Shown: positions 1-64,000 of the stretch, piece by piece
Position numbering within the stretch: the stretch's first letter is position 1
How the letters are laid out: every line of letters begins with the position of its first letter
Assembly: GCF_037860755.1 (NCBI RefSeq)
Contig: NZ_JBBEOI010000003.1
Coordinates: 1 to 64,000 of the forward strand
Reading direction: 5' to 3'
DNA from: Aquipuribacter hungaricus
Lineage (GTDB): Bacteria > Actinomycetota > Actinomycetes > Actinomycetales > JBBAYJ01
Length of the DNA stretch: 64,000 nt
Notes under the pieces: model-generated
What the model was told of the DNA's origin: nothing
Databases searched by the model: none
The model's input: only the letters and a program-made list of their open reading frames with translations
Made by a program: the position numbers and the translations under genes

Positions 1-1
1 G

Positions 2-1018
2 TCGGGCGGGGTCGCGGGCGCCGACGGGGAGCCCGACCGGCGGCAGCCGCGGCAGCGCCGCGCCGACGCCCTGGTCGCCCTCGCCGAGACCGCGCTGGGT
101 GTCGCTGTCCCCCGCCGTGGCGAGCGGCCGCGCGTGGTCGTCCACGTCACGCCCGGGCAGCTCGACGGCACGGCGGCCAGCCTGGCGCAGGTGGAGGGGG
201 ACGGTCCCGTCTCGCCCCGGGTGACGCGCCGTCTCACGTGCGACGCGGTGCTCCAGCGGGTCGTGACGACGCCGTCCCTCGGACCCCTCGACGTCGGGCG
301 CGAGCACCGCCTGGTCACCCTCGCCCAACGACGCGCCCTCGCCGCACGCGACGGCGGCTGCACCGTCCCCGGCTGCGGCGCCCCACCCGACTGGTGCGAC
401 GCCCACCACATCGTCCACTGGGCCGACGGCGGCCCCTCCGACCTCGACAACTACACCCTCCTCTGCCCCGGCCACCACACCGCCGTCCACGCCGGCACCT
501 GGCAGGTCCACACGACCGACGGGCAGATCACCGTCACCCCACCCCGGTGGGTCGACCCCACCCGGACGCCACGCCCTGTCCGCTACCACCGGGTCGAGCA
601 GGCCCTGGCGGACCTCGACCTGCTGGGCACGGGGGCTGAAGGCCCTGCCCCGCCGGCTGACACCTCGCCCCCGGACCGGCAGCGCGACTCGCGCCTTCAT
701 CGGCTCGAGCACCCGCCAGACCCTCCGCACCGGGACGACGTCGTCGGCCGGACGCCAGACCCGCCGCCTGTGCCCCTCCTCGACCTACGCCTGATGGCGA
801 CGGACGACGTCTTCGGCCCGCGGTCGGATCCGCCGCCTGTGCCCCTCGTCGACCCACGCCTGATGGGGACGGACGACGTCTTCGGCTGCCCCGACAGCGC
901 CCCGAGCCCGCCCCCTGTGCGCCCACCCGGCTGCGACGGCCCCCAGCCCGGCGACCGCCAGGCCGTCCAGGAGCTGGTCCGCACGTTGGTTCGTGAGGCA
1001 GCCCACGCTCTGCCATGA
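2..1018 (+). CDS. DUF222/13E12-type protein with HNH endonuclease domain (5' partial)
   Basis: The frame is open from the first bases of the window, so the gene starts upstream and only the C-terminal half is seen. The early part (RRADALVALAET...RPRVVVHV) matches the end of the DUF222 region of actinobacterial 13E12-repeat proteins. It is followed by an HNH nuclease core: CTVPGCGAPPDWC supplies a zinc-type Cys pair, then DAHHIVHWADGG and LLCPGHHTAVH. The last 100 residues are Pro-rich and contain a duplicated segment ending in TDDVFG. Such proteins are numerous in actinobacterial genomes and often decayed; their cellular role is unclear. The HNH residues look intact. The gene lies in chromosomal context left of the tRNA genes. 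Confidence 0.85.
   Translation, partial: SGGVAGADGEPDRRQPRQRRADALVALAETALGVAVPRRGERPRVVVHVTPGQLDGTAASLAQVEGDGPVSPRVTRRLTCDAVLQRVVTTPSLGPLDVGREHRLVTLAQRRALAARDGGCTVPGCGAPPDWCDAHHIVHWADGGPSDLDNYTLLCPGHHTAVHAGTWQVHTTDGQITVTPPRWVDPTRTPRPVRYHRVEQALADLDLLGTGAEGPAPPADTSPPDRQRDSRLHRLEHPPDPPHRDDVVGRTPDPPPVPLLDLRLMATDDVFGPRSDPPPVPLVDPRLMGTDDVFGCPDSAPSPPPVRPPGCDGPQPGDRQAVQELVRTLVREAAHALP
762..886 (+). repeat. 56-bp direct duplication inside the HNH gene
   Basis: Two near-identical 56-bp copies (762-817 and 831-886, period 69 bp) encode the C-terminal segments PVPLLDLRLMATDDVFG and PVPLVDPRLMGTDDVFG. The duplication is in frame, so it lengthens the tail without breaking the gene. Confidence 0.85.
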
Positions 1019-1158
1019 CGGTCGGCGCGGTACTGCTCGAGCCCGGCCCCACGCTCCACCCAGAGGCGCCGCGGTGGGCCTGAGCCCTCGGGCTGCCCGT
1101 CCGGCGAGCGCCGGCTGCCCCCGACCGCCGCACCCCCGCCGGCTGCCACGCTTGCCCC

Positions 1159-1776
1159 GTGAGCAGCGACGTCGTGACCCGCCCCCCGGAGTCCGTGACC
1201 GTGACGGTCACCCGCCGCGCCCTCCCGGGCCGCGACGAGGAGATGTCCGCCTGGGTGCAGGCGGGGCAGCGGCTGGCCGGCGGCTTCGACGGCTTCCTGG
1301 GGGCCGGCCACGTCCGGCCCGGCCCGGCGAGCCAGGACTGGCACATGCTCTACCGCTTCGCCGACGAGCGCGCGCTCGACCGGTGGCAGCGCTCCGAGCA
1401 GCGCGACTGGTGGCTGAAGTCGGCGCTCGGCATCGTCCAGGAGACCCGGGTCGAGAAGCGGACCGGCATCGAGGGCTGGTTCGACGAGCCGTCGGGACGC
1501 GTCCTCAGCACCGCCGTGCCGAACGGCCCGCCGCGCTGGAAGCAGGCGTGCGTCATCTTCCTGGCCTTCGCGCCGGTCAACCTCGCGGCGCAGGCCGTCC
1601 TGCTGCCGGTCGTCGGCGGCTGGCCGCTGCCGCTGCGGGTCCTCGCCCTGACCGCCGTCCTCATCCCGCTCATGACCTACCTCGTGCTGCCGTTCGTCAC
1701 CAGCCGGCTGCAGTGGTGGCTCGAGGGCAGGCCCGGCCCGTGGCGCCGCCGCCGCCGGCACGCGGGCCGGCCGTGA
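1159..1776 (+). CDS. ABM-like domain membrane protein
   Basis: A 205-residue protein. Residues about 12-105 resemble the antibiotic-biosynthesis-monooxygenase (ABM) ferredoxin-like fold used by small actinobacterial proteins (VTVTVTRRALPGRDEEM, DWHMLYRFADERALDRW). The C-terminal third has two hydrophobic helices (about 140-160 and 166-188) followed by an Arg-rich tail, so it is probably anchored in the membrane with a cytosolic end. ABM-plus-two-TM proteins are widespread and have no firmly assigned reaction. The start is a GTG. The stop overlaps the next gene's GTG by four bases, so the two are probably co-translated. An enzymatic role is only a guess. Confidence 0.75.
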   Translation: MSSDVVTRPPESVTVTVTRRALPGRDEEMSAWVQAGQRLAGGFDGFLGAGHVRPGPASQDWHMLYRFADERALDRWQRSEQRDWWLKSALGIVQETRVEKRTGIEGWFDEPSGRVLSTAVPNGPPRWKQACVIFLAFAPVNLAAQAVLLPVVGGWPLPLRVLALTAVLIPLMTYLVLPFVTSRLQWWLEGRPGPWRRRRRHAGRP

Positions 1777-2129
1777 GCGTGGACCTGTCGCTGGAGGACT
1801 TCGAGGCGGCGGTGGGCGACGCGCTCGACCAGGTGCCGCCGGAGCTGGCGTCGCTCATGGACAACGTCGTGGTCCTCGTCGAGGAGCTGCCCCCGCCCGG
1901 TGAGCCCCAGGACCTGCTCGGCCTCTACGAGGGGACCCCGCTCACGGAGCGGGACAGCTGGTACGCCGGCGTCCTGCCCGACCGGATCTCGGTGTTCCGG
2001 CAGCCGACCCTGGCGGTCTGCGACTCCCGCGACGAGGTCGTCGAGGAGGTGCTCGTCACCGTGGTGCACGAGATCGCCCACCACTTCGGGATCGAGGACG
2101 ACCGGCTGCACGAGCTCGGCTGGGGCTGA
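1773..2129 (+). CDS. Small zincin-like metallopeptidase family protein
   Basis: A 118-residue protein carrying the zinc-protease signature HEIAHHFGI near residue 95, where the HExxH histidines bind metal and Glu is catalytic. It matches the compact actinobacterial metallopeptidase family (zincin-like, once DUF1025), whose members are about 115-140 residues; the substrate is unknown. It starts at GTG 1773 inside the stop of the preceding membrane protein (GTGA overlap). A longer reading frame upstream is antisense-type noise with Arg/Pro-rich composition. The protein lacks a signal peptide, so it is probably cytosolic. Confidence 0.85.
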   Translation: MSVDLSLEDFEAAVGDALDQVPPELASLMDNVVVLVEELPPPGEPQDLLGLYEGTPLTERDSWYAGVLPDRISVFRQPTLAVCDSRDEVVEEVLVTVVHEIAHHFGIEDDRLHELGWG

Positions 2130-2240
2130 GGTGCCCCACCGCACGGCCTCGGCGGCGCCCCGGGGGTGGGGTGCGCCCTACCCCGGGGACGCCGGGGCAC
2201 AGGCCTGCCCGGCGACGGCGGCCCGACCAGGCTCGACGGC

Positions 2241-3500
2241 ATGACGACACTGCTCCGGCGGCTCGGCCGCGACACCCTCTACGTCCTCGTCAGCTTCCCG
2301 CTCGCCGTCCTGTCCTTCACCGTCGTCCTCGCGGGCCTGGCGACCTCGCTGGGGCTGCTGGTCACGCTGCTCGGGATCCCCCTCGCGGTCCTCACCCTGC
2401 TCGTCGCACGCGGCCTCGCCGTCGTGGAGCGGGCCCGGCTGCGGCTGCTCGACGGCGCCGACCCCGCCCCGGCCGGCCACCGCCGCCCCACCGTCGGCGG
2501 GTGGCGCGGCCTGCTCCAGCGGCTGCGCGACCCGCAGTCCTGGCTCGACGTCCTCCACGCCCTGGTCGCGTTCCCGATGGCCGTGCTCACGTTCGTCGTC
2601 GTCGTGACGTGGTGGAGCGTCGCGCTGTTCGGCCTCACGTACTGGGTGTGGGTACGGGTGCTGCCGCCGGACGAGGGCGAGGGCCTGGCGTGGCTGCTGG
2701 GCTTCGACCAGCCCTGGGCCGAGACCGTCCTGACCACCCTCGTCGGCGTCGTCTTCGCCCTGACCCTGCCGGCCGTCGTCCGGGGCTGCGCCGCCGTCCA
2801 GTCCGGCCTGGCCCGGCTGCTCGTCGCCAACCCGGCGCTCGCCGGCCTCCGCCGCGAGGTGAGCACGCTCACCGCCAGCCGCGCCGCCGTGGTCGAGGCC
2901 GGCACGACGACCCTCCGCCGGCTGGAGCGCGACCTGCACGACGGCCCGCAGCAGCGCCTCGTGCGCCTGCAGATGGACCTGGCCGCCGCCCGTCGCAGGA
3001 TGGGGGACGACCCTGCCGCCGCCGACCTGCTCGTCGAGGAGGCCGAGGTACAGGTGCAGGAGACCCTGTCCGAGCTCCGCGCCCTGTCCCGCGGCATCGC
3101 CCCGCCCGTCCTCACCGACCGCGGCCTGCCTGCCGCCCTGGCCTCGCTCGCGGGACGCTGCACGGTCCAGGTGACCCTCGACGTCGCCCTGCCCGACGGC
3201 ACCCGGCTGCCCGACGCCGTCGAGGAGGCCGCCTACTTCGTGGTCTCCGAGGCGCTCACCAACGTCGCCAAGCACAGCGGCGCCCGCACCTGCACCGTCC
3301 ACCTGTGGCGCGACGGCACCGGCCAGGAGCCGCAGCTGCACGTCGCGGTCGAGGACGACGGCGTCGGCGGCGCCCACCCCGCCAAGGGTCACGGCCTCGC
3401 CGGCCTGCGGGACCGGGTCGGCGGCCTGGGTGGCACGCTGGACGTCCAGGACTGTCCCGGTGGCGGGACCAGGCTGGAGGCGGTGCTCCCGTGCGCGTAG
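2241..3500 (+). CDS. Sensor histidine kinase, NarL-type partner (HisKA_3)
   Basis: A 419-residue kinase. The N-terminal part (about 10-190) has four hydrophobic helices in two hairpins, as in the PF13796-type putative sensor of actinobacteria. A HisKA_3 dimerization region follows, with the phosphoacceptor His in ERDLHDGPQQRL (about H233), then a HATPase domain with an N-box (SEALTNVAKHSGA) and a G-box (DDGVGG, GHGLAGLRDRV). It would autophosphorylate and pass phosphate to the next gene's product. ATG 2241 (MTTLLRRLGR) is chosen over upstream in-frame codons because the earlier residues are non-helical and Pro/Gly-rich. It overlaps the response-regulator gene by 10 bp. Confidence 0.93.
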   Translation: MTTLLRRLGRDTLYVLVSFPLAVLSFTVVLAGLATSLGLLVTLLGIPLAVLTLLVARGLAVVERARLRLLDGADPAPAGHRRPTVGGWRGLLQRLRDPQSWLDVLHALVAFPMAVLTFVVVVTWWSVALFGLTYWVWVRVLPPDEGEGLAWLLGFDQPWAETVLTTLVGVVFALTLPAVVRGCAAVQSGLARLLVANPALAGLRREVSTLTASRAAVVEAGTTTLRRLERDLHDGPQQRLVRLQMDLAAARRRMGDDPAAADLLVEEAEVQVQETLSELRALSRGIAPPVLTDRGLPAALASLAGRCTVQVTLDVALPDGTRLPDAVEEAAYFVVSEALTNVAKHSGARTCTVHLWRDGTGQEPQLHVAVEDDGVGGAHPAKGHGLAGLRDRVGGLGGTLDVQDCPGGGTRLEAVLPCA

Positions 3501-4135
3501 TGCTCGCCGAGGACTCGATGCTGCTGCGCGAGGGCCTGGTCAGGCTCCTCACCGAGGCCGGGTGCGACGTCGTGGCCGCGGTCGGCGACGCGCCGTCGCT
3601 CGTCGAGGCTGTCGTCGAGCACCGGCCGGACGTCGCGGTCGTGGACGTGCGGATGCCGCCGACCTTCACCGACGACGGGTTGCGCGCGGCGGTCGAGGCA
3701 CGCCGGAGGGTGCCGGGGACCGCCGTCCTCGTCCTGTCGCAGTACGTCGAGCAGGCCTACGCCGACGAGCTGGTGGCCTCGGGCGACGGCGGCGTCGGGT
3801 ACCTGCTCAAGGACCGCGTGGCCCGGCTCGACCAGCTCCAGGACGCGCTGCACCGGGTCCACGACGGCGGGACCGTGCTCGACCCCGAGGTCGTGGCGCA
3901 GCTGTTCGCCCGCCGTCGCCGGGGCGACCCGCTCGACGCGCTCAGCCCCCGCGAGCGCGAGGTGCTCGCGCTCATGGCCGAGGGGCGGTCGAACCCCGCC
4001 ATCGCCGGCCACCTGGTCGTCAGCGAGGGGGCGGTCGAGAAGCACGTCGGCTCGATCTTCACCAAGCTGGGCCTGCTCCCGTCCTCGTCGGACTCCCGAC
4101 GGGTCCTCGCGGTGCTCGCCTGGTTGCGCGCCTGA
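3491..4135 (+). CDS. LuxR/NarL-family response regulator
   Basis: A 214-residue regulator. The receiver domain has an acidic pocket (AEDS), the phosphorylatable Asp52 in VVDVRMPP, and the conserved Lys in YLLKDRV. A C-terminal LuxR-type helix-turn-helix (about 150-205) contains LSPREREVLALMAEG and AVEKHVGSIFTKL. GTG 3491 lies inside the end of the histidine-kinase gene, so the two form a translationally coupled pair. Phosphorylation by the kinase should control DNA binding; the targets are unknown. A degraded relative of its HTH domain occurs at 45.8-46.0 kb. Confidence 0.95.
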   Translation: MRVVLAEDSMLLREGLVRLLTEAGCDVVAAVGDAPSLVEAVVEHRPDVAVVDVRMPPTFTDDGLRAAVEARRRVPGTAVLVLSQYVEQAYADELVASGDGGVGYLLKDRVARLDQLQDALHRVHDGGTVLDPEVVAQLFARRRRGDPLDALSPREREVLALMAEGRSNPAIAGHLVVSEGAVEKHVGSIFTKLGLLPSSSDSRRVLAVLAWLRA

Positions 4136-4156
4136 GCGACGGGGTAGGGACCCGCC

Positions 4157-4270
4157 ATGAGCCCTGTGAGAGTCCGACCCCTTGGCGGCGCCGCCGGCTG
4201 CCTGACCATGATCGCTGTGTCCGTCCTCCTGTCGGTGCTCCTGACCGTCCTGCTCAACGTCGTCCTCTGA
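4157..4270 (+). CDS. 37-residue single-helix membrane peptide
   Basis: Starts at ATG 4157, 21 bp after the response regulator. It has a short basic N-terminus (MSPVRVRPLGG) and one hydrophobic helix (about 15-37) rich in Leu and Val, ending at the stop. Small peptides of this form (basic head plus one TM helix) recur in actinobacterial genomes, but I cannot name a family with certainty. Its position suggests co-transcription with the two-component pair, where it could modulate the kinase; that is speculation. Confidence 0.55.
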   Translation: MSPVRVRPLGGAAGCLTMIAVSVLLSVLLTVLLNVVL

Positions 4271-4381
4271 CCGGCCTCCCCGCCCCCGCCGCGCGGCCGT
4301 GGCACCCGCGCGGAGCACCCGGTTTGGAGGCGGGGCCGGGAGCACCTATGCTCAGGACCGCTCACGACGGAAACGTCCCGC

Positions 4382-4454
4382 GCCCCTATCGTCTAGCGGC
4401 CTAGGACGCCGCCCTTTCAAGGCGGTAGCACGGGTTCGAATCCCGTTGGGGGTA
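4382..4454 (+). tRNA. tRNA-Glu (anticodon TTC)
   Basis: A 73-nt cloverleaf. The acceptor stem GCCCCTA pairs with TGGGGGT, including the G1:U72 pair usual for tRNA-Glu. The anticodon loop CTTTCAA gives TTC, and the T-arm ACGGG-TTCGAAT-CCCGT is standard. CCA is not encoded. It is the first of three tRNA genes. Confidence 0.97.
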
Positions 4455-4522
4455 CGTCCCAGCACGTCCGCTCCACCAGCACCACAGTCCGTCAGCACCA
4501 CGCACGACCAGCACCACAGCAA

Positions 4523-4596
4523 GGCCCCGTAGCGCAGTTGGTTAGCGCGCCGCCCTGTCACGGCGGAGGTCGCCGGTTCGAGCCCGGTCGGGGTCG
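4523..4596 (+). tRNA. tRNA-Asp (anticodon GTC)
   Basis: A 74-nt cloverleaf. The acceptor stem GGCCCCG pairs with CGGGGTC, the discriminator is G, the anticodon loop CTGTCAC gives GTC, and the T-loop is TTCGAGC. It lies 68 bp after tRNA-Glu, and the order Glu-Asp-Phe is common in actinobacteria. Confidence 0.97.
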
Positions 4597-4618
4597 CTCG
4601 GGGTGGGTCACCGCCCTC

Positions 4619-4691
4619 GGCCAGATAGCTCAGTTGGTAGAGCGTCCGACTGAAAATCGGAAGGTCGGCGGTTCGACCCCGCCTCTGGCCA
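4619..4691 (+). tRNA. tRNA-Phe (anticodon GAA), likely integration target
   Basis: A 73-nt cloverleaf. The acceptor stem GGCCAGA pairs with TCTGGCC, the anticodon loop CTGAAAA gives GAA, and the T-loop is TTCGACC. The gene is intact. An integrase gene lies 75 bp downstream reading toward it, the usual layout when a mobile element has integrated into the tRNA 3' end and restored it. Confidence 0.97.
4650..4691. other. Probable attachment site (attL) in the tRNA-Phe 3' half
   Basis: Tyrosine integrases of actinobacterial elements usually recombine within the anticodon-to-3' part of a tRNA gene. Here the integrase is immediately adjacent. The exact core cannot be fixed, because I did not find a second copy of this sequence in the window. 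Confidence 0.45.
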
Positions 4692-4766
4692 CACCCATGA
4701 CCAGCAAGTATACCCGCGGCGAGTGCCGAGCGGCCCAGTTGACAGCAGTAGTTGACAGCAACGGCA

Positions 4767-5891
4767 TCAGACGTAGAGCCCGTCTAACTTGTCCAACGCT
4801 AATCGCTGCTCGTCGACAGCCACGTGCGCGTACACGTTCATGGTCATCTCCAGGGCTGCGTGGCCGACGATCTCCATGACGACCCGCGGGTTGACTCCTA
4901 AGGTCAGGAGCATCGACACGCAGGTGTGCCGGAGGTCGTGCAACCGCACCGCCGGAACCCCGGCGTCCCGACACCAGCGCGCGAACGTCCGCGAGAAGTT
5001 GTTGGGGTCTACCGGCGTCCCGACAGTCGTCGTGAAAACGAGCTCCACCGGCGGCCAAGGGTGCAGGCACGCCTCGGCCTCGGCCGCCTGCCGAGAGCGA
5101 TGTCGCCCCAGCGCCTCGAGGCAGACGCTCGGCATGGGAACCGTCCGCCGTGATCGTCGGGTCTTGGGCGGCAGAAACTGCAACCTTCCCTCGGACCAGT
5201 GCAGTCCCTGCCTCACATGCAGAACACTGGCGTCGAAGTCGATGTCCGACCAGCGCAGTCCCAGAGCCTCGGACCGGCGCAGCCCCAGGACCAGGAGCAC
5301 CACCAAGGCAGCGTGCAGCCGGTCGGTGCGGGTCTGGGACAGCAGGAGTCGCGCCTCATCGACAGTCAAGACGCGTGTCTCTGCCCGAGGCGGCGTTGAC
5401 AGCCTGACGAGCTTGGCCACGTTGCGCGGTACAAGGTCATCTCGAACAGCGTCCTCCAACGCCACCCGCAGGGTGGCATGCACATAACGGGTGGACCTGG
5501 GGCTCAGGCCGGAGGCGTCACATGCGGCCAGCAGGCTCCGGACGTCACGCGTAGAGAGCTTGCCGAGCTTGCGCGAGCCGATGACCGGCACGATGTGGAG
5601 CTTCACGTTCGAGCGGTAGCTGGTCAGCGTGTTGGGTCGAACCCGCTTGGCGGCCACCTCTTCGAGCCAGGAGCGCAGATACGAGGCGACGCTGTCCTGC
5701 GTCGTGGCTACCGGCAGCCCCCGGGCGACCTCCCCCATCAGGGCCACGAGCTTCGCGTTTGCCTCGTCCCGGGTGGCGCCGTACACGTAGCGCCGTGTCA
5801 GACCACCTCCCGGCTGGGGCACGAAGTAGGAAGCAGACCAGCGTCCGTCCGCTCGCTTCCATAGGCTCCCCTCACCGTTGCCTCGCGCCAC
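4767..5891 (-). CDS. int: Tyrosine site-specific integrase
   Basis: A 374-residue tyrosine recombinase. The N-terminal region (about 1-60) matches the AP2-like arm-binding domain (GEGSLWKRADGRW). The SAM-like core-binding domain is at about 65-150. The catalytic domain carries the first Arg in LGLRRSEAL (about 206), HDLRHT (H318, R321), GHAA (H344) and the nucleophile Tyr354 in MNVYAH. All key residues are present, so it should be active. It should integrate and excise the element at tRNA-Phe. The GTG start overlaps the stop of the upstream excisionase-like gene by one base (TAGTG), so the ratio of the two proteins is probably set by translational coupling. Confidence 0.95.
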   Translation of the reverse strand: MARGNGEGSLWKRADGRWSASYFVPQPGGGLTRRYVYGATRDEANAKLVALMGEVARGLPVATTQDSVASYLRSWLEEVAAKRVRPNTLTSYRSNVKLHIVPVIGSRKLGKLSTRDVRSLLAACDASGLSPRSTRYVHATLRVALEDAVRDDLVPRNVAKLVRLSTPPRAETRVLTVDEARLLLSQTRTDRLHAALVVLLVLGLRRSEALGLRWSDIDFDASVLHVRQGLHWSEGRLQFLPPKTRRSRRTVPMPSVCLEALGRHRSRQAAEAEACLHPWPPVELVFTTTVGTPVDPNNFSRTFARWCRDAGVPAVRLHDLRHTCVSMLLTLGVNPRVVMEIVGHAALEMTMNVYAHVAVDEQRLALDKLDGLYV

Positions 5892-6091
5892 TAGCTGGCC
5901 TCCCCACTCACCAAGTCATCGATGTACTGCTGCACTGCCACAATGGGCACCCGACGGGACCCTCCGATCTTGACGGAGATTAGGCGGTGCGACCGCATCA
6001 GGTCGTACACCCTCGACCGGCCAACCCTGAGGATGTGCGCCACCTCCTCCGGGGTCAGCAGGAGCGGGCTCAACTCTAGTGTCTTCCTCAT
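5891..6091 (-). CDS. xis: Excisionase-like helix-turn-helix protein
   Basis: A 66-residue MerR/excisionase-type winged-helix protein. TPEEVAHILRVGRSRVYDLM forms the recognition helix-turn-helix, followed by the wing KIGGSRRVPIVAV, typical of recombination directionality factors. ATG 6091 is chosen because AAAGAGGTGG lies just upstream on the minus strand; an in-frame extension to 6163 lacks this support. It is directly upstream of, and coupled to, the integrase gene, so it probably bends att DNA to favour excision. Confidence 0.85.
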   Translation of the reverse strand: MRKTLELSPLLLTPEEVAHILRVGRSRVYDLMRSHRLISVKIGGSRRVPIVAVQQYIDDLVSGEAS

Positions 6092-6179
6092 CGCCACCTC
6101 TTTGTAGTCGCTGCTCCGGACCAAGTTCTGCCGCAGAGCTGGCCGCACGCCGCTCGGCCTCACCCGTCAACAGGGTGAG

Positions 6180-6947
6180 ATGCCGGGCTCGGCGGTCACT
6201 CAGCACGTGCCAGTCCACGACGGTGTCCCCACCACTGAACACAGCCCAGGACCTGGCAGCCAGCCGCCCGCTCACCGAGGCCCCAGGACAAGGTGTCGAA
6301 CTGCGCTGGCGCAGACAGCGAATTCGCGTGCGTTGATTGCCCATCTCTTAAGGCACCAGTGGCTGCCGCGCTCGGCGGGCCTCACGCATGCAGGCCGCCT
6401 GTCCGCTAGCAGGCTGGTGATCGCGATTAACAAGGCCTGGCGCTCCGCCGAGGTCGTCCGCCGCGAGTGGCTGTCGAGTTTCCTCGCCCGCAGGACCCCA
6501 CCGGCGGGCGCGGAGGCGGTCATCTGCGAGGCGGTCGTTACGTCGCAGTGGACCCTCATCAAGGCGATCGAGAGCCGCCACAGCATGCTGCGGGACCTGC
6601 TGGGCATCACCGCCGCGACCGGCGGCGTCCCGGAGCTCTGCCAGCGTCTGACCGTTCGCCCGAGCACCCCCAAGACGTCGACCATGCTCAGCCTCGCGTG
6701 CGTCGTCGCGGCGTGGGAGCAGAGCACCGGCAGCCACACCTGGTGCAACCCGAGCGACTGGGACAGGCGCGTCATGTCCGCGCTGGCCGGGTGGGGCTAC
6801 CCGCCCAGCGAGATAAAGTCCCTACTGACTCGCACCGACTCCACCCAGCCCGAGTCCTCCTCCGGAACCGAGCCCGGCGCCGAGCAGGAGCGGTCAGAGG
6901 GAGCCGAGGTGTCCGCCCCGCACCCGAGCGTGGTGAGCGAGGCGTGA
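6180..6947 (+). CDS. ParB C-terminal region relic (DNA-binding domains missing)
   Basis: The open frame has 255 codons. Residues from about 75 onward resemble the C-terminal part of long actinobacterial plasmid ParB proteins: SRLVIAINKAWRSAEVVRREWL, FLARRTPPAGAEAVI, then a helical stretch ending TWCNPSDWDRRVM and GWGYPPSEIKSLL. The usual N-terminal ParB nuclease and HTH domains are absent; the first 75 residues are Pro/Arg-rich and unlike any domain I know, so the real start is uncertain. No parA lies beside it. It is probably what remains of a partition gene after the integration genes were joined here. It overlaps the next small gene by four bases (GTGA), so both may still be expressed. Confidence 0.5.
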   Translation: MPGSAVTQHVPVHDGVPTTEHSPGPGSQPPAHRGPRTRCRTALAQTANSRALIAHLLRHQWLPRSAGLTHAGRLSASRLVIAINKAWRSAEVVRREWLSSFLARRTPPAGAEAVICEAVVTSQWTLIKAIESRHSMLRDLLGITAATGGVPELCQRLTVRPSTPKTSTMLSLACVVAAWEQSTGSHTWCNPSDWDRRVMSALAGWGYPPSEIKSLLTRTDSTQPESSSGTEPGAEQERSEGAEVSAPHPSVVSEA

Positions 6948-7141
6948 CGTACCTGGACAGACTCCGCTCGCAGGTGGTTGCGGCTGAACTGCGCGCCGTG
7001 GCGGTGCACGCCGACCCGGAGTCGCTGCAGAGCGAGGTGCGTCGTGCGCGCGACCGGCTCAGCCTGGCACGAGGTGTGCTGCTCATCGCTGAGGCAGATC
7101 CCCAGTTGCGCGACCTGACAACGAGACCCGAAGCGGGCTGA
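6944..7141 (+). CDS. Small helical protein coupled to the ParB relic
   Basis: A 65-residue protein starting at GTG 6944 inside the stop of the ParB-like frame. It is almost entirely amphipathic helix (YLDRLRSQVVAAELRAVAV, LSLARGVLLIAEADPQL), with no motif I recognise. Coupling suggests it belongs to the old partition operon. A hairpin follows at 7150. Confidence 0.5.
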   Translation: MTYLDRLRSQVVAAELRAVAVHADPESLQSEVRRARDRLSLARGVLLIAEADPQLRDLTTRPEAG

Positions 7142-7149
7142 CGATCCCC

Positions 7150-7179
7150 TGGGCCGCCGCCTTCGGGTGGCGCGGCCCA
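7150..7179 (+). terminator. Hairpin after the ParB-relic operon
   Basis: A GC-rich imperfect inverted repeat: TGGGCCGC and GCGGCCCA arms around a TTCG loop region. It lies 9 bp after the stop at 7141. There is no T-tract, as is common for actinobacterial terminators. Confidence 0.5.
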
Positions 7180-7289
7180 CGCTGTTGGCACCGGGCGGCT
7201 GGTGCTCACCGCAGGGGCAGCTGCTGGCCGAGGAGCCGCCGGACGCGTGCGAGGTCAGCGGCGACGTCGGCGGGATCGGCGCGCGCGGC

Positions 7290-7469
7290 TTACGCAGGGT
7301 CCGGGCACGACCGCGAGCGCCCCGCGGGTCGGCGAGCGGAATCCTGATCAGGTGGCGTCGGGCTGCCCACTCGCACCACCTTGGACGCGAACCTGGCCAC
7401 GACCCGTGGGTCGGTCAACGCCTGCGCCAGCCGGGAGGCCGGCACCGCACGCCCCTGCCCTGTCGCCAC
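7290..7469 (-). pseudogene. Short frame resembling the start of an element-borne HNH-like protein
   Basis: A minus-strand frame of 59 codons from GTG 7469. The middle, LTDPRVVARFASKVVRVGS, resembles the N-terminus of small HNH-like proteins seen in actinobacterial phages and plasmids. After that the sequence turns Arg/Pro-rich and stops, with no Cys/His core. It is either a truncated relic or chance; the rest of 7180-7484 shows nothing else convincing. Confidence 0.25.
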
Positions 7470-7484
7470 CGGCCCATCACAACA

Positions 7485-8048
7485 TCACGCCCGGACAGCC
7501 ATACCGACCTGAGACGCCGTGCCCGCCCCGGCCACCGGCTCCTGCGCCGAGGCACTCCCGCCCGACTCGGCGGCTCCCGTGTCCTCGGCTCCCGTGTCCT
7601 CGGCTCCCGTGTCCTCGGCTCCCGTGTCCTCGGCTCCCGTGTCCTCGGCTCCCGTGTCCTGGGTATCGGTGTCCTCAGCGATCGGGTCGGCCTGGTCGCT
7701 GGTGCGCGACCCGTCGCCTGACTCGGTCGTCTGGGCTGCCACGGCCCGGAGCCGGGCGACCTCCCGGGTGCCCAGGGCCTCGTCGGCGCACCAGTCGACG
7801 ACCTCGCGGACCGTCAGGCGCTCCTGCTGCACCATCCGGTCCAGGGCGGCACCGGCCCGCGCCTCGGCGGCCGTGACGGCCGCGTCCCGTTCCCGGACCG
7901 CCACCAGGACCTCGACCACCAGCGCCTCGACGCGCTGCTCCCGCTCGGCGCGCTCACGCCGCCGCACGGACTGTGCGTCCAGCACCGCCCGTCGCGCCGC
8001 CTGCCGCACCGACTGCCGACCCGTCGACCTCACTGCCTGCTCACCCAC
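7485..8048 (-). CDS. Coiled-coil protein with acidic GAEDT repeat tail
   Basis: A 187-residue protein. The first 110 residues are strongly helical and charged (SVRRRERAEREQRVEALVVEVLV, RDAAVTAAEARAGAALDRM), probably a coiled coil. The C-terminal part has six exact copies of the pentapeptide GAEDT. GTG 8048 is preferred over 8108 because GAAGGGGAG lies about 10 nt upstream on the minus strand. It is transcribed away from the relaxase gene across a 400-bp gap. That position suits an accessory oriT-binding or partner protein, but no DNA-binding motif is visible. I do not recognise the family. Confidence 0.65.
   Translation of the reverse strand: MGEQAVRSTGRQSVRQAARRAVLDAQSVRRRERAEREQRVEALVVEVLVAVRERDAAVTAAEARAGAALDRMVQQERLTVREVVDWCADEALGTREVARLRAVAAQTTESGDGSRTSDQADPIAEDTDTQDTGAEDTGAEDTGAEDTGAEDTGAEDTGAAESGGSASAQEPVAGAGTASQVGMAVRA
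7571..7660 (+). repeat. Six tandem 15-bp repeats
   Basis: Six identical copies of CGGCTCCCGTGTCCT run head to tail. On the minus strand they encode the acidic GAEDT repeats of the preceding protein. Identity at every base suggests recent slippage expansion. Confidence 0.95.
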
Positions 8049-8453
8049 GCCTGCTCCCCTTCTCGCTCCCGTGTGGTTCGTGCCTGACTCCGACACCCCC
8101 ACAGGCACCGGACTACCTCCCCGGCGGTCACTCCCCGGGAACTTCCGACGTCGCCGGTCGACTAGGCAGGCAGACCGAGACGCGCCACGACGCGCACCAA
8201 CCCAACACGCCTACGCCCCTGGACAACCGCGCCCGACCACCCCCAAGACGGACCCCCGAGCAGCACCCCACCACGCGTGGACAGCCACTCGTCCCCGACG
8301 CCGACCTCGCATGCCCCCGACCTCATCAGCGCGCGCTGCGTCCCCCCTCCGGAGCGCCCAAATCCATGTGCCACACACCTCTTGCATTCCCGGTCCAGGT
8401 TGTTGCGTCCCCCCTGACCGCCGAGGACGCCGGGACGCCCTGTGGTGGGTGTG
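8049..8453. other. Intergenic region before the relaxase gene, candidate oriT
   Basis: The gap lies between two divergent genes directly before the MobF relaxase gene, a usual place for oriT. It holds two direct copies of TGCGTCCCCCCT (8337-8348 and 8404-8415) and a 10-bp palindrome CCACGCGTGG (8271-8280). No known nic consensus was recognised, so the assignment rests on position. Confidence 0.35.
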
Positions 8454-11400
8454 ATGAGCGTCCACAAGCTGACGGCGGGGTCGGGGTACGACTACCTGAC
8501 CCGTCAGGTCGCGGCCATGGACGCCACCGAGAAGGGCCACACCGGGCTGGCCAGCTACTACACCGAGCGCGGTGAGACACCCGGGCAGTGGGTGGGCTCC
8601 GGCATGGCCGGGATCGACGGCCTAGCCGCCGGCGACATCGTCACCGCCGAGCAGATGCAGGCCCTGTTCGGCTCCGGGCACCACCCGCTCGCCGCGCAAC
8701 GGCTGGCCGAGCTCGAGGCAGCCCACCCAGACCAGCCAGGCCGTCCCGGGAGCCTGAGCGTCCGGGACCGGCAGGCCGTGACCCGGCTCGGGGCGCCGTA
8801 CAAGGTGTTCAGCGGCGACGTCAGCCCGTTCCGGCTCGAGGTCGCCAAGCGCATCGCGGCCATCAACGCCGACGCCGGGCTGCCCGGCGACTGGCCGGTG
8901 CCCGCCGAGGAACGGGCTAGGGTCCGCACCGAGGTCGGTCGGGAGTTCTTCCTCGCCGAGCACGGCCGGGAACCGCTGGACGCCCGTGAGCTGGCCGGGT
9001 CGATCGCCCGGCAGTCACGGCCGAGGACGACCGCGGTCGCCGGGTACGACCTCACGTTCTCCCCGGTGAAGTCCGTCAGCGCCCTCTGGGCGATCGCCCC
9101 GCCGGAGATCGCCGCCCGGATCGAGCGGGCCCACCAGGGCGCGGTCTCCGACGCGCTGCGGTTCATCGAGACCCACGCGCTATACACGCGCACCGGCACC
9201 GACGGGGTCCGGCAGGTCGACGTCCGGGGCCTGGTCGGGACCGCGTTCACCCACCGCGACAGCCGCGCCGGCGACCCCGACCTGCACACCCATGTCGCGA
9301 TCGCCAACAAGGTCCAGACCCTCGGGCAAACCGCCGGCGAAAGTGCGGAGGACGCTGCGGGCGGCGCCGAGGTCGAGGGCGGTCGGTGGCTCGCGATCGA
9401 CGGCCGGATCCTGTTCAAGGCGGTCGTCACCGCCTCCGAGACGTACAACACCGCGCTGGAGACCCGGCTGCGTGACGACCTCGGCGTGCAGTTCGACGTC
9501 CGCGGCGGCCACCAGGCGAGCACTCGGGCGGAGGCGCGGAAGCGTCCGGTCCGGGAGGTGGTCGGGTTCGAGCCGACGCTGCTGCAGCGGTGGTCGGCGA
9601 GGCGGGCCAGCATCGAGGTGCGTCAGGGCGAGCTCGCCACCGAGTTCCAGGGTCGGCACGGTCGACCGCCGACCGCCGTGGAGGCGCTGCAGCTGGCTCA
9701 GCAGGCCACCCTGGAGACCCGGGACGCCAAGCACGAACCGAGCACCCTGGCCGAGCAGCGCGCGGCCTGGCGGGCGCAGGCCGAGCACGTCCTGGGCGGC
9801 GCCCAACAGGTGCAGCGGATGCTGGGGGACGTTCTCCAGCCCTCGCTGCGCCGCCCCGCCGCAGCGCAGCGGGCGGTCGACGTCGGCAGCCCGGCCTGGC
9901 TGTCGGCCGCGGCGGACCGCACCCTCACAGTGATGCAGGAGCGTCGTTCGACGTGGCAGGTCTGGCACGTCCGGGCCGAGGCGCAACGGCAAGTCCGCAG
10001 CGGCGGCGCCTCCGCGGCGGTGAGCGAGCGGGCGGTCGACGCACTGGTCGAGGAGGTCCTGCAGCGGCGGTCCGTGTCCCTGGCCGTGGCCGAACGCGAC
10101 ACGCACGGGCGCCTTCTGGCCGAACCGGGGCAGCTGCGTCGCCTCGACGGCAGCAGCGTGTACCGGGTCGCGGGCGCCGACCTGCTCACCTCCGCGGCCG
10201 TGCTCGGAGCCGAGCAGCAGCTGGTGGCCACGGCCGGGCGCCGCGACGGGCGCGTCGTCGAGGACCGCGCCGTCGACGTCGCGCTGCTGGAGGCCACGGC
10301 GAACGGGACCGTCCTGAACGCCGGTCAGGTCGCGCTGGTGCGGCAGATGGCTACTTCCGGCGCCCGGCTGCAGTTGGGGATCGCACCGGCCGGGTCGGGC
10401 AAGACCACCGCCATGTCGGCGCTGGCCGCGGCCTGGACCGAGGGCGGCGGGTACGTCGTCGGACTGGCGCCCTCGGCGGCCGCCGCGGCCGCGCTGCGGG
10501 AGCAGACCGGCACCCAGACCGAGACGCTCGCCAAGCTGACGTGGTCGTTGAGTGACCGGTCACAGGGGTCAGAGAAGTCGCTGCCGGAGTGGGCGCAACG
10601 GATCGACGAGACGACCCTGGTGGTGATCGACGAGGCCGGGATGGCGGACACGATGTCGCTGGCGGCCGCGGTGTCGTTCGTCATCGAGCGCGGCGGCAGT
10701 GTCCGGCTCGTCGGCGACGACCAGCAGCTCGCCGCGATCGGTGCAGGCGGGGTCCTGCGCGACATCGCCGCGACCCACGGCGCCGTCCACCTCAGCGAAC
10801 TCCTGCGCTTCGCCGACCCCGCCGAGGGAGCCGCCACGCTCGCGCTGCGGGAGGGCCGGCCCGAGGCGCTCGGCTTCTACCTCGACCACAACCGGGTCCA
10901 CGTCGGGGACCTCACCACCATGACCGGACAGGTGTTCCAGGCATGGCAGGACGACCGGGCCGCCGGCCTGGACTCCATCATGCTCGCGCCCACCCACGAC
11001 CTGGTCGCCGACCTCAACCAGCGCGCCCGCACCCACCGCCTCAGCACCACCCCCGAGGACACCAGCAACGTCAGCACCGAGACGACGCCGGCGATGTCGG
11101 CGGCACCTGTCGTCATTCGGCTCGCGGACGGGCTCGAGGCCAGCGCAGGTGACCTGCTCATCACCCGGACCAACGACCGCTCGCTGCGGACCACGTCGAC
11201 GGACTGGGTAAAGAACGGGGACCGGTGGACCCTGACGATCGTCCACGACGACGGCTCCCTCACCGCCCAGCACCTCGGCAGCGGGCGCAGCGTGCAACTG
11301 CCGGCGGCGTACGTTCAGGCCTCCGTCGAGCTCGGCTACGCCACGACGGTGCACACCGCGCAGGGCGTCTCGGTGGACACCATGCACGGCCTGGCCGGAG

Positions 11401-14400
11401 GGGAGCAGTCCCAGCTGTCCCGCCAGCAGCTGTACACGATGCTGACCCGGGGCCGGATCGCGAACCACGTATACCTGGAGGTCGTCGGCGACGGCGACCC
11501 CCACAGCGTCATCCGCCCCGAGGTGGTGCGCCCGCTGAGCGCGACCGACCACCTCGAGGCCATCCTCGCCCGCGACGGCGCGCCGACGTCGGCGAGCACG
11601 CTGCAGCGGGACCAGGCCACCCCCGCGGTCCTGCTCGGCCAGGCCACGGCTCGCTACGTCGACGCGCTGCACGTCGCCGCGCAGGACGTCGTCGGACCCG
11701 ACACGGCCCGCCAGATCGACGCCGCGGCCGCAGACGTCGCCGGCGGCCTGCAGGAGTCCCCCGCCTGGCCCGCGCTGCGGGCGCACCTGATGCTGCTGGC
11801 CGCGGGCGGCACCGACCCCGTTCAGGCCCTGCACGACGCGGCCACCCTCCGGTCCCTGGATGGTGTGGCCGATCCCGCGGCGGTGCTCGACTGGCGCCTG
11901 GACGCCACGGGGTCCCGCAGCAGCGGTCCGGGACCGCTGCCCTGGCTGCCAGCTATCCCCGCGCAGCTGGGCCAGGACGGCACGTGGGGCGCCTACCTGA
12001 CCGACCGCGCCGACCTGGTCGTCGACCTCGCCGCGCAGGTCACCGCACAGGTCACCACGCGGGTCGGTACGGGCGCTGGTGACGGGTCCACCGCGCCGGT
12101 GTGGCTGCAGCAGGGTGGTCCCAGGCCGCCCGCGGACGTCGTCGCCGACGTCGAGGTGTGGCGGGCTGCGATGCAGGTCGAGCCGGGAGACCGCCGTCCC
12201 ACCGGCCCGGCGCAGCTGCAGAAGGCCGCCCTCACCTGGCAGCGCACCCTGCAGGAGCGGGTCGAGAACGGTCGGACCCCGGCCGTGGCGGAGTGGGGTG
12301 AGCTGCTGCGGAGCACCGCGCCCGCCGTCACCGACGACGCGTTCACCCCTGTCCTCGCCGAACACCTCGCCGGGCTGTCCCGGGCCGGGATCGACGCCCG
12401 CGCCCTGCTCGTCGACGCCGCCGGCCTCGGACCGCTGCCCGACGACCACGCCGCGGCCGCCATGTGGTGGCGGATCAGCCGGCACGTCTCCCCCGCCGTC
12501 GCCCCCCGCCATCACGAACCCCTCGCCGCCACCGACGGCGAGCCGCTGCCCGTGGCGTGGGCCGACCGGGTCGCCCACGTGCTCGGGTCCGAGCGCGCGC
12601 AGGCCGTCCAGGCGAGCCCCCTGTGGCCGGCGCTGGTGGCGGTCGTCGAGCACGGCCTGCAGCGCGGCTGGCAGGTCGACGCACTGCTCGACGCCGCCAC
12701 CCCACCCGGACTGCACCATGGGGGCCGGACAGATGGGGCCGACGCCGAGGCGTTCGCTGTCGAGGACACCTGCTTGGCGATGGTGTGGCGGGCCTCCGTC
12801 CTCACCGACCCCAGCAGCAGCGAACACCTCGACGTCCTCGAGAACCCGGCCCCGGTGGACCTCTGGGACGGCGTGGGACCCGACCTGCCGCTGCGTGACG
12901 GTGAGGGACCCGTCGTCACCGTGGAGCCGGAGCACATCGCCCCCGACCCGTCCGTCGACCTGCTCGACCGGACACCCGCGCGGAAGGACCCGGAGGTCGC
13001 CGGCGGCACCGTGGAGACCGGCGCAGGGCTGGACCTGCACGACGAGAAGGCCGCTGTCGCGGCCGACCTCGCGGTGCAGGCCCGGCTGCGGGACCTGCTC
13101 GGGGCACCGGAGCCCAGCGCCGTGGACGTCGAGCGGCTGCTGCAGAGGGCCTACGAGCTGGAGACCTCCCTGGTGTCCCGGGAGCGGGTGGTGGAGGTCA
13201 ACCAGCTGGCGCTGGCCTGGTTCCAGGACCAGTACCGCGGCTCGTGGGCACAGCAGCACCTGCAGGAGCGGTTCGGTCGCGACGTCGTCGACGAGCCGGC
13301 CGTCCGACCCGGGTACGCGCCGTCCGGGTGGAACGGGCTCGTGAGCCACCTGCGACACCGCGGTGTCGACGACGAGGAAATGCTCGCCGCGGGTGTCGCC
13401 ATCACCGCCAGCACTGGCAGGCTCATCGACCGGTTCCGTGACCGGGCGGTGCTCTCCATCACCCACCACGGGGACGTCCTCGGGTTCGTCGGCCGACGCC
13501 ACCCCGACGTCAGCGACACCGACCAGCGCGGGCCGAAGTACCTCAACACCGCCACCACCGTCGCCTACGTCAAGGGCGCCCAGCTGTACGTCGCCGGCGA
13601 GAACCTCCTGGGCGCAGGCGCGGTCCCGGTCATCGTCGAGGGCCCCATGGACGCGATCGCCGTCACCCTCGCCACCAGCGGCAGCCACGTCGGCGTGGCT
13701 CCCCTGGGGACCGCTCTCACCGACCAGCAGGCCGCCCAGCTCGCCGCCCTGGGCAGCCCCCTGGCGCCTGCACCGGTGGTGGCCACCGACGGCGACCTCG
13801 CCGGCCGGATGGCGGCCGAACGTGCCTACTGGACCCTTACCCTGCACGGCCTGGACCCCGCCGTGGTCCAGCTGCCCGCCGGCGCCGACCCCGCCGACCT
13901 GTACGCCGCCCACGGCGCCGCCCCGCTGCAGCAGCTCCTGGACCAGGCACGCCCACTCGGGCAGGTGCTCGTCGACGAGCGGCTCACCAACCTGTCCGCA
14001 GGGCAGGCCTTGGTCGAGGCGATGGCCGTCGCGGCGGCCCGCCCCTCACGCGAGTGGTCGACGGCTGCGGAGGGAGTCGCCTCGCGGCTCGACCGCGGTC
14101 GTGCCGAGGTCGACCAGCAGCTCCTCGACCACGTCCGGGCGTGGAACGCCGACCCCCGACGCGCCACCGACACCGCCCTGCAGGACGTCCGTGCGGTACG
14201 GGAGCGACTGCAGCAGGCAGCCGCCGGCGAGCCCACCACCGCCCAGCCCGCGACCGTGCCAGGTGAGGCCGGAGAACAGTGGCGGGGCGTGGCCGGGACC
14301 GTCGACCCCCGACTCGTCACCCAGGACGACTGGCTTGCCCTCGCCCACCTCATGCAGGACGCCGCCGACCGTGGCCACGACGTCCCGGCCGCGACCCAGC

Positions 14401-14582
14401 GGCTCGTGCAGGACGCCCCCCTCGGTGACCGCCCAGCCCAGGAGCTCCGCTACCGCCTCGTCGCCCACCTGCAGCTGCACGTCGAGACGACGCCGACAGC
14501 CGGGGACCGCCGACGCGGGGCACCGGCGACGGAAGATCGGGAGCGACCTGCAGTGGACGTGCACCCATCACGCAGCCGCTGA
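8454..14582 (+). CDS. MobF relaxase-helicase fused to a DnaG-like Toprim primase region
   Basis: A 2042-residue protein that should nick one strand at oriT and unwind it for transfer. The N-terminus is a TrwC/TraI relaxase: MSVHKLTAGSGYDYLTRQVA carries the candidate catalytic tyrosines, and DLHTHVAI (about 278) supplies the metal-binding histidines. A superfamily-1 helicase follows, with Walker A GIAPAGSGKTT (about 645), Walker B VVIDEAGM, GDDQQLAAIGAGG and a C-terminal VHTAQGVSVDTMHG motif. Unusually, the last third resembles DnaG: a catalytic-core-like region around 1620-1700 (GRLIDRFRDRAVLSI, GPKYLNT) and a Toprim signature VIVEGPMDAIAV (about 1725) with ATDGDLAGR (about 1777). Simple MobF relaxases are 900-1900 residues and lack this. 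ATG 8454 fits the conserved family start. Confidence 0.93.
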   Translation: MSVHKLTAGSGYDYLTRQVAAMDATEKGHTGLASYYTERGETPGQWVGSGMAGIDGLAAGDIVTAEQMQALFGSGHHPLAAQRLAELEAAHPDQPGRPGSLSVRDRQAVTRLGAPYKVFSGDVSPFRLEVAKRIAAINADAGLPGDWPVPAEERARVRTEVGREFFLAEHGREPLDARELAGSIARQSRPRTTAVAGYDLTFSPVKSVSALWAIAPPEIAARIERAHQGAVSDALRFIETHALYTRTGTDGVRQVDVRGLVGTAFTHRDSRAGDPDLHTHVAIANKVQTLGQTAGESAEDAAGGAEVEGGRWLAIDGRILFKAVVTASETYNTALETRLRDDLGVQFDVRGGHQASTRAEARKRPVREVVGFEPTLLQRWSARRASIEVRQGELATEFQGRHGRPPTAVEALQLAQQATLETRDAKHEPSTLAEQRAAWRAQAEHVLGGAQQVQRMLGDVLQPSLRRPAAAQRAVDVGSPAWLSAAADRTLTVMQERRSTWQVWHVRAEAQRQVRSGGASAAVSERAVDALVEEVLQRRSVSLAVAERDTHGRLLAEPGQLRRLDGSSVYRVAGADLLTSAAVLGAEQQLVATAGRRDGRVVEDRAVDVALLEATANGTVLNAGQVALVRQMATSGARLQLGIAPAGSGKTTAMSALAAAWTEGGGYVVGLAPSAAAAAALREQTGTQTETLAKLTWSLSDRSQGSEKSLPEWAQRIDETTLVVIDEAGMADTMSLAAAVSFVIERGGSVRLVGDDQQLAAIGAGGVLRDIAATHGAVHLSELLRFADPAEGAATLALREGRPEALGFYLDHNRVHVGDLTTMTGQVFQAWQDDRAAGLDSIMLAPTHDLVADLNQRARTHRLSTTPEDTSNVSTETTPAMSAAPVVIRLADGLEASAGDLLITRTNDRSLRTTSTDWVKNGDRWTLTIVHDDGSLTAQHLGSGRSVQLPAAYVQASVELGYATTVHTAQGVSVDTMHGLAGGEQSQLSRQQLYTMLTRGRIANHVYLEVVGDGDPHSVIRPEVVRPLSATDHLEAILARDGAPTSASTLQRDQATPAVLLGQATARYVDALHVAAQDVVGPDTARQIDAAAADVAGGLQESPAWPALRAHLMLLAAGGTDPVQALHDAATLRSLDGVADPAAVLDWRLDATGSRSSGPGPLPWLPAIPAQLGQDGTWGAYLTDRADLVVDLAAQVTAQVTTRVGTGAGDGSTAPVWLQQGGPRPPADVVADVEVWRAAMQVEPGDRRPTGPAQLQKAALTWQRTLQERVENGRTPAVAEWGELLRSTAPAVTDDAFTPVLAEHLAGLSRAGIDARALLVDAAGLGPLPDDHAAAAMWWRISRHVSPAVAPRHHEPLAATDGEPLPVAWADRVAHVLGSERAQAVQASPLWPALVAVVEHGLQRGWQVDALLDAATPPGLHHGGRTDGADAEAFAVEDTCLAMVWRASVLTDPSSSEHLDVLENPAPVDLWDGVGPDLPLRDGEGPVVTVEPEHIAPDPSVDLLDRTPARKDPEVAGGTVETGAGLDLHDEKAAVAADLAVQARLRDLLGAPEPSAVDVERLLQRAYELETSLVSRERVVEVNQLALAWFQDQYRGSWAQQHLQERFGRDVVDEPAVRPGYAPSGWNGLVSHLRHRGVDDEEMLAAGVAITASTGRLIDRFRDRAVLSITHHGDVLGFVGRRHPDVSDTDQRGPKYLNTATTVAYVKGAQLYVAGENLLGAGAVPVIVEGPMDAIAVTLATSGSHVGVAPLGTALTDQQAAQLAALGSPLAPAPVVATDGDLAGRMAAERAYWTLTLHGLDPAVVQLPAGADPADLYAAHGAAPLQQLLDQARPLGQVLVDERLTNLSAGQALVEAMAVAAARPSREWSTAAEGVASRLDRGRAEVDQQLLDHVRAWNADPRRATDTALQDVRAVRERLQQAAAGEPTTAQPATVPGEAGEQWRGVAGTVDPRLVTQDDWLALAHLMQDAADRGHDVPAATQRLVQDAPLGDRPAQELRYRLVAHLQLHVETTPTAGDRRRGAPATEDRERPAVDVHPSRSR

Positions 14583-14644
14583 GCGACCCGGTCCGCGGCT
14601 GGGCTGGGCTGGGGACAGCGAGTTCGTGCCCCTCAAGGCGTCGG

Positions 14645-14815
14645 ATCGCTCCCGATGGGCAGGTGTTCCTCGATGCCTGCTTGCACGAGCACAACGCCGA
14701 CCACGCCTGGTTCGTCACCACCACCCGGCTCTCCAAGGCAGCCTGCGACCTCGGCACTCGCCGCGGCGTGCGATTCCTGGACCGAGACGCCCCCGCCGAA
14801 TGGATGGCCCCCGGG
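14645..14815 (+). pseudogene. Fragment resembling the end of a restriction endonuclease-like protein
   Basis: The frame APDGQVFLDACLHEHNADHAWFV followed by TTRLSKAACDLGTRRGV and FLDRDAPAEWM resembles the end of Mrr/restriction-endonuclease-like nuclease domains, in which a VTTSRF-type strand precedes a helix and RDxLAEW. There is no start codon with a ribosome site, no catalytic Asp/Glu-Lys core, and the frame then runs into the promoter of the ATPase. I read it as a relic left by insertion or deletion after the relaxase gene. Confidence 0.35.
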
Positions 14816-14890
14816 TCGACAGCTCCGGCAGCCAGCCCGCTCCCCCTCGAGGTAGTGGGGCCGGGCAAGTGGCGTGACGGGCTCCGACGG

Positions 14891-14924
14891 TGGCACTCTT
14901 TGCAAACATTACAAAGGAGTGCCA
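14891..14924 (+). promoter_or_regulatory. Palindrome enclosing the ATPase ribosome-binding site
   Basis: Arms TGGCACTCTTTG (14891-14902) and CAAAGGAGTGCCA (14912-14924) match except for one bulged base, with a 9-nt AT-rich loop. The right arm contains AAAGGAG, 8 nt before ATG 14928. It could be an RNA hairpin masking the ribosome site or an operator for a dimeric repressor. Confidence 0.6.
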
Positions 14925-14927
14925 AGG

Positions 14928-16073
14928 ATGCCGCGCAACCCGTTCAAGCCGACGGCCGGCGCGAGCCCGCCCCTGCTGGTCGGCCGCGACGACGTACTCG
15001 AGGAGTTCACCGAGGCGCTGGAAGACGGTCCCGGAGCGCCCGGTCGCCTGGTCATCTTCACCGGCCCACGGGGCGTGGGCAAGACGGTGATGCTCACCGA
15101 GGTGGGAGACCAGGCGCTGCGTCAGGGGTGGGTGACGCTGGCCGAGACCGCCACCCCGGGGCTCGTGCGACGCCTCCAGCACGCCGTGACCCGAGCGCTG
15201 CACGACCTGGACTCCTCGACCGCGCCCGGGCGGAGCGTCACCAGTGTCACCCTGCCCGTGGTCGGGGGCGGGTTCACCACGACGGCTCCACCCACCGCCG
15301 TGGTCGAGTGGCGTACGGAGCTCGGCCGCCTTCTGGACACGCTCGAGCGCAACGGCACCGGGCTCCTCATCACCGTCGACGAGGTCCACAAGGGCGCGCG
15401 AGAGGACCTGCGGGACCTGGCTGCGACCGTGCAGCACCTCATCCGCGAAGACCGCAACGTGGCTCTGGCCCTGGCCGGCCTCCCCTCTGCGGTGTCGGAC
15501 CTGCTCAACGACGACGTGCTGACCTTCCTGCGGCGCGCCACCCCGTTCGAGCTGCACGACGTCCCGCTCGACCGTGTCAGCGACGCTCTGCGCACCACCA
15601 TCGCCGCGGAAGGACGCTCGATCACGGACGACGCCCTCGACGAGGCGACCTGCGCCACGGGGGGCTACCCGTTCATGATCCAGCTCGTCGGGTACCACGT
15701 CTGGCGCAAGGCGGACGGCGACACCATCGACCTGGCCGCGGTTCAGGCCGGCGTGCCCGCTGCGCGCAAGCGGCTCGGCTCCACCGTCCACGAGACCGCC
15801 CTGGCAGACCTGTCCGACGTCGACCGCACCTACCTCCTCGCCATGTCGCACGACGAAGGGGAGTCCTCCACCGGTGAGGTGGCCCGTCGCCTGGGCGAGA
15901 CCCCGTACTACGCCTCCACCTACCGGGCCCGCCTCATCGCCGCCGGCGTCATCGAACCCACTCGCCGCGGCTACGTCGACTTCACCATCCCGTACCTGCG
16001 GGAGTACCTGCGCGAGCACGCCGCCCGCTACGAGATGGCCTCACGCGGAGCCGGGCGGCACACACGTCGCTGA
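14928..16073 (+). CDS. ORC/Cdc6-like AAA ATPase
   Basis: A 381-residue P-loop ATPase of the AAA_16/archaeal-ATPase type. Walker A is GPRGVGKT (46-53) and Walker B is LLITVDEVHK (about 150). A sensor region AGLPSAV and a downstream helical part (GGYPFMIQLVGYHVW) precede a C-terminal winged-helix segment (about 300-370, STGEVARRLGETPYYASTYRARL). Relatives are scattered through actinobacterial accessory DNA; some act in regulation or defence, most are uncharacterised. ATG 14928 is set by AAAGGAG just upstream. It stands alone, reading toward the end of the minus-strand conjugation operon, and its own leader is a strong palindrome. Its substrate is unknown. Confidence 0.8.
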   Translation: MPRNPFKPTAGASPPLLVGRDDVLEEFTEALEDGPGAPGRLVIFTGPRGVGKTVMLTEVGDQALRQGWVTLAETATPGLVRRLQHAVTRALHDLDSSTAPGRSVTSVTLPVVGGGFTTTAPPTAVVEWRTELGRLLDTLERNGTGLLITVDEVHKGAREDLRDLAATVQHLIREDRNVALALAGLPSAVSDLLNDDVLTFLRRATPFELHDVPLDRVSDALRTTIAAEGRSITDDALDEATCATGGYPFMIQLVGYHVWRKADGDTIDLAAVQAGVPAARKRLGSTVHETALADLSDVDRTYLLAMSHDEGESSTGEVARRLGETPYYASTYRARLIAAGVIEPTRRGYVDFTIPYLREYLREHAARYEMASRGAGRHTRR

Positions 16074-16136
16074 CCCCCGCAGGGACGACGGTCACCCGAC
16101 CCGCACCCGCGCCGACGGCGGAACGGGCGAGCCTGC

Positions 16137-16775
16137 TCACGGGTCTAGCTCGCCGGTCTGCAGGTCGACGACGCTCAGCCGGGGCGGGCGTGAGGGCGCC
16201 GGTGAGCCTGCACCCTGGGCGGCCAGGACGTCCGCGTCGTACAGCTCAGCTCGTGCACCTCGGGTGGCGTCGGCCGTGTGGCGGGTGTGGCGTCCCTTGG
16301 CGGGCCACGGTTCGTGCCCGTCCTGGCAGTGGCCCTTGGTGCGTGTCCGGGTGCGGTCCTGGAAGGCGGGCAGGCTGTAGCGGTGCCAGTCCTCCATGGC
16401 GTCGCTTGTCAGCTCCTTACCGGCGCGGCGGCGCTGGTCGGCGAGGACGGCGATCTCGTGGACGAGGTGGGGGTGCTGGGGCCAGCAGGGCAGGACGGCG
16501 GTTTCGGCGTCCCAGACGTACTCGGCGTTGAGCCAGGTGACGACCTGCTCGAGCCAGTCCCACACCTGCCGGCGTAGCTGCGGCTGGAGGCAGGAGGCGG
16601 GGTCCCAGGGGCGGGGCAGCTGGGCCAGGTCGCCGAGGGCGTCGATCTGCTCCTTGGTGCCGGTGGCCGCGATGTGCAGTTCCCGGTAGGCCAGGCGCAC
16701 CAGCTGGGCCGGCTGTGGAAAGGGCGCCACCAACGGCCCGGTCGACGACCGGGCGGCTGGGGCCGGGGTGGTCAC
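16137..16775 (-). CDS. Conserved conjugation-operon protein (DUF4913-like)
   Basis: A 212-residue soluble protein, last gene of the minus-strand transfer operon. The central region (about 60-150) has WDWLEQVVTWLNAEYVW, PCWPQHPHLVHEIAVLADQR and HRYSLPAFQDR. The CWPQHPxLVxE pattern recalls DUF4913, a family found beside coupling-protein genes in actinobacterial mobile elements, but the match is from memory. The start is GTG 16775, overlapping the coupling-protein stop (GTGA), with GGAGGGAC upstream. No catalytic motif is visible. It may assist substrate recruitment to the coupling ATPase; that is inference from position. Confidence 0.7.
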   Translation of the reverse strand: MTTPAPAARSSTGPLVAPFPQPAQLVRLAYRELHIAATGTKEQIDALGDLAQLPRPWDPASCLQPQLRRQVWDWLEQVVTWLNAEYVWDAETAVLPCWPQHPHLVHEIAVLADQRRRAGKELTSDAMEDWHRYSLPAFQDRTRTRTKGHCQDGHEPWPAKGRHTRHTADATRGARAELYDADVLAAQGAGSPAPSRPPRLSVVDLQTGELDP

Positions 16776-18220
16776 CTGGGTCCCTCCTCGTGGGTGGTGA
16801 GGCCGTGCCGGCGGGCTTCGGCGAGGGCGGCCACGGCGCGGGCGGAGGCACTGACGGTGCTGCTGCGGGTGGCGCCGACCTGCTCGCGCTGCTCCTGCTG
16901 CTCCTGCAGCAGCCGCCGGCCGGTGCGGCCGTCGATGCACCGGTGCAGGCGGGCGATGATGGGCTTGCCGTTCTCGGCCACCACCAGGGCGCGCCGTTCG
17001 GGTAGCTGGCGGATCTCCTCCGGGCGTAGGACCGCGATGTCGTCGCCGGACACGGTCCGACCGCCCCGCCCGGTCTGCCAGCTGCTGCGCGACACCCGGG
17101 TCATGCCCACCAGGTCGGAGACCTCCTGGTTGAACGCGACGTCCTTGCTGCCGCCGAACATCACGAGGACGTTGGTGAGGCCGAACAGGGCCCGGGCCTC
17201 CTGCTCACCGAAGATGGCCGCGAGCTGCCGCCAGGTCTGCGCGGCGTAGATGAACGAGATCCCGAGGGCCCGCTCGTTGGCCATACGGGTGCGCAGGGTC
17301 GGGATCGGTGCGGTGGAGGGCAGCTCGTCGAGGCAGGCAAGCATCGGCGGGCACAGCCGCGACCAGGGGGACTTGTTGGCCAGGGCCAGGGCGGTGTCCA
17401 GGACGTGCTCGGCCAGGGCCGTCATCAGCGGCGAGGCGGAGGCGTAGGGGTCCTCGCGGCCGAGGAGGTAGATGGTGCCGTGGCGGCGGATGACGTCGGC
17501 GATGTCGGTGCTGGCCCGCCCGGGGCCGGGGGTGCAGCGGGTGCGGATGTCGGCCTGGAAGAACAGGCTCATGGCCTGCTGGACCGTCGTGGTGGTGTTC
17601 CCGGCGGTGCGGTCGTCCCCGTGCAGGGCGCCGTGGAGCAGGCCGTGCCAGAACGGCGCGGCGTGGGGGTGCTCGCGCAGGATTTCCGACGGTTCACTCG
17701 CGCTGCGTGGGTTCGCGACCCAGCGCAGGACGTGCTCCAGGGACCTGCCGGTCAGGGCCGCAGCGTGGAAGAACGCCTGGATCACCTTCGCGGCCTCCGC
17801 GGCGTAGAAGCGGGCGGCGTCGTCACCGCCGCCGGAGCTCACGGCGCCCTTGACGGTGCCGGCGGTGAAGGCCTTCGCGCGGCGCTCGGCCACCATCGGG
17901 TCGACGCAGCCCTCGATCGGGTCCCACACCAGTTCGGGTAGACCGGGGGCCAGACCGAACGGGTCCAGGACGACGCAGGGCCGATCGTCACGGGACCGGG
18001 CGGTGACGCTCAAGAGCAGGTCGTCAACCTTGGTCAGGGTGACCAAGGCGGCACCCGGTGCGTCCAGGAGAGCGGGGGTGAGCAGGTCCAGGGTCTTCCC
18101 CGACCCCTGCGGGCCGATCACGCCGGCGGTGCGGTCCCAAGGGACCCACATCTCACCGCCGCGGGGTTCTTGCGCCCGGCCCAATCGCCAGCCGACCTCC
18201 CGGCAGGCCGCCACCTTCAC
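16772..18220 (-). CDS. VirD4/TraG-type conjugative coupling ATPase (soluble half)
   Basis: A 482-residue ATPase that should link the relaxosome to the secretion channel. Walker A is GPQGSGKT (36-43) and Walker B is MLACLDEL (293-300). The TraM-recognition-like C-terminal region has GISFIYAAQTWRQL, LVGMTRVSR and RALVVAENGKPI. The usual N-terminal membrane helices are missing here: they are encoded by the preceding gene, which overlaps by four bases. The two proteins together equal a normal coupling protein of about 650-700 residues. Ends with a GTGA overlap into the next gene. Confidence 0.92.
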   Translation of the reverse strand: MKVAACREVGWRLGRAQEPRGGEMWVPWDRTAGVIGPQGSGKTLDLLTPALLDAPGAALVTLTKVDDLLLSVTARSRDDRPCVVLDPFGLAPGLPELVWDPIEGCVDPMVAERRAKAFTAGTVKGAVSSGGGDDAARFYAAEAAKVIQAFFHAAALTGRSLEHVLRWVANPRSASEPSEILREHPHAAPFWHGLLHGALHGDDRTAGNTTTTVQQAMSLFFQADIRTRCTPGPGRASTDIADVIRRHGTIYLLGREDPYASASPLMTALAEHVLDTALALANKSPWSRLCPPMLACLDELPSTAPIPTLRTRMANERALGISFIYAAQTWRQLAAIFGEQEARALFGLTNVLVMFGGSKDVAFNQEVSDLVGMTRVSRSSWQTGRGGRTVSGDDIAVLRPEEIRQLPERRALVVAENGKPIIARLHRCIDGRTGRRLLQEQQEQREQVGATRSSTVSASARAVAALAEARRHGLTTHEEGPR

Positions 18221-18819
18221 AGCCGCCCCCCACCCGCACGCGCACCGGCCGTCGAGGCCTCCGCGGGGAACGGTGAGCCGTCATCGGGCAGGGTGGTCGG
18301 TGTCGCCCGGGGTGGTGGCGCCGGCGCGGCTGGGGTCCTGCGGCGGCCGTAGAGATCCGGGCGGATGATGGCCCGGTTGGCGCGCAGCCGTGACCGGCCG
18401 AGCATCTGCTCGACGTCGGCGGTGCTGGCCATGCCCTTCAACCGGCCCGGGCCCCATCTAGCCATGGCCTGCCAGCCGAGCAGCCCCAGCAGGGTGAGCG
18501 CCATCACCTCGGTGACCGCCACGCACGCCCACAGCGTGCCCGCGCCCGCCACCGCCTCGCCCGTCGCGCCGCCCTGCGCAGGCAGCCCCGTGGGGGGTTG
18601 TAGGCCGGCGGCGGCGTCACCGCGGAGCAGAGCCGGCAGGCTGGTGAACAGCTCGGTGCGCGGCGGGAACCGCCACGGCTGCCCGACGGCCACGTTCGCG
18701 ATCGCACGGCCGCAGTGCGCCGCCAGCACGAGCACCATCACCACCGCGACGCTGATCCCGAGAGGTAGCTCCCAGGTCCACGGGTAGGGGTCATGGCGGC
18801 GGGCGCGCTGCATGCTCAT
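18217..18819 (-). CDS. Membrane half of the coupling protein
   Basis: A 200-residue protein with two transmembrane helices (about 18-45 and 98-125) separated by a Pro-rich extracellular loop. The stretch GRLKGMASTADVEQMLG, followed by LRANRAIIRPDLYGRR, is the linker normally found between the membrane anchor and the ATPase of actinobacterial TraG-like proteins. Its stop overlaps the start of the ATPase gene (ATGA). The gene therefore looks like the N-terminal part of a VirD4 protein encoded separately. ATG 18819 is preferred because the in-frame extension to 18855 adds no conserved sequence. Confidence 0.75.
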   Translation of the reverse strand: MSMQRARRHDPYPWTWELPLGISVAVVMVLVLAAHCGRAIANVAVGQPWRFPPRTELFTSLPALLRGDAAAGLQPPTGLPAQGGATGEAVAGAGTLWACVAVTEVMALTLLGLLGWQAMARWGPGRLKGMASTADVEQMLGRSRLRANRAIIRPDLYGRRRTPAAPAPPPRATPTTLPDDGSPFPAEASTAGARAGGGRL

Positions 18820-18909
18820 GCCCCCACAAGTCAGCAGGGCCGGCCCGGCGGTCATCGCCGGGCGGTGCCCGGTGGCGGTAGGCCGGGGGGCTGGGCCGGC
18901 GCCGGTCGG

Positions 18910-20553
18910 TCAGGTGCGGGCGAGGGTGGCGCCGTCGGAGAGGTTGCCGACGCGCCAGATCTCGAACCGGTTGCGCTCGGGTCCGTCGGCGTAGCTGAAG
19001 GTGCCGGTGCCGCTGCGGCGGTCGCGGGCTTCGATGGTGCTGCGGGTGGCGGGGTCGAGGACGAGCATGACGTGCCCGATGCGGTCGGGTCCGAGGTAGG
19101 AGTCCCAGAAGACGAGGTCGCCCGGGCGTTCCTGCCCCAGCTGCACCCGGTGTCCGTTTCCGGCGGCGAGCCAGTCCCGCTGAGCGGCGGCGGTGCGGGG
19201 GGCGCTGATCCCGATCTGAGCCAGGGCGGTCTGGGTGAAGGAGGAGCAGTCCCAGGCGTCGGGGCCGCCGGCGCCGAAGACGTACGGCTCACCGACCTGC
19301 GCCTGGGCCCAGGTGAGCATGGCGACCACCCGCTCGTCGTCGATCGGGGGCAGGAGGGGGTTGCCGAGCGCGGCGGGGTTGGTGGTGCCTGGCCCGCAGT
19401 CGGTGAGGTCGCCGAGCACGGTCCCGCCGCCGTAGGCGTGCGCGTAGGACAAGACGTCGTTGACGTACCAGTCGGCCCGGTTGTAGGCGAACAGGGCCGC
19501 TCGGACGCCGTCTGGGCCCTCGGTGAGCCCGGACACGGTGAGGTAGTGCGCGGCGGAGTGCACGCTGTCGGCGTCGTTGGTGATGTCGGCTCGGCCGTCC
19601 TGGTCGCCGTCCACGCCCATCGCCGTCCAGGTCGCCGGCATGAACTGCATCAGCCCTTGGGCCCCGGCCGACGAGTTGGCGGTGAGCCGGCCGTGGGCGG
19701 TCTCGGCCATGCCGATGCCGGCGAGCACGGTCCACGGGATCTGGTAGCGGTCGGCGGCGGCCCGGTAGAGGGCCTCGACGTCGGCGGGGACTGGGACGGG
19801 TGCGTTGACCAGGGACGCCTTGCGTGGCTGGCCCGCCGGGGGCAGCCCGAAGCCGACACCCCCCTCCCCCGCGTCCCCCGCAGCGGCGGGGGGCGTCTCG
19901 GTGCCCGGGGGGACGAGACCGGCGGCGAGGGTGTTGCTGGGGGGGACCTGGGGGGGCGGGGCGCTCCCGTCCAGGGGGGCGCCGTGCTCGCGCATGAAGG
20001 CGACCGGGTCGATCGCGGTGCCGTTGCGGAGGACCTCGAAGTGCAGGTGGTTGCCGGTGCTGGTGCCGGTGGAGCCCTCCACGCCGAGCCGCTGCCCGGT
20101 GCTGACCTGGGTGCCGACGGTGACGGTGATGCTGGCCAAGTGGGCGTATCGGGTGCTGAGGCCACCGCCGTGGTCGATGTCGACGACGTTGCCGTACGCG
20201 CCGGCGTTCCTGGCGCGGGTGATCGTCCCCGCGGACGCGGCGACGACGGGGCCTGGGCCGGGCAGGGAGACCAGGTCCTGCCCGGTGTGGGTGCGCCACT
20301 CGAGGTGGATGGGGTGGAACTGCCGGCCGAACCCGCGCTTGGACACCGTGTAGGCCTGCTCGAACGGGGCCTGCCACTGCCCGGCACCACCGGCGGGGCC
20401 GCCGCCGGCGGGGGTGCTCCCCGGCCCGTTGCAGGCGACGGTGGCCAGGTGGACGCCGACGGCGGGGGCGGTGACCGTGGTGAGGACCAGGGCCGCCAGC
20501 AGCGGGCCACCGATGAGGCTCGCCAGGATCGCGGCGATGGTGAGCTTGACCAT
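18910..20553 (-). CDS. Three-domain peptidoglycan hydrolase (M23, lytic transglycosylase, NlpC/P60)
   Basis: A 547-residue exported protein combining three wall-cutting domains. An N-terminal hydrophobic helix (about 3-30) should export or anchor it. An M23 endopeptidase-like domain follows (HTGQDL, AGTITRARN, HLHFEV; about 60-180). Next is an SLT-type transglycosylase domain (GMAETAHGRL with the catalytic Glu, AGAQGLMQFMPATW; about 250-350). Last is an NlpC/P60 domain (WDCSSFTQTAL with the Cys, GHVMLVL with the His; about 400-530). It should open peptidoglycan for channel assembly, like VirB1/TcpG proteins. The ATG at 20553 has GAGGGAG 7 nt upstream; an ATG two codons earlier is possible. 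There is a 90-bp gap before the next gene. Confidence 0.92.
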   Translation of the reverse strand: MVKLTIAAILASLIGGPLLAALVLTTVTAPAVGVHLATVACNGPGSTPAGGGPAGGAGQWQAPFEQAYTVSKRGFGRQFHPIHLEWRTHTGQDLVSLPGPGPVVAASAGTITRARNAGAYGNVVDIDHGGGLSTRYAHLASITVTVGTQVSTGQRLGVEGSTGTSTGNHLHFEVLRNGTAIDPVAFMREHGAPLDGSAPPPQVPPSNTLAAGLVPPGTETPPAAAGDAGEGGVGFGLPPAGQPRKASLVNAPVPVPADVEALYRAAADRYQIPWTVLAGIGMAETAHGRLTANSSAGAQGLMQFMPATWTAMGVDGDQDGRADITNDADSVHSAAHYLTVSGLTEGPDGVRAALFAYNRADWYVNDVLSYAHAYGGGTVLGDLTDCGPGTTNPAALGNPLLPPIDDERVVAMLTWAQAQVGEPYVFGAGGPDAWDCSSFTQTALAQIGISAPRTAAAQRDWLAAGNGHRVQLGQERPGDLVFWDSYLGPDRIGHVMLVLDPATRSTIEARDRRSGTGTFSYADGPERNRFEIWRVGNLSDGATLART

Positions 20554-20576
20554 GGCCATCTCCCTCGTCCCGGTCC

Positions 20577-22139
20577 TCAGCCCGCGCCCTGGATGGCGTC
20601 GTTGGTGAACGTCAGCTGCTTCTCCAGGGGGTGCAGGACGGTCTGGACCTTGTACAGCTGCTCCCCGACCCCCCACACGGCGCGGCCCTTGCCGTGGCGG
20701 GCCCAGCCGGTGACGAGGTTGCGGGCGATCGGGCCGAGGGCGAGGAGCCGCTCGAGGTCGTCGCCGACGGCGGCGTCCTGGCCGTGGAGGATCTTGATGT
20801 CGGCCAGGTGCAGCATCTCCTTGGCGATGACGGCGGCCTGGGACCCGGCGGCGCCGGCGGACAGCAGGTCGCCGGGCTTGTGCGCGACGGCGATCTGCAG
20901 GTCCCCGCGCCGGGACAGCCGGAGGTCGGCGTCGAAGCTCTTCACCGCGTCCGGGCCCAGCCGGAGCTGGCGCCATGACTCGTCGCGGACGACCAGGCGC
21001 AGGTCACCGGGCGCGGCGGTCTCCCGCATCGCCCGACCCCAGGAGTTCAGGCACAGCAGGGCGATGCCGACGGCCTCGTCGCCGAGGGGTTCCAGCCGGG
21101 ACAGGCTCAGGGACTGGATCGGGGCGCGCCAGTCGACGTTGATGCTGGTGTGGTCGTCGAACAGACCGGCCAGGGCGCCGGTGACGAGCTGGCCCAGGGC
21201 GTCGCGAAGCAGCCGGGTCTCGTCGAGGAACTGCCTCTCCGAGGCGTACCGGCATTGCGTGATCAGCCGGTCGGTGGGGTTGTCGAGCAGGTGCCACAGC
21301 TGGGGGATGGTGACCTCCACCAGCTGCGAGCCGCCGGCGGCGTAACCGGTGAGCTCCTGCAGGGCGGCGGTGACCACGACCTCGTCGCTGGGCCCGAACG
21401 GCACCAGGCTGTCCCCGATGCGCTGGCTGCCGACCAGGCCCCGGACCAGGGTGAGCCAGCGACCGAAGATCAGCGAGGACCGTCGCTGCGCCTCCACGGC
21501 GTCCAGCTCGGCCCAGCCCTGCCCCAACGGGCCGAAGGCCAGAGGGTTGACACGGGCGGGCAGCCCCGGACCGATAGTGAAGGGCTCCACCCCGACCGCG
21601 TGGCAGAGCTTCTCGTACTCGTCCTTGACGTCGCCGAGGATGAGGGCCCGGTACCCGAAGTCCAGCAGCCGCAGGACCATGGCCTTGACCGTGGCGCTCT
21701 TGCCGACGCCGGGGTTGCCGAAGCAGAAGATGTTGGGGTTGGTGACCTGGATGTCGTCGCGGACCACCCAGCCGAACGGGTCGACGTAGAAGCTGCCGCC
21801 GCTGAGCTGGTCGATGCCCATCCAGGCCCCCGTCGGGGGCAGGCCGGGGGTGGCGATGAACGGCCACAGCACCGGCGCCTGGTCGCTGGTCATCCGCCAC
21901 GTCGACACCGGCGCCGTCGCCGGTGCCCACCCGCGACCGGCCCGCCGAGCGCCACGCCGCCCGGCGTAGCGGAACAGCCGGGCCTCCTTCTCCACGGCGG
22001 TCGGCGTGGGCGCGACGGGCAGGTCGTGCCCGAAGTCGGCGAGCAGCCGACCCACGTCACGGCCCCCGCCGCGGCTCCTGGCCTGTCCCGTGGCCTGCCC
22101 GGTGGCACGGCCGGTGGCACGGCCGAGGACGGCGCTCAC
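20577..22139 (-). CDS. VirB4-like type IV secretion ATPase
   Basis: A 520-residue ATPase. Walker A is GNPGVGKS (141-148), preceded by DDIQVTNPNIFCF and followed by ALILGDVKDEYEKL. Walker B is LRLVVRDES (about 375), and AVAHKPGDL follows. This is the C-terminal ATPase half of a VirB4/TraC-type protein; the N-terminal half corresponds to the SCO6880-like protein encoded just upstream. It would power assembly or substrate transfer in the channel. The first 22 residues contain GRATGRATGQATGQA, from a 12-bp DNA repeat. GTG 22139 overlaps the preceding stop (GTGA). Confidence 0.9.
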   Translation of the reverse strand: MSAVLGRATGRATGQATGQARSRGGGRDVGRLLADFGHDLPVAPTPTAVEKEARLFRYAGRRGARRAGRGWAPATAPVSTWRMTSDQAPVLWPFIATPGLPPTGAWMGIDQLSGGSFYVDPFGWVVRDDIQVTNPNIFCFGNPGVGKSATVKAMVLRLLDFGYRALILGDVKDEYEKLCHAVGVEPFTIGPGLPARVNPLAFGPLGQGWAELDAVEAQRRSSLIFGRWLTLVRGLVGSQRIGDSLVPFGPSDEVVVTAALQELTGYAAGGSQLVEVTIPQLWHLLDNPTDRLITQCRYASERQFLDETRLLRDALGQLVTGALAGLFDDHTSINVDWRAPIQSLSLSRLEPLGDEAVGIALLCLNSWGRAMRETAAPGDLRLVVRDESWRQLRLGPDAVKSFDADLRLSRRGDLQIAVAHKPGDLLSAGAAGSQAAVIAKEMLHLADIKILHGQDAAVGDDLERLLALGPIARNLVTGWARHGKGRAVWGVGEQLYKVQTVLHPLEKQLTFTNDAIQGAG

Positions 22140-23725
22140 GCGTCACCGCGGCGGCTGAGGCTGACGCCGAGCGGCACGGCGGATGCGGCGAAGCCGAGGT
22201 CCTGGGACAGGTCCAGGCGCAGCGGGGCGAAGCCGGCCCGTCGGACCGAAGCGTCGAGGCGTCGACCGAACTCCTCCACGCGGGCGGTGCTCGGCACCGT
22301 GACGGTGCACACCGCGTAGGGGCGGGTCATGGAGTGCCCGCGGGCGAGCTTGCCGTCCAGGCCCCGAGCGCGCAGGGCCTCGGTCCGCTGCCGAGCGCGC
22401 ATCTTCACCCCGGCCTTGGCGCGCAGCTCCTCCCCGAGATCCGCCGACCACTCCCTGGTGGCGCTCTGCCGGTCCGCGGTCGACTGCCGCAGGATCGGGT
22501 AGGCGACCACGAAGCTGCGCCGCTCTCCCGGCTCCGACGGCGTCAGCACCGGCGCCAGGGCGCCCATGACGGCCCCACTGTCGGGCAGCTTGATCGTCGC
22601 GCTGACGGAGCTCCACGCGTCGTGGGTGTAGTGACGGCTCGTCGCCTCGGCGCCGGCCGGGCCGGCCAGCGCCCACGGCACATCGGCCGCGATGCGCGGG
22701 GGGGCGCTCACGTCCCCGACGCCATCGCCGGCGCCCGCAGCTCCGGGATCGGCACCGCCGACGGCCGCTCGGGTGGAGTCGGCCTGGTCCCGGTCGGCCA
22801 GAGCTGCGACGACGCCGGCCCGGTCGCCGGGAGCGAAGCCCGTGCGGCAGGCGAGGGCGAGCTGGGGAGAGGTGAGCCAGGTGACCTCGGTCATGGCCAT
22901 CCCGCCGCGTAGCTGGGCCTCGACCTCGCCCATCAGCCCGTACAGGACCCTGGCTCGACCGTCCAGCCCTCGTCCGCACTGCCTGGCCGCGCGGGTCATG
23001 CGGGTCTCGGGGACCACGATCGTCGCCCAGGACTCCGTCCGGACGGAGGCCTGGGTCAGTGCCTCGCGAAGGTCGTCGTTCACGGCCCTGGCCAGCAGGG
23101 GTCCGTCGGCCCGGCGGTGCCGTTGCATCCACAGATCACGCTCGGCGCCGTCGTCGGGAACGGTGCGGACGGTGAAGAGGACCTCGTCGATGAGTTCGGT
23201 GTGGGAGGCCAGGTCGAGCAGGCCGCCCAGCCCGACGGCCTGGTGAGCCCGTTCCTCCGCGTCGACGAACCCGAGGCCGGGGTGGACGACGGCGGCGGTG
23301 ACCGCCCACGTGCGAGCCGCGTGGTCCTGGACGATCGCGACACGGGACAACGACGCCCCGCGCGGCGGGCCGTCGTGGACCTCGATGCCGTGCAGCGCAC
23401 CCGGCAAGTCGGGGGCGTCCATGGAGCTGGCCCGGCCCATGGCGGCGCGGGACCTGAACTGGGTCCAGCCGGCCACGGTGCCCAGCAGGTAGGACAACGA
23501 GGCCATCAGCCACCCGGTCGCGGGGCGGCCGCGCACCGGCACCACCGTCACCAGCAGCACCAGCAGCCAGGCACCGCTCAGGGCTGCCGCGGCGAGCCAG
23601 GAGCCCGAGCGGACTGCGAAGAACACGGGCAGGCTGGTCGCTACCAGGGTTCCCAGCTGCCAGCCGTTCAGGCCGAAGAACCAGCCGATGCGGTCCCGTG
23701 AGTAGTCGTCGAACACCAGCGCCAT
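22136..23725 (-). CDS. SCO6880-family type IV secretion protein (VirB3/VirB4 N-terminal-like)
   Basis: A 529-residue membrane-associated protein. The N-terminus MALVFDDYSRDRIGWFFGL and two hydrophobic helices (about 20-70) match the PrgI/SCO6880-type proteins that stand in for VirB3 plus the N-terminal part of VirB4 in actinobacterial T4SS. The rest is soluble, with conserved stretches such as HHYT-like RHYTHDAWSS, RRSFVVAYPILRQ and GHSMTRPYAVC. ATG 23725 is preceded by GAGAGGAC. It overlaps the VirB4 gene by four bases, which fits the two acting as one unit at the base of the channel. Confidence 0.88.
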   Translation of the reverse strand: MALVFDDYSRDRIGWFFGLNGWQLGTLVATSLPVFFAVRSGSWLAAAALSGAWLLVLLVTVVPVRGRPATGWLMASLSYLLGTVAGWTQFRSRAAMGRASSMDAPDLPGALHGIEVHDGPPRGASLSRVAIVQDHAARTWAVTAAVVHPGLGFVDAEERAHQAVGLGGLLDLASHTELIDEVLFTVRTVPDDGAERDLWMQRHRRADGPLLARAVNDDLREALTQASVRTESWATIVVPETRMTRAARQCGRGLDGRARVLYGLMGEVEAQLRGGMAMTEVTWLTSPQLALACRTGFAPGDRAGVVAALADRDQADSTRAAVGGADPGAAGAGDGVGDVSAPPRIAADVPWALAGPAGAEATSRHYTHDAWSSVSATIKLPDSGAVMGALAPVLTPSEPGERRSFVVAYPILRQSTADRQSATREWSADLGEELRAKAGVKMRARQRTEALRARGLDGKLARGHSMTRPYAVCTVTVPSTARVEEFGRRLDASVRRAGFAPLRLDLSQDLGFAASAVPLGVSLSRRGDA

Positions 23726-23792
23726 GACAAGTCCTCTCGAGGTGGATCAGTGGGTGTGGCGGCGGAGCGCCGGGCGGCCGCCCGGATGGTCC

Positions 23793-25340
23793 TCAGACGG
23801 GGACGATGGGCACCGCCGCCGCGCCCCAGGCACCGGCCGCAGCACCCGCCCCCGCACCGGCACCGGCACCGGCACCGGCGGCGGGACTGCCGGCGGTGCT
23901 GCCTGCTCCTGCGGGTCCAGTCCCGCCGGGGAGCGGGGCCGGCTGTGGGGGCGGCGCGGCCGGTGACGGCCCGCCGGCTGAGGGGCCTGCAGCGGGGGTT
24001 GCTGCGCCGGACCCGGTCGGGCCGGTGGGGCCGCTGCTGTCCGGCGGGCGGCTCGGGTCGCTTGCTTGGGGGCCTGAGCTGCTGGGGCCACGGTCGGCCC
24101 CGGTGCCGGCGCTGCCGGCTGCGGTGCGCGGTCGCTCCCCGGGGTCGGGGAAGTAGTTGGAGCTGCCGACACCCATCTGGCTGGCGGCGTCGGCCCCGAC
24201 CGCGGCGCCGGCGGTCCCGGCTCGCTGCATCAGGCCCAGCCCGGCGGCTGCCGCGGCTCCCAGTGCTCCCCCGGTGCTGCTCAGCCAGCCGCGCTCGGCC
24301 TGCCCGAAGCGGGCGCTGGTCGCCTCCTCCCCCGCGGACTCCCCGGAGGACCGCGCGCCGTCCGAGGCCTGTGCCGATGCGCCGCTGCCGGCACCGGCGC
24401 CGGCGCTGCCGGCGGAGCCGCCGCCCAGCAGGCCCTGCACGCCCCCCGACGCGGCAAGCCCTCGGCGCAGCGCCGCACCGGAGGAGGTGCCCGGGTCGAC
24501 GAAGGCGAGGAGCTTGAACAGCGCCAGCGGTGAGAAGCAGGCGATCAGGATGAGCAACACCCCCGGGATGGCGGTGCCGATCGCGGCCAGGGTCCCGTCC
24601 GCCAGGCCGTTGGCGACGCCGGTGGTGGCCTGCACGCCTGCACCGAGTACCAGGACCATGAGGACGGGGCTCAGGGCGGCGGCGTGCGTCCAGCGCAGGC
24701 TCTTCCAGAACCAGTCCCGCCCCGCGTCGGACAGCAGGCCGGCTGCGGCGATCGGGGTGGTCGCTGCCAGAACCATGAGCGCGCCGGCCCGGGTCAGCAT
24801 CACCAGCAGGTGACCGAGTGCGGCCAGCCACAGGAGCAGACCCATCAGGCCGAGGACGGTCGCGACGGTCCCGTCGGCGACGTCTTGCAGGGCGATGTCC
24901 TCGAACGGCTTCCACGCCGACCACGACGTCACGTTGAGCAGGGCCTGCATCAGGCCGCGGGTGAGACCGCCGCAGGCGGCGACCAGGGCCACGATGTACG
25001 TCAGCCAGCCGCCCCAGACCACGGCGAACTGGGCGAAGCCGATGCCCACGCGGGCCAGGCTCTTCCCGTCGCGGCGGGCGGCGGTCACGCCCAGCTGGAG
25101 CATGCCCATGAGCAGCACCAGAGCGCCTGCCAGCCAGAAGGTCGTCCGGTACAGCTCCGAGCCGGGCCCATCCGCCCGCAGGTCGGGGGTGATGAAGGCG
25201 TCCATCAGGTAGAGCACCATCCGCAGGACCCACAGACCGGCGTTCCAGATCGCCAGCATCGCGACCGTCCACGCGTCGGTGACGATCTTCCCGGCCGTGC
25301 CGGCAAGGACCCCGAACGGGTCGAACCACTCCTCAGGCAT
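23793..25340 (-). CDS. VirB6/TrbL-like polytopic membrane protein
   Basis: A 515-residue protein. The first 310 residues hold about six to eight hydrophobic helices with an N-terminal amphipathic stretch (MPEEWFDPFGVLAGTAGKIV). This fits the inner-membrane channel component VirB6/TrbL of actinobacterial systems. The C-terminal 200 residues are low-complexity Gly/Ala/Ser/Pro, ending with a run of AG dipeptides encoded by GCACCG-like DNA repeats. The start at ATG 25340 has GAGGGGAAC upstream and overlaps the preceding gene by 8 bp. The tail is probably cytosolic and disordered. Confidence 0.85.
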   Translation of the reverse strand: MPEEWFDPFGVLAGTAGKIVTDAWTVAMLAIWNAGLWVLRMVLYLMDAFITPDLRADGPGSELYRTTFWLAGALVLLMGMLQLGVTAARRDGKSLARVGIGFAQFAVVWGGWLTYIVALVAACGGLTRGLMQALLNVTSWSAWKPFEDIALQDVADGTVATVLGLMGLLLWLAALGHLLVMLTRAGALMVLAATTPIAAAGLLSDAGRDWFWKSLRWTHAAALSPVLMVLVLGAGVQATTGVANGLADGTLAAIGTAIPGVLLILIACFSPLALFKLLAFVDPGTSSGAALRRGLAASGGVQGLLGGGSAGSAGAGAGSGASAQASDGARSSGESAGEEATSARFGQAERGWLSSTGGALGAAAAAGLGLMQRAGTAGAAVGADAASQMGVGSSNYFPDPGERPRTAAGSAGTGADRGPSSSGPQASDPSRPPDSSGPTGPTGSGAATPAAGPSAGGPSPAAPPPQPAPLPGGTGPAGAGSTAGSPAAGAGAGAGAGAGAAAGAWGAAAVPIVPV

Positions 25341-26370
25341 CTGAGCCGTTCCCCTCGGTCGTGTCCTGTCGCCACGGCCCGTCCGGGCCGGGGGATGTCG
25401 CCGCACCGCTGCTGTCCCTCGTGGTGTCACCGGTGGTGGTGGCGGTCGTGTTGCCGGTGGTCGTGTTGCCGGTGGTCGTGTTGCCGGTGGTGGTGCTGCC
25501 GGTGGTCTCGGAGTCCGCCTCCACCCAGGTGCGCCAGCCGGCGTCGAGGCTGAGTTGGCTGCCAGGCCAGGTGGACGGTGCTCGGGCGGGTGGCTCGCCG
25601 GGACCGATGAGCCATCGACCGTCCTGCCACTGCATCCGCTCGCAGTGCCCAAACCCCAGACGCGCTTCGGTGACGATGACGGCGCGGACCTCCAGCAGCA
25701 CGCACGCCAGCACCCAGTCCTGCCCGTCGACGCCCTTGACCTGGGCAGCGGCCGGGGTGACGGTGACGGTCGTGGTGAGGTCCTTCTCTGGCCCCATCTG
25801 CGCGGTGCCGAGGAAGGACTGGACGTGCTGGGTGATCTCCCACCCCGCCACCCCTGCGGCATCCCCCTCCCCCGCCGGCGTATCTGGCCGGTCGGTACCG
25901 GTGGCGGGCAGGGTCCACTGCTCGTGGATCTGCACGGTCAACGGGATGGACATCGCCTGGAACACGGAGGATTCGATAGCGGCCAGCTGAGCGACCGCCC
26001 CCTCGGGCGTCCGCGGGAACCCCGAGGGGACACCGGCCGGGCCGGCGGTGGTGGCCGGTGGGACGACCAGGACCGGGGCGGAAGTTGCAGCGGGCACGGC
26101 CGGCTGAGCATCACCCGGGGTCACCTCGAGCATCGGTGCCGCCGCGATCCGGTTCCGGCGCGTCTGGGCGTCCTCGACCTGGCCGTTGGCCTCGGCCGCC
26201 GGTTCGGCCGCCGCCAGGTCACCGACCACGGTCAGGTAGATGGCCTGGACAAGCCCGAAGACCAGCAGGAGGGCGGTGACCACGACCGCGGCGAGGACAC
26301 CGAGCAGCCGCTGCCGGCTCCAGGCCTCACCCCCACCCGGACGGGTCGCGGTTCCGGCGAAGCGGCTCAT
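25333..26370 (-). CDS. Single-pass conjugation protein (VirB8/TcpC-like candidate)
   Basis: A 345-residue protein with one transmembrane helix (about 20-48, LLGVLAAVVVTALLLVFGLV), a Pro/Ala-rich linker and a folded extracellular domain (about 110-300; FPRTPEGAVAQLAAIESSVFQ, ERMQWQDGRWLIGPGEPPA). Membrane helix plus an NTF2-like outer domain is the layout of VirB8/TcpC channel scaffolds, and the WQDGRWLI ending supports it, though I cannot confirm the fold. The tail has Thr/Asn repeats (TTGN units). ATG 26370 overlaps the previous stop (ATGA). Confidence 0.65.
   Translation of the reverse strand: MSRFAGTATRPGGGEAWSRQRLLGVLAAVVVTALLLVFGLVQAIYLTVVGDLAAAEPAAEANGQVEDAQTRRNRIAAAPMLEVTPGDAQPAVPAATSAPVLVVPPATTAGPAGVPSGFPRTPEGAVAQLAAIESSVFQAMSIPLTVQIHEQWTLPATGTDRPDTPAGEGDAAGVAGWEITQHVQSFLGTAQMGPEKDLTTTVTVTPAAAQVKGVDGQDWVLACVLLEVRAVIVTEARLGFGHCERMQWQDGRWLIGPGEPPARAPSTWPGSQLSLDAGWRTWVEADSETTGSTTTGNTTTGNTTTGNTTATTTGDTTRDSSGAATSPGPDGPWRQDTTEGNGSDA
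25445..25504 (+). repeat. Four tandem 15-bp repeats in the conjugation-protein tail
   Basis: Three exact copies of GTCGTGTTGCCGGTG and one diverged copy run head to tail. On the minus strand they encode the Thr-rich TTGNT repeats, probably a flexible wall-spanning tail. Confidence 0.85.
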
Positions 26371-26735
26371 GCGAGCGGGCCACCGAGCCCGGGCAGGGTC
26401 GCGGCGACGCAACCGTCACCCATGAACCCGTCCACCATGCCGGGCAGGACCAGGTAGCCGATCCCCGCGGCGAACATGACGACGATGCTGACCACGCCAG
26501 CCTTGCTGGCGTGGGGCATGGAGAAGATGCGGCCCGCGACGATGGCGCCGATGCCGATGATGACCCCGACGCTGAACATGATCAGGACGCCCCACAGGAC
26601 GTAGCCCATGATCTCGTCGATGTACTGCTGGGCGTTGCCCGGGGCGACGGGGCAGACCGCCGCGAGCAGCTGGGTGGCCGCCGAGTCGGTCGAGCCGGTG
26701 GCGAGGTCGGTGAGGGTGGGCAGGTGGCGGGTCAT
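26367..26735 (-). CDS. VirB2/TrbC-like small membrane protein
   Basis: A 122-residue protein with two hydrophobic helices (about 45-68 and 80-102) separated by a short basic loop (GRIFSMPHASKAG), and an N-terminal segment that may be a leader. Size and helical hairpin fit the VirB2/TrbC pilin-like family of T4SS. Lies between the VirB8-like and MinD-like genes, with four-base overlaps on both sides. It could form the channel lining or a short pilus. Confidence 0.65.
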   Translation of the reverse strand: MTRHLPTLTDLATGSTDSAATQLLAAVCPVAPGNAQQYIDEIMGYVLWGVLIMFSVGVIIGIGAIVAGRIFSMPHASKAGVVSIVVMFAAGIGYLVLPGMVDGFMGDGCVAATLPGLGGPLA

Positions 26736-27685
26736 GGCGTGACTCCTCGTGTGGTGGTGGGGGCTAGCAGCCGGGCGGCCGCCTGCAGCAGGGCCGGCGG
26801 GAGCGGGGCGGGGCTGAGCCCGAGGACGGCCAGCTCACGGTCGTGCGGGACCTCGACGAGGCGGCCGTCGTCGTCCAGGGCTCGGGTGTGCGGTCCGAGG
26901 CCGTGCGCAACGGCGCGGGACCAGCGGCGCCGGCGAGGCCCGATGACGGCGGCATGGACGGTGCACCCGACGCCGGAGAGCAGGTCCAGCTGCACCTCCA
27001 GGCGCCGTAGCCCGGGCACGGTCGCCGTGGTGACCAGGACGGCGTGCTCTGCCATCAGCACCTCGTCCTGCAGCCAGGAGGGCCGGGCCAGGACGTGCTG
27101 CAAGCCCCAGCCGACGTCCAGGACGCTCAGCGCGCCGGCACCCTCGACCGTGGCCAGGGACGCCGGGGACGCACTGACGGGAAGTACCGCGGGGGTGGGG
27201 ACCTGGTCGGCGGCGTCGACGTCCTCGGCGACGCGCTCGAGCAGCAGGTCTCCCCGCTGCCCCCGCACCCAGCCCGACGGGTCCCACCCGAGTTCGGAGG
27301 TGCTGGCGGCGGCCACCCCGGAGGCGGCGGGCGGGCTGCACTCGACAACCCGGACCGGTCCCACCGGCGCGGTCGCAGCGGCGTTCAGGGCGGCGGTCGC
27401 GACCGCGACGGCCACGGTGGACGCCCCGCACGCTCCAGAGCAGCCAAGGACCGGCAGCACCCGCTCCCCGGCTGTCTTCGACCAGGTGCCGGTCGAGCCG
27501 GCCGCGCTCGTCTGGGCTGGGTCGGAATTAGAGGCGCCACCTGCGCGGAAGGCGCCGGCCTGGACCGCGGCCCAGGCGCGCCGGAGCTCCGGCACCGACA
27601 CCGCGGGCCGTGGGCGCGGCTCGGCGCCGGCACCGTCCCGGGAAGGGAGGGCCGTGGTGGTCCTGGTGGTGGTCGTGGCGCTCAT
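26732..27685 (-). CDS. MinD/CpaE-like protein with degenerate P-loop
   Basis: A 317-residue protein. The region VLPVLGCSGACGASTVAVAVATAAL sits where a MinD/ParA deviant Walker A would be, but both lysines are replaced. Later stretches (VRVVECSPPAASG, LSVLDVGWGL, AVLVTTATVPGLRRLEVQL) keep the alternating strand-helix pattern of the SIMIBI fold. It is therefore probably a pseudo-ATPase. A similar protein (37999-38856) is encoded in the Tad operon, where CpaE-type proteins position the pilus machine; this one may position the T4SS. It overlaps both neighbours by four bases. Confidence 0.6.
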   Translation of the reverse strand: MSATTTTRTTTALPSRDGAGAEPRPRPAVSVPELRRAWAAVQAGAFRAGGASNSDPAQTSAAGSTGTWSKTAGERVLPVLGCSGACGASTVAVAVATAALNAAATAPVGPVRVVECSPPAASGVAAASTSELGWDPSGWVRGQRGDLLLERVAEDVDAADQVPTPAVLPVSASPASLATVEGAGALSVLDVGWGLQHVLARPSWLQDEVLMAEHAVLVTTATVPGLRRLEVQLDLLSGVGCTVHAAVIGPRRRRWSRAVAHGLGPHTRALDDDGRLVEVPHDRELAVLGLSPAPLPPALLQAAARLLAPTTTRGVTP

Positions 27686-28044
27686 GCTGTGTCCGCGCGC
27701 AGGAGCGACTGGCGAAGCTGCAGCCCGGCGCGCAGCTGGGCGGGGCTGAGGCACCCGAGGGCGGCCTTCGCCTGCTGCACCTCACGCAGCAGGGTCACGC
27801 ACCCGTCGAGCTGGCCGATCGCCTCGGCCTCACGTCCGACGATCTCGAACAGCCGCGCGACCTCCGCCGTGGCCTGCTCGTCGTCTTGCTCATGCATCTC
27901 GACCACCTCCACCGCCCTCAGGGCACGCGGGCGGGCCCGGCGGTCACCGTCAGGACCCCCAGTGGTGCCGCGACCAGCGGAGCCGCTAGAACGACCGGCG
28001 CGAGCCTGGGTGCGGTCGGTGGGGCCGGTGCGGTCGGTGCTCAT
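27682..28044 (-). CDS. Small helical protein of the transfer operon
   Basis: A 120-residue protein. The first 45 residues are basic and probably disordered; residues 50-115 are two amphipathic helices (QATAEVARLFEIVGREAEAI, LREVQQAKAALGCLSPAQL). I do not recognise a family. Lies between the sigma-like regulator and the MinD-like protein with ATGA overlaps at both ends, so it is firmly in the operon. Confidence 0.6.
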   Translation of the reverse strand: MSTDRTGPTDRTQARAGRSSGSAGRGTTGGPDGDRRARPRALRAVEVVEMHEQDDEQATAEVARLFEIVGREAEAIGQLDGCVTLLREVQQAKAALGCLSPAQLRAGLQLRQSLLRADTA

Positions 28045-28865
28045 GCGGCGTCGCTGTAGCGGCCGTCACGGCAGGCCCGCGCGAGGGCCTGGACGCTGCG
28101 TCGGGTGCGGCGGCGCACGGTCACCGGTGAGACACCCCAGTTGCGGGCCACCTCCTCGCTCAGGGCGTTGGCCAGCAGGCCCCCGCCGCCGCGGTGGCGG
28201 CGGCCCAAGGACCGCGCGGACGCAGCCTCCATCAGGCTCAGGAGCAGGTCGCGGTCCTGGCTGCTGATGACGTCGTTGCTGCACGCCCACCGCAGGACGT
28301 CTACGACCTCCTCCGCGGCGGCTGGCCCCGGCTCAGAGGCGGTGGGGTCGTCCAGAGCGGACCAGAACGCGGCGGTGGGGTCGACCGGTTGGGTCAGGGA
28401 CCAGGTGCGGTCGCCGGGTCGGCCGAGGGAGCGGTCGTCGCACTGGCGGAGCACCCCGGTGCGGGTGTTCGCGCGGATGTTGGCGGCGACTTTGCGCAGC
28501 CGCTGCCACGGGAAGGTCCGGATCTCCAGCCACAGCTGGGCGGCAACAGCCTCGTCGAGGGAGCCGGTCACCCCGCGGAGCTCGTGCGCCACGGACACCG
28601 CGGCGGGCAGCAGGGACCAGCACAACGTCGCGGCCGCGGCCGGGTCGTCCCCGCCGTCGACGGCCGCCAGGCACGCCAGGGCGTGCAGGACGCCATCGGC
28701 GTCGGCCCGGTCCGCGGCCAGCGTCCACTCCGGCACCTGCAGCGGGCCCGTCACCACGGCCAGGCGTGCGTCCTGGCGCGCCCAGGCCGGCCACCGCCGC
28801 TGCGCTTGGCGGATCAGCTCGCTGGTCTCCGGGTCGTCTAGACCCAGGTGTTCGGCGACGCTCAT
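28041..28865 (-). CDS. Putative regulator with C-terminal sigma-like helix-turn-helix
   Basis: A 274-residue protein, first gene of the transfer operon. The N-terminal two-thirds is helical (ALACLAAVDGGDDPAAAATL, AAQLWLEIRTFPWQRLRKVAANI) and resembles the leading gene of other actinobacterial transfer clusters. The C-terminus has SEEVARNWGVSPVTVRRRTRRSV, a helix-turn-helix like sigma region 4. It probably controls the operon. GAGAGGAG lies 5 nt before ATG 28865, and a perfect inverted repeat abuts it, a plausible autoregulatory site. Confidence 0.65.
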   Translation of the reverse strand: MSVAEHLGLDDPETSELIRQAQRRWPAWARQDARLAVVTGPLQVPEWTLAADRADADGVLHALACLAAVDGGDDPAAAATLCWSLLPAAVSVAHELRGVTGSLDEAVAAQLWLEIRTFPWQRLRKVAANIRANTRTGVLRQCDDRSLGRPGDRTWSLTQPVDPTAAFWSALDDPTASEPGPAAAEEVVDVLRWACSNDVISSQDRDLLLSLMEAASARSLGRRHRGGGGLLANALSEEVARNWGVSPVTVRRRTRRSVQALARACRDGRYSDAA

Positions 28866-28873
28866 GGGGCTCC

Positions 28874-28897
28874 TCTCGCCACGTTGATGTGGCGAGA
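28874..28897 (-). promoter_or_regulatory. Perfect inverted repeat before the transfer operon
   Basis: Nine-base arms TCTCGCCAC and GTGGCGAGA flank GTTGAT. The proximal arm overlaps the ribosome site of the first transfer gene. It may be an operator for the HTH protein that follows or an RNA hairpin limiting translation. Confidence 0.6.
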
Positions 28898-29049
28898 AGG
28901 TGCCGAGCGGACGTCACCGGGTTCGTCCCCCCGACCCGCTCACGGGCGAGAGGGACGTCGGGGGGACGGGGCGGGGGGACGGGCGTTGTCGCAGGTCAGG
29001 GCACGTCCCCCAAGTCGTCGAGAACCGACGGACGAGGAGGTTGCGTCAG

Positions 29050-29066
29050 GCCCGGTGGGGCCGGGC
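29050..29066 (-). terminator. Hairpin after the Tad operon
   Basis: GCCCGG and CCGGGC arms around a five-base loop lie 21 bp past the last Tad-operon stop (29088) on the minus strand. Between here and 28898 the gap probably holds the transfer-operon promoter, but no clear -35/-10 pair stands out. Confidence 0.45.
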
Positions 29067-29087
29067 GGGGTGGGGTGACCTGGTCGC

Positions 29088-32000
29088 TCAGCTGGCGGCG
29101 CGGGAGTTGCGGGAGAGCCAGCCGTGGCGGTCGATGATCTCCTGGGTGCGGTCTGGCAGCTCCTCGGGCGGGCCGCCGTCGTCGCTGCGGTTGCACACCT
29201 GGCCCAGGACGATCTGGCGCGCCGCCTGGTCGTGCCCAGCGGCGGCAGCGACGGCGGCCAGGTCGAGACGGGGGATCTCCTCGTGCGGGGCAGCCAAGGC
29301 GGCGAGCTCCGCGGTGGCCCGTGCAGCGGCGAGGTCGCCGACCTGCAGCAGGTGGGTCGCCACCACGTGCGCGACGTCGACGACGGCGCACACCATGTGC
29401 TGGTCGAGCCGGTCGCCCTCCACCAGCCAGCTCCAGCCGCCCGGGCGCTGCCTGGCGAAGAGCGGACCGCTGACCAGGCTGAGGGCGGCGCGGAGGTCGG
29501 CGATGCCGGCCGGGCCCCGGGTCTCACCGCGCAGCCGCAGACGCCGGAACAGGTCGGCGTCGACCAAGAGGTCCTCCACCTGGTAGACCCCGACGCCGCG
29601 GAGCTGGCCGGCCGCTGACAGCCGGGCGTCGGGCAGGTGAGGGCTGCCCGTGCGGGGGTTGGTGCCCAGCCAGTCCCGGACCACCTTGACGTAGTCGCGG
29701 GTCTTGCTCGCCGTGATGTTGAAGGCGTCGGCGACCTCGTCGGGCGTGGCCCCATGAGGGCGGGTCGCGAGGAACGCGAGGAGCTCGGTCCAGTAGGGCT
29801 TGCGCTTGGTCACCGGGGTCCCTCGGGTGCGGGCACCGACCGGGCCCAGCAGCGTCAGGCGGGGCCGGTCGCAGGAGTCGGAGAACCAGGCCGCCACGTC
29901 CTCGTCCAGGCCGGGGTCGGCGTCGGCGACGGCGTGGCGGACCCGGACCGGCACCTGCGGGGCGAGGCTGCTCAGATCCTCCGCCGTGGTGGCCGCCACC
30001 GCCAGGTACTCCTCGTCCGGGACAGGCAGCACCGACTCCGGCTCGAGCGGAGCGACAGCCTCCTCCAGCAAGCAGTCGTCACCGACGCCGCCCCCCTCCT
30101 CGACGTCGGCCACGACGTCGACGCTCAGGTCGTCGACGTCCGCCAGCGGATCGGTGTCGTGACGCTCCGCCCAGACGGTGACGGCCTCCGTCCCAGCGTC
30201 GTCCTCCTCGAGGCGGTGATGCCTTGGGAGGGTGTGCTCGTCTCGGAGGGAGCCAGCGTCATCGGACCAGGAGCGCCAGTCCTCGACGGCGTAGGTAGAG
30301 CCGGCCGCGGGCATGGGACCGTCGATGGCGCCGATGGCGTACAGGGCCGCGCAGCCGTGGGCCTCCTGGCTTGTGAGACCGACCGCGGTGACCGCGGCGC
30401 CCACGCCGGGCAGCACTAGTCGCCCGGCCGCGTCGACCCGGACCACCCCACCGGCGGGACCGAGGGGCAGCGGTGCGGGTGCCCGTCCTGTGACCTCGAG
30501 GTCGTCCTCGGGCTGCTCGTCCTCGAGCAGGACGACGCTGGTCCCTGTCCTGTCCGGGTGGGCCTGCAGTAGAGCCGTGAGATCGCCCAGGGCGGGCGTG
30601 CGGTGCCCTGTGCCGATGAGGAGGACTCGGGCGGGCCAGGCGTCGTCACCGGCCTGGCGTGCGCGGGCGTCAGGCACGTCGAGCCCGACGCGCGTACCGC
30701 GGTCGACGGTCGCGACAGCCTCGGCGACCAGGTCACCCGCGACGAGGTCGCCGCTGGCGGGGTCCCTCCTGGCAGGGTCGAGGGTGGAGGGGTAGGTGTC
30801 GCCGGTGTCGTGGACGCGCAGCCGGTCGGGGTTCATCGGGCCCAGCTCGGCGGCGACCCCGACGCAGTCCACGCTCACCCCGTTCGACCACAGGTTGCAT
30901 GCGAGCTCGGCCGCCACGTACCTGAGGAGGGCCACGGCGCGCTCAGGGTCACCGACCAGCCGCACCGCCCCCAGGCTTTCCAGGTTCAGCAGCCATGTGG
31001 CGCCGTGGTCGTCCGTGCCCACCGTGACCAGGACGGGGAACGGGGCGGGCTGGTCGGCGTTCAGCGGCCCGACCTCGCTGGTCTCGGCGGTGGCGGGGAA
31101 CAGCCACCGCAGCCCGTCGCTGCTGCCGCTCCAGGGGGCGGGCAGCACGGTCGGTGTGCCCAGGTGAAGGACTATGCCGGCCGCGTCCAGTGCCACCGCC
31201 GCCACGGCGGGCAGCGGCTCCCCGGAGCTGACGTGGCGCGTGCCGAGGCGTCGCAGGACCTCGTCGAGCCGTTCGACGACCTCCACCACTGGCGCGCTGA
31301 CGAGCACGCTGCGCTCGGTCGGGTACAGCTCAGGTGACGGGACCGTGAGAGCACGCCCTGGTCGGCGGGCGCGGGACTGCCCGGCACGTCGCTGTCGCAG
31401 CAGGAGCAGCATGCCGGCGGCGAGCACGGCCCCGGCCCCGGACAGCCCCGTGACCAGCCAGGCCGGCTCGATCAACTCCGCGTCACCCTCATCGGGCGCG
31501 TCGCCCGCGTCAGCCATGTCGGCGATGTCGGCCATGTCCGTGACGTCAGCATCGGTCGGCGCGGCGACGCCAGCTGCCCCGCTCGTCCGGTCCACCTGCG
31601 ACCGGTCAGGGGCCTGCGCGGTGCCTGCGGCCGCGTCCTGGTCGGTGTCGGGCCGGGCCAGGGCGTCGCCAGCCGGCTGGGACGCCTCTGTCGGTGCCGC
31701 GGCGGGAGCCCCGGCGTCGGCCACGTCCTGAGCGGTCGGCAGGCCCGCCGGAGCGGGCGGGGCGGAGACGGTCGCGGTGGGGGCGGTCGCGGGTTCGGCG
31801 GTGGCGCGGTCCGAGGTGGTGGGGAGGGGGATCACCCAGCCCGGGCGGATGACGTCGGGGTCCGTGAGCTGCTGCCCGTCCGGTTGGGTCGCCCCTGCCG
31901 CTGCGGCGGCGAGCTCGGGGTAGCGGTTCCCGTCCCCCAGTTGGCTCTCGGCGATCTCCCACAGGGAGTCTCCTGCCGTGACGACGTGGGAGCCCGTCGC

Positions 32001-32909
32001 ATCGGGCGCGGCAGGCGGCACGGCCGTCGGGCCAGCCGTCGGGCTTGTGGCGCTGGTGGGGGGCGTCCAAGCGGGCAGGTGCGTCGCGTCGGCGGGCATC
32101 TGCAGCTGCCAGCCGGGCTTGATGACGTCGGGGTCGGTCAGGGTCGTCCCGTCCGGCTGTGGTCGGGACACGTTCAGGTCGAAGATTTCGGCCCACCGGG
32201 TGCCGTCACCGAGCTCGTCCTCCGCGATGCGCCACAGGCAGTCGTAGCGGCCCGCGGCCGGCGCCTGGACGAGGTACGCCCTGGGTGGCGCGGCGGTGAC
32301 GTCCTGCCCCAAGCCGGGATCTGGGGTCGACGTCGTGGCGTCGCCGGTCCCGGGCCCGGGCGCCGTCTCGGCCACTGTGGCCACCATGTTCCCGCGGTCG
32401 GGCACAGGCCAGGCGGACGGGCTTGTGGCCGAGCTCAAGGTCGGTGCGTCCTGCCCGGCGGGCGCTTGCTGGTCCGTCGACGAGATCGTCGGTGCCGAAG
32501 CAGTCGGGGTTGCGGCCGCCGAGGCGGTGGTCAGAGGGGCGGCGGCGCCGACCAGGAGCAGGGCGACCACCAGGGTTCGGGCGAGGTCCTGGCTCGGGCC
32601 CCACATGGGCAGCCGGAGTTGGGGGCGGCCGCGGCGCGTGGTCGCGTTGACCAGCTCCACCAGGACCCCGACGGTGAAGTGCGCCCAGGCCAGCCACGCC
32701 ACCGCGGCGAGGATGTCGACTACTGCGCTGCTGGGCAGGGGGTTGGTCGCCAGCCCGGCCAGCCCCGTGACCTCGGGGAGGGTGCTGGGCAGAGGCCAGC
32801 CCACCAGGACGCTGAGGAGGGCCGGGATACCCAGCACCGCGACCGAGAGGACCGTGCCGGCGGTGACCTGTCGTGCCCGGTCCAGAGCGGTGATCTGCTG
32901 AGAGGTCAC
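29088..32909 (-). CDS. Giant LysM-BTAD membrane protein of the Tad operon
   Basis: A 1273-residue protein. It begins with about three hydrophobic helices (residues 15-125), then has two LysM-like wall-binding repeats (CLWRIAEDELGDGTRWAEIF to DVIKPGWQLQMP, about 215-265; SLWEIAESQLGDGNRYPEL to DVIRPGWVIPLP, about 310-360). A Thr/Pro/Ala-rich linker and another helix (about 495-515, LSGAGAVLAAGMLLLL) follow. The cytosolic part ends in a helix-turn-helix-like segment (ELLAFLATRPHGATPDEVADAF) and a bacterial transcriptional activator domain (about 1130-1265). Such LysM-BTAD proteins accompany actinobacterial Tad loci; a link between wall sensing and regulation is an inference. It starts at GTG 32909, overlapping the previous stop. 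Confidence 0.85.
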   Translation of the reverse strand: MTSQQITALDRARQVTAGTVLSVAVLGIPALLSVLVGWPLPSTLPEVTGLAGLATNPLPSSAVVDILAAVAWLAWAHFTVGVLVELVNATTRRGRPQLRLPMWGPSQDLARTLVVALLLVGAAAPLTTASAAATPTASAPTISSTDQQAPAGQDAPTLSSATSPSAWPVPDRGNMVATVAETAPGPGTGDATTSTPDPGLGQDVTAAPPRAYLVQAPAAGRYDCLWRIAEDELGDGTRWAEIFDLNVSRPQPDGTTLTDPDVIKPGWQLQMPADATHLPAWTPPTSATSPTAGPTAVPPAAPDATGSHVVTAGDSLWEIAESQLGDGNRYPELAAAAAGATQPDGQQLTDPDVIRPGWVIPLPTTSDRATAEPATAPTATVSAPPAPAGLPTAQDVADAGAPAAAPTEASQPAGDALARPDTDQDAAAGTAQAPDRSQVDRTSGAAGVAAPTDADVTDMADIADMADAGDAPDEGDAELIEPAWLVTGLSGAGAVLAAGMLLLLRQRRAGQSRARRPGRALTVPSPELYPTERSVLVSAPVVEVVERLDEVLRRLGTRHVSSGEPLPAVAAVALDAAGIVLHLGTPTVLPAPWSGSSDGLRWLFPATAETSEVGPLNADQPAPFPVLVTVGTDDHGATWLLNLESLGAVRLVGDPERAVALLRYVAAELACNLWSNGVSVDCVGVAAELGPMNPDRLRVHDTGDTYPSTLDPARRDPASGDLVAGDLVAEAVATVDRGTRVGLDVPDARARQAGDDAWPARVLLIGTGHRTPALGDLTALLQAHPDRTGTSVVLLEDEQPEDDLEVTGRAPAPLPLGPAGGVVRVDAAGRLVLPGVGAAVTAVGLTSQEAHGCAALYAIGAIDGPMPAAGSTYAVEDWRSWSDDAGSLRDEHTLPRHHRLEEDDAGTEAVTVWAERHDTDPLADVDDLSVDVVADVEEGGGVGDDCLLEEAVAPLEPESVLPVPDEEYLAVAATTAEDLSSLAPQVPVRVRHAVADADPGLDEDVAAWFSDSCDRPRLTLLGPVGARTRGTPVTKRKPYWTELLAFLATRPHGATPDEVADAFNITASKTRDYVKVVRDWLGTNPRTGSPHLPDARLSAAGQLRGVGVYQVEDLLVDADLFRRLRLRGETRGPAGIADLRAALSLVSGPLFARQRPGGWSWLVEGDRLDQHMVCAVVDVAHVVATHLLQVGDLAAARATAELAALAAPHEEIPRLDLAAVAAAAGHDQAARQIVLGQVCNRSDDGGPPEELPDRTQEIIDRHGWLSRNSRAAS

Positions 32910-33439
32910 GGGATGCTCACCTCCTGGGTGTCACCGATTGCGGGGCGGGCGCCGGCGGTCGCCGACACCACCTGCGGCCCGACGCCCACGGCCCCAAGGA
33001 GCACGGGCTGGTAGGTGAGCGTGACCGTGACGTTCACCTGCCCGTCCGGGCCCGCGACCGCGGAGCACGAGGCGTCCGGGCGGTACTGCGCGATCCACGT
33101 GCACGCGGCGGCCTGGGCGGCGCCGGGCGCGACGGCTCGGACCGCCCCCTGGTCCCGGAAGCCGGCGACGTCCATCCGGTCGACCGCGGCCCGGGCGCCC
33201 TCGGAGGCGAGCCCGATGACCTCCTGGCGGGTGGTGATCGCTCGGCCGCCGTCCACGACCAGCCCCGTCCCGAACAACAAGGCAGGCGCCATGAGGAGTG
33301 TCCACACGGTCGCCGAGCCTCGGTCACCGACCATGGCGCAGGCCGGAGCCCGCGTCGGCCTGCGCGTCGGCCTGCAGGTCCTGCTCGACGGCGCCAAGGC
33401 CGCCCACGAGGTCGTAGACGGTGGGGTCGTGAGGGTCAT
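32906..33439 (-). CDS. TadE/TadG-like pseudopilin
   Basis: A 177-residue protein. The membrane segment (DRGSATVWTLLMAPALLFGTGLVV, about 48-72) follows a short basic head, with GRAITTRQEVIGLASEGARAAVDR after it, typical of TadG/TadE-type minor pilins in which a polar residue precedes a helix exposed outside. The first 47 residues are Ser/Thr/Arg-rich. One Cys pair (ACTWIAQYRPDASC) may form a disulfide. Overlaps both neighbours by four bases. Confidence 0.75.
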   Translation of the reverse strand: MTLTTPPSTTSWAALAPSSRTCRPTRRPTRAPACAMVGDRGSATVWTLLMAPALLFGTGLVVDGGRAITTRQEVIGLASEGARAAVDRMDVAGFRDQGAVRAVAPGAAQAAACTWIAQYRPDASCSAVAGPDGQVNVTVTLTYQPVLLGAVGVGPQVVSATAGARPAIGDTQEVSIP

Positions 33440-33894
33440 GGCTGGGACCTGTACTGCTCGATCGGGCTGGCGGCGGTCGCCGTCAGCGTCTTCGTGGCGG
33501 GCAGGCCAGGCAGTCCGATGTCGCCGAGGCGGGCTCGGCAGGACACGGTGACCTCGACCAGACCGCCGGGAATGAAGCGGGTGGCGTCGACGAGCACCTC
33601 GGGTCCCGACTCGCACGTGATCGACTCCCGGGACAGGGCGACGTTGGCGGCCGTCTCGGCCTGCGCCTGCGCCACCGGCACGCTGCGGGCGAGGGAGGCG
33701 GCGCGGGCGCCGTCGCGGGCCGCGCCGGTGACCTGCAGGCGCGCCTGCTCCACCCGTCCCGCGGCAACCACCAACAGCAAGGCGACGATGATCACCGGCA
33801 CGAGCAGGAGCACCTCCGCAGTGGAGAAACCCGCATCCCCCCGGCATCGGCCGACCGGGGTACGACGCCGGCGGCCTGACGTCACGCGGGTCAC
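33436..33894 (-). CDS. TadE-family pseudopilin
   Basis: A 152-residue protein. A basic head is followed by GDAGFSTAEVLLLVPVIIVALLLVV, the prepilin-peptidase-like cleavage region and hydrophobic helix of TadE proteins, where the E five residues after the Phe is the hallmark glutamate. The C-terminal domain contains two Cys (SITCESG, VSCRARL). Second of three consecutive pseudopilin genes; four-base overlaps on both sides. Confidence 0.85.
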   Translation of the reverse strand: MTRVTSGRRRRTPVGRCRGDAGFSTAEVLLLVPVIIVALLLVVAAGRVEQARLQVTGAARDGARAASLARSVPVAQAQAETAANVALSRESITCESGPEVLVDATRFIPGGLVEVTVSCRARLGDIGLPGLPATKTLTATAASPIEQYRSQP

Positions 33895-34337
33895 GGGGCG
33901 CCCACGAAGCGCTCGACGCTGCTGCTGGCCACGCCGGTCACCCTCAGGTCCACCCCCGGGATCATGGACAGCCCGACCGCCGAGACGGTCGCCGTCGCGG
34001 TCTCAGGAGCCTGGACCACGGTGACTGACCGCAGCTCGACTGCCTGACTGTCGCCCAGGAGCCGGCTCGCGGCGGCCTCCCCAACGGCGGTGGCCTGCCC
34101 AGGAGTCAGGTCGGCCGCAGCAGCTGCGTGTGCGGCTTCCTGTGCGGCCGCGGTGACCAGCTGACGCTCGTGCATCCACAGCCCCACCTGCACCGTGCCC
34201 AGGGTGAGCAGGACCACGAGCGGCGCCATCCCGAGCAGCTCGACGACGCTCGCGCCCGAGTCACCACCCCAACCAGAGCCGCCGAGGCGGCGCCACCGCC
34301 GCGGGCCTCGAGTTCGGAGCGTGGTGCGTGTCGTCAT
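33891..34337 (-). CDS. TadE-family pseudopilin
   Basis: A 148-residue protein with GDSGASVVELLGMAPLVVLLTLGTV, the conserved TadE cleavage-site Glu and hydrophobic helix, then an Ala-rich helix (TAAAQEAAHAAAAADL). ATG 34337 has GAAGGAG 8-9 nt upstream. First of the three pseudopilin genes, 88 bp after the pilin gene. Confidence 0.85.
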   Translation of the reverse strand: MTTRTTLRTRGPRRWRRLGGSGWGGDSGASVVELLGMAPLVVLLTLGTVQVGLWMHERQLVTAAAQEAAHAAAAADLTPGQATAVGEAAASRLLGDSQAVELRSVTVVQAPETATATVSAVGLSMIPGVDLRVTGVASSSVERFVGAP

Positions 34338-34425
34338 GTGCGTGCTCCTTCACCGTAGAGGCCTCGCGCGGTCAGCTCGGTCCCGGGTGAGTGTTAGGGC
34401 CGGGGGTGTGGGGGTTGCTGGTGCG

Positions 34426-34683
34426 TTACGGGGTGGTCAGGTCCAGCTCGTTCGCCTTGGTGGTGAACTTGCCGATGACGATGGCGCCGATGGCGACGGC
34501 GGCCCCGACGACCAGGGCGGTGATCAGCAGCCACTCCACGATTGACGCGCCGTCGTCCTTCATCTGGGTCATGCGACGGGTCCGAACGCTCAGCGCGCCC
34601 AGGAGGGCGGGCAGGAGCAAGGTCGCCGTGACCGCCAGGGCCAGGCCCGGCTGGGTGCGGGTGGTACGGGTGGTGGTGCGCAT
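34426..34683 (-). CDS. flp: Flp-type major pilin
   Basis: An 85-residue protein. A cytosolic basic leader carrying an extra hydrophobic stretch (ALAVTATLLLPALLGALSV) is followed by the class IVb prepilin signature MKDDGASIVEWLLITALVV, in which cleavage after Gly and the Glu at +5 are expected, and a short polar tail. The mature pilin would be about 40 residues, as usual for Flp. ATG 34683 has GAGAGGAAC upstream; a start at the internal MTQMKDD would remove the unusual leader helix. Confidence 0.85.
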   Translation of the reverse strand: MRTTTRTTRTQPGLALAVTATLLLPALLGALSVRTRRMTQMKDDGASIVEWLLITALVVGAAVAIGAIVIGKFTTKANELDLTTP

Positions 34684-34749
34684 GAGGCGTTCCTCTCGTC
34701 AGGTGCGTGTCGGCGGGGCGCGGTGCAGGGAGCGGGGTAGGTCGCGGGC

Positions 34750-35667
34750 TCAGAGGCTCATGACGGCCGCGAGGGCGGGGTAGGCGATCAAGATCATGTA
34801 GGCGGCGGCGAGCAGGATTTGTCCGAGGACGAGGGTCTGGCTGCGGGCGTTGGCATGGCCGTGCAACTCGATCCGCTGCCGCTCGCGCAGCGCCTCGGCC
34901 TTGGCGCGCAAGGTGGCCTCGGTCTGGGCGCCGGTGGCCTCGACCAGGCTCAGCTGGGATGCAAGCTCAGTGAGCTCGGGCACGGCGATGTCCTCACCGA
35001 GGTGTCCGAGGCCGACCGCCGGGGAGTCACCAGATAGCCGGGCGCTGCTCAGGGCGTCCCGCAGCCGGCGCCACCCGTACCCGGAGCCGACGTGGGACGC
35101 GTCGCGCAGGGCCTCTGCCACCCCGGAGCCGCTTGCGACCCGCATCGACACCAGCTCCAGGTAGGAGGTGAGGGTGGTGACGAAGGTGCGACGCAGCCGC
35201 GCTGCACGGCTGCGGACCCGCAGGTTCGGCACCATCACGGCCGCGGCGACGGCCAGCAGCACGACCCACCCGGCGGCCAGCCACGGCACGCCGAGCACGG
35301 TGGCCGCGGCCAGCAGGGGCAGGGGGGTCAAGACCAGGGCGCCGATCCCGAGCAGGGCCTGCCGGGCGGCGTGGGTCTGCGGCTCCACCCCAAGCAGGTC
35401 CAGGTCCGCGCGCACCGACGCGTCGGTGACCCGGTTCGCCAGCGAGCCGATGTGACGACGCAGCACACTCTCGAAGGCATCGACTCGGCCCGAGAGCCCA
35501 GCCACGGCCACCGGCTGGGACCGCTGGAACATGGCGGCGCTACCGGCTGTCCCCGCGCCCTCGACGCGGCGCACCTGGGCGATGAGGCTCGGGCGGAACC
35601 GCGCCCAGCTGAGCAGCAGCAGCAGACCTGCGCCGAACAGGGCGCCGGCGGTGGCAGCGGCGATCAC
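34750..35667 (-). CDS. tadC: TadC-like pilus platform protein
   Basis: A 305-residue type II secretion F-like protein. N-terminal helix (1-20), a pair of helices (about 100-145), the GspF-type cytosolic core (LELVSMRVASGSGVAEALRD, LTELASQLSLVEATGAQTEATLRAKAEALRERQR) and two C-terminal helices. It would form the inner-membrane platform with TadB. Overlaps TadB by four bases. Confidence 0.9.
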   Translation of the reverse strand: MIAAATAGALFGAGLLLLLSWARFRPSLIAQVRRVEGAGTAGSAAMFQRSQPVAVAGLSGRVDAFESVLRRHIGSLANRVTDASVRADLDLLGVEPQTHAARQALLGIGALVLTPLPLLAAATVLGVPWLAAGWVVLLAVAAAVMVPNLRVRSRAARLRRTFVTTLTSYLELVSMRVASGSGVAEALRDASHVGSGYGWRRLRDALSSARLSGDSPAVGLGHLGEDIAVPELTELASQLSLVEATGAQTEATLRAKAEALRERQRIELHGHANARSQTLVLGQILLAAAYMILIAYPALAAVMSL

Positions 35668-36548
35668 CGGGCGCCGCCGCTGACGGGCTGGCCGCGTTCG
35701 GCTGGGCTGCTGATAAGGAATCGGTCCGGTGTGGCGTACTGCGACAGGCTGCGGATCACGGTGAGACCGGCCGCGAGCAGGGCCACCACCAGGGTCAGGA
35801 CCGCCTGCCCGGTGGCGGTGGCGTAGGGGGCGGCGTAGTCGCGGGCGAACACCGCCATGAGGATCATGACCGCCACGGTGGCGATCATGATCAAGCTGAC
35901 GGCCCGGCGGGTGGAGCGGCGGTCGGACTCCACCGTTCGCCGGGTCTCGACTTCTCGACGCGTGGCCGCAGCCAGCCCCGTCAGGGCCGTCTTCAGCTCG
36001 CGGCCCTGCGCGCGGTAGTTGAGCACCAACGCCGCGATGGCCTGGTCAGCGATCGGGTCGTTCAGCTCGTCCGCGAGCCGGCGCAGCACTACCTCGACGG
36101 GCTCCCGGGCCGCCATCCTGGCCGTGAGCTCCTGCAAGGGCCCCGCGATGGCGGGGTGGGCCCGGGCCGATGCGGCCGGCAACGCCTCCGGCAGGCCCCG
36201 ACTCGTTGCCACGGCGTCGCGGAGGGCCTCCACCCACGAGGCCAGCGCCTCCAGGCGAGCGATGGTGGCGCGCTGCTCCGCCGCGGCTCCGAACATCGCC
36301 GGCCAGACGATCACCGCGGCGCCAGAAGCGACAGCGACGGGCACCCATCGGGTGGCCACCAGCACTACCAGCCCGAGAACAACCCCCACCAGGATGCGGA
36401 CCCCGGCCGGCCCCGACAGCAGCACGCGCAAGCGGACCAGCGGCCCCGGCTGCCCGTCGGGACGCACCGAAGCGGGCACCACGAGCAGCCACAGGGCGGT
36501 GCCGATCACCGCGCCGGCGAGCACGGCCGCCGCCAGCTGCCAGCTCAC
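35664..36548 (-). CDS. tadB: TadB-like pilus platform protein
   Basis: A 294-residue protein with helices at about 5-25, 45-90 and 215-270 and a GspF-type core (LEALASWVEALRDAVATSRGLPEALP, LADELNDPIADQAIAALVL). Start GTG 36548 lies in the stop of TadA (GTGA). A longer upstream frame is Arg/Pro-rich noise. Confidence 0.9.
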   Translation of the reverse strand: MSWQLAAAVLAGAVIGTALWLLVVPASVRPDGQPGPLVRLRVLLSGPAGVRILVGVVLGLVVLVATRWVPVAVASGAAVIVWPAMFGAAAEQRATIARLEALASWVEALRDAVATSRGLPEALPAASARAHPAIAGPLQELTARMAAREPVEVVLRRLADELNDPIADQAIAALVLNYRAQGRELKTALTGLAAATRREVETRRTVESDRRSTRRAVSLIMIATVAVMILMAVFARDYAAPYATATGQAVLTLVVALLAAGLTVIRSLSQYATPDRFLISSPAERGQPVSGGAR

Positions 36549-38002
36549 CAGACACCCCCGCTGCGCAGCTGGTCCGGACCCTCGCCAGGACCAGGGTGCC
36601 GGTCGTCGCCTCGGTGGTCCTCGCCGCGGTAGTCGTCGCCCCGGTAGTCGTCGAGGTGGTGCACGGTGTCCTGCCAACCGCAGGCACGCAGTGCGGCGGT
36701 GCGCTCCGGGGACACCGCGGCCGCGGGGACGGCCAGGCGGTGGCCCGGAGGGGCGTGGAAGACCTCGTCGGTGACGACCTGCTGGCCGTCGAAGGGGCCG
36801 ATCTCAACGATCGAGGACACGTAGTGGGCGGTACGGCCGTCGGGCAGGGCCTCTCGGTGCATGTGCACCACGAAGTCCACCGCGGCGGCGGTGAGCTCCA
36901 GGGCCTCGGTCCGGCTCATCCCGCCCCGAGAGGCGTACAGCGCGATCCGGGACGGGACGGCGCGGGCAGAGCGGGCGTGGATGGTGGTGAAGCCGCCATC
37001 GTTGCCCTGAGTCATCGCCTCGAGCATGTCCTTGATCTCCGGGCCCATCACCTCCCCAACGATGATCCGGTCGGGGTTGATGCGCCGGGACGTCTCGACG
37101 GCGTCGGCCAAGGTGATGGCGCCGCGCCCCTCGGCGTTGGGCTTGCGCTCCTCCAGCGCCAGGCAGTCGGGGTGGGCCACCGGGTCGCGATCGAGGCCGA
37201 GCTCGGGGAAGTGCTCCACGGTCACGATCCGCTCTTCCGGCGGGATCTGCCCCGCCAGAGCTCGGAGCAGGACCGTCTTCCCGGACCGGGTCTGCCCACT
37301 GATCAGAACGTTCATCCGGGCGGCGACCACCGCCTCGAGGAACTTCTGCACCCGGTGGTCGAAGTCACCCATGACGCGCAGGTCGTCGAGGCTGACCTTC
37401 TTACGGTTCGCCAGGCGGATGGACACGAACGGGCGTGGGGAACAGCCCATGCCGCCGACGAGGCGTGACCCGTCGGGCAGGGCCATCTCGATCTTCCAGT
37501 TGGTGACATCCCACGGCTTGGAGGACGTGCCGCCGTACGCGGCAGCGTTCCGCACCCACTCCACCAGTTCTTCGTCGGAGTCCGCGACGGGTGAGCCTGG
37601 ACGCTTCACCCCGTCGATCGAGGTCAGCCAGACCGAGTCGTAGCCGTTGATGTTGATCTCGGAAAGGTTCGGGTCCTCGAGCAACTTCTGCAGCCGACCG
37701 AGTCCGAACAGAACCGCGAACGCCGCGGCCAGGATCGCGTCGTCCTCGCTCTCCGCGGGCAACGGCACCCCGGCGTCGACCTGCTCGTGCCGCCGGTCGG
37801 ACAGGGCCGCGATCAGCAGGGAACGGCCCATCCGACGCTCGTCGTCGTGGCTGAGCTCCGGCTCCCCCGCGTCGAGACGGCGACGCCGCTCTGCGGCCAT
37901 CTGCATGACCACGACGCCACGCAGGCGGCTCACCAGGGCGTGGTCCACCTCGAGGGTCATGCCGCTGTCGGCCTCGTCGGGCCGTGGGCGCGTGGGGTTC
38001 AC
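36545..38002 (-). CDS. tadA: TadA/CpaF pilus-assembly ATPase
   Basis: A 485-residue secretion ATPase. The N-terminal domain ends in LLEDPNLSEININGYDSVW. Walker A is GQTRSGKT (236-243), the Asp box is near VTVEHFPELGLDRD, Walker B is NPDRIIVGEVMGPE, and the His box is GGFTTIHARSA. All ATPase elements are intact. It would drive Flp pilin polymerisation. The tail has DYRGDDYRGEDHRG repeats. GTG start overlaps the CpaE-like gene stop. Confidence 0.95.
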   Translation of the reverse strand: MNPTRPRPDEADSGMTLEVDHALVSRLRGVVVMQMAAERRRRLDAGEPELSHDDERRMGRSLLIAALSDRRHEQVDAGVPLPAESEDDAILAAAFAVLFGLGRLQKLLEDPNLSEININGYDSVWLTSIDGVKRPGSPVADSDEELVEWVRNAAAYGGTSSKPWDVTNWKIEMALPDGSRLVGGMGCSPRPFVSIRLANRKKVSLDDLRVMGDFDHRVQKFLEAVVAARMNVLISGQTRSGKTVLLRALAGQIPPEERIVTVEHFPELGLDRDPVAHPDCLALEERKPNAEGRGAITLADAVETSRRINPDRIIVGEVMGPEIKDMLEAMTQGNDGGFTTIHARSARAVPSRIALYASRGGMSRTEALELTAAAVDFVVHMHREALPDGRTAHYVSSIVEIGPFDGQQVVTDEVFHAPPGHRLAVPAAAVSPERTAALRACGWQDTVHHLDDYRGDDYRGEDHRGDDRHPGPGEGPDQLRSGGVW

Positions 38003-38856
38003 GACTGCACCTGCGGGACGCCGTTGATCGCCTGGGCCTGGCCCACCAAGGTGGCGGCAACATCGCGGGCGGTCTTGAGCAGTGGCGAGCGGTCCAGGCC
38101 GCGCCCGCTCGGCGACATGCCGGTGAGTGCGGCGGCGGTGCGGGGGTCGTGGGCCAGGACCCCGACGACCGGCACGTCCTGCAGGCCGGGCGTCTCCTTG
38201 AGGACGTCACTGACCTGTCGCTGGTGCGCCTTCCGACTGCCGGGGCTGCTCGGATCGTCGACGACCAGGACTGTCACTCGGTCCAGACCCGACCCGGACC
38301 TCGGGGTCTCATTCATCACCCGGGCGGCCACGCCCAGGCCGTGGCGGGCGTGCGCGACCCCTGACACTGTCGGCCTGGTCACCAGCACCACCAGGTCCGC
38401 ACGCTGCAGCACCGCCGCAGCCGCTGACGACCGGGACAGCAGCCGCCCGCAGTCCGCGATCACATCCACCACGCGCGACACCCCTGCGCCGTGGGTCTCG
38501 TCCGGGTCGGTCAGGTTGCTGAGCAGGTCGGCGATCGTGCCCCAGGCGCCGCCCATCGCTTCGGCTTGCTCGGGCGCCGGCGGGCCCACGAGCACCGGGA
38601 GGCCGCCCTCGAGTTGCTGCACGTGGTCCCACACCCGGCGGTGACCTCCGGCGACCCCGCGGCTGGAGGTGGCCAGGGACACCATGCCCAGGCCCTGGAC
38701 CAGGGGGCCGCGGCTGCCAGTGGCCCGCCAGGGCAGGTCCGCCCCGGCGGGGTCGCACTCGGCCAGCAGCACCGGCCGGGGCCACCCCAGGGCCAGCACC
38801 AGGCTCGAGGTCGTGACCCCAGGCGCTCCCTTGTCGGCTACCACCGCGATCAGCAC
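37999..38856 (-). CDS. CpaE/MinD-like protein of the Tad operon
   Basis: A 285-residue SIMIBI-fold protein. The P-loop region VVADKGAPGVTTSSLVLALGW keeps the first Lys but has Val-Thr-Thr in place of Gly-Lys-Thr, as in many actinobacterial CpaE-like proteins. DLVVLVTRPTVSGVAHARHGL and VLVVDDPSSPG fit the fold. In Tad systems it helps place the machine. GTG 38856 is chosen because AGGGGTGAG precedes it; upstream in-frame sequence overlaps the SAF gene. Confidence 0.85.
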   Translation of the reverse strand: MLIAVVADKGAPGVTTSSLVLALGWPRPVLLAECDPAGADLPWRATGSRGPLVQGLGMVSLATSSRGVAGGHRRVWDHVQQLEGGLPVLVGPPAPEQAEAMGGAWGTIADLLSNLTDPDETHGAGVSRVVDVIADCGRLLSRSSAAAAVLQRADLVVLVTRPTVSGVAHARHGLGVAARVMNETPRSGSGLDRVTVLVVDDPSSPGSRKAHQRQVSDVLKETPGLQDVPVVGVLAHDPRTAAALTGMSPSGRGLDRSPLLKTARDVAATLVGQAQAINGVPQVQS

Positions 38857-38860
38857 GAGC

Positions 38861-39634
38861 TCACCCCTGACCTTCGTCGTCGGCGCCGTCAGTGCTGCCG
38901 TCGTTCGTGTCGCCGCTGGCGCGGTCGTCCGTGGTCGAGGCGACAGGAAGCATGGCGAGGGTGGTGCGGCCGGCGGCGGCCGCGGCGGCAACCGCGGGTG
39001 CGTCGTCGCGGTCCACGGCGACGGTGACCAGCCAGGCGCCGGAGGCGTCCGCGGTCACCGACAGCACGAGCGCCTCCGGCACGAGCACCGTGCCAGTCGG
39101 GTCCTGGACCGCGGCGTCAGCCGCCGCGGGGACCTGGACGATCTCCACCAGCCGGTCCGAGGTGAGCTCGGCGGCCGGCAGCTGCCCCGCGCTGAGCGCA
39201 AGGCCGAGAGCGACCTTGCCCTCCCCCGGCGGGGGCGCCGGGTCGACCATGTCGGCGTGCAGCAACGCCCCGGCGGGTATGCGGGTGGTGGCGCTCTGCC
39301 CGAGCAAGAGGCGCGCGTCCGATCCGGCAACTCCCGCGACACCGCCCGAGATCTCCGCCGCGGTCAGGTCCGCGGCACTGATGACGGTCCCCACCGGGAT
39401 GTCCCGCGCGGCGACGACCACCTGGGTCCGGTCGTCCCCCGCCAGGTACAGCGCGGCACCGATCGCCGCGCCAGCCACGATCAGCAGCACGGCGAGCACC
39501 GCACGGCTGCTGGACCGGCCGTGCGGCCGCGGGGCCCGGATCGTCGGTGACGGCCCCGGCGTGCGCGAGCCGCCACCTGCCGACGGTGCCACCCGGGGAC
39601 GGGCCTGGGGCGAGGACGAGGTCGCAGACGACAT
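38861..39634 (-). CDS. CpaB/RcpC-like SAF-domain protein
   Basis: A 257-residue protein: cytosolic Pro/Ser-rich head, one membrane helix (about 45-67), then an SAF domain (VVVAARDIPVGTVISAADLT; SATTRIPAGALLHADMV). A second part carries LVEIVQVP and ALVLSVTADAS. CpaB-type proteins sit in the Tad apparatus; in Gram-positives they probably span the wall region. The tail is acidic. Confidence 0.88.
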   Translation of the reverse strand: MSSATSSSPQARPRVAPSAGGGSRTPGPSPTIRAPRPHGRSSSRAVLAVLLIVAGAAIGAALYLAGDDRTQVVVAARDIPVGTVISAADLTAAEISGGVAGVAGSDARLLLGQSATTRIPAGALLHADMVDPAPPPGEGKVALGLALSAGQLPAAELTSDRLVEIVQVPAAADAAVQDPTGTVLVPEALVLSVTADASGAWLVTVAVDRDDAPAVAAAAAAGRTTLAMLPVASTTDDRASGDTNDGSTDGADDEGQG

Positions 39635-39718
39635 GAGCTGCAGGGCCTTCCTTCCGGTCGAGGTGGAGGCTGGGGTGACTCAGGAGCCGTGCCGTGCTGT
39701 CCGAGGGGTGGGCCGTCC

Positions 39719-40591
39719 TCAGTCGACGGTGGTGACGATGGCCTGGCGCTCGTACACCGGGACGTCCTGCGTGGCGGTCATGGTGAAGGGGTCCAACGTG
39801 CCGCCGCTGCCGCCGCTGCCGACCCAGCTGACGCGCCACACCACCTGAACCTCGGCCTGCTCGTCGGCGTCGGCCTGGCGGTAGGTGTGCGAGCACGACC
39901 CTCGCTCGTAGTCGTCCATCCCCCGGACCCACGCGAAGCCCAAGCCCACGCACTCGGTCCGCTCGCCGACACCGGTCACCCAGGTCGAGGACACCGGCTC
40001 CGCGGTCACCTCCGCCCACACCGAACCCACCGCGGTGCGCTGCGTCAGCGAGTCGCCGTTAGTCACCCACCACCAGGTCGGCAGGTTCACCAGCGCCGGG
40101 TTGCCGTTCGCTCCGTCTGGGTTCACGCCGACGGTTGGGGTGGGCAGCTGCAGCGAGTTCCTGGCCTCCTGGGCCAGCATCGCGGGGGTGACCGCGGGCA
40201 CCCCCGCCGGGCCCGCGCCGTCACCGGCCGGCACCCACAGCACCGTCCGGCCACCACCCGAGGCGGTGCAGTCCCGACTGACGTACGACCCGTCGGTTCG
40301 CTGAACGTTGTCGACACCGCCGTCGTCCGGGGACCGCAGCCCGGCGGCCAAGGCCTGCTCCGGGGTCAGCGCCGTGTACGTGCACGCCGGCGCACCACCT
40401 CCCCCGCCACTACCGGCCTGCACGGCGCCACCACCCTGCGCCTCGGACCCCGGAGACCCTGGTGCTGTCACGACGGTCTCTACCTGGTCGTCAGTGCCAC
40501 GTCGCCCAACCTGAGGCTCAGCAAACGCCGGCGCGATCGGCAGCAAAGCAGTCGACAGCACGACAGCCGCACCGAGCATGAACTTCCGCAT
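39719..40591 (-). CDS. Secreted Tad-locus protein
   Basis: A 290-residue protein with a clear signal peptide (MRKFMLGAAVVLSTALLPIAPAFA). The mature part has paired Cys residues (ACTYTALTP, SRDCTASGG, RTECVGLG, GSCSHTY), a Trp-rich segment (LPTWWWVTNG) and ends near YERQAIVTT. Secreted proteins with a WWW-type segment occur in actinobacterial Tad loci; I do not know a function. Its ATG shares one base with the stop of the lipoprotein gene (TGATG). Confidence 0.7.
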   Translation of the reverse strand: MRKFMLGAAVVLSTALLPIAPAFAEPQVGRRGTDDQVETVVTAPGSPGSEAQGGGAVQAGSGGGGGAPACTYTALTPEQALAAGLRSPDDGGVDNVQRTDGSYVSRDCTASGGGRTVLWVPAGDGAGPAGVPAVTPAMLAQEARNSLQLPTPTVGVNPDGANGNPALVNLPTWWWVTNGDSLTQRTAVGSVWAEVTAEPVSSTWVTGVGERTECVGLGFAWVRGMDDYERGSCSHTYRQADADEQAEVQVVWRVSWVGSGGSGGTLDPFTMTATQDVPVYERQAIVTTVD

Positions 40592-41178
40592 CAGCAGAAC
40601 ACATCCGCCGGTTCGGGCGAGGTGGTCCCGGAGACCTTCCAGGTGCCGTCCACTCGCTGGAGGGTCTGTTCAACCGAGTCCTCGGCCATGCCGATGAGCA
40701 GCACTTCTCCGGTCTCGATGTCTTTCCGAACAGCTCCCCTGGTGTCCTGGCAGTCGTGGACCACCGCTGTGTCGCCGTCGATGGACGCGACGGTCGGGTT
40801 GCGCAGCACCGGCGACCCTTCGGAGATCTCTCCCGCGAGGAAGTCCGCCTTGATGGCGCCGTTGGCCTGTTCGAACTGCGCGCCGGTAGCGACAGGGGCC
40901 AGGTAGTCCTGCGATCGAGGCGGGTCCGCCTGTGCCTGGTCGAGCGCGGCCCAGAAGGCGCGGTAGGCGTCGAGGACGGCCTGCTCATCGGCGGACACCT
41001 CGGCGATGCTGGCGCTGGGGGCGGCGCTGCTCGGCGAGGGGCCCGGGTCCGCGGCGCTAGGGGTGGCGGTGGGGTCCTGGAGATCCAGACCCTCCCCCTG
41101 ATCGGTCGTGCATCCGGCCAGGACGACGGCGAAGCTCAAGGCCACCGCAGCCGTCGCGCAGCTGATGTTCCGCTTCAT
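40591..41178 (-). CDS. Lipoprotein, first gene of the Tad operon
   Basis: A 195-residue protein with a lipoprotein signal (MKRNISCATAAVALSFAVVLAGC, lipobox VLAGC), a Ser/Pro linker, and an NTF2-like domain (ADEQAVLDAYRAFWAALDQAQ to VDGTWKVSG). ATG 41178 has GTAGGGGTCC upstream. The 218-bp gap to the XRE gene (41179-41396) must hold the operon promoter; a TAGAGT element at minus-strand 41218 is only a weak candidate. Confidence 0.85.
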   Translation of the reverse strand: MKRNISCATAAVALSFAVVLAGCTTDQGEGLDLQDPTATPSAADPGPSPSSAAPSASIAEVSADEQAVLDAYRAFWAALDQAQADPPRSQDYLAPVATGAQFEQANGAIKADFLAGEISEGSPVLRNPTVASIDGDTAVVHDCQDTRGAVRKDIETGEVLLIGMAEDSVEQTLQRVDGTWKVSGTTSPEPADVFC

Positions 41179-41396
41179 CGGACCCCTACCCCCCCGGTGC
41201 GTCATGAACTCTCCGACTCTAGCCACGGGCCGGTATGACCCGGCCGTCGCTGTCCTCAAGGTGGTCACACCCTGCGGACGGTCACCAGCCCCGATAGACG
41301 ATCCACTCACACTAGCGCGTCCGGATCGAAACGTCACCGGTCTACCTGCGCAGCCGTGCGCAGGTCCTGGGCCGCCCGGGTGCCCGACCCCTGAGG

Positions 41397-41861
41397 TCAG
41401 AGCTCGGGAGGCGTGCTCGACTCGGCCTGCTCGCCGGGGCCGGCTGCCCGAGCCAAAGCTTGGTGGACGCGCTCGACCGGAACGCCCAGCACCTGCGCCA
41501 GCAACTCGACGCTCTCGCCCCGGGGGGGCCTGGTGAAGCGGCCGGACTCCCAGCGCGCGAGGGTGGGCACGGAGACGTGGACGTGGTCCGCGAGCTCGCG
41601 AGCACTCAGGCCGGCAACGACCCGGAGCTCCCGCAGATCCAGGAACTCTCTCGCCTCGAGCAGCTGCTCGACCGGAACCTGGAGCACCTCCGCGAGGCGC
41701 TGGATGAAGTGGGGACGCGGCACGGCAGCGCCCCGCTCCCAGCTGGCGATCCGCTCCCCGCCTGCGACCTCGATCCGACGAGCCAGCTCGTGCTGGGTCA
41801 GCCCCGCCGCCACCCGCGCCGCGCGCAGCGCACCCGGACGTAGGCCCGGGGTGCTGTCCAC
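41397..41861 (-). CDS. Double XRE-type helix-turn-helix regulator
   Basis: A 154-residue protein with two tandem Cro/C1-type domains: residues 8-65 (RVAAGLTQHELARRIEVAGGERIASWERG) and 70-135 (ELRVVAGLSARELADHVHVSVPTLARWESG). Two DNA-binding domains on one chain suggest recognition of a long or repeated operator. It lies just upstream of the Tad operon on the same strand, so control of that operon is likely but unproven. Confidence 0.85.
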   Translation of the reverse strand: MDSTPGLRPGALRAARVAAGLTQHELARRIEVAGGERIASWERGAAVPRPHFIQRLAEVLQVPVEQLLEAREFLDLRELRVVAGLSARELADHVHVSVPTLARWESGRFTRPPRGESVELLAQVLGVPVERVHQALARAAGPGEQAESSTPPEL

Positions 41862-41888
41862 GACCCGACCATAGAGCCGCCCGGCCGC

Positions 41889-43457
41889 TCATCGTGCCCA
41901 GGCCGCACTGGGCAGGGGCAGGACCATCTGCACGACCCGTTGCGCCTGACGGCGGGAGGCCGCCTGCCGCTCGGAGGTGGCGACGGCGGCGGGGCCCGCG
42001 GTGGAGCGCTCGAGCATCGACGTGGCCGACATGGCCGCGCCCGCCGCGGTGGTGGTGGTGTCTGCGGCGCTCACCAGGTCGACCCGCACCGGAGCCGTCA
42101 GGGCGACCGGTCGGTTGACCTGGACGTCGCGGGGGTCGACGGAGCTGGCCAGCTGCTCCGACCGCGGCGGTCTCGTGGCGGGAGAGGTGTCGTCCCGGCT
42201 GCGGTGCGCCGCGAGCACCGCGCGAGCCGGCGCGACCAACGTCGGGCTCCGCGCCGCGTCACCGACCACGTGCGCGAGATCGGCCGCCGCCGCCAGGCCC
42301 TCCTGCAGAGTGTGGGCGACGTCGCGGACGTCGACACGCTGGGCGATGGTCTGGGGGTCGGCCACGGTCGTCTTGTCGTGGGTGATCTCTAGCAGTGCCG
42401 CTTGAAGCTCCCCCGAGGCGGTGAGGAGGTCCTGGTCGACGCGACGCGTCGACGGAGACGTCAGGGCCTGCCAGCGGTCCGCGAGCCCTGACCATGCGGT
42501 CACCGTCGCCTCCACCGCGGGGGTGACGCGCTGGACGGTGGCGGCGTCCAGTTGGCCCGTGGCCTGCCCGGCCCGGACCACCACTCCGACGGCGCTGGCC
42601 AGGTCGGCCTGGGCTCTGGACACCACCCTGAGTGTCGCGGGGGTCGGAGCGTACGCCGCAGCACGGTGGGCTTGGATGTCCCAGCGCACCAGCGCCTCCG
42701 GCAACCGGCTCCCTCGAGGCGGCCCGTCGACGTGCTCGCCCACGCTCGCCCGCGCCAACCGTGGCCCCACGTGTGTGGTCAGCCGCTCGAACACATCGAG
42801 CCGGGCCAGCGCCTCCTGCCCGCGCGGGACAGCGCGCCTCACCTTGTCGTTCCGGGAGACGTGGCTGCGTACCGACTCGTCGTTGACGTGCCGGCGCACT
42901 GCGACACCGATCGCATGGGCGCTGACGTTCAGAACGTGCAGCACGCGGACCCGCGTCGCCTCCACGTCGGCCCGGACCTCCGCGCCGGGTGCGTGGGGAG
43001 ACTGCTGCGGGCGGTGGTAGCGCTCGATCAGGTCGGCTGCCCGCGTAAAGGTCTCCGCCATGTGCAGCAGCCGGGCGTCGGGTGGCCCATCGCCGGGCCA
43101 CCCGGTTCTGAGCTGGCTGCGGTGCATGGTCCGCGCGAGGGTGTCCAGGCGCGTCATCACCGCATGGTCCCGTTGACCGGACGCGGTCCACTCGGGGGCC
43201 GGCAGCGCCCGCCACAGCTCGCCGGCAGACTGCACCGTCTCCCCCCAGGTCCGCAGTAGCGCTAGGGCGTCGTCACCGGTGACGTCGTGGAGCAACGACC
43301 GTGACAGCCGGTCGGCCGAGCGGGCCAGCTCCCCGACGCTCCGCCGGTCGCTCGCCCATGCCTCGGGCACCCGATCGGCATCCCGGAGCCCACCAGGCGT
43401 CGGCCCGCCGGCCCTGAGCCTGCTGCTGCCCCCGGGGCCGTCGCTGCTGTCGTTCAC
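41889..43457 (-). CDS. Large helical protein of unknown function
   Basis: A 522-residue, almost wholly alpha-helical soluble protein with many Ala, Arg and Val and no signal peptide or membrane helix. The middle contains HMAETFTRAADLIERY and WDIQAHRAAAYAPTPATLRVV, which weakly resemble parts of the 471-residue protein at 57805-59220 (DLARASITAADAWR; DRAQTISPRDLTQLARTQARL). Both follow a smaller gene with a GTGA overlap, suggesting the same two-gene layout. No catalytic motif was seen. Confidence 0.7.
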   Translation of the reverse strand: MNDSSDGPGGSSRLRAGGPTPGGLRDADRVPEAWASDRRSVGELARSADRLSRSLLHDVTGDDALALLRTWGETVQSAGELWRALPAPEWTASGQRDHAVMTRLDTLARTMHRSQLRTGWPGDGPPDARLLHMAETFTRAADLIERYHRPQQSPHAPGAEVRADVEATRVRVLHVLNVSAHAIGVAVRRHVNDESVRSHVSRNDKVRRAVPRGQEALARLDVFERLTTHVGPRLARASVGEHVDGPPRGSRLPEALVRWDIQAHRAAAYAPTPATLRVVSRAQADLASAVGVVVRAGQATGQLDAATVQRVTPAVEATVTAWSGLADRWQALTSPSTRRVDQDLLTASGELQAALLEITHDKTTVADPQTIAQRVDVRDVAHTLQEGLAAAADLAHVVGDAARSPTLVAPARAVLAAHRSRDDTSPATRPPRSEQLASSVDPRDVQVNRPVALTAPVRVDLVSAADTTTTAAGAAMSATSMLERSTAGPAAVATSERQAASRRQAQRVVQMVLPLPSAAWAR

Positions 43458-43930
43458 GGCGTCCAGTCCCGGATCAGGTCGATCAGGGACACCAACAGCT
43501 CCGAGTAGCCGGGCGCGAAATCCTCGGGCTCGTGAGCCCGGGTGAGCTCCTCGGCTGCGCGCAACAGCCGGAGGGGCTCCCTTACAGGCGCTTGTAGTGC
43601 CTCCACCTGCGGGGGAAGCACGTCATCGCCACAGCCCTCGGGGAGCAGGTTCGCCGCCCTGCTCTCGACCAGCGCCATCCCGAGCAAGAAGGCCGTATCA
43701 CCACCGCCAGGCCGGCTCCTCTCCGCGGCCATCGCGGCATCGACCAGCATGATGATCTGGACGAGGCTGACCACCACCGACGAGTCGTTACCCGGCCGCC
43801 CGACGGGATCCTTCAGCGAGCCGGGGTCCCTCTCCGTCTCCGCGACCCGCAGGTGGTCACCCACGTCGGAGCGCGCGCGCATGGCCAAAAGGTCGTGACG
43901 GTCCACGGCCATGTCTCCGGGTGCGTTCAT
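43454..43930 (-). CDS. Small acidic helical protein, partner of the 522-residue protein
   Basis: A 158-residue protein. Start ATG 43930 has GGAGGAG 6 nt upstream. It is acidic and helical (VVVSLVQIIMLVDAAMAAERS, LLVSLIDLIRDWTP). No known domain. It overlaps the next gene by four bases, so the two are made together. Confidence 0.7.
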   Translation of the reverse strand: MNAPGDMAVDRHDLLAMRARSDVGDHLRVAETERDPGSLKDPVGRPGNDSSVVVSLVQIIMLVDAAMAAERSRPGGGDTAFLLGMALVESRAANLLPEGCGDDVLPPQVEALQAPVREPLRLLRAAEELTRAHEPEDFAPGYSELLVSLIDLIRDWTP

Positions 43931-44329
43931 GACTGCTCCTCCCCGCCCGTCAGGGGGCGGCGCTGTTGTGGTGGTCAGGGCAAGCAACGCAGACCCACGT
44001 AACTGGGATCAGCCCACCGCCTCCCGCTGTGGACAAGGCAGGACCGCGCGAGGTTGTGGACGAAGCTGCGCCACCACAAGGAGCAGACCGTCGCCCGGCG
44101 GTCAGCCAGGCGGGCCGCTTCAGCCGACCCGCGTGGTCTGAGGCCGCCGAAGCGACCGCGAGGAAGCGTCGCCCGGCGTCGTTCACCGCGCAACTGCCAC
44201 CCAAGGCCGCAGCTGCCGCGCTGAACTGCCGTCTCAATGGCCGGGCGGCCCGATCTACCGGGCCTACTAGAGAATCCAACCCTTCGAGTATTCAGGGCCG
44301 TATCTACTGCCTTACTGCAGTACGGGTGA
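43931..44329. other. Intergenic stretch
   Basis: Upstream of the minus-strand pair; it presumably holds their promoter. It contains TGTGGACAA (reverse of the DnaA-box form TTGTCCACA), and the stretch from 44260 is less GC-rich than its surroundings. No convincing gene is seen. Confidence 0.4.
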
Positions 44330-44458
44330 ACTGAGACCGCGGGCGTCAGTCTTGTCCGCACGCCCGAGTTCGCGGAACCGGCGCGGGGGTTGCTGTACAT
44401 CAACGACGACGCCCATGACCTGGCCGACCGCGTCGAGGCCCGCGTGATTGACGAGTGA
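44330..44458 (+). pseudogene. C-terminal gene fragment, family uncertain
   Basis: An open frame without a start reads GVSLVRTPEFAEPARGLLYI then NDDAHDLADRVEARVIDE and stops. The composition is protein-like, and it vaguely recalls the last helices of LOG-type Rossmann proteins. No upstream part exists. Probably a relic. Confidence 0.25.
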
Positions 44459-44491
44459 CACCGGCACGTTCCGTCGCTCAGGTGCTCGCGG

Positions 44492-44862
44492 TCAGTCCTG
44501 CATGGCGGCCGGCGGGCACAGTGACTCCAGCTCGCCTGCGAGCTCGGCGGAGGCAACCCGGCCAAGTGGTGCCGGTAGCGACATGAGCCAATCTCGGACG
44601 TCGCCCACGTCCCGGATGGCGATGTTCTGATGCGCGACCGGCTGCTGCGGTGGCGGCGTTCGCTGAGTGAACGGGTGTATCCAGGTCCGTCGACGTTCGT
44701 CTTCGTCGGGGACCACTGCCCCGTCGGTCCCGTCCACGGCCAACTCACCAGTCGGGCGCCCATCGCCTTGTTGAGGGCCTCGGCCTCCCACCATCGGGTG
44801 GCGAACCAGTCGGTGAGGGCACGGCCCTGGGTGATGACAACGCCGCTGGTCTCGACCACCGG
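44492..44862 (-). pseudogene. Frameshifted minus-strand gene remnant
   Basis: Two protein-like pieces lie in different frames: ITQGRALTDWFATRWWEAEA to NVDGPGYTR (about 44840-44670), then AIRDVGDVRDWLMSLPAPLG to SLCPPAAMQD (about 44640-44492). A frameshift near 44670 separates them. I do not recognise the family. Confidence 0.4.
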
Positions 44863-45109
44863 GCCTCGAGCCGCCGATCAGGCGGTCTCGCGCCGGGCCG
44901 GTGAGGCCTTCAAGCCCGTCTGATGGGCCGTTTGCTCGGAAGATCTGTGCCTGGGACGTCTGAGCCGACGGACGGCACCGACGGGGGCGGCGGGACACCG
45001 CGCTATTAAGCGGGGCCCCGCGGCGCTCAGGGTGGGCTGTGGAGGGCGACGGCGACGTGCCCGTCGGGCCTCGCCCGCCACGAGACGCGGGTTGCCGGGC
45101 CGGGCGTGC

Positions 45110-45790
45110 TGACGTGTCAGGTTTGTGCTCGGTGTACTTCTGCAGGTAGATGGCGTGGTCGGCCCGGTGCAGCAACCCGGGCAGGGTGTCAGCGGCACGG
45201 TATGCCGCTGCGCCGACGCTGCAGCTCATGACCAGCGCGCCGAGGCCAGGGACGGTGTAGGGCGCTGCCAGCGCCGCGTGCGCGGCGGCGGCCACCCCCA
45301 GGATGTCCCGCTCTGGCGAGGTGCCGAGGAAGGCGTCGCGGGGGATCAGATCCCGTTGGAGCAGAACGGCGAACTCGTCGCCGCCGAGGCGGGGGGCGGT
45401 GTCATGCGGCCCGGCGAGGGCGGTGAGCCGGGCCGCGACCTGGCGCAGCACCTCATCACCTGCAGCGTGCCCGTGCACGTCGTTGACGGCCTTGAAGCTG
45501 TCGCAGTCGACGAACAGCACGCCGAGCATGCCGACGGTTCCGACCGTGCCGCCGGTGCAAGCCCGCAGCCGCATCGCCCGGCCTGTCCGCTCCAGGAACA
45601 GGCGCCGGTTCGCCAGGCCGGTCAGGGGGTCGTGGCCGACCTCGTGCGCCAGGTGCGCCTAGGCTGCAGCAGGTGCTGGTGCGCGACCATGGCCTGGAAA
45701 CCCACCGTGTTCGCGACCAGCAGCAGTACCCCTGCCCGGAAGCCCGCACTGGACAGCAGCTCCTGCGGACTGGGGCCCGGCAGGCCGTGC
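45110..45790 (-). pseudogene. Broken GGDEF diguanylate cyclase
   Basis: The GGDEF domain is nearly whole: HDPLTGLANRR, FVDCDSFKAVNDVHGHAAGD, PRLGGDEFAVLL and LLHRADHAIYLQK are all readable. Upstream, a hydrophobic helix (RAGVLLLVANTVGFQAMVAH) lies in another frame; the join near 45660 has a frameshift and a TAG. The N-terminal sensor part is otherwise lost. The active-site motif survives, but the full gene cannot be translated as one protein. Confidence 0.75.
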
Positions 45791-45817
45791 AGGTGTACCG
45801 CGGCTGCCTCGCGATTC

Positions 45818-46027
45818 ATCCTTGTGCACATGGCGGAAGGACGGTCGAACAGCGGGATCGCCGCCCACTTGGCCCTGTCTGATAAGGCCGTGGCGAAGCG
45901 CATCGGCAGCATCCTGGGCAAGCTGGACCTGCCACCGTCCGACGACGGCCACCGTCGCGTGCTCGCCGTCCTCACCTACCTCAACGGCGCACACCCAGAC
46001 GGAACGACACCGAGCCCACCACGCTGA
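45818..46027 (+). pseudogene. LuxR-type HTH fragment of a response regulator
   Basis: The last 70 residues of a NarL/LuxR regulator remain: MAEGRSNSGIAAHLALSDKA, VAKRIGSILGKLDLPPS and RRVLAVLTYL. No receiver domain precedes it. The DNA overlaps no other gene apart from adjoining the GGDEF relic. It is related to, but clearly diverged from, the regulator at 3491-4135. Confidence 0.75.
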
Positions 46028-46346
46028 CGGGGTCGCGACCTCGCAGGGCAGACATCACGAGTCCTGCGAGGAGGGACCGGACTGCCCGGTGAGCAGCACT
46101 TACGACATAACTTCCATTATCGGCTGGGTGCTGAGAACCCGTCTGAAGTGATCAGCGCGACGTAACTGCGCCGCCGTGCACAGTCTCCAGGCGGTAGAGG
46201 CGGGTGAGCACCTGCAGGTCCCGAAGATGGTGCGTCTCGAGACTTAGAGGGCGCGGGCGGCCTCGATGGCGCGGACGGCCCTGTCTCGCTGTAGGTGATC
46301 GGGAGCAGTGCGCTACGGATTACCAGTAGCCGGAGGCCCGCGTTGG
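46028..46346. other. Non-coding stretch with inverted repeat and AT-rich element
   Basis: It contains a perfect 9-bp inverted repeat (CCTCGCAGG 46039-46047, CCTGCGAGG 46063-46071). At 46099-46140 is an AT-rich 42-nt block whose minus strand begins GGGTTCTCAGCACC and ends TATGTCGTAAG, the form of a Tn3-family terminal repeat. No gene is supported here. Confidence 0.4.
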
Positions 46347-48749
46347 TCATCCCAGCTGCTGAAGGCGGTCGGGCGGGGCCGTGGGGCGGGTGGCGCCTCG
46401 GCGGTTCGGGGGCTCGACGGGTGCAGCGTCGACAAAGGTCCGGGCGATGGGGCGGTCGGCGTCGTCGACGAGCCAGACGTGCAGCCGTCCGACCCCGCCC
46501 GTGCCGGGCGGGGCTGGCACGGAGACGGTGACGGCGTCGCTGAGGCGGAACGGTTCGGCCGTGACCGGGAGGCTCTGCCAGGGCGAGGTGGTGGCGGACC
46601 TGTCGACGGGTGCTCCTGCGGCGGCCCAGCTGGCCCTGACCCGGCCTTCGATGGGCTGGTGGCCGTGGTGGGAGACGCGGACGCCGAGTTCTAGCCCGTC
46701 GGGTGCGGGCGGGACGTCGGCTCCGGCGGCGAGGGGGACGAGGTCCAGGACGAGGGTGGTGGTGGCGTTGGCGTCGGCCGGGGTGTGTCCCCCGGTGTCC
46801 TTGGGGCGGCGGTCGGCGTCGAAGATCCCGGCCATCTCGTGCTCGACGTCGCACAGCTCGGTGTAGACGTAGCCGGCGAAGCGGTCGTGGCGGCGCAGCT
46901 CCTGGGTCTGCCAGCGCAGGTGCCACGCGCGTTCCAGGCTGGTGAAGCCGGCGCCGTACTCGCTGTTGAGCACGGGCAGGCCGGTGCGGGGGTGGTCGGT
47001 GTGGGCGTAGAGGCCCTTGTCGACGACGAAGTCGGCGGCCAGGCGGACGGGAAATTGCTCGCTGGCGCCTGTGGCGAGGGCTTCGACGTTGGTGGCCCAG
47101 GCTGCGGGGTCTTCGTCGTAGTAGTGCCAGTCCACGAGGTCGGTCTTGACGTGGGCCCAGCCGGAGTTGTCGACCACGAGCCGGGTGTCGTCGAGGGCTC
47201 GCATGGTGTCGTAGGCGTGCGCGGCCGCCGCGGCCCGCTCGGGGCTGCCGGGGATGTCCCAGTCCAGGCCCCACTCCTCGTTCCACAGGCCCCAGATGAT
47301 GATGCTGGGGTGGTTGCCGTCGCGGGTGAGCATGGGCGGCAGCTGGTCCTCGAACGCGGCGGCCGAGGCGGCGGTGTAGCGGCTGGGGGCCGGGGGTTCG
47401 GCCCAGACGAGCATGCCGAGGCGGTCGGCGTGGTGCAGCCAGCGCGGGTCCTCCAGCTTGATGTGCTTGCGGACGAGGTTGTACCCGCAGCGGGCGGCGA
47501 GCTCGAGGTCACGGACGAGTGCCTGCTCGTCCGGGGCGGTCATCCCGGTCTCGGGCCAGTACCCCTGGTCCAGGACCCCGCGCACGTACAGCCGCTGGCC
47601 GTTGAGGTACAGCTCCTCCCCGACGGCCTCGATGCGACGGAGCCCGGCGGTGTACGCCACCTGGTCGGACGCTGTTCCGGCCGCGGTCGGCGCGCCCGCG
47701 GGAATGACGGCGGACGGCTCGTCCGGTACCCTGCGTCCAATTGCGTCGGGGAACAGGTGGTGAGGCGGGTCGGATGCTTCCGCCGGTGCCGCGCCGTCGG
47801 GCAGGACGGTGCAGGTGAGGGTGTACAGGTGCGGGTCGTCGGGGCTCCACGGTCGTGGGTCGTCGAGGTCGAGGTGTCCGCGCACCCGGCCGGAGGGGTC
47901 GGCGGTCAGGGTGACGGACTCGTGGTGCCGCGATCCGGCGGTGACGGTGACCAGCACAGCGGCGTCGGCGGGGGCGTCCCCGGCCAGGGTGCCGTCGAGG
48001 GCGAAGCCGGTGAGGCTGTCGCCGCGGACGGCGAGGTGGTCCAGGTAGGTGCGCCCGCGCGCCTCTAGCCACACGCTCTGCCATATGCCGGAGGTCGGGG
48101 TGAAGGACACCCCGTCGTAGTCGTCCCTGGGGATAGAGCGCTGCTTGCCGTGAGGGATGGTGCGCTTGTCGGCGGGGGCGCTGACCTGCACGCGCAGCCG
48201 CGCCCCGTCGGTGGTGCTGCTTCCGGACAGGTGGGGGCTCAGGTCGATCTCGAAGGGGGTGTACCCGCCGGTGTGGGAGCCGACCTCGACGTCGTCGAGG
48301 AAGACGTGCGCCTGGTGGTGGACCGCGCCGAAGCAGAGGAAGACCCGCTGCCCCGCCCACGCGGCCGGGACCACGACGTGACGGCTGTAGACCGCCTCCT
48401 CCAGCCAGGTGCGGGCCACGCCGGAGGCGGCGCTGTCCCATGCGTAGGGGACGACGATGCTCGAGTCGCCGTCGACGGAGGAGAACGACCACCTGCCGTC
48501 CAGCGACAACCACCGCTGGGAGCGGTCCCGGTCAGGCCTCGGGTAGCTCTGCCCTGCGCGCTCGGTGTGATTCGTCCGCGGTTCGGTCCCCGCCGCGGCG
48601 GCGCCGCCCGGCCGCCCGCCGGCGGCGGGGACGTGATCGGAGGGGCGAAGGGCTCCGGTGCCGGGTGCGGGCACGTCCTGCCCGCCGTGGAGGATCGGGG
48701 GGGTGGCGTGGGTGGTCATGGTGGGGCCTTCCTGGGTGGTCCGGCTCAT
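46347..48749 (-). CDS. GH2 glycoside hydrolase (beta-galactosidase/glucuronidase type)
   Basis: An 800-residue cytosolic glycosidase. It has a jelly-roll sugar-binding domain (about 95-200, WLEEAVYSRHVVVPAAWAG), an Ig-like domain, a TIM barrel (LVRKHIKLEDPRWLHHADRLG) and a C-terminal beta domain. The acid/base Glu lies in WGLWNEEWG (about 490) and the nucleophile Glu in NSEYGAG (about 597). GH2 enzymes remove terminal beta-linked galactose, glucuronate or mannose; the exact sugar cannot be told. The ATG at 48749 overlaps the permease stop (ATGA); an ATG at 48719 with AGGAAGG upstream is an alternative. The first 60 residues are Pro/Gly-rich. Confidence 0.9.
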   Translation of the reverse strand: MSRTTQEGPTMTTHATPPILHGGQDVPAPGTGALRPSDHVPAAGGRPGGAAAAGTEPRTNHTERAGQSYPRPDRDRSQRWLSLDGRWSFSSVDGDSSIVVPYAWDSAASGVARTWLEEAVYSRHVVVPAAWAGQRVFLCFGAVHHQAHVFLDDVEVGSHTGGYTPFEIDLSPHLSGSSTTDGARLRVQVSAPADKRTIPHGKQRSIPRDDYDGVSFTPTSGIWQSVWLEARGRTYLDHLAVRGDSLTGFALDGTLAGDAPADAAVLVTVTAGSRHHESVTLTADPSGRVRGHLDLDDPRPWSPDDPHLYTLTCTVLPDGAAPAEASDPPHHLFPDAIGRRVPDEPSAVIPAGAPTAAGTASDQVAYTAGLRRIEAVGEELYLNGQRLYVRGVLDQGYWPETGMTAPDEQALVRDLELAARCGYNLVRKHIKLEDPRWLHHADRLGMLVWAEPPAPSRYTAASAAAFEDQLPPMLTRDGNHPSIIIWGLWNEEWGLDWDIPGSPERAAAAAHAYDTMRALDDTRLVVDNSGWAHVKTDLVDWHYYDEDPAAWATNVEALATGASEQFPVRLAADFVVDKGLYAHTDHPRTGLPVLNSEYGAGFTSLERAWHLRWQTQELRRHDRFAGYVYTELCDVEHEMAGIFDADRRPKDTGGHTPADANATTTLVLDLVPLAAGADVPPAPDGLELGVRVSHHGHQPIEGRVRASWAAAGAPVDRSATTSPWQSLPVTAEPFRLSDAVTVSVPAPPGTGGVGRLHVWLVDDADRPIARTFVDAAPVEPPNRRGATRPTAPPDRLQQLG

Positions 48750-49645
48750 CCCTTGACGCTGCCGGAGAGGATGCCGTTGATGAAGTGGCGCTGGAGGGCG
48801 ATGAAGATGACGAGTAGCGGGAGGATGGCCACGGAGGTGGCCGCGAGCAGCTCGCCGGTGACGGTGGCGTAGTCCGCGCCGATGCGGTTGCCGCTGATGT
48901 TCTGCGCGAGCGTGGACAGCACTACCTGCAAGGTGGCCATGCGGTCGGAGCTGGCCACGACGACGGGCCAGACGAAGTCGTTGTAGATGTTCATGACGGT
49001 CAGCACCGCCAGTCCTGCCAGTCCTGGTCGGATCACCGGGAGGACGACGCGCCAGAAGATGCCGAACTCGGTGCAGCCGTCGACCCGGGCGGCTGCGAGC
49101 AGCTCGTCGGGCACGGCTGCGATGACCTGCCGCATCCAGAAGATGGCGAAGGCGTCGATGGCCCCCGGCAGGATGAGGGCCTGGTAGGTGTTGACCCAGC
49201 CGAGTTCTTTCATCTGCAGCAGCAGCGGGATGATGAGGACGATGGTCGGCAGCATCAGGGTGATGAGGACCGCGCCGAAGATGAGGTTCTTGCCGCGGAA
49301 GTCGTACTTGGCGAAGCCGTAGGCGGCCAGCGGCGCGAAGAACAAGGTGAGCGACCCTTTTACGAGCAGCACGACGCCCGTGTTGAGGAAGCCCAGCCCG
49401 AGGGGGACGTCGGCGAGCATGCGCCTGAAATTATCCAGGGTCACGGTGCGCGGGTCGAACACCAGAGGATCGGAGATGATGAGGTTCGCGGGCTTGAACG
49501 CCGACAGCAGGGCCCAGGCCACCGGCGCGAGGAACGCGACGGTGAGCACCAGCAGGAACGCATGGGCTGCGAGCCGGCCGCCTGCTCCTTGGGCTCCCCG
49601 GTGGGTGGACTTCCGCGTCGTGCCCGGGAGGGTGCTGGTCGCCAT
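48746..49645 (-). CDS. Sugar ABC transporter permease (MalG type)
   Basis: A 299-residue inner-membrane protein with six predicted helices and the ABC-coupling EAA loop (LAAARVDGCTEFGIFWRVVLP). MalG-like proteins end close to the membrane, as here (FINGILSGSVKG). It partners the preceding permease; the ATG shares one base with that gene's stop (TGATG). No ATP-binding subunit is encoded nearby, so a shared MsiK-type ATPase elsewhere is expected. Confidence 0.93.
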   Translation of the reverse strand: MATSTLPGTTRKSTHRGAQGAGGRLAAHAFLLVLTVAFLAPVAWALLSAFKPANLIISDPLVFDPRTVTLDNFRRMLADVPLGLGFLNTGVVLLVKGSLTLFFAPLAAYGFAKYDFRGKNLIFGAVLITLMLPTIVLIIPLLLQMKELGWVNTYQALILPGAIDAFAIFWMRQVIAAVPDELLAAARVDGCTEFGIFWRVVLPVIRPGLAGLAVLTVMNIYNDFVWPVVVASSDRMATLQVVLSTLAQNISGNRIGADYATVTGELLAATSVAILPLLVIFIALQRHFINGILSGSVKG

Positions 49646-50580
49646 CAGTCGCGCTCCCTCATGAGTCGCACGAAGACCAGGGAGAGCGCCATCACCAGCA
49701 CGACCAGGAGGAAGGAGTTCGCGGCGCCGGTGCCGAGGTCCGCCCTGGTGATGTGGTTGTAGAGGTACAGCCCGGCCGTGGTGGTCGCGCCGTAGGGGCC
49801 GCCCTGGGTGACCACGAAGGGCTCGGCGAACATCTGCACCACGGCCAGGGTCTGCAGGATCACGGCGAAGAGCAGGGTCCGCCTGATCAGCGGGACGGTG
49901 ATGCTCCGCAGCCTGCGCCGGCGGGAGGCGCCGTCCAGGGCGGCGGCCTCGTAGACGCTGGCGTCGATGGCCTGGAGGCCGGACAGCACGATGACGATGA
50001 TGAAGCCGGTCGTCTTCCAGATGAACAGCAGGGCCAGCGTTGGCCGGGCCCAGGTGCTCGTGGTGAGCCAGCCGACGTCGGGCAGGCCGAGGACGCCGAG
50101 GGCGGCGTTGACCGCGCCGTAGTTCTGGTCGAAGACGACCACCCACACCTGGGCGACCGCGACCAGCGGGGTGACGAACGGGACGAGGAACGCGACCCGG
50201 TACAGCCCGCGCAGGCGGGTCTTGGCGTCGTCCAGCAGGACGGCCGCGACGAGGGCGAGCAGCAGCTGGACGGGGATGATGAGCAGCCACAGGACGGCGG
50301 AGTTGCCCAACGAGGCCCAGAACGCGTCGTTGCCCAGCAGGTAGGCGTAGTTGTCCAGGCCCACCCAGGTGGCGGCGCCCGAGCCTCGCCAGTCCGTGAA
50401 GCTCAGCCGCAGGGTGAACAGCATCGGGTAGACGCTGAACGCGAGGAACATGATCACGAACGGGGCGACGAACACGTACGGGGCCAGCCTCGGCCGTCGG
50501 GACGTGCGTCCTCTGGGCCGCGACGGGGCCGCTGCCGTCGGTGGCAGCGAGGACGGCGACGGTGGCGCCAGCAGTGCCAT
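49645..50580 (-). CDS. Sugar ABC transporter permease (MalF type)
   Basis: A 311-residue permease with six helices and the EAA loop YEAAALDGASRRRRLRSITVP. A Pro-rich cytosolic head precedes helix 1 (APYVFVAPFVIMFLAFSVYPM). It forms the import channel with the MalG-type protein. ATG 50580 has GAGAGGAC upstream. Confidence 0.93.
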   Translation of the reverse strand: MALLAPPSPSSLPPTAAAPSRPRGRTSRRPRLAPYVFVAPFVIMFLAFSVYPMLFTLRLSFTDWRGSGAATWVGLDNYAYLLGNDAFWASLGNSAVLWLLIIPVQLLLALVAAVLLDDAKTRLRGLYRVAFLVPFVTPLVAVAQVWVVVFDQNYGAVNAALGVLGLPDVGWLTTSTWARPTLALLFIWKTTGFIIVIVLSGLQAIDASVYEAAALDGASRRRRLRSITVPLIRRTLLFAVILQTLAVVQMFAEPFVVTQGGPYGATTTAGLYLYNHITRADLGTGAANSFLLVVLVMALSLVFVRLMRERD

Positions 50581-50709
50581 GGGTAGTCCTCTCGGCCGGG
50601 GTGGTGGGTCGATGAGCCCCGGGTGTCCGTGGGCCGGTGGGCGGGCATCGGGGGGGCGGGGCGGGCGGGCGGCCGTGGGACGGTCGCCCGCCGCTGGGGT
50701 GCGCCGGTC

Positions 50710-52197
50710 TCAGGACCGGTCGACCAGGTTGGGCTGGATCTCGGCGCTGGAGCGCTCGAGGACCTCGGTGGGGGTGAGGTCGCCGTCGAGCATGCGCTGC
50801 ACGTCGGTGCCGAGGTAGTCGACCGCGCCCGCCCACCATTCGGGGATCGGGGCCCCGCCGGGGATCTCCTCGCCGGCGGCGGTGGCGACGGCCCACAGGT
50901 CCTGCCCGCCCAGGGCCTCTACGGGCCCGAACAGCGGCGCCGCGGGGTCGGCGGCCGGCCGGTAGGCGGGGATAGACGTGTTCAGGCCGTCGGGGTAGAC
51001 GTCGTTGGGTCCCCAGACCGCGCTGTAGCCGGCCTCCTCGAACATGAGGAACTCGTAGAACAGCCAGGCGAGGTCGGCGTTCTCGCCGTCGCGGGGCAGG
51101 ACGAAGGACGAGCCGCCCATGGCGCCGCTGCGGGCGCCGCCGTCCTCCCACGCGGGCAGGGGCATGGCGCGCCAGTCGCCCGCGGTCTCGGGCAGGAGCT
51201 GCTGCGGGGCGAAGCTGAACCAGACCGCCCACGGGTAGAACACCTGCTGGCCGGACTCCAGGGGCTCGATGTCGCTGGGGCTCAGGTACTCCGCACGGGT
51301 ACCGAGGCCTTCGCGCTGCACGGTGTCGAGCATCGTGAGGACCTGCTCGTACTCCGGGGAGTCCAGGCGGAGCTCGCCCTGCTCGTCGGCGATGCTCGTC
51401 CCCAGCTGGGAGGCGAACATCTCAAGCTGCAGCTGGCCCAGGAAGGGGCTCTGCTCCAGGTGGATCGGCCCGGAGTCCGGCCGGGCCTGCTTGTACTGCC
51501 GGGCCGCCTCCAGCAGGTCGTCGTAGGTCTCGATCGTGGTGGCGTCGACACCGGCCTCGAGCAGCGCCGTCTCGTTGTAGAAGAGCAGGCCCGGGTCCAG
51601 GTCGAACGGCACGCCGTAGACGCCGCCGTCCAGGGTGTTGACGTCGACCTTCTGGGGGGCGATGTCGTCGAGGTAGGGGTCCAGGACGCCGCTGAGGTCC
51701 CATAGGTACTCGGAGTACCCGGCGACGCGGGCGTCGTCGAGGAACACCCCGTCCGGCACGTCCGTACCGGTGATGAGGGTGTTCTGGAGCTTGGCGTCGA
51801 TGTCGACGGCCTCGTGGTTGACGGTGATGTCGGGGTAGACCTCGTTGAAGTCGTCGATCGTGGCCTCGAAGACCTCGAAGAGGTCTCCCGAGCGGTCCCA
51901 GATCGTGATCTCGCCCGACGGTGCGTCGGCCGACGGCGCTGCCAGGACGGCCGGGCCGGCGCCGGGCCCAGACGCAGCGACCGACCCGTCGGTGCCTCCG
52001 GACCCGCCCGTCGCGGCGCCGTCGGCGGCGCCGGAGCTGATCGACGGGCCGCAGGCGCTGAGCAGCGCACCGGTCCCGACCAGCAGCAGCACAGGCAGCG
52101 CGGCCCGCCGGGGGCGGCGCAGCCGCCCGTGCGGCTGGGCAGGCGGACCGGGCAGGGCGGCAGTGGGGGCTGCCTGGACCGACCGGGCAGGGGACAT
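50710..52197 (-). CDS. Sugar-binding lipoprotein of the ABC importer
   Basis: A 495-residue extracytoplasmic binding protein (SBP family 1). The lipoprotein signal ends in the lipobox LLSAC after a long basic Pro-rich head. The mature domain has ITIWDRSGDLFEVFEATIDDFN, VPDGVFLDD and the usual hinge pattern. ATG 52197 has GAAGGAG 7 nt upstream; longer in-frame starts overlap the operators. First gene of the glycoside operon, 129 bp before the first permease. Confidence 0.92.
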   Translation of the reverse strand: MSPARSVQAAPTAALPGPPAQPHGRLRRPRRAALPVLLLVGTGALLSACGPSISSGAADGAATGGSGGTDGSVAASGPGAGPAVLAAPSADAPSGEITIWDRSGDLFEVFEATIDDFNEVYPDITVNHEAVDIDAKLQNTLITGTDVPDGVFLDDARVAGYSEYLWDLSGVLDPYLDDIAPQKVDVNTLDGGVYGVPFDLDPGLLFYNETALLEAGVDATTIETYDDLLEAARQYKQARPDSGPIHLEQSPFLGQLQLEMFASQLGTSIADEQGELRLDSPEYEQVLTMLDTVQREGLGTRAEYLSPSDIEPLESGQQVFYPWAVWFSFAPQQLLPETAGDWRAMPLPAWEDGGARSGAMGGSSFVLPRDGENADLAWLFYEFLMFEEAGYSAVWGPNDVYPDGLNTSIPAYRPAADPAAPLFGPVEALGGQDLWAVATAAGEEIPGGAPIPEWWAGAVDYLGTDVQRMLDGDLTPTEVLERSSAEIQPNLVDRS

Positions 52198-52228
52198 GTG
52201 CACTCCTTCGTGCGACGGGGCGCGGCTC

Positions 52229-52271
52229 TTGCCGACGTCTGCAAAGTACGCAGGCTTTGCCGACGTTGCAA
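52229..52271. promoter_or_regulatory. Two tandem LacI-type operators
   Basis: Two near-palindromes, TTGCCGACGTCTGCAA (52229-52244) and TTGCCGACGTTGCAA (52257-52271), start 28 bp apart in the gap between the divergent binding-protein and LacI genes. The TTGC...GCAA form matches LacI-family half-sites. The repressor next door is the likely ligand. Confidence 0.7.
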
Positions 52272-52340
52272 GCACTATGCTCGATGTCATGCCGCTGCAT
52301 CCGGGGTTCGTGTCGGCGAAGACGGGGTGGCGGTGACCTC

Positions 52341-53396
52341 GTGGCGGTGACGATGCGCGACGTGGCCGCCCACGCGCGGGTCTCGGTGCGGACCGTGTCG
52401 AACGTGATGGCGGGCTACCAGCACGTCAGCGAGGCGATGCGCGCGAGGGTGCAGGCCGCCATCCAGGAGCTGGACTACCGCCCCAACCCCGTCGCCCGGA
52501 CCCTGCGGACGGGCCGCACCGGGGTGCTCGCGCTGGTGGTCCCGGAGATCGACGTGCCGTACTTCGCCGGGCTGGCCCGGGAGGTCATCAACGCCGCAGC
52601 CACCCGCGGCTACCAGGTCATGGTCGACCAGACCGGCCACGACCACGAGCGCGAACGGCGCCTGCTCACCGGTGCGGACCGCACCATGCTCTTCGACGGC
52701 GTGCTGTTCAGCCCGCTGGTGACCGCGGCCGAGCTCGCGGAGATGGACCCCAGCACCACCATGCCGCTGGTGCTGCTGGGCGAGCACGTCTTCGACGGAC
52801 GCTTCGACCACGTCGCCATCGACAACACCCAGGCCGCCTACGACGCCACCGCGCACCTCGTCAGCACCGGTCGCCGCCGGGTGGCCGCGATCGGCGAACA
52901 GCCTCAGGAGGGGTACGCCACCCCCAGGCAGCGCACGGCCGGCTACCAGGCCGCCCTGCTCGCCGCCGGCCTCGAGCCAGACCCTGCTTACCTCCGCCCG
53001 GCAGCGCACTACCGGCGCGCCGACGGCTACGACGCCGCCCGCGAGTTGCTTGCCCTCCCCCAGCGCCCGGACGCGATCTTCTGCTTCTCCGACCTGCTGG
53101 CGATGGGGGCCATGCGCGCCGTCTTCGACGCCGGCCTGCAGGTCCCGGACGACGTGGCTGTCATCGGCGTCGACGACCTCGAGGAGGGCCGGTACGCCCG
53201 TCCCTCCCTGAGCACCGTGTCCCTCGACACCCCGTACATCGCCCAGGAGGCCGTCGATCGGATCATCGCGCGGATCGGCGACCCCTCCCTGCCGGGGGTG
53301 CAGACCCGCGCCCCCCACCAGCTCCTGTGCCGGGAGAGCACCGCGCCGACCTCCATGCAGACGGCGCCGTCTCCCGCTTGCGCCTCCGGCAGCTAA
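52341..53396 (+). CDS. LacI-family repressor of the glycoside operon
   Basis: A 351-residue regulator. N-terminal HTH (TMRDVAAHARVSVRTVSNVMAGYQHVSEAMR) and hinge helix (YRPNPVARTLRTG), then a periplasmic-binding-like core (LALVVPEIDVPYFAGL, PDAIFCFSDLLAMGAM, VAVIGVDDLEEGRYARPSLSTV). It should respond to a sugar released by the GH2 enzyme or its substrate. Start GTG 52341; ATG 52353 is an alternative. Convergent with the MobP relaxase gene, 27 bp apart. Confidence 0.92.
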   Translation: MAVTMRDVAAHARVSVRTVSNVMAGYQHVSEAMRARVQAAIQELDYRPNPVARTLRTGRTGVLALVVPEIDVPYFAGLAREVINAAATRGYQVMVDQTGHDHERERRLLTGADRTMLFDGVLFSPLVTAAELAEMDPSTTMPLVLLGEHVFDGRFDHVAIDNTQAAYDATAHLVSTGRRRVAAIGEQPQEGYATPRQRTAGYQAALLAAGLEPDPAYLRPAAHYRRADGYDAARELLALPQRPDAIFCFSDLLAMGAMRAVFDAGLQVPDDVAVIGVDDLEEGRYARPSLSTVSLDTPYIAQEAVDRIIARIGDPSLPGVQTRAPHQLLCRESTAPTSMQTAPSPACASGS

Positions 53397-53423
53397 CTCC
53401 GAGCTAGCCGTCCTCTATAAACG

Positions 53424-55619
53424 TCACCGCTCGACTTGAGTCTCCCGGCTCGGGTCGTCGGGCCGTCTGGCTGGTCCGGTCCTGCCCGTCACGCGGCCGC
53501 GACCGCGTGCCTTGCGGATGCTGAGCCGTCCGCCGGCTGCGGCCAGCACCGGTTCGCCGTCGCTGCCCCCGATCGTCGGTGCCGTGCTCGTGCCACCCGG
53601 TTTCGAGCCCTCCGCACCGGCACCCGCCTGCGAGGTACCTGCGCCGGTCGGCTGCTCGTCGTGCTCACCGCGGGCGAACGCCTCTCGAGCACCCGCGTCC
53701 CGACCGCGCGCCCCGTCGCTGAGGTCCGCCTTCTCATGGCTGGTCGCCTCCTTGGGCCAGGCGTCGCCGAAGCGGTCGCGCCCGGACTCCTCGACCCGAT
53801 GCAGCGCGTCACGGTCGCGCGGGTCCGCCCCGGACCCGAGGGCCTCGACGGCCTGCCTCAGGTCATCGGCGGAGGCGTGGCCGACCCAGTCCTCGCGCCG
53901 GGCGAGCTCTCGGTACGCGGCACGGGCCTCACGCCGCAGCTCCTCGACCTGACGTTCCTGCTCGGCCTGCGCGCGTGCCCGGTCCGCGGACCGCTCCCCC
54001 ATCCGCTGCACCATCCGTGCCGCCTGCGACGCCGACGCCGCGGCCGCGACCGCCAACGGCCGCAGACTCTCCATCGCCTCGGTCTCCGGTGACTCGCTCA
54101 TCGTCGCTGGCCCTCCTGCTCCCGCCCCCGCGGGGGTGACCGGTCCTGCTGTAGCTGTGGCTGTCGCCATCCTGCCCACGGCCCGCCCTGCCACCGCGGC
54201 GGCTGTGCCCGCACCGGCGTGCCGCTGGCGCAGCAGGGCGGTCTCCTGGTGCGCGGACCGGGCCACCTGCACGGCGTGGGACGCCTCGGCGATGGCCTCG
54301 GCGGTGCGGGTGAGCTGCATCAGCAGCGCCGCCGAGCCGCCCTTGCCGGACCCGGCCATGAGGACGGTGGCCAGGTCCTCCAGCCCCATCCCGGCGCTCG
54401 AGGCCCTGTGCCCGCCGCGGCGTGCCGCGCCGGCCGAGGCCTGCGCGAGGCGGCGGGAGGCCCGGTCCAGGTCCCCGCCCCGTGATCCCTCCCAGCCCGA
54501 CGACGCCGCCGCGAGCAGCCCGGAGGTCTCCCGCGCCACCCCCGCCCACTGCTCCCACGACGCGGCCGGGCTCGCCCCGAGACGTTGCGCCGCCGCGTGC
54601 AGCTGCCGCGCCGCCGCCATCGCCGCGGCCGGGTCCGGTTCGCCTTGCCACCCCGACGAGGGACCTCGTTCCCCGGTAGCCCCGCCAGGCCCGCCGGGCC
54701 CGTCCCGCCGCCCGGGCTGCTCCCCCCAGGCCACGAGGGCCCGGGTGCGTTCTCCGGGGCTGTCGCCCCACCCGGTGCGCAGCGCCGGCAGGGACAGGTC
54801 GCGGGCCAGCCGGCCGCCCGCGAAGTAGACCAGGTGCCCTTCCGGGTCACGCTCGCGCAGCGCGGCGACCTTGTACCCGGTGACCTCCGCGCGTCCGCCC
54901 TCGCCGTAGCGGGGGTGCACGTACAGCCCGGCCCGGCGCAGGCCGTCGACGAAGTCGGTCTCCGTGCTCGCGGCGGTCGCCGCGGCGCGCACGTCGCGCT
55001 GCACCCGCTCCCGCAGCGGCAGCACCTCCCCCGCCCGTCCGCTGGCCTGCAGGTCTGCCCGCGAGGCTGGCGGCACCGCGCGCGTGCCCCGCCCGGGCGT
55101 GCGGTCGCTGGCCAGACCAAGTTCACGTTCGGCGGCGGCGCAGTACCGGTTCAGCTTGTTGTAGTCGTCGTGGGGTGCGGCCTTCGTGCCGTCTGCGCGG
55201 GCCAGGACCACCACGACGTGGACGTGGTCGTTGCCGGCCGTGGACAGCCCGTGCCGCACCGCGGCCCACCGCACCGGCGCCTTTGGCCCGTCGTCGGCCA
55301 GCCCGACCGCGCCCAGCGCACCGCGGGCCGTGGCCGCCCACTCCGCGTCCGACAGCACCCGCTCCCCCGCCGGGTTGGACAGCGAGAAGTGGTAGACCTC
55401 GCCGCGCGGGACCGTGACGTCGTACAGGTCCTTGTAGTGGTTCAGGTCCGCGGTGAACCCCCGCCTGGCGCCGGGCGCCGACAGCGTCGGGTCCGCCACG
55501 TCCATCTCGTCGCTGCTGGCGATCACGTGCTGGTCGGTGTGCTCGTCGTGCCGCCCCGGGCCCACCAGGTACGCCACCAACCCCGCCACCCGCGTCCCCC
55601 GCGTCACCTTCGCGATCAC
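53424..55619 (-). CDS. MobP/VirD2-type relaxase
   Basis: A 731-residue relaxase of the mobilization-nuclease family. Motif I is LVAYLVGPGRHDEHT, with Tyr17 as the candidate nucleophile; the metal-binding motif is GNDHVHVVVVLARADG (H132, H134), and YHFSLSNP lies between. The region beyond 300 is helical, Ala-rich and of low complexity. It should nick its own oriT and is unrelated to the MobF relaxase at 8454-14582. Start GTG 55619 is inside the stop of the MobC-like gene. Upstream in-frame sequence to 56045 overlaps that gene and is Arg/Gly-rich noise. Confidence 0.88.
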   Translation of the reverse strand: MIAKVTRGTRVAGLVAYLVGPGRHDEHTDQHVIASSDEMDVADPTLSAPGARRGFTADLNHYKDLYDVTVPRGEVYHFSLSNPAGERVLSDAEWAATARGALGAVGLADDGPKAPVRWAAVRHGLSTAGNDHVHVVVVLARADGTKAAPHDDYNKLNRYCAAAERELGLASDRTPGRGTRAVPPASRADLQASGRAGEVLPLRERVQRDVRAAATAASTETDFVDGLRRAGLYVHPRYGEGGRAEVTGYKVAALRERDPEGHLVYFAGGRLARDLSLPALRTGWGDSPGERTRALVAWGEQPGRRDGPGGPGGATGERGPSSGWQGEPDPAAAMAAARQLHAAAQRLGASPAASWEQWAGVARETSGLLAAASSGWEGSRGGDLDRASRRLAQASAGAARRGGHRASSAGMGLEDLATVLMAGSGKGGSAALLMQLTRTAEAIAEASHAVQVARSAHQETALLRQRHAGAGTAAAVAGRAVGRMATATATAGPVTPAGAGAGGPATMSESPETEAMESLRPLAVAAAASASQAARMVQRMGERSADRARAQAEQERQVEELRREARAAYRELARREDWVGHASADDLRQAVEALGSGADPRDRDALHRVEESGRDRFGDAWPKEATSHEKADLSDGARGRDAGAREAFARGEHDEQPTGAGTSQAGAGAEGSKPGGTSTAPTIGGSDGEPVLAAAGGRLSIRKARGRGRVTGRTGPARRPDDPSRETQVER

Positions 55620-56266
55620 GCGCGAACCCCACCCATAGAGCCGTCGACCTGCCCGACCTGCCCGACCTGGTCGGCGTGGTCGTCCCGCTCGTCCTGGTTG
55701 TCGTCGACGGCCCACTGCCCCGCTGCTGACCCGCCGCCGGACAGCAGCGCGCCCAGCGCGTCCATCCGGTCCATCACGCGCCGCGCCGCGTCCAGCACGG
55801 CACCCGCCTCCGGCGCGACCGCGCCGGTCGCGTTGTAGCCCGCGGCGAGCTGGTTCACGTTCGTGGCGACCCCCCGCGCCAGGCGCCGGACCGCGACGAG
55901 CTCCGCCGCCCACGCCCGCCGCTCCAGCGCGCCCATCGACCCACCCCCGAGGCTGGGACCCCTCTGCTCCCCCGGCTCCTCCGACTCCCCCGCTGCCCGG
56001 GGCGCCCGGGCGCCCCGGTCGGCCATCCCCGCCGCCACCAACCACGCCGGCACCGACAACCCCGCCGCCACCGCCCGCGCCGACAGCTGCACGAACTCCT
56101 CCTCGCTCACCCGCACATGAACCGGCCGCTGACGACCCCCCACCACCCGCTGCTGCCGCCGCACCCGCCTCTGTCCCGACCCGCCCACACCGCCCTCGGC
56201 GGAGGTCTGCTCAGACGTCTGGGCGGAGCTGGCCGTCACGGCGGAGCCCGTCTGCTGCTCGGCCAC
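55616..56266 (-). CDS. MobC-like relaxosome accessory protein
   Basis: A 216-residue protein. A ribbon-helix-helix-like segment (RPVHVRVSEEEFVQLSARAVAAG) and the MobC hallmark ATNVNQLAAGYNATG with following helix are present. It should bind oriT and help the relaxase nick. GTG 56266 follows GGAAGGGG; longer starts are less likely. GTGA overlap with the relaxase gene. The tail is acidic. Confidence 0.82.
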   Translation of the reverse strand: MAEQQTGSAVTASSAQTSEQTSAEGGVGGSGQRRVRRQQRVVGGRQRPVHVRVSEEEFVQLSARAVAAGLSVPAWLVAAGMADRGARAPRAAGESEEPGEQRGPSLGGGSMGALERRAWAAELVAVRRLARGVATNVNQLAAGYNATGAVAPEAGAVLDAARRVMDRMDALGALLSGGGSAAGQWAVDDNQDERDDHADQVGQVGQVDGSMGGVRA

Positions 56267-56522
56267 CGGCCTCACCCCTTCCCAGCGGAGCGCCCCGACC
56301 ACCGGTCGTGCCCCGCCGCGCGGCGAGGACTGGCACCGCCAGTCTGCCGCAGCGCGGCACCGCGCCGCCAGGCCGCGACGCTATCCGGGTACCGGATTGA
56401 ATACCTTGCTCACCTGTGCGCCCTGTTCTGGGTTGTCCACAACCTGCGGATGCGGCCGTCGTCCATAGCCCGACGGCCCGGCTCCTGGCGGGGCACGGTG
56501 TCCGGTTCGTACCGTGACGCCC
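56267..56522. other. Candidate oriT upstream of mobC
   Basis: The gap between divergent genes holds ATCCGG-GTA-CCGGAT (56383-56397) and GGTTG-TCCA-CAACC (56431-56444); the latter contains TTGTCCACA, a DnaA-box form. Inverted repeats next to mobC are typical of oriT. The nick site cannot be placed. Confidence 0.45.
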
Positions 56523-56861
56523 ATGGCTACTCCCAGGCTCGACACCGACCGCATCCAGGCCGCCGCCCGCGCCCTGCTCGACGACAAGGTCAAAGCCGTC
56601 CGCGTCCTGGCCCACGCCCGCCAGGCACGGGAGGACGCCCGCGCCGCCCTCGAGCAGGCCGAGCGCGCCGACACCGCCGCCTACACCGCCGCGCTGCGCG
56701 ACGGCTGGACCGCCGACGAGCTCAAGCGCGTCGGCCTCGACGCACCGACCAAACGAGCACCCGGTCGGCCCCGGAGCACCGCAAAGACCAGCGGCCGCAG
56801 CACGGCTGCGGCGTCCTCCCCAGGACCAGACTCCGCGCCGGCAGACACCGCGGCCGGCTGA
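56523..56861 (+). CDS. Small coiled-coil DNA-associated protein
   Basis: A 112-residue protein: long charged helix (DTDRIQAAARALLDDKVKAVRVL, ARAALEQAERADTAAYTAAL), a turn (DGWTADELKRVGL), and a basic tail KRAPGRPRS like an AT-hook. Small proteins of this kind are common on actinobacterial plasmids beside mobilization genes. No clear ribosome site. Divergent from mobC. Confidence 0.65.
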   Translation: MATPRLDTDRIQAAARALLDDKVKAVRVLAHARQAREDARAALEQAERADTAAYTAALRDGWTADELKRVGLDAPTKRAPGRPRSTAKTSGRSTAAASSPGPDSAPADTAAG

Positions 56862-57298
56862 CCGTCCCGGGCGCTTGACCGGGGTCTGCTCACGACGCGG
56901 GGGGTCTCACCGTCGCCCGGTCGACCGGAGGTCACCACGGTGGGCGGCCGGCCGCTGCGCTCTGCGGAGGCACCCGAAGTGATCCTTCGAAACCCTGGCT
57001 CCGCTGCGCTCCACCTCGAAGCATCATCGGGGCCCGCCTCCTCCGCCGACCCCCCACCGCGGTCCTGCTGCGCATCGCCCGAACGACGGTGAGACCCCCG
57101 CACCACCCCCACCTCACCACCCCTGCCCCGCACCCTCCGCACACCGACCCCGGCGCCCTGCCGGCGCAGGACCACGACCGCAGGGGCTCCGCCCCCGCAC
57201 CCCCGGCCCTCACTCCGATGAGCCGGGACAGAACGCACGACCCGCGAACCAGCTATGAGGAAACAGCAGCAGCCCGACGAAAAGGAGCCGATACAGAC
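56862..57298. other. Intergenic leader of the duplicated-family operon
   Basis: It contains a GGGGC-TCC-GCCCC hairpin (57183-57195). From about 57160 to the ATG it resembles the leader before the second copy at 59437-59504 (CCGGCGCAGGA, CAGCAGC, GACGA..AGGAGCCG). No gene is supported in the first 300 bases. Confidence 0.45.
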
Positions 57299-57808
57299 AT
57301 GAGCAGCCCCAACCCCACACCGGCCAACGCACCGGTCACGACACCGGCCGCGGCACCGGTCACGACACAGCCGCCCCCTCCCCCGCTGTCACGGGCCCTG
57401 GACCTGCTCGACGGCCTGCTGCTGCGCACCGATGTCCCGTCTGCGGTGCTCCTGGACCTCGGTGACGTCTTCGGCGACTTGTTCGACGTCCGCCCGCCCT
57501 ATACGCCGACCACACCCACCACCTCCACCGACCCCTGGCCGCTCGTCCTCGACCAGGTCGTTGCCGCCCTCCACGACCTCATCACCAACCCCTCGCAGGA
57601 CGCGCCGCCGGCGCGCTCCGTCGGCTACGCCCTCAACCTCCGCACCCTCCGCCAGCACCAGACACCGCCACCCGACACCGGCCCAGCCACGCCAGACAGC
57701 CCGACGAATCCCACGACGGGCACCACCACGGACGTCACGGCGGACCTCACGCCGGGCACCACGACGGACCCCCCGACGGGTACCGCGTCGGACGGCATGC
57801 GGCGGTGA
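57299..57808 (+). CDS. Duplicated-family small protein, copy 1
   Basis: A 169-residue protein. A Pro/Thr-rich head is followed by a conserved core: LSRALDLLDGLLLRTDVPSA, DVFGDLFDVRPP and DPWPLVLDQVVAALHDLI, then YALNLRTLR. The last 55 residues are Thr/Pro-rich repeats. Copy 2 is at 59505-59888. No known domain. Start ATG 57299 has AAAAGGAG about 12 nt upstream. Stops in the GTG of the next gene (GTGA). Confidence 0.7.
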   Translation: MSSPNPTPANAPVTTPAAAPVTTQPPPPPLSRALDLLDGLLLRTDVPSAVLLDLGDVFGDLFDVRPPYTPTTPTTSTDPWPLVLDQVVAALHDLITNPSQDAPPARSVGYALNLRTLRQHQTPPPDTGPATPDSPTNPTTGTTTDVTADLTPGTTTDPPTGTASDGMRR

Positions 57809-59220
57809 GCGGCCCCACCGGTGTGGCCGGCCGGCCCGACACCTGGACCCGCTCCTGGTACGACGTCGGGCACCAGGTCGCCGCCCTGCTCGAGCACCCC
57901 GAACCCGTCACCCCCGACCTGCTCCCCCTCGCCGTGGCCAGCCACGCCGCCACCGTCCGGACCCTCCTCACCGTCCACCGCGACCTCACCCGCGGCAGAG
58001 GACCCAGCAAGCGCCCCACCGTGACCGAGCGGCTCAGCGTCGAGCAGCTGGAGGCCAACCCGGTCAAGGCTCTCGGCATCGCGCTGCAGCAGCACCCCGC
58101 CACCCCCGGCGTCGCGCTGTCCGACGTCCTCACCACCAACCCGCCCCCCGGCCCGTCACGACGCTGGCACGACCTCGCCCGCGCCTCCATCACCGCCGCC
58201 GACGCCTGGCGCACTGCTGACCCCGCCTCCCGCCCACGCAGCCACCAGGCCTGGTCCCTGATGGCCGACGTCGGCTCCATCGCCCAGGGCCTCGCGCACC
58301 TCGACGAGCACATCGCCCGCGCCGCGACCCGCATGCCCCACGCCGTGCAGGTGCAGCTCGGCACCGCCCCCGGCGTGCTGGCCGACCGCTACGCCGCCGC
58401 CGCGACCGGCGGCCTGCGCGCAGCAGGAGAACGCACCCGCCAGCTCGCGGCACAAGGACCCCTGCCCCACGTCGGCCCGCTGCGTCAGCCTTTCGTGCGG
58501 CCCGCCGCGGTCACGGTCGCCGTGCACGTCCCCCTGGCCCAGGACGCCACCGCTGAGCTCCTCGACCGGGCCCAGACCATCAGCCCCCGCGACCTCACCC
58601 AGCTCGCCCGCACTCAGGCCCGCCTCACCGGCCACGCCGCCCGCCTCACCAGCGACCCTGCCCTCGCCGACGCCGCCCGCGCACAGCTGGCCCAGCTGCA
58701 GGCCGTGGTCCCCCGCCAGCTGCAGACCATCGAACCCACCAGCGACCAACGCCCCCTGCGCCAGGCTCAGCACCTGCTCACCTACGTCACCGCCATGGAC
58801 CCCCAGCACCCCGACGCCGGCCGCGTCGCCGCCGCGATCGCCCGCAGCCAGCCCGACATCGTCGACGCCCTGCACCGCACCGCCCGCCACCAGCTCGCCA
58901 CCGGCGCCTGGCTCGTTCCCAACCCTAACGAACGCCACACCAGCGCCATCTGGGTCCGCCAAGCCGCCACAGCCACCGGGTCGGAGTGGCAGCCCGACCT
59001 CGTGCACCGCCTCATCGAGGCCCGCACCACCGCCCACCACCTCGCCCAGACCGCCGGCCCCAACCCCTTCCCCAGCACCGCAGCCGCCATCGCCGTGGCC
59101 ACCGCCCGACAAGGCCACCCCCCACGCGACGCCGTCCGACCACCCACCTTCCACACCACCACCGGACGTCCCACGACACCCTCACGGGGTATCAGCCGCG
59201 GCACCGACCTCGAACGCTGA
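57805..59220 (+). CDS. Helical protein coupled to duplicated-family copy 1
   Basis: A 471-residue soluble, alpha-helical, Ala-rich protein (AWSLMADVGSIAQGLAHLDEH, DLTQLARTQARLTGHAARL, VDALHRTARHQLATGAWLVP) with a Pro/Thr tail. No signal peptide, membrane helix or known motif. Start GTG 57805 overlaps the preceding stop. It may be a distant relative of the protein at 41889-43457. Confidence 0.7.
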   Translation: MSGPTGVAGRPDTWTRSWYDVGHQVAALLEHPEPVTPDLLPLAVASHAATVRTLLTVHRDLTRGRGPSKRPTVTERLSVEQLEANPVKALGIALQQHPATPGVALSDVLTTNPPPGPSRRWHDLARASITAADAWRTADPASRPRSHQAWSLMADVGSIAQGLAHLDEHIARAATRMPHAVQVQLGTAPGVLADRYAAAATGGLRAAGERTRQLAAQGPLPHVGPLRQPFVRPAAVTVAVHVPLAQDATAELLDRAQTISPRDLTQLARTQARLTGHAARLTSDPALADAARAQLAQLQAVVPRQLQTIEPTSDQRPLRQAQHLLTYVTAMDPQHPDAGRVAAAIARSQPDIVDALHRTARHQLATGAWLVPNPNERHTSAIWVRQAATATGSEWQPDLVHRLIEARTTAHHLAQTAGPNPFPSTAAAIAVATARQGHPPRDAVRPPTFHTTTGRPTTPSRGISRGTDLER

Positions 59221-59504
59221 CGTCGCCTCGCCGCTGGCGGGCCAGGCGCCGGGTAGTACCCCGGGCCGCGGCGACGGCCCCCAGGCCGCAGGTCAGGAGC
59301 TGACCCGCGGTACATGCGCAGGAACGCTCGAGCGATCCCGGCCACCCCTGACGGGGCCCAGAGGCCGGCATGATCCGCCCGCGGCCGGCAACTACACGCC
59401 TGGCGTTCCTGACACCCAGCAGCCAGCGCTGCTGGTGCCGGCGCAGGAGCACCGCACCCCGGACATCACCAGCAGCGAACCGACGACGAGGAGCCGGCAC
59501 GGAC

Positions 59505-59888
59505 ATGAACAGCGTCAACCCCGTACCGGCACCGCCGCAGCCACCCCCTCCATTGCTGTCGCTCGCCCTGGACCTGCTCGACGGCCTCCTCGTCCGTGGC
59601 GACGTCCCCGCCGCCGTCCGCCGCGACATCACCGACGTCCTCCACGACCTCGTCGACCTCGTCGATGTCCGCCCACCCTCCCCACCGACCGCACCCATCG
59701 ACCGCCGCAGGCCGTGGTCCCTCGTCGTGCAGGAGGCGGTTGACCTCCTGCACGGGCTCATCGACCACACCGACCCGGACTCTCCCCCCGCGCTCACCGT
59801 CCGGTACGCCCTGGCCATCCGCGCCCTGCGCGGCACCACCCGCCACGCCAGCTCCCCCGGCATCGACGGACCCGGACAGCAAGGGTGA
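59505..59888 (+). CDS. Duplicated-family small protein, copy 2
   Basis: A 127-residue paralog of the protein at 57299, with matching core LLSLALDLLDGLLVRGDVPA, DVLHDLVDLVDVRPP and RPWSLVVQEAVDLLHGLID, then YALAIRALR. It lacks the Thr/Pro tail, and no large partner follows it. Leader similarity shows that upstream DNA was duplicated too. A 7-bp-stem hairpin (59416-59435) precedes it. Confidence 0.7.
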   Translation: MNSVNPVPAPPQPPPPLLSLALDLLDGLLVRGDVPAAVRRDITDVLHDLVDLVDVRPPSPPTAPIDRRRPWSLVVQEAVDLLHGLIDHTDPDSPPALTVRYALAIRALRGTTRHASSPGIDGPGQQG

Positions 59889-59997
59889 ACCGCTGACCCC
59901 CGACAGCGGCGCCGACAGCAGCGGCCGACGCCTCACGCGGAACACCCGCCGCCCGCCACCCGGGGACGGCGTAGGTACCGCGACCTACAGTGACGCC

Positions 59998-60138
59998 ATG
60001 GCCAAGATCGGCAAGGAAGACCAGCCCATCACCGTCGAGCCCGACGCCCCGTTCCAGACACCCGCCGAGCCAGCCCCAACGACGGAGCCTGCGACGGCGC
60101 CAGCGCCGGAGCAGGTGCCGGTCCCCTCCCCGTCCTGA
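59998..60138 (+). CDS. 46-residue Pro/Glu-rich peptide
   Basis: ATG 59998 opens MAKIGKEDQPITVEPDAPFQ, followed by a Pro/Thr/Glu-rich tail. The next gene starts 5 bp after its stop, which supports translation. No domain; probably disordered. Confidence 0.45.
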   Translation: MAKIGKEDQPITVEPDAPFQTPAEPAPTTEPATAPAPEQVPVPSPS

Positions 60139-60143
60139 CGCTG

Positions 60144-61034
60144 ATGGCGACGTCAGCGCCGGTCCACCGTGGGTCCGTGCGAGGGGTGCGGACCTTCCGC
60201 GTCCTGCCCGACGGCCGGCTAGCACCGGTCACCAGCCGCCCGCCGTGGACACCCGGCGTCAACACCGCCACCTGCGACCGCCGCTCCATCACCCGCCGGC
60301 TACCGCCCGCCCACGACGCACCCGGCGTCGGCTGCGTCTGCGGGTTCTGGGCCTGCGGCAACGTCGCCGCGCTCCGCCAGACCGGCGTCCTCGGCACCTC
60401 CCGCGTCCTGGCCGTGGTCGCCGCCCACGGCCAGCTCGTCCCCGCCGAACGTGGGTTCCGCGCCCAGCACGCCGTCATCGAGGCGTTGTGGCTGTCCCCC
60501 CGCGTCCCCACCGACCGGCGCGCCGCCGTGGCCCGCGCCTACCCCGCCGCCGCGCTCTACACCAGTAAGGCCGCGATGCTCGCCGAGCACCCCCCGACAG
60601 TCCTGTCGAGCTACCGGCTGCCCGCCCGGCCCCGGGCCTCCCGGCTGCTGTGGCAGCTCGCCCTGCTCACCGCCTGGACCATCACCCTCACCGTGCTCTG
60701 GTCCTTCACCCCCTACCCGGCCGCTGTCACCGCACCCACCCCGCTCGTGCCCACCGCCAGCGCCCAGGTCGCCGTCGGCGTCGCCCTGGCCATCACCCAC
60801 CTCACCCTCGCCACCACCACCCTGCTGCTGGCCATGCACCCCCGCCTCTGGCGGTGGTCTCCCGCCGCCCTGCTCCCCCAGACCGCCCTGCTCTTCGCCG
60901 GCCAGCTCACCCTCGACGACGCCACCGCCTGGCTCCAGCTCGGCCTCACCACCACCTCCACCACCGTCACGCACCTGCTCACCGCAGCCGTTGTCATCAC
61001 CCGCCTCTACCGCCTCGACACCGACGAACACTGA
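60144..61034 (+). CDS. Cys-rich domain fused to four membrane helices
   Basis: A 296-residue protein. The N-terminal half has a Cys cluster (TCDRRS, GVGCVCGFWACGNVAAL) and a conserved strand pattern (RVLAVVAAHGQLVPAERGFRA, HAVIEALWLSP) seen in actinobacterial proteins where GCxCGxxA precedes a beta domain. The C-terminal part has four hydrophobic helices (about 170-192, 205-232, 238-256, 268-290). The Cys residues could bind a metal. Function unknown. Confidence 0.7.
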   Translation: MATSAPVHRGSVRGVRTFRVLPDGRLAPVTSRPPWTPGVNTATCDRRSITRRLPPAHDAPGVGCVCGFWACGNVAALRQTGVLGTSRVLAVVAAHGQLVPAERGFRAQHAVIEALWLSPRVPTDRRAAVARAYPAAALYTSKAAMLAEHPPTVLSSYRLPARPRASRLLWQLALLTAWTITLTVLWSFTPYPAAVTAPTPLVPTASAQVAVGVALAITHLTLATTTLLLAMHPRLWRWSPAALLPQTALLFAGQLTLDDATAWLQLGLTTTSTTVTHLLTAAVVITRLYRLDTDEH

Positions 61035-61105
61035 CCACCCGGCTGCCGTGCGCGCCAGGGGCAGCGCCCCAGGGGTGCGAGAGTGACCCGACGGGCGACA
61101 ACGTT

Positions 61106-61125
61106 GTGGGTTCTTTCGGACCCAC
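61106..61125 (+). terminator. Hairpin after the Cys-rich membrane protein
   Basis: GTGGGT and ACCCAC arms flank TCTTTCGG, 72 bp after the stop. The rest of 61035-61337 shows only a loose direct repeat (GGGCTCGATCGG, GGGCTCGGTCGG near 61180-61210) and no gene. Confidence 0.45.
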
Positions 61126-61337
61126 CGCATGACCCGACAGATAAGACGGCAACGCGCAGATCCGGCGTCATCACGGTCGGGCTCGATCGGACCAGATTGG
61201 GCTCGGTCGGGCACGACCCGCGGCTGTCAGCCGGGCGACGGACGGTGTGACGCACGCGACGTTTCACCGAAAGCCTTCGACGCGATGTTCAGGTGCAGGC
61301 TTCAACCACCGTCAGTCACACCGCGGAGGCCATACCC

Positions 61338-61445
61338 ATGAACCCCGAGACCACCGAGCTCACGCTCCCCACCGCCGACAGCCTCACCGCCAAGCTGGAC
61401 GCGCCCGACACCTCGCTGGCCAACCCCCGGCGTACCCGCCTCTGA
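61338..61445 (+). CDS. 35-residue peptide
   Basis: ATG 61338 follows GCGGAGG with 8-nt spacing. It reads MNPETTELTLPTADSLTAKL and continues to PRRTRL. Too short for the usual gene callers; the coding status is supported only by the ribosome site and composition. Confidence 0.4.
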   Translation: MNPETTELTLPTADSLTAKLDAPDTSLANPRRTRL

Positions 61446-61534
61446 CCCAGCCTGGCGTGACGCACCCCGCCCCTCACGTGCCCGTCCCCGGACGACCGCC
61501 CCGCCACGACTAGCGGGACACCGGAGCTGTGGAG

Positions 61535-61570
61535 CTGCCCGGGCTGCCCGGGCTGCCCGGGCTGCCCGCA
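61535..61570. repeat. Four tandem 9-bp repeats between convergent genes
   Basis: CTGCCCGGG is repeated three times plus a variant CTGCCCGCA. Internal GCCCGGGC palindromes let both strands form hairpins, and it lies between the 35-residue gene and lsr2, so it may end transcription from both sides. Confidence 0.7.
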
Positions 61571-61606
61571 GCTGTTCGGGGTCGGCGCGGTGGGCGTCGC
61601 GCAGCC

Positions 61607-61963
61607 TCAGCCGTTGGCGGCCTGGTACGCCTGCACCACGTCGGCCTTGATGCGGCCCCGCTCGGACACCGCGTGACCGTTGGCACGAGCCCACTCCCGG
61701 ACCGCCCCGTTGTCGACACCCCCGCCCGACTGCAAGGAGCTCGACGACGACGACCTCGACGCCGAACGGGTGCCCTTCGAGCGGCTCCCGCCGGCCCGGC
61801 GACCCTTGTCCACGAACTCCGTCAGGCTCGAGCGCAGCCGGGCGGCGTTGTCCTCGCTCAGGTCGACCTCGTAGCTGACACCGTCCAGGGCGAACGTCAC
61901 CGTCTCCGAAGCCGCCGAGCCATCGATGTCGTCCACCAGGACGACGTTCACGTGCTGAGCCAC
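61607..61963 (-). CDS. lsr2: Lsr2-like nucleoid protein
   Basis: A 118-residue Lsr2 homolog. The N-terminal dimerization domain ([32 protein letters not shown]) and the C-terminal DNA-binding domain with [19 protein letters not shown], whose RGR-type minor-groove hook is intact, are joined by a Ser-rich linker. It binds AT-rich DNA and silences foreign genes in actinobacteria. Carried here on an element, it may restrain the element or act on the host. Start GTG 61963. Confidence 0.93.
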
Positions 61964-62169
61964 GTCGGGTACCGCTTTCTCTTAGTCGAGGAAAGAACGG
62001 GCCCATCCTGGCGCATGGTGGGAACGGCTCACCGCACCCGCGCCAGCAGACGCGAGTGGCTGGTTCTGCAGCGGGATACCTGTCCGAGCGGCGTCGGAGG
62101 GCCCTTGCGGCCAGCGACGACGCTGAACGACGGCCACGCCCAACTGTTCAGGTGCGCGAGGCTCCACCT

Positions 62170-62427
62170 ATGAGTCGACTTGACGAGGTGTTCGCTCAAC
62201 TACCAGACCGGCTGACGGTCGAGCAGCTGAGCCAGCTGCTGGGGATCGAGATGCAGACCACCTACCGGTGGCTGCAGGAGGGCCGGGTCCCCGCCTACAA
62301 GGTCGGCCGAGCCTGGGTCATCTTCCGCGACGAGGTCAAGGACATGCTCGAAGCCAGCAGCAACCAGAAGAACCGGGCCGATCCCGACCCCACCCAGTCC
62401 GAGGCGCCCGCGGAACCCACCGCATAG
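62170..62427 (+). CDS. Second excisionase-like helix-turn-helix protein
   Basis: An 85-residue protein. The HTH (LTVEQLSQLLGIEMQTTYRWLQ) and wing (EGRVPAYKVGRAWVIFRDEV) match the excisionase/MerR-like family. The tail is Pro/Glu-rich. It is not next to an integrase. It could be the excisionase of a lost or off-window recombinase, or a regulator. Confidence 0.8.
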   Translation: MSRLDEVFAQLPDRLTVEQLSQLLGIEMQTTYRWLQEGRVPAYKVGRAWVIFRDEVKDMLEASSNQKNRADPDPTQSEAPAEPTA

Positions 62428-62674
62428 CGGGCGGGCGACAGCGAGGGCAGCAGCGCAGGGGCGACAGGCCTCAGTTGCCGGGTACCGCGCTACCGCGACA
62501 CGCCCGCGTGAAAGGCCCAGCTGGAGGTCCGGGCTAGGTGCGGCCTACGGTGAGGCAGCGGGTCAGCCCGCGTCTCAGTGCGGCGAGCTCGTCCTGTGCG
62601 AGGACCGACATCCAGACCTTCTGCTTCTGGCGGTCCTGCGGCACCCGGCCGCACCGGAAGGCTCGCGGCGAACC
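62428..62674. other. Intergenic stretch before the transporter
   Basis: About 250 bp with no protein-like frame and no clear promoter. If the element ends in this window, this gap is one place the junction could be, but no tRNA-Phe-like repeat is seen. Confidence 0.3.
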
Positions 62675-64000
62675 GTGCGTCGTCACAGCTCCCGTCGACC
62701 GTCCGTGTGGTCCCGCTACCGCCGGGTCCTCCAGGGCCCGGCCTGGCGCTTCTTCCTCCCCGCCGCGGCGGGTCGGCTCGGTGTCGCCATGACCGGGCTC
62801 GGTCTCCTGTCGCTCCTGCAGGCCACCACCGGCTCGTTGGCGACAGCAGGAGCGGTGACGGGGGCCTTCGCGCTGTCCGAGGCAGTCGCCGGACCCCAGG
62901 TTGCGCGCCTGTTCGACCGGTACGGCCAGCGGCGACCGCTGCTACTCCTAATCCTGATGCACGCCGCCGCCGTCGCCGGACTCCTGAGCGCGGCACTCCT
63001 GGGCGCGGCACACCAGGACGGGCGGTCGACTGTGGCGCTGTGCCTGCTCGCGGTGGTCGCCGGGGCGTCGCTGCCCCAGGTCGGTGCGTGCTCGGCCGCA
63101 CGGTGGACGCGTCTGTTCGCAGCGTCGCCGCTGCTGCGGACAGCCTTCGCGCTGGAGAGCATGGCCAACGACGTCGCGTTCCTGCTCGGACCGACCGTCG
63201 TGGTCGCCGCGGCGGTGGCCTGGACCCCTGTGGCCGCAGTGGTCCTCGCGACCGGTCTGGTGGTCTGCGGCGGTGTGCTCCTGGCGATGGTGTGCGAGGA
63301 GCGACCCCGCTGCGACCAGCACGCGCCCGCCACCGAGCCGGAACCGGACCTGCGACCGGACCTGCGACCGGACCTGCGACCGGACCTGCGACCGGACCTG
63401 GGGCCGGAGGCGGTTCCGGAACTGGTACCGGGCCCGGGGCGCCGGGGCCTGCTGCGGGCGCCGTTCGTGTCGGTCGTGGTGGTCAACCTTGGACTGGGCG
63501 GGGTCTTCGGCTCGCTGCAGGTGGCGGTGACCGCCTCTGCGGCCGGTGCCGGCCGTCCGGGCGTCGCCGGCGCGCTGTACAGCGTCCTGGCACTCGGTGG
63601 CCTGATCGGCGGGTTCGTCTTCGGGGCTGGGGCCTGGCGGGGCGCGCCGCCCCGGCAGCTGCTCACCGCCGCCCTCTGTCTCTTCCTGGCGGTCAACCTG
63701 CTCAGCGCAGCTCCGAGCTTGCTGTGGCTAGCCGGGGCCGTCCTCGCGGCCGGGCTCATGGTGGCTCCCGTGATGGTGCTGTCAGGCTCCATGGTCCATC
63801 GCCTGGTCGACCCGACCACGATCACGCAAGCCCTGAGCTGGACCGCGTCGGCCAGTGCCGCCGGGCTCGCCGGCGCTGCCGCGACCACGGGGTACCTCAT
63901 CGACACCACCGACGCCCGGGCTAGTTTCGCCGTGACCGTCGCAGCAGCAACAACGGTCCTGCTCGCAGCCGCAGCAGCTGCACGGACCACAGGCAGCACC
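62675..64000 (+). CDS. Major facilitator transporter (3' end outside window)
   Basis: The frame runs open to the last base, so the C-terminus is missing. At least eleven hydrophobic helices are seen in two bundles: the first includes RLGVAMTGLGLLSLLQA and FDRYGQRRPLLLLILM, where DRYGQRRP fits the MFS loop 2-3 motif. The second begins at about FVSVVVVNLGLGGVFGSL. A central loop carries repeated PDLR units. Probably an exporter; the substrate is unknown. Start uncertain: GTG 62675 (GGAAGG upstream) or GTG 62705. Confidence 0.8.
   Translation, partial: MRRHSSRRPSVWSRYRRVLQGPAWRFFLPAAAGRLGVAMTGLGLLSLLQATTGSLATAGAVTGAFALSEAVAGPQVARLFDRYGQRRPLLLLILMHAAAVAGLLSAALLGAAHQDGRSTVALCLLAVVAGASLPQVGACSAARWTRLFAASPLLRTAFALESMANDVAFLLGPTVVVAAAVAWTPVAAVVLATGLVVCGGVLLAMVCEERPRCDQHAPATEPEPDLRPDLRPDLRPDLRPDLGPEAVPELVPGPGRRGLLRAPFVSVVVVNLGLGGVFGSLQVAVTASAAGAGRPGVAGALYSVLALGGLIGGFVFGAGAWRGAPPRQLLTAALCLFLAVNLLSAAPSLLWLAGAVLAAGLMVAPVMVLSGSMVHRLVDPTTITQALSWTASASAAGLAGAAATTGYLIDTTDARASFAVTVAAATTVLLAAAAAARTTGST
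63344..63403 (+). repeat. Five tandem 12-bp repeats in the transporter central loop
   Basis: Four exact copies of CCGGACCTGCGA and one ending CCTGGGG encode PDLR repeats in the cytosolic loop between the two helical bundles. Copy number may vary between strains. Confidence 0.9.

Follow-up and report, generated by a model that had tools for sequence, protein, structure and literature searches.

The linear plasmids p15.1.R1 and pIMPLE-HL096PA1 of Cutibacterium acnes are the published precedent for Tad and conjugation genes occurring together. On these actinobacterial mobile replicons, SAF, TadZ, TadA, TadB/C, TadE and LysM/BTAD genes lie beside VirB4- and TcpC-like conjugation genes, a Flp-like pilin was detected and appendages were seen (PMC5696575, PMC3666418). 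A role of the pili in conjugation was left open by the authors, and the word relaxase does not occur in the text of PMC5696575. The integrated element PAPI-1 of Pseudomonas aeruginosa encodes a type IV filament together with VirB4 and VirD4, its only clear T4SS parts (PMC12857230), and according to the literature the filament is used for transfer. The thin pilus of the IncI plasmid R64 originates from a type IV pilus cluster accompanied by a full T4SS and aids mating in liquid. Gram-positive systems encode no conjugative pili according to a 2025 review, and how Gram-positive donors hold recipients is an open question. A literature search on Tad in actinobacterial ICEs, covering open-licence papers, returned no paper drawing a link between Tad and transfer.

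The element and its two operons

The window, a stretch of 64,000 nucleotides of the Aquipuribacter hungaricus contig NZ_JBBEOI010000003.1 (C3), contained an integrated element with a tRNA-Phe attL, an integrase, a MobF relaxase, a T4SS operon and a Tad/Flp operon. The integrase and relaxase reported in the initial annotation were both present.

4647..4692, plus strand: attL, 3' end of tRNA-Phe (ARAGORN; pattern and DNA searches)
4767..5891, minus strand: tyrosine integrase (Pfam Phage_integrase, 1.4e-27)
5891..6163, minus strand: helix-turn-helix gene of excisionase size adjoining the integrase (by size and position)
8442..14582, plus strand: MobF relaxase of 2046 aa, fused to RecD-like helicase and DnaG/Toprim primase domains (Pfam TrwC 2.5e-79, AAA_30, DNAG_N, Toprim_2), above the NCBIfam MobF cut-off

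A 46-base exact repeat of attL, attR, was located on a separate contig (C47:3431-3476, minus strand), so the right end of the element lies beyond the window. No overlap was found when C3 and C47 were compared. Both properties expected of an ICE were found, namely site-specific integration (integrase with attL/attR) and the combination of relaxase, coupling protein and VirB4. From its genes, the element is predicted to be an integrated conjugative element capable of excision and transfer. Its sequenced parts yielded no LPxTG adhesin.

Two congeneric genomes carried no Tad or T4SS genes in the 13 kb of sequence retrieved around tRNA-Phe. They held no member of the window's VirB4 family, the best match having 30% identity, and their best TadA match, at 37%, was not a close one. 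Collinear similarity of congener DNA downstream of tRNA-Phe was weak, with 257 bp at 72%, and tblastn with two C47 ORFs for the empty site in the congeners gave no matches. Strains that lack the element but have a Tad operon at the same location had been named beforehand as evidence against a joint function; neither of these two genomes showed this arrangement. A resident chromosomal Tad locus beside the insertion is not supported, both modules being missing from the congeners.

The Tad operon spanned 41178 to 29088 on the minus strand, at the position first reported. Two unassigned proteins precede it; from 41178, the genes run in the following order.

41889..43942, minus strand: two function-unassigned proteins upstream of the operon, belonging to the unit conserved in a second module copy
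40591..41178, minus strand: lipoprotein (74% identity to second copy, dN/dS 0.18)
39719..40591, minus strand: secreted protein (79% identity to second copy, dN/dS 0.20)
38861..39634, minus strand: CpaB/RcpC-like SAF-domain protein (Pfam SAF, 3.7e-12)
37999..38916, minus strand: CpaE/TadZ-like protein with degenerate P-loop (by position; ParA-type matches weak)
36545..38002, minus strand: TadA/CpaF motor ATPase (Pfam T2SSE, 4.2e-27)
35664..36554, minus strand: TadB platform protein (Pfam T2SSF, 1.7e-4)
34750..35667, minus strand: TadC platform protein (Pfam T2SSF, 7e-6)
34426..34683, minus strand: Flp-type prepilin with cleavage motif DDG/ASIVE (sequence and counterparts; DEG/ASIVE in second copy)
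33891..34337, minus strand: TadE pseudopilin (Pfam TadE, 5.3e-11)
33436..33894, minus strand: second TadE-like pseudopilin with GFSTAE motif (translation)
32906..33439, minus strand: TadG-like protein (Pfam TadE 6.4e-7, Tad 2.1e-6)
29088..32909, minus strand: large LysM-domain membrane protein, last gene (Pfam LysM 6.5e-5; kept beside Tad in relatives)

The operon thus had the features of a Tad/Flp (type IVc) system: a TadA/CpaF motor, separate tadB and tadC, a Flp pilin of the G/xxxxE type with TadE pseudopilins, and CpaE/TadZ with CpaB/RcpC. The pilus had been called complete, which held for pilin, TadA, TadB, TadC, CpaE, CpaB and TadE/G but not for the prepilin peptidase TadV, which is optional in published models and was not encoded in the Tad locus. 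The only A24 peptidase match in the genome lay outside the element (C21:19660-19995). Since PMC6668835 lets the peptidase of its Tad model be a loner gene at another locus and states that all MSH loci lack one, the missing TadV was not treated as excluding a Tad system. TadA as the VirB11 of the T4SS was rejected as the main reading because CpaF structures scored best in the PDB (1.4e-37, ahead of VirB11 with 1.4e-20) and the gene lies inside a full Tad set.

The T4SS operon, likewise confirmed in position, spanned 28865 to 16137 on the minus strand. From 28865, it comprised:

28041..28865, minus strand: sigma-like/HTH regulator (kept in relatives; HTH weak)
27682..28044, minus strand: small ORF (75% identity to second copy)
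26732..27700, minus strand: ParA/MinD-like protein with degenerate P-loop (hhalign against CpaE profile: probability 88%, E 3e-6)
26367..26735, minus strand: small protein with two TM helices, two invariant Cys and VirB2-like size and topology (32-sequence alignment)
25333..26370, minus strand: membrane protein in VirB8 position (position and topology only; kept in relatives)
23793..25331, minus strand: VirB6/TrbL-like membrane protein (Pfam TrbL 8.8e-4, under cut-off; annotation of relatives: 'type IV secretion system protein')
22136..23725, minus strand: SCO6880-family T4SS protein (NCBIfam NF042935, 2.4e-118)
20577..22139, minus strand: VirB4-type ATPase (Pfam P-loop_TraG; PDB VirB4-like 4ag5, 1.3e-9)
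18910..20976, minus strand: VirB1-like wall hydrolase with M23, SLT and NlpC/P60 domains (Pfam); real start probably near 20580
18217..18855, minus strand: small membrane protein (75% identity to second copy, dN/dS 0.22)
16772..18220, minus strand: VirD4/TraG coupling protein (Pfam TraG-D_C, 3.3e-25)
16137..16784, minus strand: conserved small protein at the operon end (85% identity to second copy)

Family searches with the VirB8-position protein gave zero matches, and no VirB11 was found in the operon. The VirB2-sized protein of 122 aa could be the T4SS's own candidate pilin; its AlphaFold model had modest confidence (pLDDT 72), and a Foldseek search of the PDB with the model returned nothing significant. 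Both operons were as tightly packed and adjoining as first described, with 4-base overlaps between many neighbouring genes and a gap of just 222 bases between the operons, in which a promoter and terminator scan detected nothing. The CpaE/MinD-like parts said to be shared between them found support in the profile comparison only.

Pairing of T4SS and Tad in relatives

Comparison of related elements, the check proposed with the initial annotation, was strongly positive. In 45 of 74 VirB4 relatives (49 genomes), a TadA gene of the same strand was located no more than 60 kb upstream, with about 1.6 expected by chance, and chance adjacency was rejected. TadA was found once on the opposite strand and never downstream at these 74 places. 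The flanks fetched from relatives contained the full Tad cluster. Tad or its LysM gene was present in 56 of 59 intact T4SSs with assessable flanks, and the contigs of the remaining three end within 20-24 kb. Three loci with large flanks and no Tad had lost T4SS core genes too. The order of the window recurred on pTC1, pNOCA01 and pINDO-MA30-4, while pA-N39 and pCHL carried Tad elsewhere on the plasmid. The pairing, which spans two actinobacterial orders with order, strand and presence nearly fixed, is a conserved module, and the T4SS clade of the window almost never occurs without Tad. The dependence is one-sided: no intact copy of this T4SS lacking Tad turned up on a long contig, whereas some Tad+LysM clusters have no such T4SS. 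LysM-type Tad clusters are common on actinobacterial plasmids, and the LysM protein matched 145 plasmid records; the description of Tad as usually chromosomal fails here. A different kind of T4SS, of the TcpC/VirB4 type, is likewise paired with Tad on linear plasmids. No Tad was found on pSP01, pPA12743CP and a Dermacoccus plasmid, which are more distant and have the same T4SS architecture; two of these three were typed as MOBF only or as conjugative. This kind of T4SS therefore does not depend mechanically on Tad.

A second whole module was present in the same genome (C2:74.9-110.9 kb). Between the copies, dN/dS was 0.17-0.25 for core Tad genes, 0.50 for TadG, 0.41 for the LysM gene and 0.10-0.46 for T4SS genes. 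Purifying selection acts on all Tad genes, and MobF relaxase, T4SS and Tad are inherited as one unit. VirB4 and TadA distances were correlated (rho 0.54; 0 of 2000 permutations). The Tad type switches at least four times on the VirB4 tree, and a single clade was rejected (AU p 1e-36), ruling out plain co-descent. The trees indicate that Tad cassettes were swapped at least four times among T4SS lineages while the pairing persisted.

Role of the pilus and alternative explanations

The near-constant pairing in relatives points to a use of the pilus for mating by these elements, and a functional link between T4SS and Tad is well supported by comparative genomics. The element is probably a composite conjugative module, consisting of MobF, a SCO6880/VirB4-type monoderm T4SS and a Tad operon in the same orientation, in which the pilus would serve as the donor's attachment organelle and make the contact with the recipient. 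The pilus would be anchored in the wall by CpaB/SAF, CpaE and the LysM protein. Its Flp fibres, extended and probably also retracted by TadA together with TadB/C, would bind recipients and draw them close. The M23/SLT/NlpC-P60 hydrolase of the T4SS would then open the wall, and the VirD4/VirB4/VirB6/VirB8 channel would pass relaxase-bound single-stranded DNA. Flp cleavage may be borrowed from the single A24 peptidase of the host, and cassette swapping between T4SS lineages may tune which recipients are bound. On balance, and with less confidence, we favour the wider reading that Tad/Flp is the conjugative pilus of a whole clade of actinobacterial T4SS elements and plasmids, obligately paired, cassette-exchangeable and independently recruited by a second T4SS type.

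The Tad operon could instead be accessory cargo for host adhesion and biofilm formation, lying near the T4SS because both gain from dense populations and having no mechanical link to it. In many bacteria, Tad pili act as adhesins. Tad+LysM clusters that stand alone imply that the pilus also serves other ends, many actinobacterial plasmids carry a Tad+LysM cluster, and the C. acnes plasmid loci were interpreted as colonisation factors (PMC3666418). We nevertheless regard this explanation as unlikely, given that the pairing outlasts replacement of the Tad cassette and that the dependence is one-sided. Cargo usually varies in content, place and strand, in contrast to the near-fixed arrangement found here. 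Doubt is greater for a chimeric channel, in which the Tad apparatus would be a piston or wall conduit within the DNA or protein export path and not an attachment fibre. The type IV pilus of PAPI-1 is essential to transfer under all conditions (PMC12857230), and TadA is a relative of the VirB11 that the window's T4SS lacks; yet this T4SS has VirB6-, VirB8- and VirB1-like parts, and its more distant relatives persist without Tad. Transformation of Micrococcus luteus requires Flp pili (PMC4322843, as cited in PMC5696575), which would fit a pilus for DNA uptake or a recipient state, such as importing DNA or competing with other elements. This is very improbable here, as the element gave no sign of competence genes and Tad is tied to an export system of the MobF/VirD4 kind.

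If Tad is indeed a clade-wide conjugative pilus, this would overturn the idea that pili are not encoded by Gram-positive conjugation systems. Its near-constant presence in one T4SS clade makes it a concrete candidate for holding recipients, and a role as mating pilus could account for many Tad loci on actinobacterial plasmids. Cultured hosts of the clade are Nocardioides, Janibacter, Knoellia and Paenarthrobacter (pTC1). On the plasmid pCHL the module is accompanied by sul1, cmx and aadA2, which gives it a bearing on the spread of resistance genes.

Comparison with known systems

PAPI-1 differs from the window's element in its Gram-negative host, a type IV pilus of non-Tad kind and few T4SS parts. 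R64 is likewise Gram-negative, with a Dot/Icm-like T4SS and an unrelated gene set. Streptomyces pSP01 and Pseudonocardia pPA12743CP share the T4SS type with SCO6880, VirB4, coupling protein and MobF, and differ in having no Tad on the plasmid. The gene order Tad-LysM-regulator-T4SS is common to the window, pTC1 (Paenarthrobacter) and pNOCA01 (Nocardioides); VirB4 differs, being 54% identical, and pNOCA01 has an integrase cassette within its Tad cluster. The T4SS of the C. acnes plasmids is of the TcpC/VirB4/FtsK type, in contrast to the MobF, VirD4 and SCO6880-type T4SS that is co-oriented with Tad in the window.

Organisation and borders of the element

The initial annotation described a T4SS operon and a complete Tad/Flp pilus operon abutting on one integrated element. 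The arrangement was borne out: both operons are on the minus strand with a spacing of 222 bases, in the company of an integrase and a MobF relaxase.

4619-4692: tRNA-Phe gene, after which come a tyrosine integrase and then an excisionase-size HTH gene
8442-14582, plus strand (rightward): MobF relaxase, also containing helicase and primase domains, ahead of both minus-strand operons
28865-16137, minus strand: T4SS operon
41178-29088, minus strand: Tad operon

Inside both operons, many neighbouring genes overlapped by 4 bases. The Tad set comprised a pilin with G/ASIVE motif, TadA, TadB, TadC, two TadE-like proteins, TadG, CpaE, CpaB/SAF and, encoded last, a LysM wall protein. A lipoprotein and a secreted protein were encoded at the head of the operon. 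This is the set expected for a monoderm apart from the prepilin peptidase TadV, which was absent, and 'complete' therefore holds for most parts but not for TadV. A single peptidase of the TadV family A24 was detected in the genome search, on contig C21, outside the element. VirB6, VirB8 and VirB2 were putatively assigned by position, size and weak matches only. The primase domains of the MobF relaxase were DnaG_N/Toprim domains fused to it, and the relaxase may thus itself prime the transferred strand. A second relaxase-like ORF of the MobA/VirD2 type was located at 53424-56045 on the minus strand (Pfam Relaxase, 9.6e-6).

The source genome is a draft of 547 contigs and 4.3 Mb, and the window covers positions 1-64000 of its contig C3. 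The 3' end of the tRNA-Phe gene had an exact 46-base duplicate on contig C47, and TTGACAGC...TTGACAGCAAC repeats adjoined both copies, at window position 4739 and near C47:3590, as would be expected of integrase arm sites. Duplicate and repeats together place the element start at about 4693 and the right end on C47, with the element reaching at least the end of the window's contig, C3. An overlap between C3 and C47 was sought and not found; if the two contigs are both part of the element, its length would be about 77 kb or more. A short tandem repeat with a unit of about 18 bases (GCTCCCGTGTCCTCG...) was present at 7560-7670. A putative glycoside hydrolase/beta-galactosidase and a sugar-binding ABC transporter, judged by sequence appearance, occupied 46347-52300 on the minus strand; they are probably metabolic cargo, and partial homologues occurred elsewhere in the source genome. 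A GGDEF diguanylate cyclase domain was encoded directly upstream of the conserved module (44492-45574, minus strand). Cyclic-di-GMP frequently controls pili.

Co-inheritance of T4SS and Tad

Using a VirB4 alignment as query, 80 relatives were obtained from genome contigs, and 49 of their genomes were searched for TadA and VirB4. With a limit of 60 kb, a co-oriented TadA was located upstream at 45 or more of the 74 VirB4 places, at distances of 11.8 to 48.7 kb, compared with about 1.6 placements expected by chance. These counts are a minimum, as the TadA matches listed reach E about 3e-41; among them, one place had TadA upstream on the opposite strand and none downstream. For a recount, upstream DNA was fetched for most other VirB4 loci and LysM genes at locus edges were included. 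Tad genes were then present at 52 of the 74 places, and four more showed the LysM gene that belongs to the Tad operon close to the contig end. Of the remaining 18 loci, 12 had upstream flanks shorter than about 14 kb and were left out of the assessable set. Three with long flanks lacking Tad (G003:C1, G047:C6 and G010:C7) had also lost T4SS core genes. The last three (G010:C1, G018:C83 and G039:C13) carried an intact T4SS and no Tad in the 20-24 kb to the contig end, which is shorter than many known VirB4-TadA gaps. Tad or its LysM gene thus accompanied 56 of the 59 assessable intact T4SSs, confirming co-occurrence across related elements, and no intact T4SS lacking Tad on a long contig was found among the loci examined. 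No publication reporting this near-constant pairing was found among open-licence papers; the text of Ghinet 2011 on actinobacterial ICEs does not mention Tad.

Synteny extended to plasmids, with pTC1, pNOCA01 and pINDO-MA30-4 sharing the gene order of the window. pA-N39 and pCHL held close T4SS relatives without adjoining Tad, and a TadA search located a Tad cluster elsewhere on each. pCHL also carried the resistance genes cmx, sul1, qacEdelta1 and aadA2 (25218-30000). On pSP01, pPA12743CP and a Dermacoccus plasmid, which have the same T4SS architecture with VirB4 roughly 39-45% identical, Tad was absent, indicating that Tad joined one branch of this T4SS family and not all. Tad clusters with LysM also existed without the window-type T4SS, so the dependence is one-way and Tad is not bound to the T4SS. 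T4SSs of a second type, TcpC/VirB4, some with an FtsK-like translocase, pointed away from a nearby LysM-kind Tad in pKRAD01, pC1c, a Micrococcus luteus plasmid and Janibacter terrae. The Tad clusters near such T4SSs on the linear plasmids pC1c, pSGAir0127 and pKRAD01 had their own prepilin peptidase; none was found in that of J. terrae. The Tad clusters of pFRL4 and pFiD188 showed no annotated T4SS gene in the stretch shown.

Selection and replacement of the Tad cassette

A second whole module was present in the same genome at C2:74932-110900, in the same order of two upstream proteins, Tad, T4SS and relaxase. Between the copies, dS ranged from 0.39 to 0.56 in TadA, TadB, TadC, Flp and TadE, and from 0.21 to 0.46 in most T4SS genes; the two halves are broadly similar in age. 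Both are under selection, with dN/dS of 0.17-0.25 for SAF, CpaE, TadA, TadB, TadC, Flp and TadE and 0.10-0.46 for T4SS genes. TadG (0.50, from an ORF also covering part of the second TadE-like gene), LysM (0.41), the ParA-like protein and the VirB8-position protein changed fastest, and the ATPases and the 122-aa two-TM protein of the T4SS operon (26367-26735) slowest. Next to the second module is a third locus resembling TadA/TadB, which contains a single in-frame TGA (C2:123174-123950).

The window VirB4 shared 72-75% identity with VirB4 of Knoellia, Propionicicella and Janibacter, but identity to TadA of these genera was only 31-33%; the nearest TadA outside the source genome were those of pKRAD01 (47%) and Aeromicrobium (41-42%). 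TadA formed two deep clades, and the Tad types were set with the TadA tree, but not the VirB4 tree, in view. Mapped on that tree, Tad type changed at least four times, and constraining one type to a single VirB4 clade was rejected (AU p 1.4e-36). Both trees were quick trees with some long branches; the TadA split and the rejection are nevertheless strong. VirB4 and TadA distances correlated overall (rho 0.54). If Tad were neutral cargo of the elements, replacement of the cassette while its pairing with the T4SS stayed would be hard to explain.

Proposed role in DNA transfer

The comparisons above show co-inheritance, selection, synteny and replacement of the cassette. In Tad systems generally, the motor drives both extension and retraction of Flp fibres, and MobF with VirD4 exports relaxase-bound single-stranded DNA. 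A Tad fibre may contact the recipient and then shorten the donor-recipient distance, after which the T4SS would pass DNA to the recipient. PAPI-1 transfer requires a type IV pilus, and in R64 such a pilus aids transfer in liquid (PMC12857230).
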